The notes beneath the pieces are model-generated. The model was not told where the DNA came from and searched no databases. It was given only the letters and a program-made list of their open reading frames with translations. This document shows positions 1 through 64,000 of a stretch of 64,000 nt of DNA, one piece after another. The stretch comes from Hyperoodon ampullatus (lineage: Eukaryota > Chordata > Mammalia > Artiodactyla > Ziphiidae), in contig OX457062.1 of the NCBI GenBank assembly GCA_949752795.1, forward strand, positions 91,501,777-91,565,776, written 5' to 3'. Every line of letters starts with the position of its first letter. Positions within the stretch are counted from its first letter, which is position 1. Position numbers and translations under genes: made by a program.

Positions 1-723
1 ATATTTCATGGATTAAATTCTTTGCTCCATCTACCTTAGTCCTACCTCCCCAAATAGATTATATAAGTAACTTGCAGTTGGAGACCAAAGTTTCAGCTAC
101 TTCTCTTGCAAATTCCGTCTGGCAAAGCCCAGGGCTTAGGCCCCAAGTTTGCACTTAATACATACCTTTGAATGAATAGCAGCCTTTCCTGTTCCTTTTC
201 AGTATTGCTGTCACAGGAAAGCCAAGGAAACCTCAAGTTCCCCATTTCAATCAATGAATAGGAGGAGGGCAAGTTCCTTGTCAACTTCGTTGAAGCGCTC
301 ATGCCTAAGATGTTTACAGGGGAGGAGGTTTCTAAACAAGAGAACTACAGCAGGCCCACGCATTCTATGCATCTGAGGAAATCAGCACAGCAGAGACATG
401 TCTCTAACCCAAACCATCCCAACTAATTCAGCATGATTCAGCCCCTCTTCCAGTGGTTCTGGTGCTGCATATCTGCTTTCTGGTTTTCCCTTAAAATAAA
501 CAGTCTGTGTTCGTGTGAGCCAGCATTTAGGAAATCATTAAAACACGTAGAGAAGCCACTCAGGAAAACATGCTTCTAAGGACTGTCCTTCCCAAAATGT
601 CAGTATTTATTTACCTCCTCGGGAAAAAAACTAAGTTCATGAGGGTATACCTGGATTGTTGAGATAAATTCTCATCACCAGGGTCTGTTTTGTGGTTCTC
701 AGAACATTTAATAACTTGTTATA
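1..723. other. Intergenic sequence, nothing recognised
   Basis: Unique-looking, moderately AT-rich mammalian DNA. The only open frames are short and lack any recognisable domain, splice context or codon bias. No RNA gene or repeat was recognised with confidence. Confidence 0.5.
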
Positions 724-740
724 AAATCATCATCATCATT

Positions 741-948
741 GGGTTTCCCTGGTGGCACAGTGGTTGAGAGTCTGCCTGCCGATGCAGGGGACACGGGTTC
801 GTGCCCCGGTCCGGGAAGATCCCACATGCCGCGGAGCGGCTGGGCCCGTGAGCCATGGCCGCTGAGCATGCGTGTCCGGAGCCTCTGCTCCGTAGCGGGA
901 GAGGCCACAACGGTGAGAGGCCCGCGTACCGAAAAAAAAAAAAAAAAA
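741..948 (+). mobile_element. CHR-type SINE (short cetacean form), full length
   Basis: It begins with the tRNA-derived head GGGTTTCCCTGGTGGCACAG, carries the B-box-like GGTTCGTGCCCC, and ends in GAGAGGCCCGCGTACCG followed by a pure A tail. Imperfect direct repeats rich in ATCATCATC (about 724-740 and 949-965) flank it and look like the target-site duplication. The GC-rich body in AT-rich surroundings and the low divergence suggest a fairly young insertion. The open frames across it on both strands are shadows of the SINE. Confidence 0.93.
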
Positions 949-1704
949 ATCATCATCATCACCATTAGGCAGGAGGTCTTAATAACAAACAAATGTGGCA
1001 AATTTAAGCAAAAAATGGATGAATTCCTCATTTTTTCCCATTTGGGCTAGAAATTTAAAATAATTTTTTAGAACAACAATTCTTAATCCAGAGGATTTGC
1101 GGAGAATTACGGATACACCTCCTCACAGACTCAGGGCAGGCATCCCAGCCCTCCTCTGGGGTCCCCACGCTGTGCCCCCCTACCTTGTGCCCTCAGCACA
1201 GCCCAGCCTCTTGCCACCATGATAGCACTTACCTCACTGCCTTGTCATGCCAGCTGACCAGCCCCTATTCTGTTACGCTTGAGACAGTTATCTCAAGATT
1301 GAAGCAGTAGAGAAGCTAATGTAAATTAAAATCTATGCAGCCCACAAATTTTCAGCATCCAGCATGCTCCATGTTCTCATGTTCTCATCCAGACGCAACA
1401 CACACTCAGGTGATCCCCATATCATCTGTTGCCTGCGGAGTGGGGACCCAAAGGAGACACCAGAGACACCATTTACCTGTCTCACCACTGGGTCTTGGTG
1501 TCTCCCTGCTCCTCCCTCTCCTGCCCAGGCTCACCCCATGGGGGGCCATGCAGCTCTGTTTGCACAGTGGCCCATGGGGAATCTGATAGGAGCACTTTCT
1601 GGACGGTTCATAGCCTGATATTTATCTTCTCATTCAAAATAGAGGTTAAATGGTTCCTTGGAGAGACTGGGTTTTTGCTGGGCTTTCCAGACACTGTTGT
1701 AATC
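949..1704. other. Intergenic sequence, nothing recognised
   Basis: Several overlapping short open frames lie at about 1,335-1,620, but they shift against each other, have no recognisable domain and show no splice context. I see no gene or clear repeat. Confidence 0.45.
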
Positions 1705-1915
1705 TTTTTTTTTTTTTTTTTTTGCGGTACACGGGCCTCTCACTGTTGTGGCCTCTCCCGTTGCGGAGCACAGGCTCTGGACACGCAGGCTCAGCAGCCA
1801 TGGCTCACGGGCCCAGCTGCTCCGCGGCATGTGGGATCTTCCCGGACCGGGGCACGAACCCGCGTCCCCTGCATCGGCAGGCGGACTCTCAACCACTGCA
1901 CCACCAGGGAAGCCC
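1705..1915 (-). mobile_element. CHR-type SINE (short cetacean form), antisense
   Basis: A poly-T run (1705-1723) is followed by GCGGTACACGGGCCTCTCAC and the reverse-complemented tRNA-like head, ending CCAGGGAAGCCC. A 7-bp duplication TGTAATC (1698-1704 and 1916-1922) brackets the element. It belongs to the same subfamily as the SINE at 741. Confidence 0.93.
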
Positions 1916-2029
1916 TGTAATCATTTTTTTAAATAACACACACCCATCCATATTTAAGCACATTCTTTTTTTTTATGCTTTGACAGATCTTTGGGCTTTC
2001 CACATTTTCCAAATGTCTTAGAACCAGGC

Positions 2030-2400
2030 ATGCAAGGCAACTACTTCATGAACTTCTTGAGGGAACGACTATCTTTTTTATTTGAATCCCCAGTGATTAG
2101 TGTAATTCCTGGCACATAAAGGAGCTCAGAGAATTAGACACGGAATAGCAAGAGTCACAGCTAATACTCACTGAGCATTTTCTTGGTGCCACACTGTGAA
2201 GACCTTTATGTGATGATCTTAGTGTGATCCTCACAACCACCTGGTGGGCTGTGGATTACTAGCCCCACACATGGTAGAAGGAAACAGCATGGAGCTCAGA
2301 GAGGGGAAGTAACTTGCCCAAATCCAACAGCCAGGAAGTGGTAAAGCCGATTTTGAATCCATGTCTGTCTATTTCCAAAGCCCCTGTGTTTGATACCGCA
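2030..2400. repeat. Old L2 3'-end fragment followed by an antisense MIR
   Basis: The stretch near 2,030-2,140 has the LINE2 3' signature (CTTGAGGGAACGACTATCTT and CCTGGCACATAAAGGAGCTC). At about 2,170-2,400 an antisense MIR core follows, with CTCAGAGAGGGGAAGTAACT and TGCCCAAATCCAACAGCCAG. Both are strongly diverged, so boundaries are approximate. Confidence 0.65.
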
Positions 2401-3790
2401 CAACGTGAGGACTAGAGTTGAACTAACTCTGATTTTAGGGACTGAAATACTCAAGTACGCTACTGATTTTGTGATTTATTGCAAAACTAAAATCATATAT
2501 GCAACGGCATAACATGTATGAGAAAATAATGAGCAGTGCCTTTTCAAGGGGAAGACGATGAGGCCCAGCTAGGTGCCCGGGTCCATCCAAAGCAGGCAGG
2601 CTGAGGCAGCACTGTCCGTGGGTTCCCCGAGGCTGATTTCTAGCAGAGGAGACTGGCACTTCCAGCTTCCACAATGTCTGAATTCTCCACCATTGTTCTC
2701 TCTCTTAGTCTTCTCCAGGAGAGAGGCATTTCATCAAGACTGCAGCATTCCATTATGTAGGCACGCTGAGAGCTAGCTTGCTCGTTAAACAGGATGGCTC
2801 TCTGATTGATGGGGCGGCAGGCTATAATTGGAAGGGCGCTTCAAGGCTGAGAAGCAGTACGTGACTTGCCTAAGATTCCAGGGCCGATCTTTGGTGGCCG
2901 ATCGATATTGGACCCCCAATCCCTCACCCTGCCATCCGGGGCACGTTCCCTTCCCCCTACCTTCCTACCTGACAAAGGCTTGCTGGCTCTCAGAGTTCTA
3001 GCAAAGCAGCAGAGGGTGCTTTCAGGTAGGCTGAGTGATCTATGTGCGCAAACCTGCTAGAGCAGACCTGGGGGGGTTGTGTAGAAGGGATCACGTAGGA
3101 AGGAGCAGGCAAAAATCATCTGCTGAGGACATGGCTGCAGGGAGGGAAGTGGTGCAGAGCTGAGTCAGGTCAAGATCCCCCTTAGAAGAAGCAGTGGTCT
3201 GCCGCTCTCCTCCCAACCCTGGGACAGAACAGCCTGCACTAAAGTCCAAAGGCCAGAGCTCCAGGCTCTGCTCCATCATTTACACGCACAGCACGTATGC
3301 TTGGGCAAGTGACTCAGCTGCTGGGCTTTCATTTCTCCTTTATTGTGAAATAGAGAGCTTATCTTGGGTGATTTTTAAGATATTTTAACTCTGAAATTCT
3401 CAGATTCTCCTGAACTGGGATGATTTAAGGCTAGGCCTGATGTCCTAAACCTTCTCAGAATATTCCACCACTGTGACCTCCTCTCCCAGTTCCTCTGAAT
3501 TTTATCTTGGCATACAGAGCCAGCTGATAATTTGTTCCCAGATATTTACCATCCATGATTCCAACGTTGTCCTGGAAGTACTGTAACTGTATCCCTCAGT
3601 GTTTCTGCTCCTAAAACTCTTAAACATTAATTTGGTCATAAACTTCAGCATTCAATAGAAATATTAACCAAAATAATTTATTAGCAAAATAAAAGACAGT
3701 GTCCAGGAAAGAAAGTGTCCAAGTAGTGACATTTGGGGAGATTTTCCCTGGAGCTGTATGCACTGCTCCTGGGGATGCTTAGCAAATATT
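2401..3790. other. Intergenic sequence, nothing recognised
   Basis: No convincing exon, RNA gene or repeat was found. Short open frames on both strands have no family resemblance that I can name. Confidence 0.45.
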
Positions 3791-3797
3791 TCTGAGA

Positions 3798-3986
3798 GGA
3801 AGGAAGCATCATTTGGGAGATGTTATTTGTGGGGTGGTGCATAGCTGGCCATCTCTCTCCCACATCTCTCCACCGCGTCGCATAGCTACAGGAGGAAGCA
3901 TCGTCTGAGACTTTGCCTGTGGGACAAAGCGTAGCTGGGCTCTGTCCCACAGGTGAAGTCTCACAAATGATGCTTCCTTCCTTTGG
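3798..3986. repeat. Three-copy module, two direct and one inverted, with a hairpin
   Basis: The motif GGAAGGAAGCATCATTTG occurs at 3798-3815, a diverged direct copy starts near 3891, and a nearly perfect inverted copy lies at 3963-3981. An 11-bp perfect inverted pair, CCTGTGGGACA (3916-3926) and TGTCCCACAGG (3943-3953), sits between them. The copies extend over roughly 50 bp. The arrangement could be the relic of a palindromic DNA transposon or a local inverted duplication; I do not recognise the family. Confidence 0.6.
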
Positions 3987-4042
3987 CTATGCAAAATGCC
4001 CTGCGGGTACTGCCTTGCCATCAAGGGCCCTCTCCCTCACTT

Positions 4043-4275
4043 TTGCATCAGTTGTCTATTGCTGCATACAAAATTATCCCGCCCTCCAGTTAAGTGGCTT
4101 AAGACAAGAAACATTTATTATTTCACAGTTTCTGTGGGTTAGGAATTCAGAAGAGGCTTGGCCAGGTGGTTCTGGCTTGGGATCCTGAGTTTGCAGTCAC
4201 GTTGGGGCTACAGTCATCTGAAGGCTTGGCTGAGACCGAAGGATCTGTTTTGGCTGAGACCGAAGGATCTGTTTC
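4043..4275 (-). repeat. Old MaLR/MLT1-like LTR fragment, antisense
   Basis: The sequence opens with GTCTATTGCTGCATACAAAA and continues with an AACATTTATTATTTCACAGT block, typical of antisense ancient MaLR-type LTR ends. A tandem duplication of about 23 bp (GGCTGAGACCGAAGGATCTG twice, 4228-4270) closes it. The subfamily is uncertain. Confidence 0.45.
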
Positions 4276-4282
4276 TTTGGTA

Positions 4283-4650
4283 TTAGTGTACTCAGGCTAA
4301 TGTGATAACAAAATGTCACAGACTGGGTGGCTTAAGAAGCAGACATATATTTTTTTCGCAGTTCTGGAGGCTGGAAATTCATGATCAAGGCGCCAGCAAA
4401 TTGGTTGCTTCTGAGGGCTCTCTTCCTGGCTTGCAGATGGCACCTCCTTACTATGACCTCATGGCCTTTCTTTGGTACATGGGTACAGGGAGAGGGAGGG
4501 AGGGAGAGGGATAGAGAGAGAGAGGGAGAGAGAGAGGTGGTGTGAGTGCTCTGGTGCCTTTTCTTATAAGGACACTAGTTGTGTCAGATCAGGGCCCTAC
4601 CTGTATGACCTCACTTAACCTTAATTACTTCCTGAGAGGTTTCATCTCCA
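4283..4650 (-). mobile_element. MLT1 (ERVL-MaLR) LTR, antisense
   Basis: The characteristic MLT1 antisense landmarks are present in order: CACAGACTGGGTGGCTTAAG, CAGTTCTGGAGGCTGGAAAT, CTTATAAGGACACTAGTTGT and CCTCACTTAACCTTAATTAC. A GA-rich microsatellite (about 4487-4536) is expanded within it. There is no coding potential. It is an old solo LTR. Confidence 0.8.
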
Positions 4651-4654
4651 AATA

Positions 4655-4800
4655 CGGCCAGCAGACCTGGAGCCGAAGTCAAATCCCAGCTCCACCACTT
4701 GAGGGCTATGCTAACACTAAACCTCTCTGAGCCTGTTTCTCCATGATAGGCTAATAATACCTTTCCTCATAGGATGGCTGTCTTAAAGGAGAGAATAGAT
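4655..4800 (+). repeat. MIR SINE, sense
   Basis: An AGACCTGGAGCCGAAGTCAA block is followed by the diverged MIR core CACTTGAGGGCTATGC and CCTCTCTGAGCCTGTTTCTC. The order matches sense MIR. Confidence 0.6.
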
Positions 4801-5689
4801 TTGCTGAGTCACAAATTGTGGTTATCAAGTAAATACTCTTTCCCTCCCCAACCTTCTCTTGTCTCTCACCACCTTGCTATTCCCACTTCCAACACTTGCC
4901 AGGCTTCACATACTTGTCTTGTACAATGGCAATACAGACAAGAATTCTAGATTGTCAGAGTTAGAAGGACTTCTGTATAATCTAGTCTAATAATCCCAAC
5001 TTTTTAAACTGCCAAGGTTGTATTTTTTTTCTCCCAGTGAGACCCATAGTTTGAAATACTTTTGATCCCCAAACAAATTACATTAACTACACATTTCATT
5101 TCCCATTAAATTCATCAAAGGCATATATAACTGCCCATCAGAACTTCTGATCAGTGAGAGACCGTCAGTGTTTCCACACTGAGTTGTGATAATTTCAGTG
5201 AAAAGCAAAGCAATTATCATCTTAGAGGCCCAGAGAGATGAAAGGTCATTTGTATTAGTTAATGATATAACTAGGACTCAAACCTGGACCTCCGAATTCC
5301 AAACCAATGATCGTCCCCTAATTCTAAATTGTCACCTTATTTATTTGATGTGCTGTGCTATATAGTTCATGATATCTGACATGATAAGAGATCTATGGTG
5401 TCTTTCAGTCTAACATAAAAATCCAGGATAAAAAAACCTTCTCAGGGCTCAGGTTGAATGAACAGCACAAATGAGCAAGACCTCCAAACCTACCATTGTG
5501 GGCCTGTAAATACCCCAGAACAGGCTATTGCCTGTGTGGCTTCCATGGAAGGCTGCCTCACTAGCCAATATGCCTGTAAGTTCTCAGGCTATTTAATCAG
5601 AGCTTTTGGATAGGGAGCTAGTTTTGTGTCTTCAAGTTTTCTGATAAGCTCCAATCACAAAGAGAAACTAGCTTCTCACTGACAAATAG
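4801..5689. other. Intergenic sequence with one antisense MIR remnant
   Basis: Around 5,220-5,330 there is a weak antisense MIR remnant (CAGAGAGATGAAAGGTCATT, then AGGACTCAAACCTGGA). I see nothing coding in the rest. Confidence 0.45.
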
Positions 5690-5702
5690 AAGTCAAGTCA
5701 GG

Positions 5703-6022
5703 GGGACTTTCCTGGTGGTCCAATGGTAAAGAATCCTCCTTCCAATGCAGGGGACGTGGGTTCGATTCCCTGGTCGGGGAACTAAGATCCCACATGCTGC
5801 GGGGCAACTAAGCCCGTGAGCCTCAACTAGAAAGCCTGTGTGCTGCAAGCTATAGAACCCACGTGCTCTGGAGCCCACGCACCACAACTAGAGAGAGAAA
5901 ACCTGCACACCACAACTAGAGAGAAGCCCACACGCCGCAGCGAAGAGCCCACGCGCCGCAACTAAGACCCCGTGCTGCCAAATATAAATAAATAAAAAAT
6001 AAATAAAATATTAAAAAAAAAA
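5703..6022 (+). mobile_element. CHR-type SINE, long form, full length
   Basis: The head GGGGACTTTCCTGGTGGTCC is followed by a GGTTCGATTCCCTGGTCGGG B-box region. A long series of diverged CACAACTAGAGAGA and CGCCGCAACTAAG modules comes next, then an AAATAAATAAA tail. The duplication AAGTCAAGTCAGG (5690-5702 and 6023-6035) brackets the insertion exactly. This is the long CHR-1-like subfamily. Confidence 0.92.
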
Positions 6023-6182
6023 AAGTCAAGTCAGGATGGGGCAATGACATCATCCCTGACAATACCTGCATGGAGGAGGCGGTGGGAGGGCACGGTTCTG
6101 CATGCCCCCTGTCTTGCTGCAGAGAATGAGAGCTGAGAAGTGGAGGGTTCCACATTCATGTGGGGTGGGCCTGCGACCCACT

Positions 6183-6287
6183 ACAACACCACACGGCTTT
6201 CAGGATCTTAATTCCCCGAGCAGGGATGGAACCTGGACCCTCGGCAGTGGAAGCGTGGAGTTCTCACCACTGGACCGCCAGGGAATT
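6183..6287 (-). mobile_element. tRNA-derived SINE, short form, antisense
   Basis: ACACGGCTTTCAGGATCTTA leads to the antisense head ending GACCGCCAGGGAATTC. The direct repeat CCTGCGACCCACT (6170-6182 and 6288-6300) defines the boundaries. The element lacks the long CHR body and has no intact A tail. Confidence 0.85.
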
Positions 6288-6300
6288 CCTGCGACCCACT

Positions 6301-7410
6301 TTTTGACCAGCAGGTCAGTATATGACAACTGTTTAATTCCAGTACCTTCTCTGAAAGGGAAAAGAAAAGAACCAAAGGAAGAAAAGCCAAAGAATTACAG
6401 AGGAATTTCCTCAGCCTAGAGGTGGAAAGAATAATGCCTATGAGCATGTTAAGTGGGCCAATTGTTTAAAAACAAATACTTCATAAATGTTGTTATGCTC
6501 GTATGCACATGTATGTTATTGCATATATGTATTACATATAAACACATATGTTCACTCCCCTGTTAGTTAACAGTAAAGTTCCTTTTGAATGTTCCTGCCT
6601 GCCTCCGCTTTATTAGTGGACATGAAGAGAGAAGATGTTCTATTTTCCATACTTGGGCCAAAATTCTAAGTGGGAGAGGAAAATCTCTGGGGACAGATGT
6701 GGTCATGGCAATAGGACTCAAAGGAGAAAAGCTGGCAGGAGAAAAAAGGAACTTCAGAGAAAAAGATCAGATAAAAGTTTTCAGTTGTGCCTTCTTCCAT
6801 AAAGAGAAAATAGCTGAAGCTCTTATTTGCTCAAACCCTGGAGGCTGCTCTGTGCCTGGGGAGAGGAGAGGAGTTCAGTGTTCCAGACGATGGGCAAGCT
6901 TGAATGTCAGTGCTTCCTGCAACAGGAGCCCTGAAACCTTGGGAGCCCCATCAACAGCGGTCCACGGAGATGCTTTAATGTCAATTACGGTTAATGTCAT
7001 CGCTCTGTACTCTCTCAGCCAGATGCGTTTCAAGGCAAGAGATTTCGTTTCCTAGAGAAAACCTTTAGAAAAAAGAACAAATGTCCTCAATCAACTTCCT
7101 TCGAGGGCGGTCTGTATCAGCCCAGTGGTGAAATACTTTTAACACGCTTCCCCCTCAGGCATTTCTTACAAAACCTCTGTGCTCCAAGTCCCTTATTGGG
7201 CCCTACTGAGTATGTACAATAAAAGACATGGCCCTGAGCTTTCGGAATGTACAGTCTGGTTGGGACATACATGATATACAACATGCAAGGATACAGAGGG
7301 AAAGATGGAGTCAAAGGAAAAATGACAAGGTACTTGGTAGATATTTCCCTAATTTGAGCTTTGGGAGAAACTCAAAAGTGGCTGCCCTTCAGGGGCTCCT
7401 TCACGGGAGT
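6301..7410. other. Intergenic sequence, nothing recognised
   Basis: A 156-codon open frame at 6585-7055 on the plus strand is the longest here. It is low in recognisable motifs, has no paralogue elsewhere in the window, and its composition does not differ from its surroundings, so I do not call it a gene. No repeats were identified with confidence. Confidence 0.4.
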
Positions 7411-7411
7411 A

Positions 7412-7800
7412 CTGGTGTGCTAGGACTGTCCTAACAAAGTACCACAGACTGCGTGATGGAAACAACAGGAGTTGATTTTCTCACAGTTCTGGAAAACTAG
7501 AAGCCCAGGATTCAGGTGTCAGCAGGGTTGGTTTCTTCTGAAGCATCTCTCCTTAACTCATAGATGGCTGTCTTCTCCCTGTGTCCTCACATGGTCCTCC
7601 CTCTGAGCCTGTCTAGGTCCTAACCTCCTCTTCTTGTAAAGGCATCAGTCATATTGGATTAAGGCCCATCCTAATGACCTCATTTTAACTCAGTTACCTC
7701 TGTAAAGACCCTCTCTCCAAAGACCTTCACATTCTGAGGTACTGAGGGTTAGGGCCTCAACATATGAATTGAGTGGGACAGAATTCAGTCCATAACAAGG
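7412..7800 (-). mobile_element. MLT1 (ERVL-MaLR) LTR, antisense, nearly complete
   Basis: It runs from GTGCTAGGACTGTCCTAACA through TACCACAGACTGCGTGATGG, CTCCCTGTGTCCTCACATGG and CAACATATGAATTGAGTGGG to TTCAGTCCATAACA. This is the reverse complement of a typical MLT1 LTR. No internal ERV region is attached, so it is an ancient solo LTR. Confidence 0.85.
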
Positions 7801-7959
7801 GATGTTTAGGTTAGAGGAGGAAACAACTCATAACCATGTGAAAAGTTATGTTAATCTATCCATTAGGCGGCTGTGCTACCTGCCAGGTGTGTGCTACTAC
7901 GAAGGAGCTCAGGAGATGGAGGAATTGCCATGAGCCTGAGTGGTTTGAGGAGGCCTTTA

Positions 7960-8445
7960 TTTTTATTTTCTTAAACTTTTTATTTTACATTGGAGCATAG
8001 GTGATTAACAATGTTGCATTAGTTTCAGGTGTACAGTAAAGTGATTCAGTTATACATATACATGTAGGTATTCTTTTTCAAATTCTTTTCCCATTTAGGT
8101 TGTTACATAACATTGAGCAGAGTTCCCTGTGCTATACCAGTAGGTCCTTGTTGGTTATCCGTTTTAAACATTTAAGCATAGCAGTGTGTACATGTCAATC
8201 CCAACCTCCCTAACTATCCCTCCCCCCAACCCGTCCCCCACCCCTGCCCCAGTAACCATAAGTTTGTTCTCTATGTGAGTCTGCTTCTGTTTTGTGAATA
8301 AGTTCATTTGTAGCATTTTTTTTAGATTCCTCATACAAGCAATATCATATAGTATTTAACTTCACTCAGTATGACAATCTCTAGGCCCATCCATGTTGCT
8401 GCAAATGACATTATTTCATTCTTTTTAATGGCTGAGTAATATTCC

Positions 8446-8486
<41 letters not shown>

Positions 8487-8515
8487 ATGCATGCCACATC
8501 TTTTTTATCCATTCA
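7960..8515 (-). mobile_element. L1 3' end, antisense, with a GT microsatellite
   Basis: Antisense L1 3' end of the type common in cetartiodactyls. Landmarks are GTTCCCTGTGCTATACCAGT, GTAACCATAAGTTTGTTCTC, CATCCATGTTGCTGCAAATG and GAGTAATATTCCATTGTGTG. A (GT)n run at about 8448-8482 has expanded where the element normally reads GTGTATATA. It is truncated, with no reading frame surviving. Confidence 0.85.
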
Positions 8516-8837
8516 TGTGTCAATGGGACTGAACTAGCTAGAGAGGAAAGTAAGGCTTGGATGAGAGTAGAGGAAGGGAGTTGGGTGGAGGAGCGCGCAT
8601 TCCAGGTGGAATAGCATGGGAAATGGTCCAGGTGGGGCTCTAAGAAGATGTGCTCAGAGGATGTTGAGTACACTGGTCCTGTAAGATTGGAGCATCCATT
8701 TTATAGGAGAGGAGAGGAGAGGAGCTTGAGGACATAAGCTGAAACTCAAGCGTGGAGGGCTAGGCTGCAGAGAGACTGTTTCCCACTGAGGGCTTTTAAA
8801 CTGGTAGTAAAATGAGAACAATAATAACACGTGAACA
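8516..8837. other. Intergenic sequence, nothing recognised
   Basis: This stretch has a small GGAGAGGAGA repeat near 8705-8722 and nothing that I can assign to a gene. Confidence 0.45.
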
Positions 8838-9530
8838 GCCTCTAACAATTATTAAGATTTTTCATATACATTATCTCATTTCCTCACCACAGATATTTAA
8901 CGAAATCAGCAGGGCATCATTATAACCATCCTATAAATGAGGAGATTGAGGTGGCAAGAGTTTAAATTGCTTGACCAGCAGATGTAAGTGCTACGATCAG
9001 AACTGTGCTGTCAGCAAATTAATCTGACAGGCTGTGAAGAAGGCTTTGTGGTACAAAGAGGCAGGGGCAGGGAGCTGTTAGAAATCAGAACAGGAGTGAA
9101 GTGATGAAAGCCTGAATTAGGGGAGTGGTACCAGAAGTGGGATAATTTAAACAGACATACTATGTTGGTTCTGATTAATAAACATGCTAAGAACGAAGAT
9201 GCTACGAGATTAGCAAAAATGCCCCTGGGAAGGGTAACGCATTTGGTTTTCATCAGGCTTCTGATTCTCAGCATGAATTCGTTGATCAGATTCCTCCCGG
9301 ACTTTGGTGAGCAGGAGCAGGGAGGACGTAAGTGCAGCTGTGCTCCTGTGTGTCTCTTACAGACACTTAGTATATTGCACTGTAATGATATTCATATGTC
9401 TGCTCCCTCACCGGCCCATGAGTTCCTCTAGGGAAGTGACAGTATTTTATTCATCTTTGCATACCCAGTACCTAGTAAAACATTTCTGTAGTTAGAAGCT
9501 CAATAAACACTTTTTGAATGCATGAATGAG
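8838..9530. repeat. Antisense MIR and a sense L2 3' end, with unassigned DNA between
   Basis: At 8,838-9,010 there is an antisense MIR (TACATTATCTCATTTCCTCA, then ATAAATGAGGAGATTGAGGT). At about 9,395-9,530 there is an L2 3' end (TTATTCATCTTTGCATACCC and AAGCTCAATAAACACTTTTT, then GAATGCATGAATGA). The 9,010-9,390 stretch is unassigned. Confidence 0.6.
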
Positions 9531-10010
9531 AGTGAGCAGGTGGACACCGACACAGAGGAGGGAAAGAGCATAAAAAGCAGAGGCAGAGGACCTTGAGGAC
9601 AAGTGTCAGTAACTTCACAGGGGTCCCCAGGACAGCCTCCTCTGCAGTCAGGTAATGGACCTAACAGACATCTCTGTTAAGACCGAGAAACTTCAAGGAG
9701 GTGGTTTTGCCCACCAGCTCACTGCAGGCAGCAGACTTTTTCACATATGGACTTTATTGTACAGAATTGCTAGGGAGATGGCACCAATGATGTGAAATAA
9801 CTTATTTCAAAGAACAGATTTATGGGCAGAAGCCAGTGGTTTCCTCTCCATGGTCTCAGCCCGTCAGTGCTCCAGGGTCCTTCCCCGCAAGCTCCTGGCT
9901 GACCTCCTGTCCTCCCTGCTGCTGCCACCCCTGCTGCATATCAGCGGGGCCCCCAAAACACCTGCTGAATGAACAAGTCCACCTGTGAAAGAAAGGTGGT
10001 GAGAGGTACA
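9531..10010. other. Intergenic sequence, nothing recognised
   Basis: No gene or repeat signature was recognised in this interval. Confidence 0.4.
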
Positions 10011-10503
10011 AACCTACAGTTACATAATAAATAAGCCACAGGGATGTAATACGCAGTGTAAGGAATAGGGTCAATAATATTTTTTTAGGGTCAATAATAT
10101 TGTAATAACTTTGTGTGGGGACAGATGGTTACTAGACTTGTGATCATTTCATAAGGTATGCAAATGTCAAATCACTGTGTAGCAACCTGACACTAATAAT
10201 ATTGTATGTCAACTACATTTCAGTAAAAAAAAAAAAAAAGAAGGATGAAAAAAAAAAAAAAGTGGGGCGATAAGAGGGAAGGAACCAAATACATCAGCGT
10301 GACTTTTTCTCCTTTCAGCGTCTATCGAGAGGTCCCAGGTGGGTTGGAATCACATGACCTTCCTTCTTATATTCCCCTGGGGTATAACTGTACTCTAAGT
10401 CAGGAGTGGAATTGCTAGATCATGTGGTAGTTCTATTTTTAGTTTTTTGAGGAGCCCCCATACTGTTTTCCACAGTGGCTGCACCGGTTTACATTCCTAC
10501 CAG
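10011..10503. mobile_element. L1 3' fragments: one sense (to about 10,260), one antisense (10,377-10,503)
   Basis: The sense part has GGTCAATAATATTGTAATAA, TATGCAAATGTCAAATCACT and TGTATGTCAACTACATTTCA, followed by an A tail. The phrase AGGGTCAATAATAT is duplicated in tandem (about 10,067-10,100). The antisense part has GGAATTGCTAGATCATGTGG and CATACTGTTTTCCACAGTGG, typical of the L1 3' region. Confidence 0.75.
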
Positions 10504-10514
10504 GTACATTGTCT

Positions 10515-10645
10515 TCATTTATTTCTTCAGCAGCCATTTCCTGAGCGCCGTCTCTCTCCAGCTCTGCACAAGGTGTTGAAGATGCAGTGAGGAAGGATAC
10601 AGCCCTGACCCTCCAGGCACTGACCGTCTAGAGGGGGAGATGTCA
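10515..10645 (+). repeat. L2 (LINE2) fragment
   Basis: Diverged L2-like text: AGCCATTTCCTGAGCGCC, GTGTTGAAGATGCAGTGAGG and CCCTGACCCTCCAGGCACTG. Boundaries are approximate. Confidence 0.55.
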
Positions 10646-11565
10646 TAACTCAGAGGGCTGGGTCAGAGGTGTGCAGACAGCGCTAGGGGAACACAGAGGA
10701 GGAGCAATCAAGAGAGGAAGATGTGACCCCTAAGTCTCAAGGGACCAGTGGAAGGTAGACCACGAGGCCACAGGCAGGATAGAAGGGCAGGGAAGGCCCT
10801 CTAGATGGAGGAAGCAGTGACAAAGGTGTAACAAAGACCAAGGTGTAACAGTTCACGTGCAGAATAGGAAGCAGTTCGGTGTGGCTGGAACGTCGCATGG
10901 GGGTGGACCGGTTACAAGGGAGGATGTTGGAGAGCCAAGTCAGATCTCCAAGGGTCTGTTACCGTATACTGAACTTGAGGCTGAACCTGAGAGGAAAAGT
11001 AGCATTTCAGAAAACGATAATGAGTGAATTGGAAAGTATAAAACTGCAAGCAAGGGGTTCCTGTTGAGGTAACTCAGTGAAGATCCTGGGCAGCTGCACT
11101 ACAGCAGGGCAGCGAGGATGGGGTGGGGCCAGAGTCAGAGGCGTCGGGAGGCAGAATCCACGGGACGGGCGTGGGGTGGACGTCAAGCAAAGGAGGAGCT
11201 AGGGGTCGGCGTGACTCCCGGTTCTGGCTCTGGAAGTAAGGGGCCATTCAATCAAATAAGGAAAATGGGAGGCACAGCGCTGAGTTTGGGACCCTCCCTC
11301 TGAGTTCAAAGAGCCTGTGAGACATGCAAGGAGAGCGCTTTTCGCTGCATCTGCAGGCCCTGGGGAAGAGGTCTGGGTGGTAGGGCTGGATAGGAAGCTC
11401 CATTAGCGGAGCTGAACCCGCTCCCGGAGCAGCGCGAGGTGCACAAGGGAAAGGGTGTCCTCTAACTTGGGTTTCCCTGGCCCAGACCTAAGACAGCCCT
11501 TACCTTGGGCAGCAGCTCTCCACCAGCCAGTCTAGATCAGAGCACAAAGTTAACCTTTAATGTTA
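10646..11565. other. Intergenic sequence, nothing recognised
   Basis: Purine-rich, slightly GC-elevated DNA. Short plus-strand frames at 10,879-11,067 and 11,118-11,303 have no recognisable motif. No CpG island or splice structure is evident. Confidence 0.4.
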
Positions 11566-11573
11566 CCCTAGAG

Positions 11574-11911
11574 TAGCGGTGCCCAACCTTTTTGGCACCA
11601 GGGACCAGTTTCGCAGAAGACAGTTTTTCCACGGATGGGGCGGCAGTGGGGGGAATGGTTTCGGGATGATTCAAGCGCATTACATTTATTGTGCACTTTA
11701 TTTCTATTATTATTACAACGTAATATATAATGAAATAATTGTACAACTCACCGTAATACTGACAGGAGGCGGAGCTCAGGCGGTAACGTGAGGCTGTAAA
11801 TACAGATGAAGCTTCCCACACTGGCCCGCCTCTCACCTCCCGCTGGGCAGCCCAGTTCCTAACAGGCCATGGACCGCTTCTGGGCTGTGGCCCTGGGGTG
11901 GGGGACCCCTG
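11574..11911. mobile_element. Non-autonomous hAT-like DNA transposon
   Basis: The ends form inverted termini: AGCGGTGCCCAACCTTTTTG at the left and GGGTGGGGGACCCCTGC at the right. An 8-bp near-identical target duplication (CCCTAGAG at 11566-11573 and CTCTAGAG at 11912-11919) fits hAT transposition. The interior, with GACAGGAGGCGGAGCTCAGG and CAGTTCCTAACAGGCCATGG, is a familiar mammalian fossil sequence. There is no transposase frame. Confidence 0.75.
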
Positions 11912-11920
11912 CTCTAGAGC

Positions 11921-12235
11921 AACGCTGCCCAATAAAAAATTCAGAAATAAAACGCAAACTCACTTGTAATTTAACATTTTCTAGTAGTCACATCAAAAAG
12001 AAGCAATGAGAAATAGGTGAAATTAATTTTAATAATATATTCTATTTAGCCCTAAATATATAGAATATGATTATTTCAGCTTGTAATCAATATAAAAAAT
12101 TACTAGCAAGATATTTTACACTCTTTTTATTTGCACTAAGTTTTCAAAATCTGTGTGTATTTTATACAAAGGTGCCTCTCAATTCCAATTAGCCACATTT
12201 CAAGTGCCCAGTGTGGTTGGATGGCTGGCACAGCT
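11921..12235. mobile_element. hAT-Charlie (MER5-related) fossil
   Basis: It begins CGCTGCCCAATAAAAAATTC and ends with AGCCACATTTCAAGTGCCCA and GTGTGGTTGGATGGCTGG, which is the MER5/Charlie terminal theme. The AT-rich centre is longer than in the shortest MER5 elements. No protein is encoded. Confidence 0.6.
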
Positions 12236-12639
12236 CTAAAGCCTTGTAACTGTGAGGGGCTGGGACAGCAGAGATGGTCACGGTCCCTCCAGGCTCCAGT
12301 CAGGCAGTGGAATGGGGACAGACCCCACACAGCCAGAGATATGGGGTAGAGGGGGACCCACCAGCTGGTAACCTGAGGGCCACGTGCAATCAGCCCATAA
12401 AGCTGCAAGGTGGAGGACTCCCTGCACTGAAAAAAACTCAGTCTGTTGCTCTGTATGACTTCTCTTCCGTCATGATGCTCACCTTGGTTTCCATTTTAAT
12501 GTCATCATGCACAAATTGTTACTGCGAGTACAGTGTGCCTGAAACTGTGCTAGATATTGGATCCAGTAAAGCCTTATGCACATACAGTGCCCAGCAGATT
12601 ACAAAGCTCTTCACACACAAACCAAAGGGAGAGGTATGT
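12236..12639. other. Intergenic sequence, nothing recognised
   Basis: A 128-codon plus-strand frame spans 12,274-12,660. It has no domain that I can name and runs into an LTR fossil at its end, so it is not called. Confidence 0.4.
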
Positions 12640-13190
12640 TTATTATCTATTGCTATGTAACAAATTAGCATAAACTTAGCTGCTTACAGGAACACACATT
12701 TATTATCACATAATTTCTGCAGGTCAGGAGGCCAGACACAGCTTAGCTGGGCCCTCTGCTTAGTCTTTCAAGGCTGCAGTTAAGGTGTCAGCAAGGGCTA
12801 CGTTTTCATCTGAAGGCTCGCCTGGGGAAGGATGTATGTACCTGTTCACATGGTTGTTGGCAGCATTCAGTTTATTGGTGGTTGGAGGACTGAGAGTTTC
12901 CATTTTTTACTGGCTATGGGTCAGAGACCACCCCCAGGTCCCTATCACGGGCCGTTCTCCATAGGCAGTTTACGACATGGCAGCTTGTTCTTCAAGGCCA
13001 GCAGGAGTGCTTCTAACTCCAGTCCACTAGGAAGGAGTTCTTTGTAATTTAACATAATCATGAGTGACAGCCCATCATCATCTTGGCCATGTTTATTGGT
13101 TAGAAGCAAGTCACAGGCCTCTCTTACACTCAAGGGCTGGTGATTACACAAAAACATGAACACCAGGAGGTGGGGGCATGCGGGCCACCT
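12640..13190 (-). repeat. Old MaLR/MLT1-like LTR, antisense
   Basis: Antisense LTR-like landmarks are TATCTATTGCTATGTAACAA, ACATTTATTATCACATAATT, CTGAAGGCTCGCCTGGGGAA and TATTGGTTAGAAGCAAGTCA. The order resembles ancient MaLR LTRs. The exact subfamily is not resolved. Confidence 0.5.
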
Positions 13191-13353
13191 TCAGGTCTGT
13201 CACTACAGTGGTATTATCCCCATTTCACAGAGGTGGGCAGTGAGGGTTGGGGAGAATGACTAGGTTGTAGGGAACTAAGTTCCATGTGTTCTGATTCCAT
13301 GGCCAGTATCCCTTCTACCACATAGGGACAGTGAGACATGGGTCCTGCCCTTA

Positions 13354-13840
13354 TGTTACTGGAAGGGGGATCCCTTCCAGGACCCAAGAGTGGGCTCTTG
13401 TCTGACACTCAGAAATGAATTGTCCGAGGAGACACACATACTGACAAAGCAAAAGACTTTATTGGGAGGGGGTGCCCGGGTGGAGAACAACAGGGTAAGG
13501 GAACCCAGGAGAGCTGCTCTGCCATGTGGCTCTCAGTCCCAGGTTTTATGGTAATGGGGTTAGCTTTCTGGGTTGTCTCTGGACCGTCATCTTGCCTGTG
13601 CCCATATTTGGTCCGATTCCTGGTGGCGTGCGCATCTCTCAGTCAAGATGGTTTCCACCGTAAGGGTTTCTGGGAGGTTGGCAGGGCATATTATTGGCTG
13701 GCATCTCCTCCCTCCTTTTAGCCCCTCCCGAATTCTTCCGGCTTGTCAGGGACCTCCTGTTGTGAGATAACTCATGCAAGTGGTTACTATATTATCCTGC
13801 CTGGCCATGGCAGGCAGTTTCAGTCAATGGTTCCCTAACA
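13354..13840 (-). mobile_element. Solo LTR of an ERV1-like retrovirus, antisense (copy 1)
   Basis: The segment begins TG (TGTTACTGGAAGGGGGATCC) and ends CA (GGTTCCCTAACA). It carries an antisense polyadenylation signal inside GACTTTATTGGGA. It aligns by eye over its whole length with the LTR at 37,496-38,190. Flanking 4-mers CTTA (13350-13353) and TTTA (13841-13844) differ by one base, consistent with a decayed 4-bp duplication. No gag, pol or env sequence is present. Confidence 0.8.
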
Positions 13841-14044
13841 TTTAGGCAGCTTGCAAAAAAACTGGGGAGTAGGAGCTAGAAATAAGACCACCTAGAGCTC
13901 AGCTGTGCTCCCACACAGGGAATAGGTTGCCAGGAGCCTCTACTGGCTTCTCGACATGCTCCTTCCTGGATCTACGGAGACCCCCAAAGGTGAAATGTGG
14001 GACTTCAACCTGGAAAGGAGAAATCTAGACTATTCATAAAATTA

Positions 14045-14177
14045 GTAATATATTTTTTTTTTTTTTGCCCGCGCCGCATGGCATGCAGGATCTTAGTTCC
14101 CCAACCAGGCCTCGAACCTGCTGTGCCCCCTGCAGTGGAAGCATGGAGCCTTAACCACTGGACTGCCAGGGAATTCC
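14045..14177 (-). mobile_element. tRNA-derived SINE, short form, antisense
   Basis: A poly-T run (from about 14,052) is followed by GCCCGCGCCGCATGGCATGC and the antisense head ending ACTGCCAGGGAATTCCC. It is a short subfamily like the elements at 6,183 and 21,829. The open frame across it is a SINE shadow. Confidence 0.85.
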
Positions 14178-15955
14178 CAAAGTAATAGTTTTTATGAATT
14201 ACCTGGGGGAGAGGAGGAGGATTAAAAAGAATGGGTCGAGGGAAGCCTTGAAGTGTTTCCTTTTTTTTTTTTTATAGTGAGACTACAGTTATGTATTAGT
14301 CTTAGAACTTCATAAAGTTTTAAACTTTAAAAAGGTTATTGTGTATCTTATGCTATTTTGATAAATATGCCTCACCACCCCCTCCCACACCATCAACAAC
14401 AACAGAAACAAAAATCCACCCCTCCTTGCTGGTTTGTGCCAGGGAATTGAGGTCTCCTGTAGGTAGAGAAATCTAGGAGAGTGCTTCAAGGCAGAGGCCT
14501 GTGGGTCCCTGGGGGTTTCTAGTCATTTGGGGGTGGGGAAGGGGGTGGAATTACATTACGTTCATTACATTTAAAAAAAAGAAAGAAAAAGAGGAAGCAA
14601 CTTACTGCTCTTTCTGCTGGGATACTGGGGGGTCTAGAGCCCTTAGAGCATCTGACTGTGGAAACAGAGAGAAGGAGGCCACAGGCTCCCCGGCATCTGG
14701 GCTGGGGCGCGAAAACCTGCAGCCCATGTGGCTTCAATCACTGAGCAGAAGCCCGGCGGCTCCAGCTCCAGGCGCCCATCTGACTTCTTTGTTTGCTAGG
14801 AGCTGGACCCCGTGAGGGTGGCTGCCCTCAGAGCCGTCTTGGGGCTCGGCCTTCCCCCTTCTGTGAAATTCCGGAAATCGCAGGGCAGCCCCAGGCGACA
14901 GGCTGCAGGCTCCGGCGGCTGCTCAGGGAGCTGGGCTGCTAGGTTGGGGCCACTCGGGATCTCTGGGGACCACTAACCCTGAGACCTCTTGGCCGGCTCT
15001 GTCCAAAGCAAACAGCCAGCAGATGTCCCCAGCGCAGCCTCTGGTGAAACAGTTTATTCTTAGGAGATGGCCATCTCCCCTCTGGGACCCTGCAGGCTCA
15101 GCCAGCCTTCCTCCTCTCTCACTTCCTCCCCCTCCCTCCCTCTGAGATGCTTTCCTCTGAATTTGATACCACTTGGTGAACTTTAAAACAGAGGACTGCA
15201 AGGAAAATTCAACATTCCAACATGGGAAGTTAATTTGGTTCTCTAGTAAAGAAGAGTTGGTGGAAACTTCTCTGGGGCTCAGACAACTGAGCACCGGAGG
15301 TCTACTTACCCAATTTGTAATGAGGATAAACCCTGTCAGTCTATGTTGGCAGCCTGTAACACCGAAAACCAGAGGGTGTTAGCCAGCCTGTAAGTAAGAT
15401 TCCACTTATGGCAAGTTATTAAAGTTACATTTCGGGTCTGCATTTCAGATGTATTGTTTAAAAGTAATAAGCTAGGTTCCAGCCGTGAACTGTTACACTG
15501 GAAATGAAAACCTATGGGTCATGATCTTGCTTCAAACAATTCAATACCCATCCCACATTCCTGAAAAATATCTATGACAGACACCTCATTCAGGTTTTTT
15601 TTTTTTTTTTTTTTTTCCACTGTTCTTCCCTCTTGGGACATTAACTTTCAGTCCTTAGCCTTGACCTTACATGCATGTAGTTTACAGATATTATAAGTCA
15701 GGATTGCCATTTTCATAGAAATACTTTATTTTGGAGAATGTCAGTACAAACATTACAAGGATGTTTGACAAGTTTCTCAGGTATTCTGTTGTCCTCAAGG
15801 CGAATAAGGAGAAAGGAAAATTTTCACAAGGTCAAAAGCTGTTAATTTATTTATTGCTGCTCATGGATTTATTGCACCCAGCCTCCATGAACCAAGCCCT
15901 CCCCTTGCAGGATCCATTTGTCACACAGGTAAACAGAGTTCTCATGCTAGAGTAT
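14178..15955. other. Intergenic sequence, nothing recognised
   Basis: This block contains poly-T runs near 14,261 and 15,596-15,616 and a moderately GC-rich patch at 14,600-15,150. I see no CpG island of promoter strength, no exon and no named repeat. Confidence 0.4.
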
Positions 15956-16200
15956 AAATTTAGCATGAAACACTCCTGCTTAAAAACTCTTATGGCTTCC
16001 CATTACCTGAGCATCAAGGATAAACTCCAATCTTCTTAGTATGTCAGGCAAAGTTTTCCTGGCCTGGCCCTATCCTGCTTTTCCAGCTCATTTCCAGTCA
16101 TTAGGTCCTGTCAACTCTATGCTGAAGTTCCTGGAAATTTCTCATCTTACCCTGAACATATTTCCAGGTCATCCCAACAACTCTGGAATTCCTTAGTCTG
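15956..16200 (+). repeat. L2-like fragment
   Basis: TGGCTTCCCATTACCTGAGC, TCAAGGATAAACTCCAATCT and CTGGCCTGGCCCTATCCTGC follow the order seen in the L2 3' region. It is strongly diverged. Confidence 0.45.
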
Positions 16201-16624
16201 CAGTTATAACCTGAGAGCCCACAGAGAAATAGGAAATATTGGAGAAGCTGTTATTTAGGAAATAGCCTTCTCCACAGCGACGCTCCAAAAAGCTTTCCCT
16301 ATTCCACAAATAAGTGGGATCGTGATATATTTGTCTTTGACAATTCTCCAGAGTAATCATTCCTTTGCTGAGTCCCTTAATAAGAGCTGCTGCCCACTCA
16401 CCAGCCATGTGCCCTGGCGTCAGAACAAATCAGCCCACAGAAAGATATAAATCGTCTTTCTGCCATTTGCTCAAAAAAGGTGCTGTTTGTCCTAGCAGAG
16501 GCCCTGCCTCAGTACCTAGGGTCAGTTTTGCTCCTTCCTCAGAAGTTTCTTACACATATGTCCTCCCTCTCCCTAGAAGGACTACTTTCTTTCCACTTTT
16601 GTACTACTTACAATAGCAGCTAAG

Positions 16625-16860
16625 ACATATTTCATATTTCATACTTTAAAGCATTCATGTGCTTTAAAACAAGCGTTCCTTTGTTTAATCCTTACAAAAG
16701 CCCTGGGGAAAAGGGACTACTACTATGTAATTTACAGATAATAAAATCAGGTCTAGACAAGTTTAAGGATCTTAAGGCCACATAGTATTGGCCAATGAAA
16801 GGCAGGATCAGGACTGAGTCTGACCCAAGCCCGCTTGGGTGACCACTCTCCACGCTGTTT
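16625..16860 (-). repeat. MIR SINE, antisense
   Basis: TTTAATCCTTACAAAAGCCC, TTTACAGATAATAAAATCAG and GACTGAGTCTGACCCAAGCC match an antisense MIR. The 16,200-16,620 stretch before it is unassigned. Confidence 0.6.
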
Positions 16861-17099
16861 TTAAAATTACTATTTTAAGACTTTGGAGGAAGTAAGTGGG
16901 GGCTTGTTTTATTGTTACTGTCCTTTGTTTGTTTTGTTTTGCTTCTAATCTTAAATACATAAAATTAAACTAAGAGGAGTTAAGAATTCCCTCCAAGACT
17001 CAAAATATTCTTTTCCATATTTATTTTCTAACCTCTGTGGCTACCAGGAAATATTACTTAATGCAATGATGGGGCAAGTGAAATTTCTATCCCTTTATG

Positions 17100-17392
17100 T
17101 TTTTTTTAAATGATATTTTATTTATCTATTTTTGGCTGTGTTGGGTCTTCATTTCTTTGTGCAGGCTTTCTCTAGTTGCGGCGAGCGGGGGCTTCTCTTG
17201 TTGCGGAGCATGGGGCTCTAGGCACGTGGGCTCAGTAGTTGTGGCTCGTGGGCTCTAGAGCGCAGGCTCAGTAGTTGTGGCGCATGGACTCAGTTGCTCC
17301 ACAGCATGTGGGATCTTCCCAGACCAGGGCTCGAACCCGTGTCCCCTGCATTGGCAGATGGATTCTTAACCACTGTGCCATCAGGGAAGCCC
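17100..17392 (-). mobile_element. CHR-type SINE, long form, antisense
   Basis: It reads TTTATTTATCTATTTTTGGC, then GGGCTCAGTAGTTGTGGC-type modules, and ends CCATCAGGGAAGCCC. An imperfect duplication, CTATCCCTTTATGTT on the left (from about 17,088) and CTATTCCTTTGTGTTT on the right (from 17,393), marks the insertion. Confidence 0.9.
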
Positions 17393-19080
17393 CTATTCCT
17401 TTGTGTTTGAGGAAGGAGAACAAGGAACAAAAACTAAATGGTCAAACTATTTTGGGGGAAGGAAAAACAATCTCGTACATCTATCCTACTTTGGAATGAT
17501 GTACATTAGTTTTGAAATCCACCTGGGGAAGAATAACAAAGATTTTGCTGATCTTAGGCACACTTTTTCTGCTCTGTGTGAAGATCATATGCACATGTGT
17601 ACCATGATGTGTTTAGAAACAACTTTCAACCAAGTTCTGGATTTGTGAATATTTTCTGACTCCTGAACTACTTTTTTTTTTTCTGCAACCATTTTCTTTT
17701 CTTTCTTTTTTTCAGTATTAACAGCATTTGATACTAAAAAATCATACAATAAAGAAAATGTAATCAGAATTAATTGCATGGCTCAGTTGTGAGTATTATT
17801 TGCACAGTCACAATAATATATATGCTGAATACACATATTGAAATGTGATATAACTCCATTGTGATCATTGCTGGAGGAGAAGTGTGTATTTGAGAGGCAA
17901 GGAGTGGGAAGAAAACAAGAGTATAAACTTTCATCTTCCATAGGAGAAAGTCAGCAGATAATATCTAACTTTTTTTTTTTTAATAAAGGGATATGATAGA
18001 GAGATATCTAGAATAATTCAGAGTGATTGCCCCTGGGGAACAGAAATTGGGAAGTAAAGTGTGGAGGGGGAGATTACTGTTTTTATGAGCATTATAGATG
18101 CACTATTATTTTGTTAAAAAATAAAAAGTATTTTAACAAAAGTAAAAATAAAATTCTGGACAAATTCGGTGGTTGTCTCTGGATGATATAAGAAATGGGT
18201 GGTTTTTATTTCCTTCATTCTAATTTGCTCTATTTTGAAAATATGCTATAATTTGGAACCAAATCTGTAACCATTTTCAACAGCTCAGTGCTCATCATTC
18301 AAAATGCTTGCTCCACATTCCTCTCTGTAGTGCAGGACACAGGAATGATGCTGGTCACGATGGGTGGTGCCAGACAGGGAAGGTGGGCTCCTTTCTGTCC
18401 GGATGAGAGCATCATTTAGGGAACTTCAGCCCATCTAAAAGGAAGGGTGCTGACATTGTACTTCTCCCTCCTGACCTGCTTCAACACCATCCAGCCCATA
18501 CCATTTCTCTTCTTAATTCACATTGCTTGAATTGCAAAGAATTTTTTCTTTCTTTTTATCCTTGCCAAACCTTTCCAGAGGGCAGAGCAAAGCTCCAGAG
18601 CCTTGATGCCCTTGGGACCACTTCCCAGCACCTCTCAGGTGGTTCTAAGAAGTCCTGGGGGCTGTGAGTAGGAAGATGGGAACTGATCTTTGTCACAGAA
18701 GGGCCAGTTTGAGGTCTCCTGGGGCACTTACACCGTCTGCATTCCTCTGTTGGGGGTGGGTGGCCAGAGTTTCAAATCACTGAGAGATGAAAACCATGAG
18801 CATTCTCTACCCTCAGCCCTAACTTTCTTTACCTCCTCTTCCCTTTAATACATTTCCTTTCTCACCATCTGCATTCCTATGAAGGGAGGATTCCACTCGA
18901 TCCTGCTTTAAGTTGCTCTTTTCTGACCGTGGGCAGAGTCTTCTATGTGGCTTAGTGGTTTTGAATGCTAAACAAAGCAGGAGATGAAATGCAATTCTTG
19001 GCTCTGTAAATTATATTTATTTCTCTAGTATTTTGGGCCTGGAGCTTCCAAGGAGGAATAACGTGTGTTTTGTTGAAAAG
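17393..19080. other. Intergenic sequence, nothing recognised
   Basis: AT-rich DNA with several homopolymer runs (for example near 17,673 and 17,972). Short frames have no support from motifs or splice signals. Confidence 0.4.
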
Positions 19081-19104
19081 GAAGGGGTGGGAGGATTAGA
19101 TGTG

Positions 19105-19450
19105 AAAGTAACACATAGTGCCCCTGGAGTCAGAAGGCCTGGGTTCTAGTCCTAAATTTGCCAGTAACCTGCATCAGTGTGACCCGACACTCAGTTGCTT
19201 AGTTTATAAGGTAAAGTGGCTAAATGAGTACTGACCACGAATGCCAAATGACAGACCTATTATGGTTCAAATACTGGCTGTGCCATTTACTAGTTGCATT
19301 TCCTTAGGCACTTTATGTGATTTCTCCAAGCCTCAGTTTCATCATCTGTAAAATGGGAATAAAAATTGAAACTATTTTTATAGAGTGGTTTTAAGGATTA
19401 AATAAGATAATGTTCGTAGGGTTCTTAGCAAGTGATCAATAAAATGAGTT
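19105..19450 (+). repeat. Two sense MIR elements in tandem
   Basis: The first has GAGTCAGAAGGCCTGGGTTC and GCCAGTAACCTG. The second has GGTTCAAATACTGGCTGTGC, CTCAGTTTCATCATCTGTAA and AATGGGAATAAAAATTG. The second is close to the MIR consensus. Confidence 0.75.
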
Positions 19451-19456
19451 ATTAGT

Positions 19457-19563
19457 GGGAACTCCCTGGGGGTCCAGTGGCTAGGACTCTGCACTTTCAC
19501 TCCTGAGGGTTCAATCCCTGGTCGGGGAGCTAAGATCCCACTTGGCGTGGTGCCAAAAAAAAA
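19457..19563 (+). mobile_element. tRNA-derived SINE, short form, sense
   Basis: GGGAACTCCCTGGGGGTCCA starts the head and GGTTCAATCCCTGGTCGGGG is the B-box region. A short tail of A residues follows. ATTAG-containing flanks (about 19,451 and 19,566) may be the target duplication. Confidence 0.85.
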
Positions 19564-19689
19564 ACTATTAGCATAGAAGTTCCACAAGGTTCCTCTCACC
19601 TCTATATTTGATGACTCAATTTGCAAAAAAGGTCATTGATGATTAAATTTTTAAGTAATGTTCACTTTTTTACTTGTAGTTCTCTTTTT

Positions 19690-20290
19690 TTAAAAAACAA
19701 CCAAAATTTATTTCTAACAATTCTGAAGGCTGGAAGTCTGATATCAGGGTGCCAGCATGGTCAGGTGAGGACCCTCTTTCGGGCTGCAGACTTCCCACTG
19801 TAGTTCTATTTTGTTTTTGTTTTTTTGTTTTTTAAGAAGTTCTTTTTTTCCTGGTTTGCCAATAATTTTTTTTCTTTTATCATAAGTGGGTGTTGAACTT
19901 AAATTCTTTTTCCTCATCTACTGAAATGACATTTCTTTTCTCCTTTTCTATAAATATGGGCGATTACTATGATTGATTTTTTAATGTTAAATCAATCTTA
20001 CATTCTGAGGATAAAACCCACTTGATCTGATGCATTATTCTTTGTATATATTGCATGATCTGATTTTGTTAAGAGCTGACTGCATCTGTGTTCATGAGGG
20101 ATATTGGTCTGATTTTCTTTTGCGTGTGTATAATATCTTTATCTGGTTTTCTGGACCAGAGTAATACTGATAACATGTTTTGGGAAGTGTTCCCTCCTTC
20201 TCTGTTTTCTAAAAGAATTTGTGTAGAATTACTGTCACTCCTCCTCTCCAGGAAGGTTTAGCTCTGATTTTTAAATGTTCCTCTCAACCC
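19690..20290 (-). mobile_element. MLT1 remnant followed by an antisense L1 ORF2-region fragment
   Basis: The short MLT1-like piece (19,690-19,800) has AATTCTGAAGGCTGGAAGTC. The L1 piece (about 19,850-20,290) has AAACCCACTTGATCTGATGC, GAGGGATATTGGTCTGATTT and CTGGACCAGAGTAATACTG, which is the antisense of the reverse-transcriptase part of ORF2. Stop codons interrupt it throughout. Confidence 0.65.
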
Positions 20291-21810
20291 TCCCCTTCCC
20301 TACACAAGAGTCTTATTTACCAAAATGGAAGAGAAGTCATTATCTCAAGGGGTAGAACAGTCTATAAATACAGTTCAAAAAGTGCTTGAACAAATTAAGG
20401 AAAGGTTTTAAAAGGAAGAAGAATTCCACTATAATCCAAACAATATAATTGTGTGGAATATTAAGAACTCAAAGTATATTTCAAAATGGAATTATATGTT
20501 CATAGCTTCCTGAACTTTTCCTTTAAAACATTTTTTACTTTTACAGATTTTATTTAATTATATTTAATTGATCACATTTAGTATAACTTAATACTTATGA
20601 TTAAGTATTTTTCTTTTATTCCTGTGAGTCTTTATCACACAAATATAAGCTTCATGAGGGAAGAGACTAATTCTGTTTTCCTTACTATTATCTTTATAAA
20701 CCTGGCTCAATTGTAGAAAGCTAGCAAGTATTTAATTAATGAATGGATAGGTGATGAATAAATTAATGCTTTCAGATGAGCTTCCCAGAGAATTTGCATG
20801 TCCCTCTGAAAAAATTAGCTCCCTTTCACTGAAGGCCTATTTTGTGACAAGCATTGTATAACTACAAAGATGGGTACAAAACTGTCCCTGCCTGGGAAGC
20901 TTAATGTCTAGTGGGAGAAAAGACGAACAAATATTCAGGCACAACAAAATATAAAGACTCTAATAGGTGTCTGTTGAGTACTATGGGAAAGGGGATAAGA
21001 GAAAGCCATGCTGTTCAGGCAAAGCCACCTACCTGGGCTGTATCCATGAAAGAGGGAGAGAGATTTTCCAGGCAGGGAAGGTGAGGCAATAAAGAGTGAG
21101 CAACTTCTTGTGGGTCATGGAAAGGGTGTGTTTTGTCACGTTCAGACCCCCAGATATCCTAAAAGCGATATGGGCAGATGCCTGCTAGATTATTTCAGAG
21201 GCACGATCCAGAAAAGTGGGGATTGGACACTTCAGGCCTCTGCTGCCCGATAGGCCTGTGGTGCTGAATGAAATATATCCAAATTCCTTTTTATCTCGAT
21301 TTACTCACCTGTGACACTACAGCCCAGCAAAAGCCTGGAGACTTAAGAGGGGTTTGTGGGGTGGAGAGCGGGCAAAATTAAGTCTCCATCTGCTTCTGGA
21401 TTAATCTCAAAGAACAGTAAACCAGGCCAGGTGGGAAAACTGTTGATAAAACCTGAGACTACTTTTAAACTAAAAACAACCAAAAGAAAAATTAGAGCTG
21501 TTCTCTGAGGGCCAGTTTAAGTAGTATTTCTCTAGAAGCTTCCGTATCCTGAATCTCGCCGCAAGTGACTTGCGCCCTCCTCTCTGCTCCTCTTGTCTTT
21601 CCCTTGCAGCCCAACCTTGAGTGATCACGTCACTCCCACCCAAACGCCCAGCACTACTCTACTCCCAACCGTCTACCTGGCAAAGTTCCCCTCTACCTGT
21701 CGCCCATCCTGCCTACTGAAATGCTGCGATCCTTCAGACCACAGGGGTTACTTCCTCTACTGATTGTCATCATCCCTGGGTTACGATTTCCTCTGAGCTC
21801 CTGAGACTTT
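20291..21810. other. Intergenic sequence with diverged L2 fragments
   Basis: L2-like traces occur at about 20,620-20,770 (AAGCTTCATGAGGGAAGAGA) and 20,830-20,940 (GGGAAGCTTAATGTCTAGTG). Nothing in the remainder is assigned. Confidence 0.45.
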
Positions 21811-21828
21811 ACAGGATTTGCCATTTGG

Positions 21829-21980
21829 GGGGTTTTATTTGTTTGTTCGTTCTGATTTTTGGGTTTTCTTTTTGGCCTCGCCACACGGCTTGTGGGATCC
21901 TAGTTCCCCAACCAGGGATTGAACCTGGGCCCTCAGCAATGAGAATGCAGAGTCCTAACCACTGGACTGCCAGGGAATTC
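21829..21980 (-). mobile_element. tRNA-derived SINE, short form, antisense
   Basis: A T/G-rich run leads into GGCCTCGCCACACGGCTTGT and CCAGGGATTGAACCTGGGCC, ending CTGCCAGGGAATTC. The direct repeat CAGGATTTGCCATTT on the left (from 21,812) recurs with one extra C on the right (from 21,982). Confidence 0.9.
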
Positions 21981-22014
21981 CCAGGATTTGCCCATTTTGT
22001 ACTGTCTCATGGTA

Positions 22015-22617
22015 TTCTGATTCTTTCACACCACTTACAACTACATTGGATGCTCCTTGAGGGCAGGAATCAGGAATCCTGTGTTAATCCTACTCTCATG
22101 TCTCTCACAGAATCCCTGTGCACAGTGGGGACATAATACATGCTCACGCTGTTGGTTCCCTGGTTGACACAGGAGCTAGCGGTCAAGGAAATCTGCTTGC
22201 ATGTCCCAAGCAGCTCCTCGCAGGGCTCGCCACCAATTTCTCCTGAACAAAAATCTTCAGATCTCTGCTAGAGTTCTGTAGAGTTCATGCCCCTAGAAAG
22301 GTCACAGATGGAGACCAGTGTGATATGCCCAGAAAAGCTGATTCCGGGACTAAGAACCACAGTGGCTTTTAAAGACCACAGAGAAAATGAGAACTTTAAA
22401 CAAATATTTTTCTAGGAGGGCCTCGGCCTCTCGTAGGGTTTCTAAGCTGCAAACGCAGCAAAAGAGGTGAGGGCGGAGGAAGGCGGGTGCTGGGCAGAAC
22501 AGGGCTTCATTTATGTTGGGCAGGATGGCTTTATCCCCAGGGTTTCTGAACTGCTTCAAAGCTTGATTCATTTTTCCCCAATCTGAACCAAAATAGTTGA
22601 AATACAACATGCCTGGT
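22015..22617. other. L2 trace, then unassigned DNA
   Basis: GGATGCTCCTTGAGGGCAGG at about 22,050 is the L2 3' signature. The remaining DNA to 22,617 shows no gene. Confidence 0.45.
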
Positions 22618-22675
22618 GAACAGGAAGGAGGGAAGGAAGGGAGGAAGAGAGGGAGGGAGGAAGGAAAGAAAAAAA
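22618..22675. repeat. GGAA/GGGA purine microsatellite
   Basis: An imperfect (GGAA)n and (GGGA)n tract of about 55 bases, all purine on the plus strand. The open frame across it (KEGRKGGREGG) is low complexity. Confidence 0.8.
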
Positions 22676-23925
22676 CAAGATAAGACTTGCTTTCACATTG
22701 TTCTGGTGCCCTGCTCTTCAGGCAAGTTCCAGTGGAGAAGACAGAAAAGTCCTTTCTCCTTTTCTATCAGGCTGAACAAAGGAGGTTGCAGCAGAAATAC
22801 TTTCCAGCAGGGGTGTGACCATCCTGTCGGACAAGGACACGCAGCTCTGTTCCCAAAGGACTGTCCCATCAGGCACAGGGTTAGATATCAGTGTCACAGT
22901 CGAGGGACACACCCTGCAAAGATGACTATCTGTTGAACAGGAGAAGTGGGAGGATAAAAAGCCACGGGTGTTACCAGGTTGTTAGTTGGTCTCAAACATG
23001 GAGCAGAGAAAATGTCTAGGGCATGGAAGACAATGCTTGCTCCCTGCCCCCAATCACCTATTGGGTTAAACACAGGTGTTTTTCTCTGTTTCCTCCCCAA
23101 ATCCCATTAAGATGAAAGTAAAGGAATAAAACGGCTGTAAATCCACCAAGGTCAAGATAATAGGGGAGGAAATTGAGGGGAAAGAGAAATGTCGACAAAT
23201 ACTTGGATGAAGGGAAGCAGATGAGGGGAGAACTGACTCACCAGGTCCCCGTGGCCGAAACCTGCTGCTTGTGGAGGGCAGCCGGCTCGTGGAGCAAAAA
23301 GATGAGCTTAAGCATGTTCTTAACGCTGGGGGATCAGGTGACAGTCTGTTTAAAAAGATGTAAGTTTCTCCTTCCGCACCCTCCACAGAGAAGCCCCAAC
23401 TCCTCTCCCACCCTACAGGAGAAGGGAGTTTGGAGAAACAGAGACATCAGACACAGCAAAGAGCAAAGGGCCAAACTGTAAACATGGGGCTTCCCAAAGT
23501 CAAGGTCTGGAGGCCTTTTCTCTGAGGCTGTTGGATTTGCATTCTGAACAGGACTCTCTGACCCCCTGGCCACCCAGCTCAGAGATCAGTGGCAGCCATT
23601 ACTCACCTCCCACTGACAGATGGGTGACTTGAGAATTCTTCTCTGGAGAAAGAGAACAGCTTCAAAGAAAAAGCCTCCGGATGCTGACATTTGGGAATCC
23701 CGCAGTGAAAAAGCCTACAGAGAAATCCGTGGCACAGAAAGCCCTGTTGGCTCACAGCACTTCCAAAGAGCTTTTTGGTATCTCTCTCCCTCACATGAGA
23801 CATTTGAGAAAAGTAAGAGGAAAACAAATAGAAACAGAGACTGTGCAAGGAACCCTATGATCAATAAATATCCTAAGGGACATAAGGGAAGAAATTGTAG
23901 AAGGTTATGCAAAAGGAACAGATTA
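22676..23925. other. Intergenic sequence, nothing recognised
   Basis: Many overlapping short frames occur on both strands here (up to 123 codons at 23,620-23,991). None has a recognisable domain, and the crowding on both strands argues against real coding. Confidence 0.4.
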
Positions 23926-24800
23926 ATAATAATAATAACAATATTTATTGAACATTTCCTATGTACCAGGCATGTATTTAAACGAACTTAATCCTCATTA
24001 CATGCTTTAATCCTCATTTTTTTAATTTAAAATTTAAAAAAAATTTTATACAATTTTAAAGGTTACTTTCCATTTACAGTTATTACAAAATAATGGCTAT
24101 ATTCCCCATATTCCCCATGTGGCACAGTACATCCTTGAGCCTGTCTTCTACCCAACGGGTTGTACCTCCCACTCCCCCACCTCTATAATGCCCTTCCCCC
24201 ACCACTGGTGACCACTAGTTTGTTCTCTATATCTGTCAGTCTGCTTCTTTTATGTTACATTCACTAGTTTGTTGTATTTTTTAGATTCCATATGTGAGCA
24301 GTATCATATAGTATTTATCTTTCTCTGTCTGATTTATTTCACATAGCATAATGCTCTCCAAGTCCATCCATGTTGCTGCAAATGGCAAAATTTCATTCTT
24401 TTTTATGGTTTTTTTTTATAGTTAGGGAGTAGTATTCCATTGTGTATATATATATATATACCACATCTTTTAAAAAAATTTTTATTGGAGTATAGTTGAT
24501 TTACAATGTTGTGTTACTTTCAGATGTACAGCAAAGTGAATCAGTTATACATATACATATATCTATTCTTCTTCTTAGATTCTTTTCCCATATAGGCCAT
24601 TACAGAGTATTGAGTGGAGTTCCCTGTGCTATACAGTAGGTTCTTATTAGTTATCTATCTTATATATAGTAGTGTGTATAAATCAACAATCCTCATTAAA
24701 TGCCCATGAGTTGGGTACAATTATTTCCCCCATTTTATAGATGAGAAAACTGAGGCACAGAAAAGGTAAGGAACTTGTCAAAGGTTATATAACCAGAAAG
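23926..24800 (-). mobile_element. Antisense L1 3' ends inserted into an older MIR-like repeat
   Basis: An antisense MIR-like repeat starts at about 23,926 (ATTGAACATTTCCTATGTAC) and resumes at 24,689 (GATGAGAAAACTGAGGCACA). Between them lie two antisense L1 3' segments: 24,020-24,470 with TTGTTCTCTATATCTGTCAG and CATCCATGTTGCTGCAAATG, and 24,470-24,687 with TGGAGTATAGTTGATTTACA and GAGTTCCCTGTGCTATACAG. AATCCTCAT occurs on both sides (24,009 and 24,689) and is the likely target duplication. Confidence 0.8.
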
Positions 24801-25046
24801 GAGTGTGTACTAAATGTATTTGAATTGCTGATTTTAATGACCTCTAAGAGATGCTTTGAAAAAAACTCTCAGAACAACTCAAACAACATGAGAAAAAGGT
24901 AAGAGAATGAGAGGATCAACCCAGGAGGTCCAACATCTAACACATATGTATACAAAGAGGAAGAAGTGAAAATGGAAGGAATTATTTTTAAATAGTATAA
25001 TAACATTGCCTTACATTTAAATGAGCTTTCAGATTACTAACAATAA

Positions 25047-25480
25047 ATGAATGGGAAAAAAAAAAAGACGTACAATCCAAAACCCATCTTAGCAAAATTT
25101 GACAACTCCAAGGATGAAGATAAAACCCTAAAAACTTTCAGAGAGAAAAAAGAGGTCACTTATGAAAGATTGGAATTAAAACTGGCATCAGACTTCTTAA
25201 CAGTAACTCTGGAAGCCAGAAGTCAATGGAGCAATGCCTTCCAGAATTGAGAAAACTGTATCCAACCTAATATTCCATAGCACCCAAGCCAGGAGTCAAG
25301 TGTGAGACACTGAATGCACAGGAACTGGTAACAGGTGTTACCTGTAGGAGGGAAACTGAGGGCTAGGTGTGGGCAACAGACTTACCTTTCACTGTGGACC
25401 ATTTTGTTCTGTTTGAATGTTTACCATATGCTTATCACATTATTCCAAAAAGTTTAGAATCAAAAAATCATGTTTAAGTG
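25047..25480 (+). mobile_element. L1M-type LINE 3' fragment, sense
   Basis: TGGCATCAGACTTCTTAACA and GAAGTCAATGGAGCAATGCC are typical of the end of older mammalian L1M elements. The short frame at 25,047-25,250 is part of this fossil, not a gene. Confidence 0.7.
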
Positions 25481-26149
25481 ATGCCAATAGTTAATTAAAT
25501 TTGGAAACCACCAAAAGCCCTTGGATGATTACTGGTTCTCCACTCCTCTCTTGTAAGCATGAAGTAGGCAGGGAGAAAGGGAGGTCAGCCAGAACCTGTT
25601 TGCTGCACTGGTGAAAATGCAAAGATCTTCTGGAAGTCAATCCTCTGGCGAGCCAAAGCCAAGACTCATCATTAGGTCATTTGAATAAATACATGAGTGA
25701 ATGAAAGGATAAATGAGCATGAAGCAGCCATTTGAGTCATTTGGGTGTGGGTGAGTGAGAGGAAGGAAGTAAAGCTAGGGGAAATTGGCATTGTAAATCC
25801 TCCCTTGCTGAGACCTGACATTTTCTGCAGGGATGTATATTGGGTGTAGGGAACCAAAGTGTAACGCTAGGTCTCTTCTTACCACCTCAACATGAGAAGT
25901 TGAAGTCTGGTTTAGCCGATTTAGCTGTATACCATTATTAAGTAGTATACAGATCAAGGTCCAGATTTTTAATTGCCATTCTCTGTCTCTGGGAGAATAG
26001 AAGCTCTGAGATGTTTCTTGTGAAGCATGAGCTAAGCCTGATTATAGTCCTGCTCACATACTTGATATAGGAAGCATATTAAAGCTTATTGCAGTCCTTA
26101 AGAACTTATCTAATTCAGTAGTTATTTATAAGCCCTTTTAAAAGAGTCT
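25481..26149. other. Intergenic sequence, nothing recognised
   Basis: AT-rich DNA without a recognisable gene or repeat. Confidence 0.4.
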
Positions 26150-26500
26150 GTGTTACACACGTAGAGAACGGACTTGAGGACACGGGGAGGGGGAAGGGTA
26201 AGCTGGGACGAAGTGAGAGAGCGGCCTGGACTTTATATACACTACCAAGTGTAAAATGATAGCTAGTGGGAAGCAGCCGCATAGCACAGGGAGATCAGCT
26301 CGGTGCTTTGTGACACCTAGAGGGGTGGGATAGGGAGGGTGGGAGGCAAACACAATAGGGAGGAGATACGGGGATATATATATATGTATAGCTGATTCAC
26401 TTTGTTATAAAGCAGAAACTAACACACCATTGTAAAGCAATTATATGCCAGTAAAGATGTTAAAAAAAAATAAAAACACTAAGCTGCGTAAGAAAAAAAT
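26150..26500 (+). mobile_element. L1 3' end, sense, young-looking
   Basis: GAACGGACTTGAGGACACGG starts the preserved part. AAGCAGCCGCATAGCACAGG, TCAGCTCGGTGCTTTGTGAC and AAGCAATTATATGCCAGTAA precede an A-rich tail. This is the abundant cetartiodactyl L1 3' end; it is 5' truncated and little diverged. Confidence 0.85.
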
Positions 26501-26635
26501 AAATAAGAGTCTGTGTTAAATAGTAATGAATGGTCACCTTTTCATGAGCATATTAGTAAGAATATATTCCAGCACTTTAGCCAAATGATAATAGGTCAGT
26601 AGCATCAGCCTCTTGGAGAAAGACTATATTCTTTT

Positions 26636-26922
26636 TTTAAAATTAATTAATTAATTAATTTTATTTTTGGCTGCGTTGGGTCTTTGTTGCTGCGCTCAGG
26701 TTTTTCTCTAGTTGCGGTGAGCAGAGGCTACTCTTCGTTGCGGTGCATGGGCTTCTCATTGTGGTGGCTCCTCTTGTTGCAGAGCACGGGCCCTAGGCAC
26801 GTGGGCTCAGTAGTTGTGGTGCACGGGCTCAGTAGATGTGACGCACGGGTTTAGTTGCTCCGCAGCATGCAGGCTCTTACTGGATCAGGGATTGAGCCCA
26901 TGTCTCCTGCATTGGCAGGAGG
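26636..26922 (-). mobile_element. CHR-type SINE, long form, antisense, 5' truncated
   Basis: An ATTAATTAATTAATT tract is followed by TTTTGGCTGCGTTGGGTCTT and the usual GGGCTCAGTAGTTGTGG modules. The element stops at GCATTGGCAGGAGGA, before the expected head. TATATTCTT flanks both sides (from about 26,625 and 26,925), so the truncation happened at insertion. Confidence 0.85.
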
Positions 26923-27119
26923 ATTATATTCTTGAATCTTGGATACAAATGCCATTTGGGGGAATTACTCTCTTCCACATTCTACCTGCCATAATCTTTG
27001 AAGATGATTTCTTTTTGCCCCCATGATATTAGGATGGCACAGCTTCTGTAAACATTTCCCCATGACATATTCCAGGAAAATGTGTTACTGGAATGATGTG
27101 AAGAGTATAGTTTATATCA

Positions 27120-27370
27120 TTTGTAGAGCATGGGAAGTCTGAAGTCAGACTGAGTTGAGGTTATTAACTTTGAGATCTTAGCAAATTACTTAACTTCTCT
27201 GAGTCTTAGGTTTTGCTCTGTAAGATGAGGTAAACCCTGTTTCATAGGGTTAAGTGATTAAATGAATTTATATATATAAAATGTATATATATGTATGTAT
27301 TCCTCAGCATACGGTAACTGGCATATAGTAAGCACTCAGTGAATGTTAGATATTGTTAATATTATAAAGC
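27120..27370 (+). repeat. MIR SINE, sense, with TA-rich expansion
   Basis: AAGTCTGAAGTCAGACTGAG, TTAACTTCTCTGAGTCTTAG, TCATAGGGTTAAGTGATTAA and GTAAGCACTCAGTGAATGTT follow MIR order. An AT-rich TATATATA stretch near 27,268 lies inside it. Confidence 0.75.
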
Positions 27371-27694
27371 ATTTTTATGATTGCAGAGTACTTTCAGATA
27401 AACTAACACTAAACTACAATTCCCACTTACTCTGCATAACAAAACTCAAAATATATATGGGAAAGAATTGTGAAATCTAAAAAGTGCTATGCAGACATAA
27501 AAGTGGTAATATCAAGCTTATCATTACATTTTTATAAAACAGAATGAATTCATGTCATAACCTACTCCTAGGGCTGTTGTGTTTACCAAAAAACTTGTGA
27601 ATAGTTAAAGCATTTTTAATTCTATGAGACAGTGATTATCATTGTGAGTGGGGAGGTAGAGGAAGCTAATGCATAATTTTTTAAACATTTATTA

Positions 27695-28225
27695 AAGGAT
27701 GTGGTAGGCAGCCTCTAAGATTGTCTCCAGAATTCCTCCCTCCTAGTATTCCTTCTGCTTGATTGTGGGCAGGAATAATATAATCACTTATAACAAATAT
27801 CAGTAGAATATGGCAACAGGTGTCTCCTCTGAGTTTCCATCTTCGACACTTTCTTGTGCTTTCTTTTGGGTCACTTACCCTGGGGGAAGCCAGCTGCCAT
27901 GGGGTGAGGCAGCCCTTTGGAGAGGCCCATGCAAGTGAGGGATTGAGACCTTCCAACAGCCACGTGTGTAAGCTTAGAAATGGAGTCTCCCTACCTTAGT
28001 CAAACCTTCAGATGAGACCACAGCCCCAGCCAACAGTTTTACTGCACCTCATGGGAGACCCTAAGCCAAAGCTACCCAGCTGAGCTGTGCCCAGATTCCT
28101 GACCCACGGAAACTATGAAATATGTTTGTTGTTTTAAGCTGCTAAGTTTTGGAATGAGTTTGAAACTCTAACTGCTAAGTTTTGGAATAAGTTCGATTTG
28201 TTATGCAGAAAGAGGTAATTAGTAA
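27695..28225 (+). mobile_element. MLT1 (ERVL-MaLR) LTR, sense
   Basis: GGCAGCCTCTAAGATTGTCT, AATATGGCAACAGGTGTCTC, ACCTTCAGATGAGACCACAG, GATTCCTGACCCACGGAAAC and TTGTTTTAAGCTGCTAAGTT appear in MLT1 order. A short internal duplication, CTAAGTTTTGGAAT, lies near the end. Confidence 0.8.
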
Positions 28226-28234
28226 AGAAGTATG

Positions 28235-28530
28235 AGATACACACCTAAACTGCACAGTCATAAGTGTACAGTTTGATGAATTTCACAAATGAACACTCCC
28301 AAGTAACAAGCACCCAAGTCTAGAAATAGAACTTAATCAGTCCCTTGGATGCCTCCCCATGTTCCCATCAACCCATTCCTCCTTCTTCGAAGGGTAACCA
28401 CCATTTGGACTTCTAACAGAATAGATGAATTTTCTGTTCCTGTACCTTGTATAAACAGAAGCACGTAGCATGTACTCTTTTGTGTCTACCTTCTTTGGGT
28501 CAGCAGTACATTCCTCTTGTCTAGTTTTTA
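28235..28530 (+). repeat. L1-family 3'-UTR-like fossil
   Basis: GTGTACAGTTTGATGAATTT, AAGTAACAAGCACCCAAGTC and GGGTAACCACCATTTGGACT resemble an old L1M/L1ME 3' end. The family is uncertain. Confidence 0.55.
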
Positions 28531-28769
28531 AAGGCCTGCTCTAAAATGCCATTGTTTAATTACAGTATTTAATCTATTCCAAATAGTAGTAAAGAAGAGT
28601 ATGAGTTGATATATATGTAAAAATGGGAGCATAATAGAGAAAGATTGAGAAGCATCTCTGTATATGACCAAGGGTAGAAAAGAAGATGATGAGAAGGTCT
28701 GCAGGAATTCACAAGAATCCCGGCAGAACTCTAGAGCAATAAAATGTTTGTTAAATATATATATACTGA

Positions 28770-29400
28770 CAGGCAATATAATACACTGTTAAGAGTATGG
28801 GTGTTACAGAAGAAATGCCTGGATTAGAATCATGCCTCTACTCCTTACTAACTGTGTGATCTGGGCAAATTAATCTCTCTGTGCCTCAGCATCTTTGTCT
28901 ATAGAATGAGAATAATACTAGTGCTTACCTCACAGGATTGTTGAGAAGATTAAAACTGGAAATAAATATAAATTGAGGGCTTCCCTGGTGGTGCAGTGGT
29001 TAAGAATCCGCCTGCCAATGCAAGGAACACAGGTTCAAGCCCTGGTCCAGGAAGATGCCACATGCCGCAGAGCAGCTAAGCCCGTGCACCACAGCTACCG
29101 AGCCTGCACTGTAGAGCCCGCGAGCCACAACTACTGAGCCCACGTGCCACATCTACTGAAGCCTGCGCACCTAGAGCCTGTGCTCCACAACAAGGGAAGC
29201 CACCGCAATGAGAAGCCCGTGCACTGCGCCGAAGAGAAGCCCCCACTCGCTGCAACTAGAGAAAGCCCACGTGCAGCAACGAAGACTCAACGGAGCCAAA
29301 AATTTTTTTTAATTAAAAAAAAAGCAAAATAAATATAAATAGAATAGTGCAATGCTTTGCACAAAATGAGCATTCAAAAATTGTTAGCTATTATTGATAA
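28770..29400 (+). repeat. Sense MIR split by a SINE
   Basis: The left half (28,780-28,976) has ACAGAAGAAATGCCTGGATT and CTGTGTGATCTGGGCAAATT. The right half (29,330-29,400) has AATAGTGCAATGCTTTGCAC. The CHR SINE at 28,978 interrupts it. Confidence 0.75.
28978..29325 (+). mobile_element. CHR-type SINE, long form, sense
   Basis: GGGCTTCCCTGGTGGTGCAG is the head. CACAACTACTGAGCCCACGT is one of the repeated modules, and AACGAAGACTCAACGGAGCC precedes the tail. AAATAAATATAAAT flanks both sides (from about 28,961 and 29,328). It sits inside the MIR above. Confidence 0.92.
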
Positions 29401-30290
29401 ATGTTTCCATAGGGAGTTTTTAAAAAATATATTGGGTGACCAATTTGTACTATCATTTTGTTTCTTGGCTCTTCTGTCTGTCCCTAGAGTGGGTAATGGA
29501 GAGGGAAACAGATGAAGTTCAGACCAGGCATCTTCTCTTTGTAATTAGCTTTGATGGGAAGGTGGAGGAGGAAGGATAAAGTTAAAGGCTGAAATGAGGC
29601 TTTAACTTATCAATAGATTTTAATTATAAGCATAATCTCAAGTCTCCATTGCTGTGAATCCCTAAAAATTGACTACTCTCAGTAGCCAGTCTGTGTCTAT
29701 TTTTAATTTCCTCCCTCTGGTCAAATCTCTGCTGAAGGTAATAAAAGATTTAGATTTAGAAAGCGACTTAGCATTTGGAATGAGATAGAGGCTATAAATA
29801 GGCATGTCAATGAAACAGGTTAGCTCTTGGAATCTCAGCATCAAAGGCATACATTCTTGTCTGATCTGCACACTGACACGGGGCATGCTTGTAGGGGTCT
29901 CTAGACAGGTGTGTGTGTGTGTGTGTGTGTATGTGTGTGTGTGGTGCTGCATATGTGGACATGAATACATGCACGGAACATGTACAATCATACTACTGAG
30001 AACAGAATTCTGAGGGATAACTGGTGTATTTTTTAGTAGCAGAGTGATCCCTGTAGACTAGATTGGTAGCCTTACCCTGACAATTAGTACTGGAGAAATC
30101 AAGGTAAACCATTACTCCCAGATGGCCAACCCCCAGGTGTAGGACAGTGGTAGGTAGAGCTTACATGCTGATTTTGTGATACTATAGACCAGTCTGTGAG
30201 ACCTGACCAGGATCAAGGGTCCACAGTGATGTTCTAATCTGCCAAACACTGAGGTCAGCTTGACAACTCATTTCCTAAGCAGTCAGGCTG
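29401..30290. other. Intergenic sequence with a GT microsatellite
   Basis: A (GT)n repeat, partly GTAT, lies at about 29,909-29,942. Nothing else was assigned. Confidence 0.5.
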
Positions 30291-30294
30291 CCAT

Positions 30295-30720
30295 TCCCAG
30301 TCTTTGGAATGTCATCACCTATGAATTAGAGCTGCTAAAAGTCCAACCTATTCTTCAGGCCCAGGTTAAATACTTCCTTTTGTATGAAGCCATCCCTGAT
30401 CGCCTTGGTGATCTTCCTCTTCTAAACCCTAGAGCATGTTCTGACCCTCACATTCATATTTATCACACACACTGCTTTGAACTGGATTTGTTGGGTGCCT
30501 CTTTTGTTTCTCTATTATTGGGACGTCTTCATAGACAAAAGACAATGTCATTCATCTCTGTAGCCCGGCACGATCTAGGGTGGTAACAGGAGTGCTACTC
30601 ATATTCCTTGAACAACTGTGCACTCCTGGTTACCCAGCTCTGGCTGCCAACTATTTTGTCAATGTTCCCGTTAGTTTGTGGTACCCAGAATCTGAAGCAT
30701 GGCAGATAAGATGTTTAAGG
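30295..30720 (+). repeat. L2 3' region, then a short L3/CR1-like piece
   Basis: CTATTCTTCAGGCCCAGGTT, TGAAGCCATCCCTGATCGCC and CATTCATCTCTGTAGCCCGG follow the L2 3' order. GCCAACTATTTTGTCAATGT near 30,648 resembles the CR1-like piece at 32,460. The 108-codon open frame here is within the fossil. Confidence 0.6.
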
Positions 30721-31977
30721 AAATGCTATAGAAATCAGTATTCCTGAATATCTTATGATATACAATAATAAACAATTTGATACTAACAGACCTGTCAAGA
30801 ACTTATAAAAGTTTTCCTGTGATTTCAGGTTCTCCGTGATAATGAGAGACTATGAACAATTTCATATGTTTTAGCAGATTAGTTTTAAATGTGAAATTGA
30901 CCTGAAGGCAGGATAATGACCAAGATGACCTTCTGGGCCTTCCCAAGCTTGAGATTCTAGATTACAGGGAACCAGAGCATTCTAGGGTTTTGTAATTCAG
31001 TAAATTACCAACCTAAAACAAAGGCTAAACATCAAGATTTAAAGGACCCTGAGGGTTCTTCTGCTGATTTCTCCCCTCTAAGCCACCTGGGATGGATTTT
31101 TGTTCCTTCCCTCTTGCCTTTCCTTATTGACTCTCTGAAGATGATACTTCACAATACCTGAGTAATTGATTTGTTTCATAAGAAGTTCTGCAATGAAAAT
31201 AAGTTTTTTTGGTCTTAGACAAAGTAAACACCTATTTCAGTTGGAAAAAGTTAAACCAGTGACCTTAAGTTATTTTTTTAAAGTGTGTGTTTCTATTTCT
31301 TTAATGACGTTTTTCTCAAATGCCTGATCATATTTTCTAAGATTTCCATTTTTTCCATTGTCCTTGGAAACTAAATGCATACAGTTTGAAATTTAGCATA
31401 TAACCACAAATGGCAGCAAAGTGCTTTTCAAGCTTAAATCCAAGGTCGTCTATAATTCTTTGTCAATTTTAATCCTTTTTACTATTATAAAAATATAAGG
31501 TGAGGCTCGGCTAATCTCGCTAAGCAAATTCTGCCCCCTTGTGGATTAAAATATCCACATATAGGAAAGAAATGCTACAGTTGCATGGGGCCAGTTCCTT
31601 TTCTATCAAAGAGCCCGTCAGTGATCTTGGAAAGTAATGTTACAATGGAACAAAACTAGACTATTTGTATAAATTGTGTAAGAGCTGGTAGATGATGACA
31701 AAATACACTGACAGCTAATAGTATACATCTGTATCTTACACTTTGTATACGAGGACCGTGCCTTGACTATATCAAGCATTGGAAAAATATTTCATAGAAT
31801 GTTAGGAAGGACATGAAATATTGAGTTTAACATCCACACATAAGGATCCCTTTCACAGCCCCTGACATACCCACACTTGAGTGACTCCAGGAATGGAAAA
31901 TTCACTAAATGATTCAGTGCATTCTCCGATCAGGCAGGGACTAACTGTTAGAAAGTCTATCAACATATTAAACCCAA
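30721..31977. other. Intergenic sequence, nothing recognised
   Basis: AT-rich DNA without assignable repeats or exons. Confidence 0.4.
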
Positions 31978-32155
31978 ATGTGGATAAACAACAAGGTCCT
32001 ACTGTATAGCACAGGGCACTATATTCAATATCCTGTGATAAACCATAATGGAAAAGAATTTGAAAAAGAATATATATATGTATAACTGAGTTGCTTTGCT
32101 GCACAGCAATAATTAACACAACATTGTAATTCAACTATAATTCAATTAAAAATAT
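31978..32155 (+). mobile_element. L1 3' end fragment, sense
   Basis: ATAAACAACAAGGTCCTACT, GTATAGCACAGGGCACTATA, GTATAACTGAGTTGCTTTGC and AACACAACATTGTAATTCAA are standard L1 3' landmarks. It is 5' truncated. Confidence 0.85.
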
Positions 32156-32189
32156 TAAGCCCAAATGGAATAGATCCTTTGTAAGAGAA

Positions 32190-32780
32190 TCATATCATTT
32201 CAGAATTGGAAAGAGGTGTTGGAGATCTCCCAGTTTATCCTTTTATGATTGAATCTATTACACCATCTGGACCTAATTCTACTCTCTGGAACAACACTCA
32301 ATAAGCCTATTACTTGTTTTGTAGGCTTTTAAATGTTGGAAAGGAACTACCACGTTGCCCCTTAGTCTTCCATCTTGCTACCTTTTCACCAATAATTGTG
32401 TCAACTATTCCTCATATGACATGTTTTTAGATCCCATCATCTCCCAGTTACAACCCTGGATGCCAACTTTTTTGTCAATGTCCCTCTCATGTGCAGCTTC
32501 TAGAACTGAACACAGATGTTCTGGATGTGCTCATGTGTCTAGGATAGAGGACAATGAAGGGGTTATTCCTCAAAGTGGTTTTACAACCCAAACTCCATGG
32601 GCTTTTTCAGCAGTTATATCATACTACTGGTCAGTGTAAATCTGGTAGCCCCCCAGGTCCTCCAGGTCTTTCCCACCCTACACTGTGCTTGTGCCTAGCT
32701 ATAACTTCTAACAATTGTCTCTATTAAATTTCATCAAGCCTTTGGCTCAGAATCCCAGCTAGCAAGATAATTATATATCT
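32190..32780. repeat. L3/CR1-clade LINE fossil
   Basis: TCCTCATATGACATGTTTTT, TTTTTTGTCAATGTCCCTCT, TTCTAGAACTGAACACAGAT and GATGTTCTGGATGTGCTCAT follow the order of CR1-like LINE 3' regions. It is very old, and boundaries are soft. The short open frames over it are not genes. Confidence 0.55.
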
Positions 32781-32939
32781 TAAATGTGTTCACTCAGATT
32801 AGCTCAGCTACCTAGCTCTGTGCCACCCATATTTAATAAACATGACCTCTGTGTTTCCAACCAATTTCAAGGCAAAGGCAATGACCTCTGGTGTGGGAAA
32901 GAGATTAGAATAAACACTGGAGGTGGGCCCATGTCCCCA

Positions 32940-33110
32940 CAGTCCCACCCATCAGCCGTGTGGACTCAGCTATGTGGTCCTCTGTTTTCTCTTCTCTGAA
33001 ACAGAGGTGATAACATGAGCTCATCGTGTGCTCATAGGGCCACGTGAGATAATGTATTTGAATAGGCTGAGTTAATTGTTAATTGCTAAATAAATGTAAA
33101 GTATTATTAA
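32940..33110 (+). repeat. MIR remnant, sense
   Basis: GGACTCAGCTATGTGGTCCT, CTGAAACAGAGGTGATAACA and CACGTGAGATAATGTATTTG match the sense MIR 3' half. Confidence 0.5.
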
Positions 33111-33280
33111 TCATTAGCTTTCAAATGGTTTGAGGAGGGAGGAGAAACTGTTATCATCTTATGTGTTCCCTTTATGCCTGATAGGTGAAGAGCTCCATAC
33201 AATTTTTTAATGTGGATAAATACACACAAAGTGTATATTGAGACAGTTTTTCACAGAGGGCAAGGAAGGTGAGTTGATAA

Positions 33281-33624
33281 TTTTTAAAAATTTATTTATT
33301 TTTGGCTGCATTAGGTCTTCGTTGCTGTGTGTGGGCTTTCTCTAGTTGCGGTGAGCGGAGGCTACTCTTTGTTGCAGTGCGCCAGCTTCTCATTGCGGTG
33401 GCTTCTCTTGTTGCAGAGCATGGGCTCTAGGCACACGGGCTTCAATAGTTGTGGCACACGGGCTCAGTAGTTGTGGTTCGCGGGCTCTAGAGCGCAGGCT
33501 GAGTAGCTGTGGCGCACGGGCTTAGTTGCTCCGCGGCATGTGGGATCTTCCCGGACCAGGGCTCGAACCCGTGTCCCCTGCATTGACAGGCAGATTCTTA
33601 ACCACTGTGCCACCAGGGGAGCCC
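33281..33624 (-). mobile_element. CHR-type SINE, long form, antisense
   Basis: TTTATTTATTTTTGGCTGCA opens it and TGTGCCACCAGGGGAGCCC closes it. GAGTTGATAATTTTTA on the left (from 33,271) recurs as GAGCTGATAATTTTTA on the right (from 33,627) with one substitution. Confidence 0.92.
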
Positions 33625-34439
33625 ATGAGCTGATAATTTTTAATCAGCCTGTGTTCAGTCTGGAAACGTCTTCACCTATCTTCTATCAGCATAAGGCTCA
33701 CCCTTTCCCCTCTCCTCTCCCCACTACATCCAGCCCTGCTCCTTCCCTCCCGCCCGCCTCCTTTACTCCATCTTCCTCCCCACTTCCTTCTGCCTTCCTT
33801 CTCCTCCTCTGAAACCAACCCCCAGGCTGGGAAGCCAGAGGAAGCTCTATACACTCCCACCTGAAGCCCAAGGCTGCCATCTTGGTCCTTGCACCCACAT
33901 TAATTTTAGGATTACAGGAACAAATGCTCACCCCCTGGGGGAAAAAGATAACAAGGCACCACACTGATTCCCAGATGCCTGAAATTCCACTGATAACCAC
34001 AGCTGCGTTCCTTCAGCTCCAGGCTTTCTCTAAATATCAATTATACGTTTGTCTCTGAGAAGACATTGAGATGAATCTAGCAGCTCAGAGTGAATTGGTT
34101 TTCCTTTTCCGAACACCTCATAAAGGCAGCTGGCTGGAGAGATGCTGGGTTTGGCCTGGGAAAGCAAAATAGAGAGAAGAGAAACTTGCCTGGTTCACAG
34201 CAAGGGCGCCTGAGAGGCTGACGAGAGGAGAGAGGCTGCCTCTGCTCAAGCTGCTCCTCCACCAGGAATGTTCTCTGCCTTCCTTGGGGTCTGTGCAGGA
34301 AAAGCCTGTCGTCTTCAGAACCAGCTTAATCCCACTTACTCTTTGGCGTCTTCCTTAACCACTCTTGTCGGAAATGATTGATCTTCCATACAATATGATC
34401 ACTTTTCCTAGGTGTGATCAAGATGTTGAAACATAGCAG
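33625..34439. other. Intergenic sequence, nothing recognised
   Basis: The stretch at 33,700-33,830 is strongly pyrimidine-rich on the plus strand. No exon or RNA gene was recognised. Confidence 0.4.
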
Positions 34440-35035
34440 CAAAAATAAGCAGCAAAATATACATGTATACATACATATATGTATGTATATATACGTATAC
34501 ATATGCATACATATATATACAGATACATATATATATGGAGAGAGCGAGCAAATGTGGCCAAATATTAAGAGTTACCTAGCAAAATGACTTTCAGCCTCCT
34601 CACAATTCTTCTTCACTTCCTCAGCATGTTTTTCTGGTTTTCCTTGTCTTTCACAGCATGGCGTGTACAACTATTAATAATAATAATGAACATTTGTTGA
34701 GTATGTACTGTATACCATGTGCCAGTGCCAGACACTTTACATACATCAAATGTAACCCTTAAAATCACCTTTCATGGCTGATGTTTTTATGCTCATTTTA
34801 CAGAGAAGGAAAAAGACTCAAGAGTGGTCAGGGAATTAATTGGTCTTAGGGCCAATTAAGTCCACATCTGTCTGACTCCAAACTCATGCTCTTTCTATTG
34901 CATCCTGCTGTACCTTGAATTGCATACAGTGTTCCAGAAACAGTCTGGAAGGTACACGCCTTCACACACACACACACCCCTACAGAATTTTTATATATAT
35001 ATATATAATACATATATAAATATATATATATTAGT
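34440..35035. repeat. TA/TATG microsatellites and an antisense MIR
   Basis: A complex ACATATATGTATG tract spans about 34,455-34,540. An antisense MIR with CATTTTACAGAGAAGGAAAA and CATCTGTCTGACTCCAAACT covers about 34,690-34,915. A (CA)n and (TA)n tract covers 34,963-35,030. Confidence 0.7.
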
Positions 35036-35872
35036 CTTAGAAATCAGGAGGCATTTGGGTGAGTCACTTCTCTCTAAGCCTCGATTTCTTGATCTATAAA
35101 TTAAGAGAAGTCTATTTTTAAATTTCCAAAATCCTTTTAATTTTTCTAAATGATGTTCGATGATTTTGATTTTCTTGAGGCTTTCTCAAATGTTCCATGT
35201 AAAGCAAAACACAAGAAAATTCTCCTCCCCTTCAGTTAAGAGAACAGGTCCATTGAAAAGAGTGTAGTCACCGAGTGGAAGGGGGTGCTTGCACCCCTCC
35301 ATTGCCTGTTAGCAGGTGCCCTGCTGTACACTAAATAGCGTGCATGACCTGTGTTGATGAGGGCAGCATAGAGGATCCATTCTTTGGAGAGAGTAGCAAG
35401 CAGACCCTGGGCAACTTGTACCCCGTAGGCATTCAGTAAGTATTTGAGAAGTAGAAAATTTCTCTCTTAGGGAAAGAAAAGAGAAATAGATATTTTATAT
35501 GCAGCATACTGGTTTCTATTAAAACTTACCCCTGGCCATTTGTCTCTTTGCATCCGTGAAAGCACGATGGGTCACCGGCAGCCCTAGGGGAGCCGTCTGA
35601 GAAAATTCAGCCAGGGTTCTCACTCCTGCCGCGTCTCTCGAACCCATACAGTCTGATCCAGAAATAGGGCCTCAGTATGTGAGGGAAACTGTTTTTGTCA
35701 GGGCTTGAAGACTATAGGCTTCACTTACTTGGCCTAAGTGAGCTTCCTTGAAAGGGTCGTCCAAGGCGTCTACCTGACCACTGAAACAATGCCAGCTCTT
35801 CATACATCACATTTACAGAAAGGCGATTTGAGAGTGACTGTTTTATGCGAGTAGAATAGTCAACTATGAGTG
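35036..35872. other. Intergenic sequence, nothing recognised
   Basis: No gene or clear repeat was recognised. Confidence 0.4.
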
Positions 35873-36090
35873 GGTTTTTTTTTGTTTTTTGTTTTTTTTG
35901 CCTTACCCGGGCCTCTCACTGTTGTGGCCTCTCCCGTTGTGGAGCACAGGCTCCAGACGCGCAGGCTCAGCAGCCATGGCTCACGGGCCCAGCCGCTCCG
36001 CGGCATGTAGGATCTTCCCAGACCAGGGCACGAACCCACGTCCCCTGCATCGGCAGGCGGACTCTCAACCACTGCGCCACCAGGGAAGCC
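35873..36090 (-). mobile_element. CHR-type SINE (short cetacean form), antisense
   Basis: Interrupted poly-T is followed by CCGGGCCTCTCACTGTTGTG and a head ending CGCCACCAGGGAAGCC. CTATGAGTG flanks it on both sides (from about 35,864 and 36,091). Confidence 0.93.
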
Positions 36091-37495
36091 CTATGAGTGT
36101 TTTAACGTGAATAGTCAATTGGTTATAGAAATCGCCTTTTAAAAACTGACTCATCTCCTCAGTGGATTCATCTTCAAAATATGTGGCTTATTTTCCCTCA
36201 GTTATATACAAGTATTCATGTTGAAAAAAAAAGTTAGCCCCGCCCCTTCTCTTTGAAGGAGGTCTTGAAGGTTCAAGAGAACCCTTAATAAATGTAGATG
36301 CCCTTTAGAGAATAAAACTTTAAACTAATCTTAGCGAAGGTAGGCAGCAGTCATCTGAGGAAAAGCTCCTTTCTGTACTAGAGAAGAACATTTTAGGGGG
36401 AGACCCCTATGTGCCATCACCAGGTGCTTTACCTCAGCGTCTAGTTTAATTCCCATTTTGCAGATGAGAACACTAAGGCTCAGAGAGGGTAATTCTCCCA
36501 AGCTCACAGGGGTCCTTTTGTTAAGTGCTGGAGCTGTAGGCAAAGGCTTCAGCTTAGGGAGCAGCCGCAGCGTCCATGACTGCATTTGCACATGGCGGGG
36601 GTCCTTACCACTGCCGCCTTCCAGCCCCTGTCTCCACCGTCACAAGTCCCAGTCACACAATAGAGGTAATTCCCTTACTTGCAGTTCTGCCACCAACCAG
36701 CTTTGTGACTTGACGCTTCAATTCTCCAAGCTGCAGTTAAATTTTGATGATCCCCAAGGTCTTCCACAATGAAGACAAACCGTTCAGTGTCCAGGGAACC
36801 CAAGGCTGGCCCCGGGGTGTTGGGATTGCTCCTTCCTGCTCACCGGCCAGGCGGCAGACGTGCTCGGCATCCCCCATGAGCATTGCTGAGCCTGGGGGTG
36901 GTAATCAGAGCCCAGGCCCCTGTCCGTGTAGACTGTAGAACACGTAGACTGTGGGTTAAAAAGCACAGAAGGACCTGAGAAATCTGCAGGGGTCCTGGGG
37001 AACTGAGGTTCAGGGAAGACTAAAGGTGCATGCACCCTGATCTTGAGGCTCCCTGCCTTGGTAAAGGCGTTTGTATTCACTGAGTAGCCAGTCCCTGCAC
37101 TGCTGTGTTTAATTCTGGGTGTGGTATAGATAGAACTTGGTGCTCTGGCAAAGCACAGGGCCCACCACTATGTTCCTTTCCTTGTGGGACAGCAACCAAA
37201 TCCGAGCCTTTGATTCCCTCTAGTGGCTAAAATCAGCAACTTACATAGCTGATTCTTTGCAATTTATTCAATGTATAGAGTGCCTACTGTATGCACCAAA
37301 TTGGTACTGGGTTCTCTAGCTTTGCCAGGAGTGCTTCATTTTGAACATTGTCGTGTCCAGTGGAATGATCAGGGATGGAAGCCAGAGCTCCTTCTTACAA
37401 GCTTAGCTTAGTACAGTGCAAACCGCCTCTGCTTTATGGGGACTGAGGGAGGATGGGTTTTATATGGGTTATTTCTGCCACTAAATGAGTTGTAG
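36091..37495. other. Intergenic sequence with weak MIR traces
   Basis: An antisense MIR trace lies at about 36,410-36,510 (CAGATGAGAACACTAAGGCT) and a weaker one near 36,650. Open frames on both strands (up to 104 codons) show no recognisable domain. Confidence 0.4.
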
Positions 37496-38190
37496 TGTTG
37501 CAGGAAGGGGGACCCCTTCCAGGGCCTGAGAGTGGGCTGTTGTCTAACACTAGGAAATGAATTGTCTGAGGAGACACACGTGCTGACAAAGCAAGAGACT
37601 TTATGGGGAAGGGGCCCTGGGGGGAAAGCAGCAGGGTAAGGGAACCCAGGAGAACAGCTCTACCACGTGGCTCACCGTCTCAGGTTTTAGTTTCCGGGTT
37701 GTCTCTGGCCAAGCATTCTGATTCAGGGTCCTTCCTGGTGACATGTGCATCGCTCAGCCAAGATGGATTCCAGCGAGAAGGATTCTGGGAGGATGGCAGG
37801 ACACATGGACTGGAACCTCCTCTCTCCTTTTTTTTTTTTTGCGGTACGCGGGCCTCTCACTGTCGTGGCCTCTCCCGTTGCGGAGCACAGGCACTGGACG
37901 CGCAGGCCCAGCGGCCATGGCTCACGGGCCCAGCCGCTCCGTGACACGTGGGATCCTCCCGGACCGGGACACAAACCCGTGTCCCCTTCATCGGCAGGCG
38001 AACTCTCAACGACTGCGCCACCAGGGAAGCCCTCCTCTCTCCTTTTGACCTTTCCTGAATTCTTCCGATTGGTGGTAGCTTGTCAGTTCCGAGTTCCTTA
38101 CCAGGACCTCCTGTTGTAAGATAACTCATGCCAGTGGTTACTGTCGTGCCTGGTGAGGAAGGGCACTTTTGGTCGGTGGTTCCCCTAACA
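37496..38190 (-). mobile_element. Solo LTR of an ERV1-like retrovirus, antisense (copy 2), source of the array's left edge
   Basis: The segment starts TGTTGCAGGAAGGGGGACCC and ends GGTTCCCCTAACA. A perfect 4-bp duplication GTAG lies on both sides (37492-37495 and 38191-38194), as expected for a gammaretrovirus-like LTR. It carries an antisense AATAAA (in GACTTTATGGGG, partly mutated) and is split by the SINE at 37,828. Its last 60 bases (38,131-38,190) are part of every unit of the downstream macrosatellite. No viral genes are present. Confidence 0.88.
37828..38030 (-). mobile_element. CHR-type SINE (short cetacean form) inside the LTR
   Basis: Poly-T and GCGGTACGCGGGCCTCTCAC lead to a head ending CCACCAGGGAAGC. 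The 12-bp duplication CCTCCTCTCTCC (37816-37827 and 38031-38042) is perfect. The insertion is nested in the LTR but lies left of the array breakpoint, so it was not amplified. Confidence 0.95.
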
Positions 38191-38443
38191 GTAGGACCTT
38201 GGGCCGACTCCTTTATTCCCAGACCTCAGGTTGCTCATTGGGAAAATCATGGTGTGGGTTAGATTCAAATCCATCCAACACATATTTATTGAGCACCTAC
38301 AGTGTGTGAGACCCAGCCTGAATGCTCTGGGCATGCAGTGGTGAACAGAACTTGATCTCAAGGAGCTTAGAGGCTAACGGGAGAACCACACATCCAGGAA
38401 GCCACATAAAACAAAGGGCACGAGATCACACCTTTGCTACAAC

Positions 38444-38791
38444 ATGGCAGAGGTAACTGAGAAACCACAGGAGCCTAACTCGGATTCAGAGATACGCACC
38501 AGAAGTTCCCAGCAACAAACACGAAGCGTCAAAGGCAAGAGGAAGAGGAAGGCCCCTTTTCAACTCCAGGACTATGAAAGCGAGAAGATACGGAAGATAG
38601 TCATGAAGGTAAAATCAATTCTTTGGCAGAGCATGGGAAAATGTAAGAAAGGGAAGAAGTCAATGATACTAGTCTTCTACCACCAGCAGAATAAAAGAAA
38701 GAATGAAAATCAGCCAAAGGAGGATGAAGAAGTCCTGGAAAGTTCTTCTAGCAGTTCATCAGGTACTGCCTTGTGTCTACCAGGTAACTGA
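38444..38791 (+). CDS. Array protein, unit 1: 115-residue basic Ser-tailed protein, family unknown
   Basis: An intact single-exon frame begins MAEVTEKPQEPNSDSEI. Residues 1-28 are acidic and polar. Residues 30-36 (KGKRKRK) look like a nuclear localisation signal. Residues 44-72 are rich in Lys/Arg with a single Cys at 67, followed by a hydrophobic patch MILVFYH (74-80) and a basic run KRK (84-86). An acidic stretch and a run of about seven Ser (100-106) follow. There is no signal peptide or membrane segment. The KKGKKSMILVFYHQQNKRK core faintly recalls SPANX/SPANX-N sperm nuclear proteins, but this is a weak guess. Unit 1 is the most divergent copy: R18, R27, I59 and M64 are found together only here. 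Leader and AATAAA are present. Expression is unknown. Confidence 0.6.
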   Translation: MAEVTEKPQEPNSDSEIRTRSSQQQTRSVKGKRKRKAPFQLQDYESEKIRKIVMKVKSILWQSMGKCKKGKKSMILVFYHQQNKRKNENQPKEDEEVLESSSSSSSGTALCLPGN

Positions 38792-38886
38792 GACCTTGCT
38801 GTCTCTGTTGTCTCTCCAGAAAAAGCACTGGAGAAATGGTCATTTGTGTAGAGATCAAACACAAATGGTCACCTGTGTAGAGACCA

Positions 38887-38892
38887 AATAAA
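38887..38892 (+). promoter_or_regulatory. Polyadenylation signal AATAAA of the retrocopy (unit 1)
   Basis: The hexamer sits 96 bases after the stop codon of the 115-codon frame and about 50 bases before the A-rich tail. The same hexamer occurs at the same offset in all 17 units, so each copy could be polyadenylated if transcribed. Confidence 0.75.
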
Positions 38893-39639
38893 GCACTCAG
38901 GTGTTGATGATTAAAATACCAACAAGCTGTAAAAATAAAAAACAAAAAACAAAGGGCACGTGCAGCACAGCACGGTTGTCAGTGTGAGCTTCGCAGTGAG
39001 ACAGATCTGGGTGGAGCCCAGCACTGCCACATGGCACTAGCTGTGTATCGGGCAAGTTGCTAACCCCCTCTTTACATTTCCTCAGTAATTTTGGATAATA
39101 ACCCTTTCTTTATAGAGTGGCTGCTCAGTGCAGAGCCACACCATTGGAAGTGCTCCCTACATGGCGGCCAAGCCCACTGCAGTGTCAAGTTCTAGACAGA
39201 AGTAATGGAAACCTTCTTGAGAATGTCAGTTAGACCCCACGAGGGGCTTGTCTTTTGGTGCTGAGGCCCCTTCTTATGCTCAGCAGATTTCTCTAGTCTC
39301 CTTTCTTGGCCATGGAGCTTGGGAATCCAGTGGTTACTGTCGTGCCTGGCCAGGAAGGGCACTTTTGGTCAGTGGTTCCCCTAACAGTAGGACCTTGGGC
39401 CGACTCCTTTATTCCCAGACCTCAGGTTGCTCATTGGGAAAATCATGGTGTGGGTTAGATTCAAATCCATCCAACACATATTTATTGAGCACCTGCAGTG
39501 TGTGAGACCCAGGCTGAATGCTCTGGGCATGCAGTGGTGAATAGAACTTGATCTCAAGGAGCTTAGAGGCTAACGGGAGAACCAGACATCCAGCAAGCCA
39601 CATAAAACAAAGGGCACGAGATCACACCTTTGCTACAAC

Positions 39640-39987
39640 ATGGCAGAGGTAACTGAGAAACCACAGGAGCCTAACTCGGATTCAGAGATACACACCAGAA
39701 GTTCCCAGCAACAAACACCAAGCGTCAAAGGCAAGAGGAAGAGGAAGGCCCCCTTTCAACTCCAGGACTATGAAAGCGAGAAGATACGGAAGATAGTCAT
39801 GAAGGTAAAATCAACTCTTTGGCAGAGTGTGGGAAAATGTAAGAAAGGGAAGAAGTCAATGATACTAGTCTTCTACCACCAGCAGAATAAAAGAAAGAAT
39901 GAAAATCAGCCAAAGGAGGATGAAGAAGTCCTGGAAAGTTCTTCTAGCAGTTCATCAAGTACTGCCTTGTGTCTACCAGGTAACTGA
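39640..39987 (+). CDS. Array protein, unit 2 (type A)
   Basis: An intact 115-residue copy. Type A is defined by H18, P27, M54, K92, D94 and S107 (eight consecutive Ser), plus the silent choices CCC at Pro38 and AGT at Ser63. The surrounding unit has a private base change that gives GAATAGAACTTG upstream at 39,539. It sits next to the divergent edge unit and outside the regular A-C-B block. Confidence 0.6.
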   Translation: MAEVTEKPQEPNSDSEIHTRSSQQQTPSVKGKRKRKAPFQLQDYESEKIRKIVMKVKSTLWQSVGKCKKGKKSMILVFYHQQNKRKNENQPKEDEEVLESSSSSSSSTALCLPGN

Positions 39988-40835
39988 GACCTTGCTGTCT
40001 CTGTTGTCTCTCCAGAAAAAGCACTGGAGAAATGGTCATTTGTGTAGAGATCAAACACAAATGGTCACCTGTGTAGAGACCAAATAAAGCACTCAGGTGT
40101 TGATGATTAAAATACCAACAAGCTGTAAAAATAAAAAACAAAAAACAAAGGGCACGTGCAGCACAGCACGGTTGTCAGTGTGAGCTTCGCAGTGAGACAG
40201 ATCTGGGTGGAGCCCAGCACTGCCACATGGCACTAGCTGTGTATCGGGCAAGTTGCTAACCCCCTCTTTACATTTCCTCAGTAATCTTGGATAATAACGC
40301 TTTCTTTATAGAGTGGCTGCTCAGTGCAGAGCCACACCATTGGAAGTGCTCCCTACATGGCGGCCAAGCCCACTGCAGTGTCAAGTTCTAGACAGAAGCA
40401 ATGGAAACCTTCTTGAGAATGTCAGTTAGACCCCACGAGGGGCTTGTCTTTTGGTGCTGAGGCCCCTTCTTATGCTCAGCAGATTTCTCTAGTCTCCTTT
40501 CTTGGCCATGGAGCTTGGGAATCCAGTGGTTACTGTCGTGCCTGGCCAGGAAGGGCACTTTTGGTCAGTGGTTCCCCTAACAGTAGGACCTTGGGCCGAC
40601 TCCTTTATTCCCAGACCTCAGGTTGCTCATTGGGAAAATCATGGTGTGGGTTAGATTCAAATCCATCCAACACATATTTATTGAGCACCTGCAGTGTGTG
40701 AGACCCAGGCTGAATGCTCTGGGCATGCAGTGGTGAACAGAACTTGATCTCAAGGAGCTTAGAGGCTAACGGGAGAACCACACATCCAGGAAGCCACATA
40801 AAACAAAGGGCACGAGATCACACCTTTGCTACAAC

Positions 40836-41183
40836 ATGGCAGAGGTAACTGAGAAACCACAGGAGCCTAACTCGGATTCAGAGATACACACCAGAAGTTC
40901 CCAGCAACAAACACCAAGCGTCAAAGGCAAGAGGAAGAGGAAAGCCCCTTTTCAACTCCAGGACTATGAAAGCGAGAAGATACGGAAGATAGTCATGAAG
41001 GTAAAATCAACTCTTTGGCAGAGCGTGGGAAAATGTAAGAAAGGGAAGAAGTCAATGATACTAGTCTTCTACCACCAGCAGAATAAAAGAAAGAATGAAA
41101 ATCAGCCAGAGGAGCATGAAGAAGTCCTGGAAAGTTCTTCTAGCAGTTCATCAGGTACTGCCTTGTGTCTACCAGGTAACTGA
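40836..41183 (+). CDS. Array protein, unit 3 (type B-like)
   Basis: An intact copy with E92, H94 and G107 as in type B, but with P27 and M54 where type B has R27 and L54. It therefore looks like an ancestor of, or a recombinant with, the B units. A private silent AAA at Lys36 is present. The 3' flank reads GTGTTGATGATT rather than the B-type GTGTTAATGATT. Confidence 0.6.
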   Translation: MAEVTEKPQEPNSDSEIHTRSSQQQTPSVKGKRKRKAPFQLQDYESEKIRKIVMKVKSTLWQSVGKCKKGKKSMILVFYHQQNKRKNENQPEEHEEVLESSSSSSSGTALCLPGN

Positions 41184-42031
41184 GACCTTGCTGTCTCTGT
41201 TGTCTCTCCAGAAAAAGCACTGGAGAAATGGTCATTTGTGTAGAGATCAAACACAAATGGTCACCTGTGTAGAGACCAAATAAAGCACTCAGGTGTTGAT
41301 GATTAAAATACCAACAAGCTGTAAAAATAAAAAACAAAAAACAAAGGGCACGTGCAGCACAGCACGGTTGTCAGTGTGAGCTTCGCAGTGAGACAGATCT
41401 GGGTGGAGCCCAGCACTGCCACATGGCACTAGCTGTGTATCGGGCAAGTTGCTAACCCCCTCTTTACATTTCCTCAGTAATTTTGGATAATAACCCTTTC
41501 TTTATAGAGTGGCTGCTCAGTGCAGAGCCACACCATTGGACGTGCTCCCTACATGGCGGCCAAGCCCACTGCAGTGTCAAGTTCTAGACAGAAGCAATGG
41601 AAACCTTCTTGAGAATGTCAGTTAGACCCCACGAGGGGCTTGTCTTTTGGTGCTGAGGCCCCTTCTTATGCTCAGCAGATTTCTCTAGTCTCCTTTCTTG
41701 GCCATGGAGCTTGGGAATCCAGTGGTTACTGTCGTGCCTGGCCAGGAAGGGCACTTTTGGTCAGTGGTTCCCCTAACAGTAGGACCTTGGGCCGACTCCT
41801 TTATTCCCAGACCTCAGGTTGCTCATTGGGAAAATCATGGTGTGGGTTAGATTCAAATCCATCCAACACATATTTATTGAGCACCTGCAGTGTGTGAGAC
41901 CCAGGCTGAATGCTCTGGGCATGCAGTGGTGAACAGAACTTGATCTCAAGGAGCTTAGAGGCTAACGGGAGAACCAGACATCCAGCAAGCCACATAAAAC
42001 AAAGGGCACGAGATCACACCTTTGCTACAAC

Positions 42032-42379
42032 ATGGCAGAGGTAACTGAGAAACCACAGGAGCCTAACTCGGATTCAGAGATACACACCAGAAGTTCCCAG
42101 CAACAAACACCAAGCGTCAAAGGCAAGAGGAAGAGGAAGGCCCCCTTTCAACTCCAGGACTATGAAAGCGAGAAGATACGGAAGATAGTCATGAAGGTAA
42201 AATCAACTCTTTGGCAGAGTGTGGGAAAATGTAAGAAAGGGAAGAAGTCAATGATACTAGTCTTCTACCACCAGCAGAATAAAAGAAAGAATGAAAATCA
42301 GCCAAAGGAGGATGAAGAAGTCCTGGAAAGTTCTTCTAGCAGTTCATCAAGTACTGCCTTGTGTCTACCAGGTAACTGA
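42032..42379 (+). CDS. Array protein, unit 4 (type A)
   Basis: An intact copy whose predicted protein is identical to that of unit 2. It opens the first regular A-C-B trimer. Just beyond the frame, a private C-to-T change turns the A-rich tail into AAAAAATAAAAAAC near 42,525. Confidence 0.6.
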   Translation: MAEVTEKPQEPNSDSEIHTRSSQQQTPSVKGKRKRKAPFQLQDYESEKIRKIVMKVKSTLWQSVGKCKKGKKSMILVFYHQQNKRKNENQPKEDEEVLESSSSSSSSTALCLPGN

Positions 42380-43227
42380 GACCTTGCTGTCTCTGTTGTC
42401 TCTCCAGAAAAAGCACTGGAGAAATGGTCATTTGTGTAGAGATCAAACACAAATGGTCACCTGTGTAGAGACCAAATAAAGCACTCAGGTGTTGATGATT
42501 AAAATACCAACAAGCTGTAAAAATAAAAAATAAAAAACAAAGGGCACGTGCAGCACAGCATGGTTGTCAGTGTGAGCTTCGCAGTGAGACAGATCTGGGT
42601 GGAGCCCAGCACTGCCACATGGCACTAGCTGTGTATCGGGCAAGTTGCTAACCCCCTCTTTACATTTCCTCAGTAATTTTGGATAATAACCCTTTCTTTA
42701 TAGAGTGGCTGCTCAGTGCAGAGCCACACCATTGGAAGTGCTCCCTACATGGCGGCCAAGCCCACTGCAGTGTCAAGTTCTAGACAGAAGTAATGGAAAC
42801 CTTCTTGAGAATGTCAGTTAGACCCCACGAGGGGCTTGTCTTTTGGTGCTGAGGCCCCTTCTTATGCTCAGCAGATTTCTCTAGTCTCCTTTCTTGGCCA
42901 TGGAGCTTGGGAATCCAGTGGTTACTGTCGTGCCTGGCCAGGAAGGGCACTTTTGGTCAGTGGTTCCCCTAACAGTAGGACCTTGGGCCGACTCCTTTAT
43001 TCCCAGACCTCAGGTTGCTCACTGGGAAAATCATGGTGTGGGTTAGATTCAAATCCATCCAACACATATTTATTGAGCACCTGCAGTGTGTGAGACCCAG
43101 GCTGAATGCTCTGGGCATGCAGTGGTGAACAGAACTTGATCTCAAGGAGCTTAGAGGCTAACGGGAGAACCAGACATCCAGGAAGCCACATAAAACAAAG
43201 GGCACGAGATCACACCTTTGCTACAAC

Positions 43228-43575
43228 ATGGCAGAGGTAACTGAGAAACCACAGGAGCCTAACTCGGATTCAGAGATACACACCAGAAGTTCCCAGCAAC
43301 AAACACCAAGCGTCAAAGGCAAGAGGAAGAGGAAGGCCCCTTTTCAACTCCAGGACTATGAAAGCGAGAAGATACGGAAGATAGTCATGAAGGTAAAATC
43401 AACTCTTTGGCAGAGCGTGGGAAAATGTAAGAAAGGGAAGAAGTCAATGATACTAGTCTTCTACCACCAGCAGAATAAAAGAAAGAATGAAAATCAGCCA
43501 GAGGAGGATGAAGAAGTCCTGGAAAGCACTTCTAGCAGTTCATCAGGTACTGCCTTGTGTCTACCAGGTAACTGA
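43228..43575 (+). CDS. Array protein, unit 5 (type C)
   Basis: An intact copy of type C: P27, M54, E92, D94, T101 and G107. The Ser tail is broken by Thr101, caused by AGTTCT changing to AGCACT. Downstream, the acceptor-like sequence reads TCTCTGCAG instead of TCTCTCCAG. Confidence 0.6.
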   Translation: MAEVTEKPQEPNSDSEIHTRSSQQQTPSVKGKRKRKAPFQLQDYESEKIRKIVMKVKSTLWQSVGKCKKGKKSMILVFYHQQNKRKNENQPEEDEEVLESTSSSSSGTALCLPGN

Positions 43576-44423
43576 GACCTTGCTGTCTCTGTTGTCTCTG
43601 CAGAAAAAGCACTGGAGAAATGGTCATTTGTGTAGAGATCAAACACAAATGGTCACCTGTGTAGAGACCAAATAAAGCACTCAGGTGTTGATGATTAAAA
43701 TACCAACAAGCTGTAAAAATAAAAAACAAAAAACAAAGGGCACGTGCAGCACAGCACGGTTGTCAGTGTGAGCTTCGCAGTGAGACAGATCTGGGTGGAG
43801 CCCAGCACTGCCACATGGCACTAGCTGTGTATCGGGCAAGTTGCTAACCCCCTCTTTACATTTCCTCAGTAATTTTGGATAATAACGCTTTGTTTATAGA
43901 GTGGCTGCTCAGTGCAGAGCCACACCATTGGAAGTGCTCCCTACATGGCGGCCAAGCCCACTGCAGTGTCAAGTTCTAGACAGAAGCAATGGAAACCTTC
44001 TTGAGAATGTCAGTTAGACCCCACGAGGGGCTTGTCTTTTGGTGCTGAGGCCCCTTCTTATGCTCAGCAGATTTCTCTAGTCTCCTTTCTTGGCCATGGA
44101 GCTTGGGAATCCAGTGGTTACTGTCGTGCCTGGCCAGGAAGGGCACTTTTGGTCAGTGGTTCCCCTAACAGTAGGACCTTGGGCCGACTCCTTTATTCCC
44201 AGACCTCAGGTTGCTCATTGGGAAAATCATGGTGTGGGTTAGATTCAAATCCATCCAACACATATTTATTGAGCACCTGCAGTGTGTGAGACCCAGGCTG
44301 AATGCTCTGGGCATGCAGTGGTGAACAGAACTTGATCTCAAGGAGCTTAGAGGCTAACGGGAGAACCACACATCCAGGAAGCCACATAAAACAAAGGGCA
44401 CGAGATCACACCTTTGCTACAAC

Positions 44424-44771
44424 ATGGCAGAGGTAACTGAGAAACCACAGGAGCCTAACTCGGATTCAGAGATACACACCAGAAGTTCCCAGCAACAAAC
44501 ACGAAGCGTCAAAGGCAAGAGGAAGAGGAAGGCCCCTTTTCAACTCCAGGACTATGAAAGCGAGAAGATACGGAAGATAGTCCTGAAAGTAAAATCAACT
44601 CTTTGGCAGAGCGTGGGAAAATGTAAGAAAGGGAAGAAGTCAATGATACTAGTCTTCTACCACCAGCAGAATAAAAGAAAGAATGAAAATCAGCCAGAGG
44701 AGCATGAAGAAGTCCTGGAAAGTTCTTCTAGCAGTTCATCAGGTACTGCCTTGTGTCTACCAGGTAACTGA
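44424..44771 (+). CDS. Array protein, unit 6 (type B)
   Basis: An intact copy of type B: R27, L54, E92, H94 and G107. It has a private silent change at Lys55 (AAA in place of AAG), which removes the GTAAAA donor-like context seen as AAGGTAAAA in other copies. Confidence 0.6.
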   Translation: MAEVTEKPQEPNSDSEIHTRSSQQQTRSVKGKRKRKAPFQLQDYESEKIRKIVLKVKSTLWQSVGKCKKGKKSMILVFYHQQNKRKNENQPEEHEEVLESSSSSSSGTALCLPGN

Positions 44772-45619
44772 GACCTTGCTGTCTCTGTTGTCTCTCCAGA
44801 AAAAGCACTGGAGAAATGGTCATTTGTGTAGAGATCAAACACAAATGGTCACCTGTGTAGAGACCAAATAAAGCACTCAGGTGTTAATGATTAAAATACC
44901 AACAAGCTGTAAAAATAAAAAACAAAAAACAAAGGGCACGTGCAGCACAGCACGGTTGTCAGTGTGAGCTTCGCAGTGAGACAGATCTGGGTGGAGCCCA
45001 GCACTGCCACATGGCACTAGCTGTGTATCGGGCAAGTTGCTAACCCCCTCTTTACATTTCCTCAGTAATTTTGGATAATAACCCTTTCTTTATAGAGTGG
45101 CTGCTCAGTGCAGAGCCACACCATTGGACGTGCTCCCTACATGGCGGCCAAGCCCACTGCAGTGTCAAGTTCTAGACAGAAGCAATGGAAACCTTCTTGA
45201 TAATGTCAGTTAGACCCCACGAGGGGCTTGTCTTTTGGTGCTGAGGCCCCTTCTTATGCTCAGCAGATTTCTCTAGTCTCCTTTCTTGGCCATGGAGCTT
45301 GGGAATCCAGTGGTTACTGTCGTGCCTGGCCAGGAAGGGCACTTTTGGTCAGTGGCTCCCCTAACAGTAGGACCTTGGGCCGACTCCTTTATTCCCAGAC
45401 CTCAGGTTGCTCATTGGGAAAATCATGGTGTGGGTTAGATTCAAATCCATCCAACACATATTTATTGAGCACCTGCAGTGTGTGAGACCCAGGCTGAATG
45501 CTCTGGGCATGCAGTGGTGAACAGAACTTGATCTCAAGGAGCTTAGAGGCTAACGGGAGAACCAGACATCCAGGAAGCCACATAAAACAAAGGGCACGAG
45601 ATCACACCTTTGCTACAAC

Positions 45620-45967
45620 ATGGCAGAGGTAACTGAGAAACCACAGGAGCCTAACTCGGATTCAGAGATACACACCAGAAGTTCCCAGCAACAAACACCA
45701 AGCGTCAAAGGCAAGAGGAAGAGGAAGGCCCCCTTTCAACTCCAGGACTATGAAAGCGAGAAGATACGGAAGATAGTCATGAAGGTAAAATCAACTCTTT
45801 GGCAGAGTGTGGGAAAATGTAAGAAAGGGAAGAAGTCAATGATACTAGTCTTCTACCACCAGCAGAATAAAAGAAAGAATGAAAATCAGCCAAAGGAGGA
45901 TGAAGAAGTCCTGGAAAGTTCTTCTAGCAGTTCATCAAGTACTGCCTTGTGTCTACCAGGTAACTGA
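45620..45967 (+). CDS. Array protein, unit 7 (type A)
   Basis: An intact copy with the type A protein (K92, D94, S107). Its upstream 300 bases differ from other A units at the GGAAGCC/GCAAGCC site, so the unit may be mosaic, although the coding part is standard. Confidence 0.6.
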   Translation: MAEVTEKPQEPNSDSEIHTRSSQQQTPSVKGKRKRKAPFQLQDYESEKIRKIVMKVKSTLWQSVGKCKKGKKSMILVFYHQQNKRKNENQPKEDEEVLESSSSSSSSTALCLPGN

Positions 45968-46815
45968 GACCTTGCTGTCTCTGTTGTCTCTCCAGAAAAA
46001 GCACTGGAGAAATGGTCATTTGTGTAGAGATCAAACACAAATGGTCACCTGTGTAGAGACCAAATAAAGCACTCAGGTGTTGATGATTAAAATACCAACA
46101 AGCTGTAAAAATAAAAAACAAAAAACAAAGGGCACGTGCAGCACAGCATGGTTGTCAGTGTGAGCTTCGCAGTGAGACAGATCTGGGTGGAGCCCAGCAC
46201 TGCCACATGGCACTAGCTGTGTATCGGGCAAGTTGCTAACCCCCTCTTTACATTTCCTCAGTAATTTTGGATAATAACCCTTTCTTTATAGAGTGGCTGC
46301 TCAGTGCAGAGCCACACCATTGGAAGTGCTCCCTACATGGCGGCCAAGCCCACTGCAGTGTCAAGTTCTAGACAGAAGTAATGGAAACCTTCTTGAGAAT
46401 GTCAGTTAGACCCCACGAGGGGCTTGTCTTTTGGTGCTGAGGCCCCTTCTTATGCTCAGCAGATTTCTCTAGTCTCCTTTCTTGGCCATGGAGCTTGGGA
46501 ATCCAGTGGTTACTGTCGTGCCTGGCCAGGAAGGGCACTTTTGGTCAGTGGTTCCCCTAACAGTAGGACCTTGGGCCGACTCCTTTATTCCCAGACCTCA
46601 GGTTGCTCACTGGGAAAATCATGGTGTGGGTTAGATTCAAATCCATCCAACACATATTTATTGAGCACCTGCAGTGTGTGAGACCCAGGCTGAATGCTCT
46701 GGGCATGCAGTGGTGAACAGAACTTGATCTCAAGGAGCTTAGAGGCTAACGGGAGAACCAGACATCCAGGAAGCCACATAAAACAAAGGGCACGAGATCA
46801 CACCTTTGCTACAAC

Positions 46816-47163
46816 ATGGCAGAGGTAACTGAGAAACCACAGGAGCCTAACTCGGATTCAGAGATACACACCAGAAGTTCCCAGCAACAAACACCAAGCG
46901 TCAAAGGCAAGAGGAAGAGGAAGGCCCCTTTTCAACTCCAGGACTATGAAAGCGAGAAGATACGGAAGATAGTCATGAAGGTAAAATCAACTCTTTGGCA
47001 GAGCGTGGGAAAATGTAAGAAAGGGAAGAAGTCAATGATACTAGTCTTCTACCACCAGCAGAATAAAAGAAAGAATGAAAATCAGCCAGAGGAGGATGAA
47101 GAAGTCCTGGAAAGCACTTCTAGCAGTTCATCAGGTACTGCCTTGTGTCTACCAGGTAACTGA
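46816..47163 (+). CDS. Array protein, unit 8 (type C)
   Basis: An intact copy whose predicted protein is identical to that of unit 5 (T101, G107, E92). It is embedded between an A unit and a B unit, as in every other trimer. Confidence 0.6.
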   Translation: MAEVTEKPQEPNSDSEIHTRSSQQQTPSVKGKRKRKAPFQLQDYESEKIRKIVMKVKSTLWQSVGKCKKGKKSMILVFYHQQNKRKNENQPEEDEEVLESTSSSSSGTALCLPGN

Positions 47164-48011
47164 GACCTTGCTGTCTCTGTTGTCTCTGCAGAAAAAGCAC
47201 TGGAGAAATGGTCATTTGTGTAGAGATCAAACACAAATGGTCACCTGTGTAGAGACCAAATAAAGCACTCAGGTGTTGATGATTAAAATACCAACAAGCT
47301 GTAAAAATAAAAAACAAAAAACAAAGGGCACGTGCAGCACAGCACGGTTGTCAGTGTGAGCTTCGCAGTGAGACAGATCTGGGTGGAGCCCAGCACTGCC
47401 ACATGGCACTAGCTGTGTATCGGGCAAGTTGCTAACCCCCTCTTTACATTTCCTCAGTAATTTTGGATAATAACGCTTTGTTTATAGAGTGGCTGCTCAG
47501 TGCAGAGCCACACCATTGGAAGTGCTCCCTACATGGCGGCCAAGCCCACTGCAGTGTCAAGTTCTAGACAGAAGCAATGGAAACCTTCTTGAGAATGTCA
47601 GTTAGACCCCACGAGGGGCTTGTCTTTTGGTGCTGAGGCCCCTTCTTATGCTCAGCAGATTTCTCTAGTCTCCTTTCTTGGCCATGGAGCTTGGGAATCC
47701 AGTGGTTACTGTCGTGCCTGGCCAGGAAGGGCACTTTTGGTCAGTGGTTCCCCTAACAGTAGGACCTTGGGCCGACTCCTTTATTCCCAGACCTCAGGTT
47801 GCTCATTGGGAAAATCATGGTGTGGGTTAGATTCAAATCCATCCAACACATATTTATTGAGCACCTGCAGTGTGTGAGACCCAGGCTGAATGCTCTGGGC
47901 ATGCAGTGGTGAACAGAACTTGATCTCAAGGAGCTTAGAGGCTAACGGGAGAACCACACATCCAGGAAGCCACATAAAACAAAGGGCACGAGATCACACC
48001 TTTGCTACAAC

Positions 48012-48359
48012 ATGGCAGAGGTAACTGAGAAACCACAGGAGCCTAACTCGGATTCAGAGATACACACCAGAAGTTCCCAGCAACAAACACGAAGCGTCAA
48101 AGGCAAGAGGAAGAGGAAGGCCCCTTTTCAACTCCAGGACTATGAAAGCGAGAAGATACGGAAGATAGTCCTGAAGGTAAAATCAACTCTTTGGCAGAGC
48201 GTGGGAAAATGTAAGAAAGGGAAGAAGTCAATGATACTAGTCTTCTACCACCAGCAGAATAAAAGAAAGAATGAAAATCAGCCAGAGGAGCATGAAGAAG
48301 TCCTGGAAAGTTCTTCTAGCAGTTCATCAGGTACTGCCTTGTGTCTACCAGGTAACTGA
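48012..48359 (+). CDS. Array protein, unit 9 (type B)
   Basis: An intact copy with the type B protein (R27, L54, H94, G107). Unlike unit 6 it keeps AAG at Lys55. Its 3' flank has the B-specific GTTAATGATT. Confidence 0.6.
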   Translation: MAEVTEKPQEPNSDSEIHTRSSQQQTRSVKGKRKRKAPFQLQDYESEKIRKIVLKVKSTLWQSVGKCKKGKKSMILVFYHQQNKRKNENQPEEHEEVLESSSSSSSGTALCLPGN

Positions 48360-49207
48360 GACCTTGCTGTCTCTGTTGTCTCTCCAGAAAAAGCACTGGA
48401 GAAATGGTCATTTGTGTAGAGATCAAACACAAATGGTCACCTGTGTAGAGACCAAATAAAGCACTCAGGTGTTAATGATTAAAATACCAACAAGCTGTAA
48501 AAATAAAAAACAAAAAACAAAGGGCACGTGCAGCACAGCACGGTTGTCAGTGTGAGCTTCGCAGTGAGACAGATCTGGGTGGAGCCCAGCACTGCCACAT
48601 GGCACTAGCTGTGTATCGGGCAAGTTGCTAACCCCCTCTTTACATTTCCTCAGTAATTTTGGATAATAACCCTTTCTTTATAGAGTGGCTGCTCAGTGCA
48701 GAGCCACACCATTGGACGTGCTCCCTACATGGCGGCCAAGCCCACTGCAGTGTCAAGTTCTAGACAGAAGCAATGGAAACCTTCTTGATAATGTCAGTTA
48801 GACCCCACGAGGGGCTTGTCTTTTGGTGCTGAGGCCCCTTCTTATGCTCAGCAGATTTCTCTAGTCTCCTTTCTTGGCCATGGAGCTTGGGAATCCAGTG
48901 GTTACTGTCGTGCCTGGCCAGGAAGGGCACTTTTGGTCAGTGGTTCCCCTAACAGTAGGACCTTGGGCCGACTCCTTTATTCCCAGACCTCAGGTTGCTC
49001 ATTGGGAAAATCATGGTGTGGGTTAGATTCAAATCCATCCAACACATATTTATTGAGCACCTGCAGTGTGTGAGACCCAGGCTGAATGCTCTGGGCATGC
49101 AGTGGTGAACAGAACTTGATCTCAAGGAGCTTAGAGGCTAACGGGAGAACCAGACATCCAGCAAGCCACATAAAACAAAGGGCACGAGATCACACCTTTG
49201 CTACAAC

Positions 49208-49555
49208 ATGGCAGAGGTAACTGAGAAACCACAGGAGCCTAACTCGGATTCAGAGATACACACCAGAAGTTCCCAGCAACAAACACCAAGCGTCAAAGGC
49301 AAGAGGAAGAGGAAGGCCCCCTTTCAACTCCAGGACTATGAAAGCGAGAAGATACGGAAGATAGTCATGAAGGTAAAATCAACTCTTTGGCAGAGTGTGG
49401 GAAAATGTAAGAAAGGGAAGAAGTCAATGATACTAGTCTTCTACCACCAGCAGAATAAAAGAAAGAATGAAAATCAGCCAAAGGAGGATGAAGAAGTCCT
49501 GGAAAGTTCTTCTAGCAGTTCATCAAGTACTGCCTTGTGTCTACCAGGTAACTGA
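49208..49555 (+). CDS. Array protein, unit 10 (type A)
   Basis: An intact copy with the standard type A protein. The left end has the usual A marker CATCCAGCAAGCC, and the 3' flank has CATGGTTGTC. Confidence 0.6.
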   Translation: MAEVTEKPQEPNSDSEIHTRSSQQQTPSVKGKRKRKAPFQLQDYESEKIRKIVMKVKSTLWQSVGKCKKGKKSMILVFYHQQNKRKNENQPKEDEEVLESSSSSSSSTALCLPGN

Positions 49556-50403
49556 GACCTTGCTGTCTCTGTTGTCTCTCCAGAAAAAGCACTGGAGAAA
49601 TGGTCATTTGTGTAGAGATCAAACACAAATGGTCACCTGTGTAGAGACCAAATAAAGCACTCAGGTGTTGATGATTAAAATACCAACAAGCTGTAAAAAT
49701 AAAAAACAAAAAACAAAGGGCACGTGCAGCACAGCATGGTTGTCAGTGTGAGCTTCGCAGTGAGACAGATCTGGGTGGAGCCCAGCACTGCCACATGGCA
49801 CTAGCTGTGTATCGGGCAAGTTGCTAACCCCCTCTTTACATTTCCTCAGTAATTTTGGATAATAACCCTTTCTTTATAGAGTGGCTGCTCAGTGCAGAGC
49901 CACACCATTGGAAGTGCTCCCTACATGGCGGCCAAGCCCACTGCAGTGTCAAGTTCTAGACAGAAGTAATGGAAACCTTCTTGAGAATGTCAGTTAGACC
50001 CCACGAGGGGCTTGTCTTTTGGTGCTGAGGCCCCTTCTTATGCTCAGCAGATTTCTCTAGTCTCCTTTCTTGGCCATGGAGCTTGGGAATCCAGTGGTTA
50101 CTGTCGTGCCTGGCCAGGAAGGGCACTTTTGGTCAGTGGTTCCCCTAACAGTAGGACCTTGGGCCGACTCCTTTATTCCCAGACCTCAGGTTGCTCACTG
50201 GGAAAATCATGGTGTGGGTTAGATTCAAATCCATCCAACACATATTTATTGAGCACCTGCAGTGTGTGAGACCCAGGCTGAATGCTCTGGGCATGCAGTG
50301 GTGAACAGAACTTGATCTCAAGGAGCTTAGAGGCTAACGGGAGAACCAGACATCCAGGAAGCCACATAAAACAAAGGGCACGAGATCACACCTTTGCTAC
50401 AAC

Positions 50404-50751
50404 ATGGCAGAGGTAACTGAGAAACCACAGGAGCCTAACTCGGATTCAGAGATACACACCAGAAGTTCCCAGCAACAAACACCAAGCGTCAAAGGCAAGA
50501 GGAAGAGGAAGGCCCCTTTTCAACTCCAGGACTATGAAAGCGAGAAGATACGGAAGATAGTCATGAAGGTAAAATCAACTCTTTGGCAGAGCGTGGGAAA
50601 ATGTAAGAAAGGGAAGAAGTCAATGATACTAGTCTTCTACCACCAGCAGAATAAAAGAAAGAATGAAAATCAGCCAGAGGAGGATGAAGAAGTCCTGGAA
50701 AGCACTTCTAGCAGTTCATCAGGTACTGCCTTGTGTCTACCAGGTAACTGA
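50404..50751 (+). CDS. Array protein, unit 11 (type C)
   Basis: An intact copy with the standard type C protein. The flank carries the C markers CTCACTGGGAA upstream, and TAACGCTTTGTTTATAG downstream. Confidence 0.6.
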   Translation: MAEVTEKPQEPNSDSEIHTRSSQQQTPSVKGKRKRKAPFQLQDYESEKIRKIVMKVKSTLWQSVGKCKKGKKSMILVFYHQQNKRKNENQPEEDEEVLESTSSSSSGTALCLPGN

Positions 50752-51599
50752 GACCTTGCTGTCTCTGTTGTCTCTGCAGAAAAAGCACTGGAGAAATGGT
50801 CATTTGTGTAGAGATCAAACACAAATGGTCACCTGTGTAGAGACCAAATAAAGCACTCAGGTGTTGATGATTAAAATACCAACAAGCTGTAAAAATAAAA
50901 AACAAAAAACAAAGGGCACGTGCAGCACAGCACGGTTGTCAGTGTGAGCTTCGCAGTGAGACAGATCTGGGTGGAGCCCAGCACTGCCACATGGCACTAG
51001 CTGTGTATCGGGCAAGTTGCTAACCCCCTCTTTACATTTCCTCAGTAATTTTGGATAATAACGCTTTGTTTATAGAGTGGCTGCTCAGTGCAGAGCCACA
51101 CCATTGGAAGTGCTCCCTACATGGCGGCCAAGCCCACTGCAGTGTCAAGTTCTAGACAGAAGCAATGGAAACCTTCTTGAGAATGTCAGTTAGACCCCAC
51201 GAGGGGCTTGTCTTTTGGTGCTGAGGCCCCTTCTTATGCTCAGCAGATTTCTCTAGTCTCCTTTCTTGGCCATGGAGCTTGGGAATCCAGTGGTTACTGT
51301 CGTGCCTGGCCAGGAAGGGCACTTTTGGTCAGTGGTTCCCCTAACAGTAGGACCTTGGGCCGACTCCTTTATTCCCAGACCTCAGGTTGCTCATTGGGAA
51401 AATCATGGTGTGGGTTAGATTCAAATCCATCCAACACATATTTATTGAGCACCTGCAGTGTGTGAGACCCAGGCTGAATGCTCTGGGCATGCAGTGGTGA
51501 ACAGAACTTGATCTCAAGGAGCTTAGAGGCTAACGGGAGAACCACACATCCAGGAAGCCACATAAAACAAAGGGCACGAGATCACACCTTTGCTACAAC

Positions 51600-51947
51600 A
51601 TGGCAGAGGTAACTGAGAAACCACAGGAGCCTAACTCGGATTCAGAGATACACACCAGAAGTTCCCAGCAACAAACACGAAGCGTCAAAGGCAAGAGGAA
51701 GAGGAAGGCCCCTTTTCAACTCCAGGACTATGAAAGCGAGAAGATACGGAAGATAGTCCTGAAGGTAAAATCAACTCTTTGGCAGAGCGTGGGAAAATGT
51801 AAGAAAGGGAAGAAGTCAATGATACTAGTCTTCTACCACCAGCAGAATAAAAGAAAGAATGAAAATCAGCCAGAGGAGCATGAAGAAGTCCTGGAAAGTT
51901 CTTCTAGCAGTTCATCAGGTACTGCCTTGTGTCTACCAGGTAACTGA
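51600..51947 (+). CDS. Array protein, unit 12 (type B)
   Basis: An intact copy with the standard type B protein, followed by the B marker CTTGATAATGTC at about 52,373. Confidence 0.6.
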   Translation: MAEVTEKPQEPNSDSEIHTRSSQQQTRSVKGKRKRKAPFQLQDYESEKIRKIVLKVKSTLWQSVGKCKKGKKSMILVFYHQQNKRKNENQPEEHEEVLESSSSSSSGTALCLPGN

Positions 51948-52795
51948 GACCTTGCTGTCTCTGTTGTCTCTCCAGAAAAAGCACTGGAGAAATGGTCATT
52001 TGTGTAGAGATCAAACACAAATGGTCACCTGTGTAGAGACCAAATAAAGCACTCAGGTGTTAATGATTAAAATACCAACAAGCTGTAAAAATAAAAAACA
52101 AAAAACAAAGGGCACGTGCAGCACAGCACGGTTGTCAGTGTGAGCTTCGCAGTGAGACAGATCTGGGTGGAGCCCAGCACTGCCACATGGCACTAGCTGT
52201 GTATCGGGCAAGTTGCTAACCCCCTCTTTACATTTCCTCAGTAATTTTGGATAATAACCCTTTCTTTATAGAGTGGCTGCTCAGTGCAGAGCCACACCAT
52301 TGGACGTGCTCCCTACATGGCGGCCAAGCCCACTGCAGTGTCAAGTTCTAGACAGAAGCAATGGAAACCTTCTTGATAATGTCAGTTAGACCCCACGAGG
52401 GGCTTGTCTTTTGGTGCTGAGGCCCCTTCTTATGCTCAGCAGATTTCTCTAGTCTCCTTTCTTGGCCATGGAGCTTGGGAATCCAGTGGTTACTGTCGTG
52501 CCTGGCCAGGAAGGGCACTTTTGGTCAGTGGTTCCCCTAACAGTAGGACCTTGGGCCGACTCCTTTATTCCCAGACCTCAGGTTGCTCATTGGGAAAATC
52601 ATGGTGTGGGTTAGATTCAAATCCATCCAACACATATTTATTGAGCACCTGCAGTGTGTGAGACCCAGGCTGAATGCTCTGGGCATGCAGTGGTGAACAG
52701 AACTTGATCTCAAGGAGCTTAGAGGCTAACGGGAGAACCAGACATCCAGCAAGCCACATAAAACAAAGGGCACGAGATCACACCTTTGCTACAAC

Positions 52796-53143
52796 ATGGC
52801 AGAGGTAACTGAGAAACCACAGGAGCCTAACTCGGATTCAGAGATACACACCAGAAGTTCCCAGCAACAAACACCAAGCGTCAAAGGCAAGAGGAAGAGG
52901 AAGGCCCCCTTTCAACTCCAGGACTATGAAAGCGAGAAGATACGGAAGATAGTCATGAAGGTAAAATCAACTCTTTGGCAGAGTGTGGGAAAATGTAAGA
53001 AAGGGAAGAAGTCAATGATACTAGTCTTCTACCACCAGCAGAATAAAAGAAAGAATGAAAATCAGCCAAAGGAGGATGAAGAAGTCCTGGAAAGTTCTTC
53101 TAGCAGTTCATCAAGTACTGCCTTGTGTCTACCAGGTAACTGA
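52796..53143 (+). CDS. Array protein, unit 13 (type A)
   Basis: An intact copy with the standard type A protein. The only difference noticed from earlier A units is the downstream C in GAAGCAATGG near 53,552. Confidence 0.6.
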   Translation: MAEVTEKPQEPNSDSEIHTRSSQQQTPSVKGKRKRKAPFQLQDYESEKIRKIVMKVKSTLWQSVGKCKKGKKSMILVFYHQQNKRKNENQPKEDEEVLESSSSSSSSTALCLPGN

Positions 53144-53991
53144 GACCTTGCTGTCTCTGTTGTCTCTCCAGAAAAAGCACTGGAGAAATGGTCATTTGTG
53201 TAGAGATCAAACACAAATGGTCACCTGTGTAGAGACCAAATAAAGCACTCAGGTGTTGATGATTAAAATACCAACAAGCTGTAAAAATAAAAAACAAAAA
53301 ACAAAGGGCACGTGCAGCACAGCATGGTTGTCAGTGTGAGCTTCGCAGTGAGACAGATCTGGGTGGAGCCCAGCACTGCCACATGGCACTAGCTGTGTAT
53401 CGGGCAAGTTGCTAACCCCCTCTTTACATTTCCTCAGTAATTTTGGATAATAACCCTTTCTTTATAGAGTGGCTGCTCAGTGCAGAGCCACACCATTGGA
53501 AGTGCTCCCTACATGGCGGCCAAGCCCACTGCAGTGTCAAGTTCTAGACAGAAGCAATGGAAACCTTCTTGAGAATGTCAGTTAGACCCCACGAGGGGCT
53601 TGTCTTTTGGTGCTGAGGCCCCTTCTTATGCTCAGCAGATTTCTCTAGTCTCCTTTCTTGGCCATGGAGCTTGGGAATCCAGTGGTTACTGTCGTGCCTG
53701 GCCAGGAAGGGCACTTTTGGTCAGTGGTTCCCCTAACAGTAGGACCTTGGGCCGACTCCTTTATTCCCAGACCTCAGGTTGCTCACTGGGAAAATCATGG
53801 TGTGGGTTAGATTCAAATCCATCCAACACATATTTATTGAGCACCTGCAGTGTGTGAGACCCAGGCTGAATGCTCTGGGCATGCAGTGGTGAACAGAACT
53901 TGATCTCAAGGAGCTTAGAGGCTAACGGGAGAACCAGACATCCAGGAAGCCACATAAAACAAAGGGCACGAGATCACACCTTTGCTACAAC

Positions 53992-54339
53992 ATGGCAGAG
54001 GTAACTGAGAAACCACAGGAGCCTAACTCGGATTCAGAGATACACACCAGAAGTTCCCAGCAACAAACACCAAGCGTCAAAGGCAAGAGGAAGAGGAAGG
54101 CCCCTTTTCAACTCCAGGACTATGAAAGCGAGAAGATACGGAAGATAGTCATGAAGGTAAAATCAACTCTTTGGCAGAGCGTGGGAAAATGTAAGAAAGG
54201 GAAGAAGTCAATGATACTAGTCTTCTACCACCAGCAGAATAAAAGAAAGAATGAAAATCAGCCAGAGGAGGATGAAGAAGTCCTGGAAAGCACTTCTAGC
54301 AGTTCATCAGGTACTGCCTTGTGTCTACCAGGTAACTGA
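53992..54339 (+). CDS. Array protein, unit 14 (type C)
   Basis: An intact copy with the standard type C protein. No private change was seen in the reading frame. Confidence 0.6.
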   Translation: MAEVTEKPQEPNSDSEIHTRSSQQQTPSVKGKRKRKAPFQLQDYESEKIRKIVMKVKSTLWQSVGKCKKGKKSMILVFYHQQNKRKNENQPEEDEEVLESTSSSSSGTALCLPGN

Positions 54340-55187
54340 GACCTTGCTGTCTCTGTTGTCTCTGCAGAAAAAGCACTGGAGAAATGGTCATTTGTGTAGA
54401 GATCAAACACAAATGGTCACCTGTGTAGAGACCAAATAAAGCACTCAGGTGTTGATGATTAAAATACCAACAAGCTGTAAAAATAAAAAACAAAAAACAA
54501 AGGGCACGTGCAGCACAGCACGGTTGTCAGTGTGAGCTTCGCAGTGAGACAGATCTGGGTGGAGCCCAGCACTGCCACATGGCACTAGCTGTGTATCGGG
54601 CAAGTTGCTAACCCCCTCTTTACATTTCCTCAGTAATTTTGGATAATAACGCTTTGTTTATAGAGTGGCTGCTCAGTGCAGAGCCACACCATTGGAAGTG
54701 CTCCCTACATGGCGGCCAAGCCCACTGCAGTGTCAAGTTCTAGACAGAAGCAATGGAAACCTTCTTGAGAATGTCAGTTAGACCCCACGAGGGGCTTGTC
54801 TTTTGGTGCTGAGGCCCCTTCTTATGCTCAGCAGATTTCTCTAGTCTCCTTTCTTGGCCATGGAGCTTGGGAATCCAGTGGTTACTGTCGTGCCTGGCCA
54901 GGAAGGGCACTTTTGGTCAGTGGTTCCCCTAACAGTAGGACCTTGGGCCGACTCCTTTATTCCCAGACCTCAGGTTGCTCATTGGGAAAATCATGGTGTG
55001 GGTTAGATTCAAATCCATCCAACACATATTTATTGAGCACCTGCAGTGTGTGAGACCCAGGCTGAATGCTCTGGGCATGCAGTGGTGAACAGAACTTGAT
55101 CTCAAGGAGCTTAGAGGCTAACGGGAGAACCACACATCCAGGAAGCCACATAAAACAAAGGGCACGAGATCACACCTTTGCTACAAC

Positions 55188-55535
55188 ATGGCAGAGGTAA
55201 CTGAGAAACCACAGGAGCCTAACTCGGATTCAGAGATACACACCAGAAGTTCCCAGCAACAAACACGAAGCGTCAAAGGCAAGAGGAAGAGGAAGGCCCC
55301 TTTTCAACTCCAGGACTATGAAAGCGAGAAGATACGGAAGATAGTCCTGAAGGTAAAATCAACTCTTTGGCAGAGCGTGGGAAAATGTAAGAAAGGGAAG
55401 AAGTCAATGATACTAGTCTTCTACCACCAGCAGAATAAAAGAAAGAATGAAAATCAGCCAGAGGAGCATGAAGAAGTCCTGGAAAGTTCTTCTAGCAGTT
55501 CATCAGGTACTGCCTTGTGTCTACCAGGTAACTGA
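55188..55535 (+). CDS. Array protein, unit 15 (type B)
   Basis: An intact copy with the standard type B protein. The 3' flank has an A-like CATGG at about 55,717 while keeping the other B markers. Confidence 0.6.
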   Translation: MAEVTEKPQEPNSDSEIHTRSSQQQTRSVKGKRKRKAPFQLQDYESEKIRKIVLKVKSTLWQSVGKCKKGKKSMILVFYHQQNKRKNENQPEEHEEVLESSSSSSSGTALCLPGN

Positions 55536-56383
55536 GACCTTGCTGTCTCTGTTGTCTCTCCAGAAAAAGCACTGGAGAAATGGTCATTTGTGTAGAGATC
55601 AAACACAAATGGTCACCTGTGTAGAGACCAAATAAAGCACTCAGGTGTTAATGATTAAAATACCAACAAGCTGTAAAAATAAAAAACAAAAAACAAAGGG
55701 CACGTGCAGCACAGCATGGTTGTCAGTGTGAGCTTCGCAGTGAGACAGATCTGGGTGGAGCCCAGCACTGCCACATGGCACTAGCTGTGTATCGGGCAAG
55801 TTGCTAACCCCCTCTTTACATTTCCTCAGTAATTTTGGATAATAACCCTTTCTTTATAGAGTGGCTGCTCAGTGCAGAGCCACACCATTGGACGTGCTCC
55901 CTACATGGCGGCCAAGCCCACTGCAGTGTCAAGTTCTAGACAGAAGCAATGGAAACCTTCTTGATAATGTCAGTTAGACCCCACGAGGGGCTTGTCTTTT
56001 GGTGCTGAGGCCCCTTCTTATGCTCAGCAGATTTCTCTAGTCTCCTTTCTTGGCCATGGAGCTTGGGAATCCAGTGGTTACTGTCGTGCCTGGCCAGGAA
56101 GGGCACTTTTGGTCAGTGGTTCCCCTAACAGTAGGACCTTGGGCCGACTCCTTTATTCCCAGACCTCAGGTTGCTCATTGGGAAAATCATGGTGTGGGTT
56201 AGATTCAAATCCATCCAACACATATTTATTGAGCACCTGCAGTGTGTGAGACCCAGGCTGAATGCTCTGGGCATGCAGTGGTGAACAGAACTTGATCTCA
56301 AGGAGCTTAGAGGCTAACGGGAGAACCAGACATCCAGCAAGCCACATAAAACAAAGGGCACGAGATCACACCTTTGCTACAAC

Positions 56384-56731
56384 ATGGCAGAGGTAACTGA
56401 GAAACCACAGGAGCCTAACTCGGATTCAGAGATACACACCAGAAGTTCCCAGCAACAAACACCAAGCGTCAAAGGCAAGAGGAAGAGGAAGGCCCCCTTT
56501 CAACTCCAGGACTATGAAAGCGAGAAGATACGGAAGATAGTCATGAAGGTAAAATCAACTCTTTGGCAGAGTGTGGGAAAATGTAAGAAAGGGAAGAAGT
56601 CAATGATACTAGTCTTCTACCACCAGCAGAATAAAAGAAAGAATGAAAATCAGCCAAAGGAGGATGAAGAAGTCCTGGAAAGTTCTTCTAGCAGTTCATC
56701 AAGTACTGCCTTGTGTCTACCAGGTAACTGA
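56384..56731 (+). CDS. Array protein, unit 16 (type A)
   Basis: An intact copy with the standard type A protein. It begins a fifth trimer that is not completed. Confidence 0.6.
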   Translation: MAEVTEKPQEPNSDSEIHTRSSQQQTPSVKGKRKRKAPFQLQDYESEKIRKIVMKVKSTLWQSVGKCKKGKKSMILVFYHQQNKRKNENQPKEDEEVLESSSSSSSSTALCLPGN

Positions 56732-57579
56732 GACCTTGCTGTCTCTGTTGTCTCTCCAGAAAAAGCACTGGAGAAATGGTCATTTGTGTAGAGATCAAAC
56801 ACAAATGGTCACCTGTGTAGAGACCAAATAAAGCACTCAGGTGTTGATGATTAAAATACCAACAAGCTGTAAAAATAAAAAACAAAAAACAAAGGGCACG
56901 TGCAGCACAGCATGGTTGTCAGTGTGAGCTTCGCAGTGAGACAGATCTGGGTGGAGCCCAGCACTGCCACATGGCACTAGCTGTGTATCGGGCAAGTTGC
57001 TAACCCCCTCTTTACATTTCCTCAGTAATTTTGGATAATAACCCTTTCTTTATAGAGTGGCTGCTCAGTGCAGAGCCACACCATTGGAAGTGCTCCCTAC
57101 ATGGCGGCCAAGCCCACTGCAGTGTCAAGTTCTAGACAGAAGCAATGGAAACCTTCTTGAGAATGTCAGTTAGACCCCACGAGGGGCTTGTCTTTTGGTG
57201 CTGAGGCCCCTTCTTATGCTCAGCAGATTTCTCTAGTCTCCTTTCTTGGCCATGGAGCTTGGGAATCCAGTGGTTACTGTCGTGCCTGGCCAGGAAGGGC
57301 ACTTTTGGTCAGTGGTTCCCCTAACAGTAGGACCTTGGGCCGACTCCTTTATTCCCAGACCTCAGGTTGCTCACTGGGAAAATCATGGTGTGGGTTAGAT
57401 TCAAATCCATCCAACACATATTTATTGAGCACCTGCAGTGTGTGAGACCCAGGCTGAATGCTCTGGGCATGCAGTGGTGAACAGAACTTGATCTCAAGGA
57501 GCTTAGAGGCTAACGGGAGAACCAGACATCCAGGAAGCCACATAAAACAAAGGGCACGAGATCACACCTTTGCTACAAC

Positions 57580-57927
57580 ATGGCAGAGGTAACTGAGAAA
57601 CCACAGGAGCCTAACTCGGATTCAGAGATACACACCAGAAGTTCCCAGCAACAAACACCAAGTGTCAAAGGCAAGAGGAAGAGGAAGGCCCCTTTTCAAC
57701 TCCAGGACTATGAAAGCGAGAAGATACGGAAGATAGTCATGAAGGTAAAATCAACTCTTTGGCAGAGCGTGGGAAAATGTAAGAAAAGGAAGAAGTCAAT
57801 GATACTAGTCTTCTACCACCAGCAGAATAAAAGAAAGAATGAAAATCAGCCAGAGGAGGATGAAGAAGTCCTGGAAAGTTCTTCTAGCAGTTCATCAAGT
57901 ACTGCCTTGTGTCTACCAGGTAACTGA
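57580..57927 (+). CDS. Array protein, unit 17 (edge unit, C-like start, distinct end)
   Basis: An intact copy at the right edge. Upstream it carries the C marker CTCACTGGGAA. The protein has E92 and D94 like type C but S101 and S107 like type A, plus a private G70R (KCKKRKKS) and a silent AGT at Ser28. The unit's right end diverges (AAACAGAAATAACGG, AGAGCCCAAGAGG) because it continues into the flanking DNA. Confidence 0.6.
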   Translation: MAEVTEKPQEPNSDSEIHTRSSQQQTPSVKGKRKRKAPFQLQDYESEKIRKIVMKVKSTLWQSVGKCKKRKKSMILVFYHQQNKRKNENQPEEDEEVLESSSSSSSSTALCLPGN

Positions 57928-58339
57928 GACCTTGCTGTCTCTGTTGTCTCTCCAGAAAAAGCACTGGAGAAATGGTCATTTGTGTAGAGATCAAACACAA
58001 ATGGTCACCTGTGTAGAGACCAAATAAAGCACTCAGGTGTTGATGATTAAAATACCAACAAGCTGTAAAAATAAAAAACAAAAAACAAAGGGCACGTGCA
58101 GCACAGCACGGTTGTCAGTGTGAGCTTCGCAGTGAGACAGATCTGGGTGGAGCCCAGCACTGCCACATGGCACTAGCTGTGTATCGGGCAAGTTGCTAAC
58201 CCCCTCTTTACATTTCCTCAGTAATTTTGGATAATAACCCTTTCTTTATAGAGTGGCTGCTCAGTGCAGAGCCACACCATTGGAAGTGCTCCCTACATGG
58301 CGGCCAAGCCCACTGCAGTGTCAAGTTCTAAACAGAAAT

Positions 58340-58650
58340 AACGGAAACCTTCTTGAGAATGTCAGTTAGAGCCCAAGAGGGGCTTGTCTTTTGGTGCTGA
58401 GGCCCCTTCTTATGCTCAGCAGATTTCTCTAGTCTCCTTTCTTGGCCATGGAGCTTGGGAGTCCACCCGCTGCTTCTCTTGGGGTCTACCTCCGTAACGG
58501 AAACCTTCTTGAGAATGTCAGTTAGACCCCACGAGGGGCTTGTCTTTTGGTGCTCTGGCCCCTTCTTATGCTCAGCAGATTTCTCTAGTCTCCTTGCTTG
58601 GCCATGGAGCTTGGGAATCCACCCGCTGCTTCTCTTGCGGTCTACCTCCG
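58340..58650. repeat. 155-bp tandem duplication at the right edge of the array
   Basis: TAACGGAAACCTTCTTGAGA starts at about 58,340 and again at about 58,494. Each copy ends near CCACCCGCTGCTTCTCTTG, followed by GGTCTACCTCCG. The first copy contains the right breakpoint of the macrosatellite at CCA (58,463-58,465), and its left 120 bases are in every unit. On the minus strand both copies stay open as one 111-codon frame with two similar halves of about 51 residues. That is expected when a duplicated segment is a multiple of three or nearly so, and it is not evidence of a gene. Confidence 0.85.
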
Positions 58651-58800
58651 AGCGCCCCTGCATTTCAGCCCATCAGCCCCCCCCGAGCGAGAACCACAGT
58701 GCCCTCTGCTCCCTTCATCCTTGTTTCACTTCCCTGCAGGCAAGAAGACAGGCCCTTCTCCTTCCTACAGGTTTACTGCTAATCAATTTGGGGAAATGAA
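58651..58800. other. Short spacer between the array and the CpG island
   Basis: It includes a C-run (58,679-58,684) and no recognised feature. Confidence 0.5.
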
Positions 58801-59340
58801 CAGGGAATAAGAGAGGTGGGGGGCCCCCGGGACAGGCTCAGGCTGCGTCTTGCCGAGCCCCAGAGCCCTCGCCGCAGCCGTCCACTGGCAGGTCCCGAGC
58901 CTGGAAGCAGCAACGAACTGCTCCCCCACCCCACCTCCGCGACCTAATGGCGGCGGCCCCTCGGAGCCCAGATGCCGCCCACCGCCGGGTCTCTTGACCC
59001 CACGCTGCAGGGGTTAGGCGAAGCCCCCGGCAGGCCACCGAGGACGTGGCGCCGTTGGGCGTCGGGCGTGGCAGGGAGAGAAGAATGGCGGCCACTGGAA
59101 CGCCGCGGAGGGCTGTTAGAGCCTCGAGCGCCCGGGAAGGCGTGTCTACGTGGACGCCAGCTCAGCCACCCTTAGGCCTTGGAGCCCGCGCGGATCCGGG
59201 ACCTGAGGTGACCTCTCTGCCCCAGTTGGACGAGACCTCACCTCGTCCGGACAGCGACGGACAAAGGCCTTAACGGCCCCGGTCGACGACGGATGGAACG
59301 TTCGCGGGTCATCGGGCGGTTGGTCGTCGTTCTACCAAGA
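58800..59340. promoter_or_regulatory. CpG island, probable NORAD promoter and 5' end
   Basis: The block is GC-rich and dense in CG dinucleotides (for example GGAACGCCGCGGAGGGC and GGCCCCGGTCGACGACGGA), unlike anything else in the window outside the SINEs. No TATA box is obvious. GAATGGCGGCCACTGGAA resembles a YY1-type GCGGCCA context (plus-strand AATGGCGGCCA at about 59,084). The island immediately precedes the lncRNA repeats on the plus strand. Confidence 0.75.
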
Positions 59341-59345
59341 CCTCG

Positions 59346-59438
59346 ATGTCGGAAGATAGAAATGGTAGAATCACGTACCACATGCGGCCAACAGGAAGTG
59401 CCCGCCACCCTTTGGGAAGATTTACTGGCCGTTTATAG
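59346..59438 (+). other. Small upstream reading frame in the NORAD 5' region
   Basis: A 30-codon frame begins MSEDRNGRITYHMRPTGSAR and ends in TAG. It lies just after the CpG island. Another frame of 75 codons (59,046-59,273) overlaps the island. Neither resembles a known protein, and NORAD is regarded as non-coding, so these are probably incidental. Confidence 0.25.
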
Positions 59439-59516
59439 AAGGCCTGTGTATATAATATGAAAAAGCTGCTCTCAACTTTCCCCCCAACCTTTCGAAAGAA
59501 AACTCTTCCCTGCATA

Positions 59517-62500
59517 TAGGCCTTCTAGATGTGAAGAGGCTGCCGACGTGTGATAGAGTTAAAGTCCCATGTCTTGTAAATGCCCATTTGTTTCTTTAAA
59601 AAAACCGTAGAAAAGAAATGTCTTCTGGAAATGACTTTCCGAAATGCAGTTGTTTGACCACCACTAGAGGTGACATCAGGAGCCACAGAGGTCCACGTTT
59701 GTTCAGTGGGTTAGAGGACATGCAATGGAAGACGTTGAGGAGGAAGAAAAGAAGGTTCTGTGCCAGACTGGTCACAGTTAGAAGACATTTGTATATTAGA
59801 ATCATTGTTTTGTGTGTGCATTTGACTCCTTACTACTGTATATGTAGTTGACAATAAGTACTTTTTTTGAAATATCTAGTCTTTCTAGATGTTCTAAAGT
59901 GCCTGATATATGTTCAAAGTAGAGGTAGTAAAAAGACATTTTGTAAATATCTTTTTGTTGAAATTCGTATGAAATGTTGTTTTTTTGGGGGGGGAGGGGT
60001 GGCCAAACCACCTTTTTGAACAGTACGCAGTATGCACTGTGTTTGTTTGTGCACTGGTTCGAGGTCGGGGGGAGGAGAAGGAAGTGCAAAGAGCTCTGTG
60101 CCAGTGTGTTTATAGTGAGGCAAGATTAACCATTGTCTTTTTTGTGTTCCTGCATTTTGTTTCACTTTGCTGTGTATATAGTGTATATAATGGACAAATG
60201 AGTCCTAATTTACAACACCTAGTCTTTGCAGATGTTAAAGAGGTTGCCAGTGTATGACAAAAATAGAGTTAGTAAATAATACATTTTGTACATTTTGTGT
60301 TAAAATTTCTAGGAAAGATTGTCTTCTGAAAATTTGAGCATGATAGCCCTCTGGGTTGGTGGAGCGGGGAGAGAGAGAAGGGGGTTGGTCTTAGAATGGC
60401 TAGAATGCTGGTATTTTGAAGACACTTTCAGATTATAACTGTTACATGTGTGCAGTTCATTCAGTACTGCTCTGTATATAGTGAACAAATTAAGTCCTTA
60501 TTTGAAACAGCTAGTCCATCTAGATGTTTAGAAGTGCCCAACGTATGTTAAATGTAGAGGTAGTAAAATATCACTTTGTAAATATCTTTTTGCTAACATT
60601 CACAGGAAGTACTGTCTTTGGGAATGTTAAATGTTAAACCACCTCTCTGAGCAGTATGCTATTGTTTATACTTGTTCAGTGGTTTGGAGGAGGGAGGGAA
60701 AGAATTGCAAAAGGTCATATGCTAGTGTGTTCATACCGGGACATTTTCAGACAAAACCATTTTTTGTATGTTCATTTTGTTTTGCTGTGTATATAGTGTA
60801 TATAATGGACAAATTGAGTCCTAGTTTTGCAGCATCTAGTCTGTAGATGTTAAAGGGGGTTGCCAGTGTATGACAAAGTAGTAAAATTAGCACATTTTGT
60901 ATACTTTATTGAAATTCATAAGAATGCTTGTCTTCTGTAAATGACTCTTGGATATGAATTTGTTCAGCCACCTCTAAGCATTACACATGCGTGTACTTGT
61001 CCACTGGATTGGTGGTGGAGAGAAGGAAGTGAGGGAGGAAAATGGTTCAGGCCAAAATGGTCATATTTAGAAGATACCTCAGATTATAACCATTGTTACA
61101 TGTGTGCAATTTTATTTAACAGTGCTGTGTACATAGCGGACAAGTAAGTTCTTAAATGAAATATCTGTTCTTTCTAGATGTTTAGAAGTGCTTGATGTAT
61201 TTAAAAGTAGTTTTAGTAGAATAATGCTTCTTGTAAATACCTTTTAAAAACTGATGGGAAATAGTTTTGGAAATGGAATTGTTAAACCTCCTCTCTGAAC
61301 AGCATACTCTGTGCTTGTTCATTGGGTTTAGGGAGGTGGGAGGGAAGACTGCAGAAGATGTTTTGCTAGCAGGAACTGGAGCATTTCAGCTTATCCATTC
61401 ATTGCTCTATATGTTACATGCATTTTGTTTCACTTTACTGTATATATTTTGTATATACTGGCCCAAAGGGTCCCAATTTTATAATATCTAGTCTCTAGAT
61501 ATTAAAGAGGCTGCCAATGTATGACAAAAGTAGAGTTAGTAACCTAACACATTTTGTACACTTTGTGTTAAAATTCTTTGAAAGGCCGTCTTCTGAAAAG
61601 GGCCTTTGGAAGTGAAATTGTAAATCACATCTAAGTGACACCTGTGCCTGCACTTGCCCAATGTTGGATGGATGGCAGAAAGGAGGTACTGGGAGAAACG
61701 AAGTGTTCTAGATTAGAATATTCCTATTTAGAAGACACTTTCAGATCTAACCGTTGTGACATGTGTGTAGTTTATTCAACACTACTGTGTATATAGTGGA
61801 CAAACTTAAGTCCTTATTTGAGACATCTAGTCTTTCTAGATGTTTAGAAGTGCACAAAGTATGTTAAAAGTAGAGGTAGTGAAGTAACATATTTTGTAGA
61901 TATACCCTTTTGTTAAAATTCATATGAAATACTGTCTTTTAGAAATGGAGTGATCAAAATGATCAAACCACCTCTCTGAGCAGCACACATTATTTTATTT
62001 GTGCTGGTTCAGGGAGAAAGAAGAAAGTGTAAAGGGCTTTATACCAAGACTAACCATTGTCTGGTGTGTCTCTGCGTTTTGATTTACTTGGCTATGTACA
62101 CAGTGTACATAAAAGACAGAGGGTCCAAATTTACAACATCTAGTCTTCCTGGATGTTAAAGAGGTTGCCAGTGTATGACAAAAATAGCTGATAAATACAT
62201 TGTGTACACTTTGTGTTAAAATTCATAGGAAAGACTTCTGAAAACAACTGGAGGAAGTGAATTTGTTAAAATCCCCTCTAAGCATTACAGATGCTTATTA
62301 TTCTTGTCCACTGGGTTGATAGAGATGAGAAGGGGAAGCTTCTAGGCCAGAGTGTTCCTGTTTAGGAGACACTTTGTGACTATAGCCTTTGTGTGCAGTT
62401 TCTTCTGTGCTACTACGGGTGTACATAGTGGACAAACTTAAATCTGTATTTGAAACATCTAATCTTTCTAGACGTGTAAAAGTGCACAACATATGTTGAA

Positions 62501-63135
62501 AATAGTTAAAAGTAAGACCTTTTAAGTATTTTTTTTTCTGTTAATTCATAGGAATGGTTGTATTGGAGGAGTGGAAATTGTTAAACTTGAGTCTTGGAGA
62601 GTAAGCTGACTATTCACGGGGTGGTGGGGTGGCGGGGAGCGGACAGGGAAGGAAGCACAGAGAAGGGGTCTGTGCCCATGAGTCTTTAGACAAGTTCAGA
62701 TTGTCTAACCATTGTTCTATTTGTGTGTTTTAGTTAAGATTGCTGTGTATTAAAGAATAAGCAGGTCCTAATGCCCAAAGTATATTAAAAGTAGAGGTAG
62801 TAAAATAACCCCTTAATAAATGCCGTTTTGTTGGTTTTTAGGAAGGGCTGTGTCTTCTGGGAGCGTCTATGTTAATCTACCTCTTGGAGCTAGATATAGT
62901 CCTGTACTTAGTTGCTGATATGCTGGGGGAGGGGTAAGAGGAAGGGTGAAGGGAAGGGCTCTTAGCTAATATCTCCATATCTAGAAGACAGTTTTAGGTT
63001 ATAACCATAGGTCTAAATGTGCATTTTTGTAAAGTACCAATGCTTATAACGGACAGGGTTCATTCATTATTTTGCAACATCTAGGCTTTTTAGGAGTCTT
63101 GAGGTGACAATGTATGATAAAAAGTAGAGCTAGTG
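59517..63135 (+). repeat. About twelve diverged tandem repeats of about 320 bp (NORAD repeat units)
   Basis: The anchor CATCTAGTCTTTCTAGATGT or a variant recurs near 59,520, 59,876, 60,218, 60,509, 60,834, 61,160, 61,485, 61,827, 62,138, 62,456, 62,770 (degenerate) and 63,077. Each unit also has AGTAGAGGTAGTAAA-like text, a TTTTGTAAATATC or TTTTGTACACTTT block, a GTTAAACCACCTCT block, a G-rich GGAGGGAGGGAA block and TGTGTATATAGTGGAC. Alternate units are more alike (GTTAAAGAGGTTGCCAGTGT versus GTTTAGAAGTGC), so the underlying period is a dimer of about 650 bp. Confidence 0.88.
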
Positions 63136-63881
63136 AATTAACCAATTTGTAAATATCTTTGTTATAATTGGTAAAAAAGTAGCATCTTGGACATGGAATT
63201 GTTAAACCATCTGAGAAATGTACACCAGGACTTGTTCATTAGGTTGGCAGCAGAGAGGCAGAAGGCAGTATAAAAGGGAGGGAAGTATGTGGATGTGTTC
63301 CTTTTTATATTTGGATGATAACCGTTGATGTGTGTGCATCTCTTAGCTGTACTATAGGAATACATTGTTAAGTAATTCAGTGGAAACATACCTCCTTGCT
63401 AATACTTTAATAGTTTAGATCAGATAATGAATCCTCTTAAAAGCATTATACTTTGGGTACTGTGTTGCTTTATGTCTCATTTTTAATTGAACAGTAAGGG
63501 AATGTAGTATTTAAATCATAACTCTGCCAATATCTTTATCTAGAGGCCTGTTGCCATTTTTGTCTTTTCTGAAGCTTTTGTCGCCAAGAAAGGATTACAT
63601 TTTTTTCCCTTCCAGATTGAGTTGGTGTAATGTATTTTTGGTTATCAAAATACTCATAGCTTTGGGACTTTGAAATGGTAAATATTCATGATGTGTGAAA
63701 AAGCATGATACATAACTGTATGATCTTAATTACATAAAAATGGATGCTTAGTTGTGTTTAAATACACAAACGAGACCTAGAAGGACACATCAAATGGTAA
63801 ACTGCTTGTGATGATGGATGACTTTGTTTTTTGCTTCTTGTGTTCTTTGGTTTCCTATTATGCACATGTTAACTTTCAAGA

Positions 63882-63887
63882 AATAAA
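63882..63887 (+). terminator. Polyadenylation signal AATAAA of NORAD
   Basis: AATAAA occurs in CAAGAAATAAATGTTATTTT at the end of the conserved-looking 3' region. Cleavage would fall near 63,900-63,910. The following AAAAAATAAATAAATAAAG is genomic A-rich sequence that contains further hexamers. Confidence 0.7.
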
Positions 63888-63910
63888 TGTTATTTTGAAA
63901 ACCTTAATTA

Positions 63911-64000
63911 AAAAATAAATAAATAAAGTGACAGAGTGAGTTCTCTGCCAGAGAGAGGGCTTCACACAAGCCCTGGCACTTGGGGCTGTTCCATCTTAGA
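63911..64000. other. 3' flank
   Basis: The last 90 bases contain a short A-rich stretch and unassigned DNA. Confidence 0.4.

Follow-up and report, generated by a model that had tools for sequence, protein, structure and literature searches.

What kind of locus is the long tandem repeat on Hyperoodon ampullatus contig OX457062.1, and where did the small reading frame in each of its units come from? We analyzed the surrounding stretch of 64,000 nucleotides (here, the window; all coordinates are window positions). A preliminary description had reported a macrosatellite of 17 units at 38131..58465, each with an intact small gene. The following features define the array and its edges.

38131..58462, plus strand: tandem array of 17 units of 1,196 bp, established by self-identity at the repeat lag and by aligning the units without gaps; the first base of unit n is 38131 + 1196(n-1)
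38131..39326, plus strand: unit 1, the left edge, with 14 to 21 differences in 1,196 from each other unit
57267..58462, plus strand: unit 17, the right edge, with 14 to 21 differences in 1,196 from each other unit
41719..56070, plus strand: units 4 to 15, forming four 3-unit higher-order repeats of 3,588 bp each, copies 2 to 4 bases apart
58463..58465, plus strand: CCA, a 3-bp identity of the right flank with the unit start, read from the sequence; possible microhomology
58339..58650, plus strand: 156-bp repeat in two copies, the first overlapping the end of unit 17 and the second in the flank

The array measures 20,332 bp (17 x 1,196). Self-identity at a lag of 1,196 was 0.98 to 0.996 in 500-base bins wholly within the array and 0.21 to 0.30 outside it, and the 17 units aligned without gaps, with 0 to 21 pairwise differences in 1,196 and 42 variable columns, 16 of which fall in the open reading frame (ORF). 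The locus is thus an uninterrupted tandem array of large units at one place, a macrosatellite with one frame per unit, 1,196-bp steps, and no indels, as had been described, and in none of the 17 units is the 115-codon ATG frame, which begins at 38444 + n x 1196, interrupted by a stop. The start given earlier holds; the end moves from 58465 to 58462, since the extra CCA opens both the unit and the right flank. The unit is low in CpG (observed/expected, 0.23), and its body has what we take to be the look of an L2 or MIR element. The SINEs have what we take to be a cetacean character.

Identity was 99.66% at a lag of 3588 versus 98.87% at a lag of 1196, indicating a higher-order structure with a period of three units. 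Internal unit pairs differed at 0 to 16 positions, and edge units 1 and 17 differed from all others at 14 to 21. The higher-order copies differ by only 2 to 4 of 3,588 bases and the edge units are the most diverged, which shows that the array has been homogenized. Units 5, 8, 11, and 14 are identical along all 1,196 bp, as they might be had the assembler multiplied one or a few real units; however, the differing unit types, the diverged edges, the small differences among higher-order copies, and flanks that are unlike the unit, save for a 123-base end duplicated into the right flank and a few weak similarities of short length, make such an artifact very improbable. We conclude that the array is real.

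The 3' flank carries sequence suggestive of the NORAD gene, with a CpG-rich start, 17 plus-strand TGTANATA sites, and repeats of about 650 bp (compare the human NORAD features described in the cited parts of PMC4947167 and PMC6407921). We rejected its identification as the gene itself, as the window copy is 5' truncated and A tailed. It starts at 58817, ends in an A-rich tail, and does not have the 5' end common to 6 of 6 other copies fetched; no clear target site duplication (TSD) was seen around it, the longest shared word being 7 bp. The genome contained 68 NORAD-matching stretches (40 of 58 candidates scored), among which a C14 copy has the look of the native gene, lacking an A tail and having upstream sequence richer in CpG. 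The sequence adjoining the array is a retrocopy, so we make no claim that the array lies at NORAD. Rfam at gathering thresholds reported one tRNA in the window.

Each unit itself carries a processed retrocopy, spliced and A tailed, the parts of which are given here for unit 1.

38408..38422, plus strand: 5' copy of the TSD, 15 bp, AAAACAAAGGGCACG, at unit positions 278 to 292 in 17 of 17 units
38423..38945, plus strand: retrocopy, consisting of a 21-nt 5' untranslated region (UTR), the ORF, a 3' UTR, and an A-rich tail (unit positions 293 to 815)
38444..38791, plus strand: 115-codon ORF of unit 1, in the same frame in all 17 units, the last at 57580 to 57927
38587..38588, plus strand: site of the missing intron, GAGAAG^ATACGG
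38792..38851, plus strand: former C-terminal coding part past the TGA, DLAVSVVSPEKALEKWSFV, then a stop; homologous to the end of the pig protein
38887..38892, plus strand: AATAAA polyadenylation signal of the retrocopy (unit position 757)
38946..38960, plus strand: 3' copy of the TSD (unit positions 816 to 830)

The processed origin follows from five observations. Intron loss is exact, in that a GT..AG intron of 167 to 169 bp occupies this site in 17 of 17 relatives and is missing from the array units; the TSD, the AATAAA signal, and the A-rich tail are present; and the distance from the relatives' TATA box, TATATATA, to the position of the 5' end below it is 29 nt (three loci measured). A rival explanation dispenses with the RNA intermediate and has a gene of one exon duplicated as ordinary DNA; all that speaks for it is that arrays commonly originate in this way. 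We regard it as highly improbable in view of the intron loss, the TSD, the A tail, and the position of the 5' end, just where a start site is predicted. Moreover, when the whole unit was compared with the 17 relatives, similarity was restricted to unit positions 293 to 779 (293 to 457 and 523 to 778 for the relative on C9), and nothing was common to the unit and the 18 kb separating two X copies. The small gene described earlier as intact is open in frame in every unit, but it is an intronless retrocopy whose TGA precedes the stop of the homologous pig protein by 19 codons.

The relatives suggest a source of this gene elsewhere in the genome. Besides the array, which lies on C7, there were at least 30 matches at 17 intron-carrying loci, of which C21 has at least 16 and C9 one; two exons are seen in the 16 C21 relatives as well as in the C9 copy. 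C21, which we refer to as the whale X, carries the sole match found to Xist exon 1 (55 of 434,101 first-look candidates scored), and neighboring C21 copies lie in tandem units of approximately 20.8 kb that are 99.94% identical along 18 kb. No close intron-bearing parent was found among these C21 and C9 relatives. A tblastn search of the window with 64 family proteins gave 1,210 high-scoring segment pairs, 44 of them outside the array (best E value 0.007 among the 40 listed), and revealed no second family copy in the window outside the array. The protein, which had earlier defied assignment, can be assigned through named homologues in pig, cattle, yak, goat, sheep, stoat, elephant seal, and primates. 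The pig and cow homologues are likewise X linked: the sequence with pig P0003 has 125,939,595 bases and is tabulated as pig X; that with cow P0031 has 148,823,899 bases and is tabulated as cow X; and that with cow P0024 has 139,009,144 bases, a figure that recurs in a paper as the masked PAR end coordinate of cow X. P0001, on another public contig, has a full-length frame encoding a protein of the same length and 95% identity, whereas in the near relative P0002 the protein is unrelated from residue ~84 to its end, showing that the frame is not kept in every relative.

The preliminary description had likened the array to CT47, DUX4, or SPANX-type loci, and the family consensus bears out the last of these. 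A mechanical consensus matched the Pfam SPAN-X profile (PF07458; curated cutoff, 22 bits) at 30.6 bits, with an E value of 5.5e-7, and still scored 22.9 bits when three array-like rows were removed. A SPAN-X match was seen in 0 of 8 shuffled-consensus controls; one of the 8 shuffles matched an unrelated family at an E value of 0.008, and hence single matches of that size mean little. A hand-made consensus scored 28.8 bits, and our claim is based instead on the mechanical consensuses and shuffled controls. Single sequences fell short: two array proteins scored 16.1 and 15.8 bits, the best single family member scored 20.6, the whale X and C9 proteins tested gave no SPAN-X match, and in P0001 another family outscored SPAN-X. 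The match starts near residue 23 to 28 (28 in the array protein) and not at the N terminus, where the conserved SPANX core is described as beginning, rat excepted (portion cited of PMC1831492). PF27987.1 is a precomputed label carried by homologues and was absent from the Pfam scans run here. A search of solved structures returned nothing relevant (best E value, 0.89), and Pfam gave no homeobox match for the array protein up to an E value of 10. These data make it likely that the intron-bearing relatives are remotely related to the SPANX sperm proteins. A gene with a likely role in sperm probably moved off the X, then, and was multiplied elsewhere.

The array protein is ancestral-like. Measured against three outgroups, the array had 5 to 6 changes of its own, and X copy L020 or the C9 copy had 25 to 31 (P = 2e-5 to 3e-4), such that one X copy and the C9 copy have changed about five times more. 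The conserved core of the family is kept by the array, whereas the tested whale X and C9 copies have altered much of it. The slow change of the array protein may be older than the retroposition itself. With 17 recently homogenized copies, an open frame is by itself no evidence of function, and the array might be a retropseudogene caught in a segment that became tandem, yielding no product, its frame held open by slow decay and recent homogenization. The statistics within the array are neutral, as this explanation would have it: 10 nonsynonymous and 6 synonymous variants fit neutrality (P = 0.21), the ORF was no less variable than the rest of the unit (16/348 versus 26/848 columns; P = 0.23), and the chance of zero stops among 16 neutral changes was 0.44. 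In simulations with assumed indel and transition rates, an unselected 115-codon frame stayed open with a chance of 0.35 at 2% divergence and 0.08 at 5%. dN/dS between the array and X or C9 copies was 0.88 to 1.11 in six comparisons. The retrocopy also left the TATA box of its relatives behind, and any promoter of the array is putative at most. However, the full-length frame of P0001 on a separate contig and the retention of the conserved core argue against a silent array, which we consider a possible but less than probable outcome.

We think it somewhat probable that a small gene of the type of the X relatives was retrocopied, likely multiplied by unequal crossing-over, and is predicted to supply doses of a likely SPANX-related sperm-cell protein. 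The parent gene would itself have been X linked, and its mRNA would have been copied by L1-type machinery. Duplication at the CCA microhomology may then have founded the array, with unequal exchange driving both its expansion and its homogenization. We predict expression in germ cells, nuclear import through a KGKRKRK stretch, presumably a nuclear import motif, placement of the protein in the nucleus or the acrosome, many doses of one protein, and a function that would escape meiotic silencing of the X.

A more specific version of this retrocopy scenario invokes copy-number conflict between the X and the autosomes, for which Slx and Sly in mice are the model. The X paralogues, at 16 or more loci, would have multiplied and evolved fast as a selfish family, and the off-X retrocopy, freezing the ancestral protein and amplified 17-fold, would act as a dosage counterweight in spermatids. 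By this analogy the idea is conceivable, and we rate it as unlikely.

Among the close known systems is DUX4, a retrogene in each unit of the D4Z4 macrosatellite at human 4q35 and expressed in testis (PMC3836709, in the part cited). Both arrays carry a retrocopy per unit, but the predicted whale protein is unrelated and has no double homeobox, the whale unit is a 1.2-kb low-CpG sequence rather than a 3.3-kb repeat (D4Z4 size from the cited part of PMC2588610), and most relatives of the whale array are X linked. RS447/USP17 (DUB3) and CT47 are likewise described as arrays of exact tandem copies, of which most or all hold a gene (PMC2588610). Gene-bearing precise tandem copies are the shared feature; the genes and unit sizes differ. 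We know of no X-to-autosome retroposition step for either array. SPANX-N and SPANX-A/D, at human Xq27, are small, two-exon, X-linked genes recently multiplied on the X, and a dog SPANX-N gene on chromosome 31 is an earlier off-X example (PMC1831492). The whale family resembles them in its small SPAN-X-profile proteins and its multiplied two-exon X relatives; it differs in that the profile match is firm only for the consensus and the array copies are intronless and off the X. PGK2 and the UTP14 retrogenes, which function in spermatogenesis, are likewise autosomal, lack introns, and were copied from genes on the X (PMC5750009, in the part cited). The array similarly holds intronless off-X copies of a likely X-linked gene; those retrogenes had housekeeping sources, whereas this copy is tandemly amplified and belongs to a family with fast-evolving X members. 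To our knowledge, the PGK2 and UTP14 retrogenes do not form tandem arrays.

The locus is a macrosatellite with a gene copy in each unit, comparable to D4Z4/DUX4, and it grew from a retrocopy of likely X origin. Its life history may be read from a likely X-linked SPANX-related gene to a spliced mRNA, insertion with target duplication into a different chromosome, a founding duplication, and expansion by threes. The range of SPANX-like genes, covered for primates, rodents, and dog in the portion cited of PMC1831492, widens to pig, ruminants, stoat, and this genome, in which X and off-X copies alike have multiplied. If the array is expressed postmeiotically, it would offer a direct test of whether satellite-like amplification is open to a gene that has moved off the X, with its protein kept ancestral as the X relatives change rapidly.

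The preliminary description of the window proposed a 1,196-bp tandem array with one reading frame per unit, and this was borne out: we found 17 units, and a 115-codon ATG frame was present and open in 17/17. The proposed start at 38131 stood, while the end was moved from 58465 to exactly 58462, the extra CCA occurring both at the start of the unit and in the right flank. The features of the window are as follows.

21903-21976, minus strand: tRNA-Glu (CTC), Rfam score 47.2 bits
38131-58462: tandem array, 17 units of 1,196 bp, zero indels
58817-63905: NORAD (LINC00657) retrocopy, beginning 355 bp past the array, 5'-truncated and A-tailed

Self-identity at a lag of 1196 was 0.98-0.996 in bins wholly inside the array versus 0.21-0.30 outside it. 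Pairs of units showed 0-21 differences per 1,196, with 42 variable columns. Raising the lag from 1196 to 3588 increased identity from 98.87% to 99.66%. Units 4-15 consist of a three-unit block present four times, and its copies showed 2-4 differences per 3,588 bases. Edge units 1 and 17 stood 14-21 bases from every other unit, with internal pairs at 0-16. A homogenised interior with diverged edges is the pattern expected from unequal exchange, and such a pattern would be hard to obtain through assembly error. Indels were absent from all 17 units (38131-58462), in and out of frame, despite the 42 variable columns; neutral change would be expected to give more indels than the array contains.

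A perfect 15-bp direct repeat, AAAACAAAGGGCACG, was found at unit positions 278-292 and 816-830 in 17/17 units, enclosing a short 5'UTR, the open reading frame, a 3'UTR that includes AATAAA (unit 757), and an A-rich tail. Genome searching gave at least 47 matches: 17 in the array and at least 30 elsewhere, the latter comprising at least one locus on sequence C9 and 16 on sequence C21. The unit resembles the C9 locus at unit 293-457 and 523-778, within the bounds of the direct repeat. All 17 relatives were fetched and compared, and 17/17 had a GT..AG intron of 167-169 bp at codon 48/49, which in the alignment is exactly missing from the unit. At the three loci measured, TATATATA lies 29 nt upstream of the first base of the retrocopy. 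On this sequence comparison, the unit content is a full-length processed retrocopy.

The sole Xist exon-1 match found (55 scored of 434,101 first-look candidates) was on C21, which we therefore took to be the X chromosome; the array is on C7, not C21. Three adjacent C21 copies are spaced ~20.8 kb apart, and two such intervals are 99.94% identical over 18 kb, so the X family has also been tandemly multiplied. X-linked relatives L010-L012 and L034-L037 lie at C21:121.955-122.000 Mb in ~20.8-kb tandem units. The C9 relative (L009, C9:63112700-63117300) bears the intron off C21 and has an upstream TATA-box as in the X copies; it is 95-96% identical to them, and its frame is open over 103 codons. 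It looks like a DNA-level transfer off the X, additional to the retrocopy. Pig homologue P0003 is on a sequence of 125,939,595 bases, and cow homologues P0024 and P0031 are on sequences of 139,009,144 and 148,823,899 bases, respectively. In excerpts from PMC6707380, PMC5571935, and PMC12923665, pig X is tabulated at 125939595 and cow X at 148823899, and the masked PAR of cow X ends at coordinate 139009144.

The array frame is shorter than the pig homologue, with TGA at codon 116, and the pig C-terminus is matched by the 19 in-frame codons beyond it (DLAVSVVSPEKALEKWSFV). This TGA is common to the relatives, whose own frame closes sooner, after 103 codons. The 103-codon spliced frame was intact in the C9 locus and 15/16 C21 loci, the exception being L013, with a stop at codon 71.

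Three protein searches gave 9, 64, and 69 proteins at E up to 10 (62/69 below 1e-3), with named members from pig, cattle, yak, goat, sheep, stoat, elephant seal, marmoset, night monkey, and gorilla. Homologue P0001, from another contig, retained the 115-residue length at 95% identity to the array protein; the end of homologue P0002 differed past residue ~84. Against the Pfam profile SPAN-X (PF07458), array proteins scored 16.1 and 15.8 bits (E 0.018 and 0.023), below the cut-off of 22 bits. In one set of homologues, 4/9 matched SPAN-X at E < 0.02 and 5/9 gave no match. SPAN-X was also matched by 3/10 in a second set and by 3/6 spliced or trimmed forms (top 20.6 bits); none of the whale X and C9 proteins among these six matched. 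P0001 scored better with another family. One shuffled control reached E 0.008 against an unrelated family, and single-sequence SPAN-X matches are therefore weak. A mechanical consensus of 15 rows matched SPAN-X at 30.6 bits (E 5.5e-7), or 22.9 bits (E 1.3e-4) without three array-like rows; 0/8 shuffled controls did so. In SPANX-N, as described in part of PMC1831492, the core begins at the N-terminus, whereas in the array family it does not. Since the core is not N-terminal and single proteins fall under the cut-off, the family is, judged from its sequences, SPANX-related rather than SPANX.

With pig, stoat, or homologue P0010 as outgroup, the array had 5-6 unique protein changes versus 25-31 in X copy L020 or the C9 copy (P 2e-5 to 3e-4). 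In the tree, a long branch (0.71, support 100/100) leads to three X and C9 rows, and a weak fork (81/88) unites X/C9 rows with the array and pig. The unique-change counts and long branch indicate that the array keeps the older protein and that the X family is fast-changing. The period of slow change may predate retroposition, and selection after retroposition does not follow from the slow rate. Within-array variants (10 nonsynonymous, 6 synonymous) were compatible with neutrality (P = 0.21), and the probability of zero stops among 16 changes was 0.44. Six Nei-Gojobori comparisons of the array with X or C9 copies gave dN/dS of 0.88-1.11. If indel and transition rates are as assumed, the probability that a frame free of selection remains open is 0.35 at 2% divergence and 0.08 at 5%.

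The unit end has one further duplicate in the right flank, forming a tandem pair of 156-bp copies with 95% identity (58339-58650), which may be a remnant of the rearrangement that founded the array. The neighbouring NORAD retrocopy carries 17 PUMILIO-type TGTANATA sites on the plus strand; an excerpt of PMC4947167 gives 17 UGURUAUA sites for human NORAD. The genome has at least 68 NORAD-matching stretches, among which the C14 copy (L032) looks native. The tRNA-Glu (CTC) probably belongs to a tRNA-derived SINE.

Among the matches listed, open-access titles and abstracts held no report of the array, which does not prove absence, and the main text of a blue whale duplication paper has neither SPANX nor macrosatellite. 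We propose that the array began with a SPANX-related gene, likely X-linked, whose spliced mRNA integrated into a different chromosome; the direct repeat, as a target-site duplication, and the tail suggest L1-type retroposition. The founding tandem duplication may have exploited CCA microhomology, as the left start (CCAGTGG) and right flank (CCACCC) have CCA in common. Unequal exchange would have driven array growth and homogenisation, latest in three-unit steps. The product is predicted to be a small basic nuclear sperm-cell protein in many doses, which would liken the array to DUX4, made from its macrosatellite (PMC3836709), and to the X-to-autosome testis retrogenes described in an excerpt of PMC5750009.
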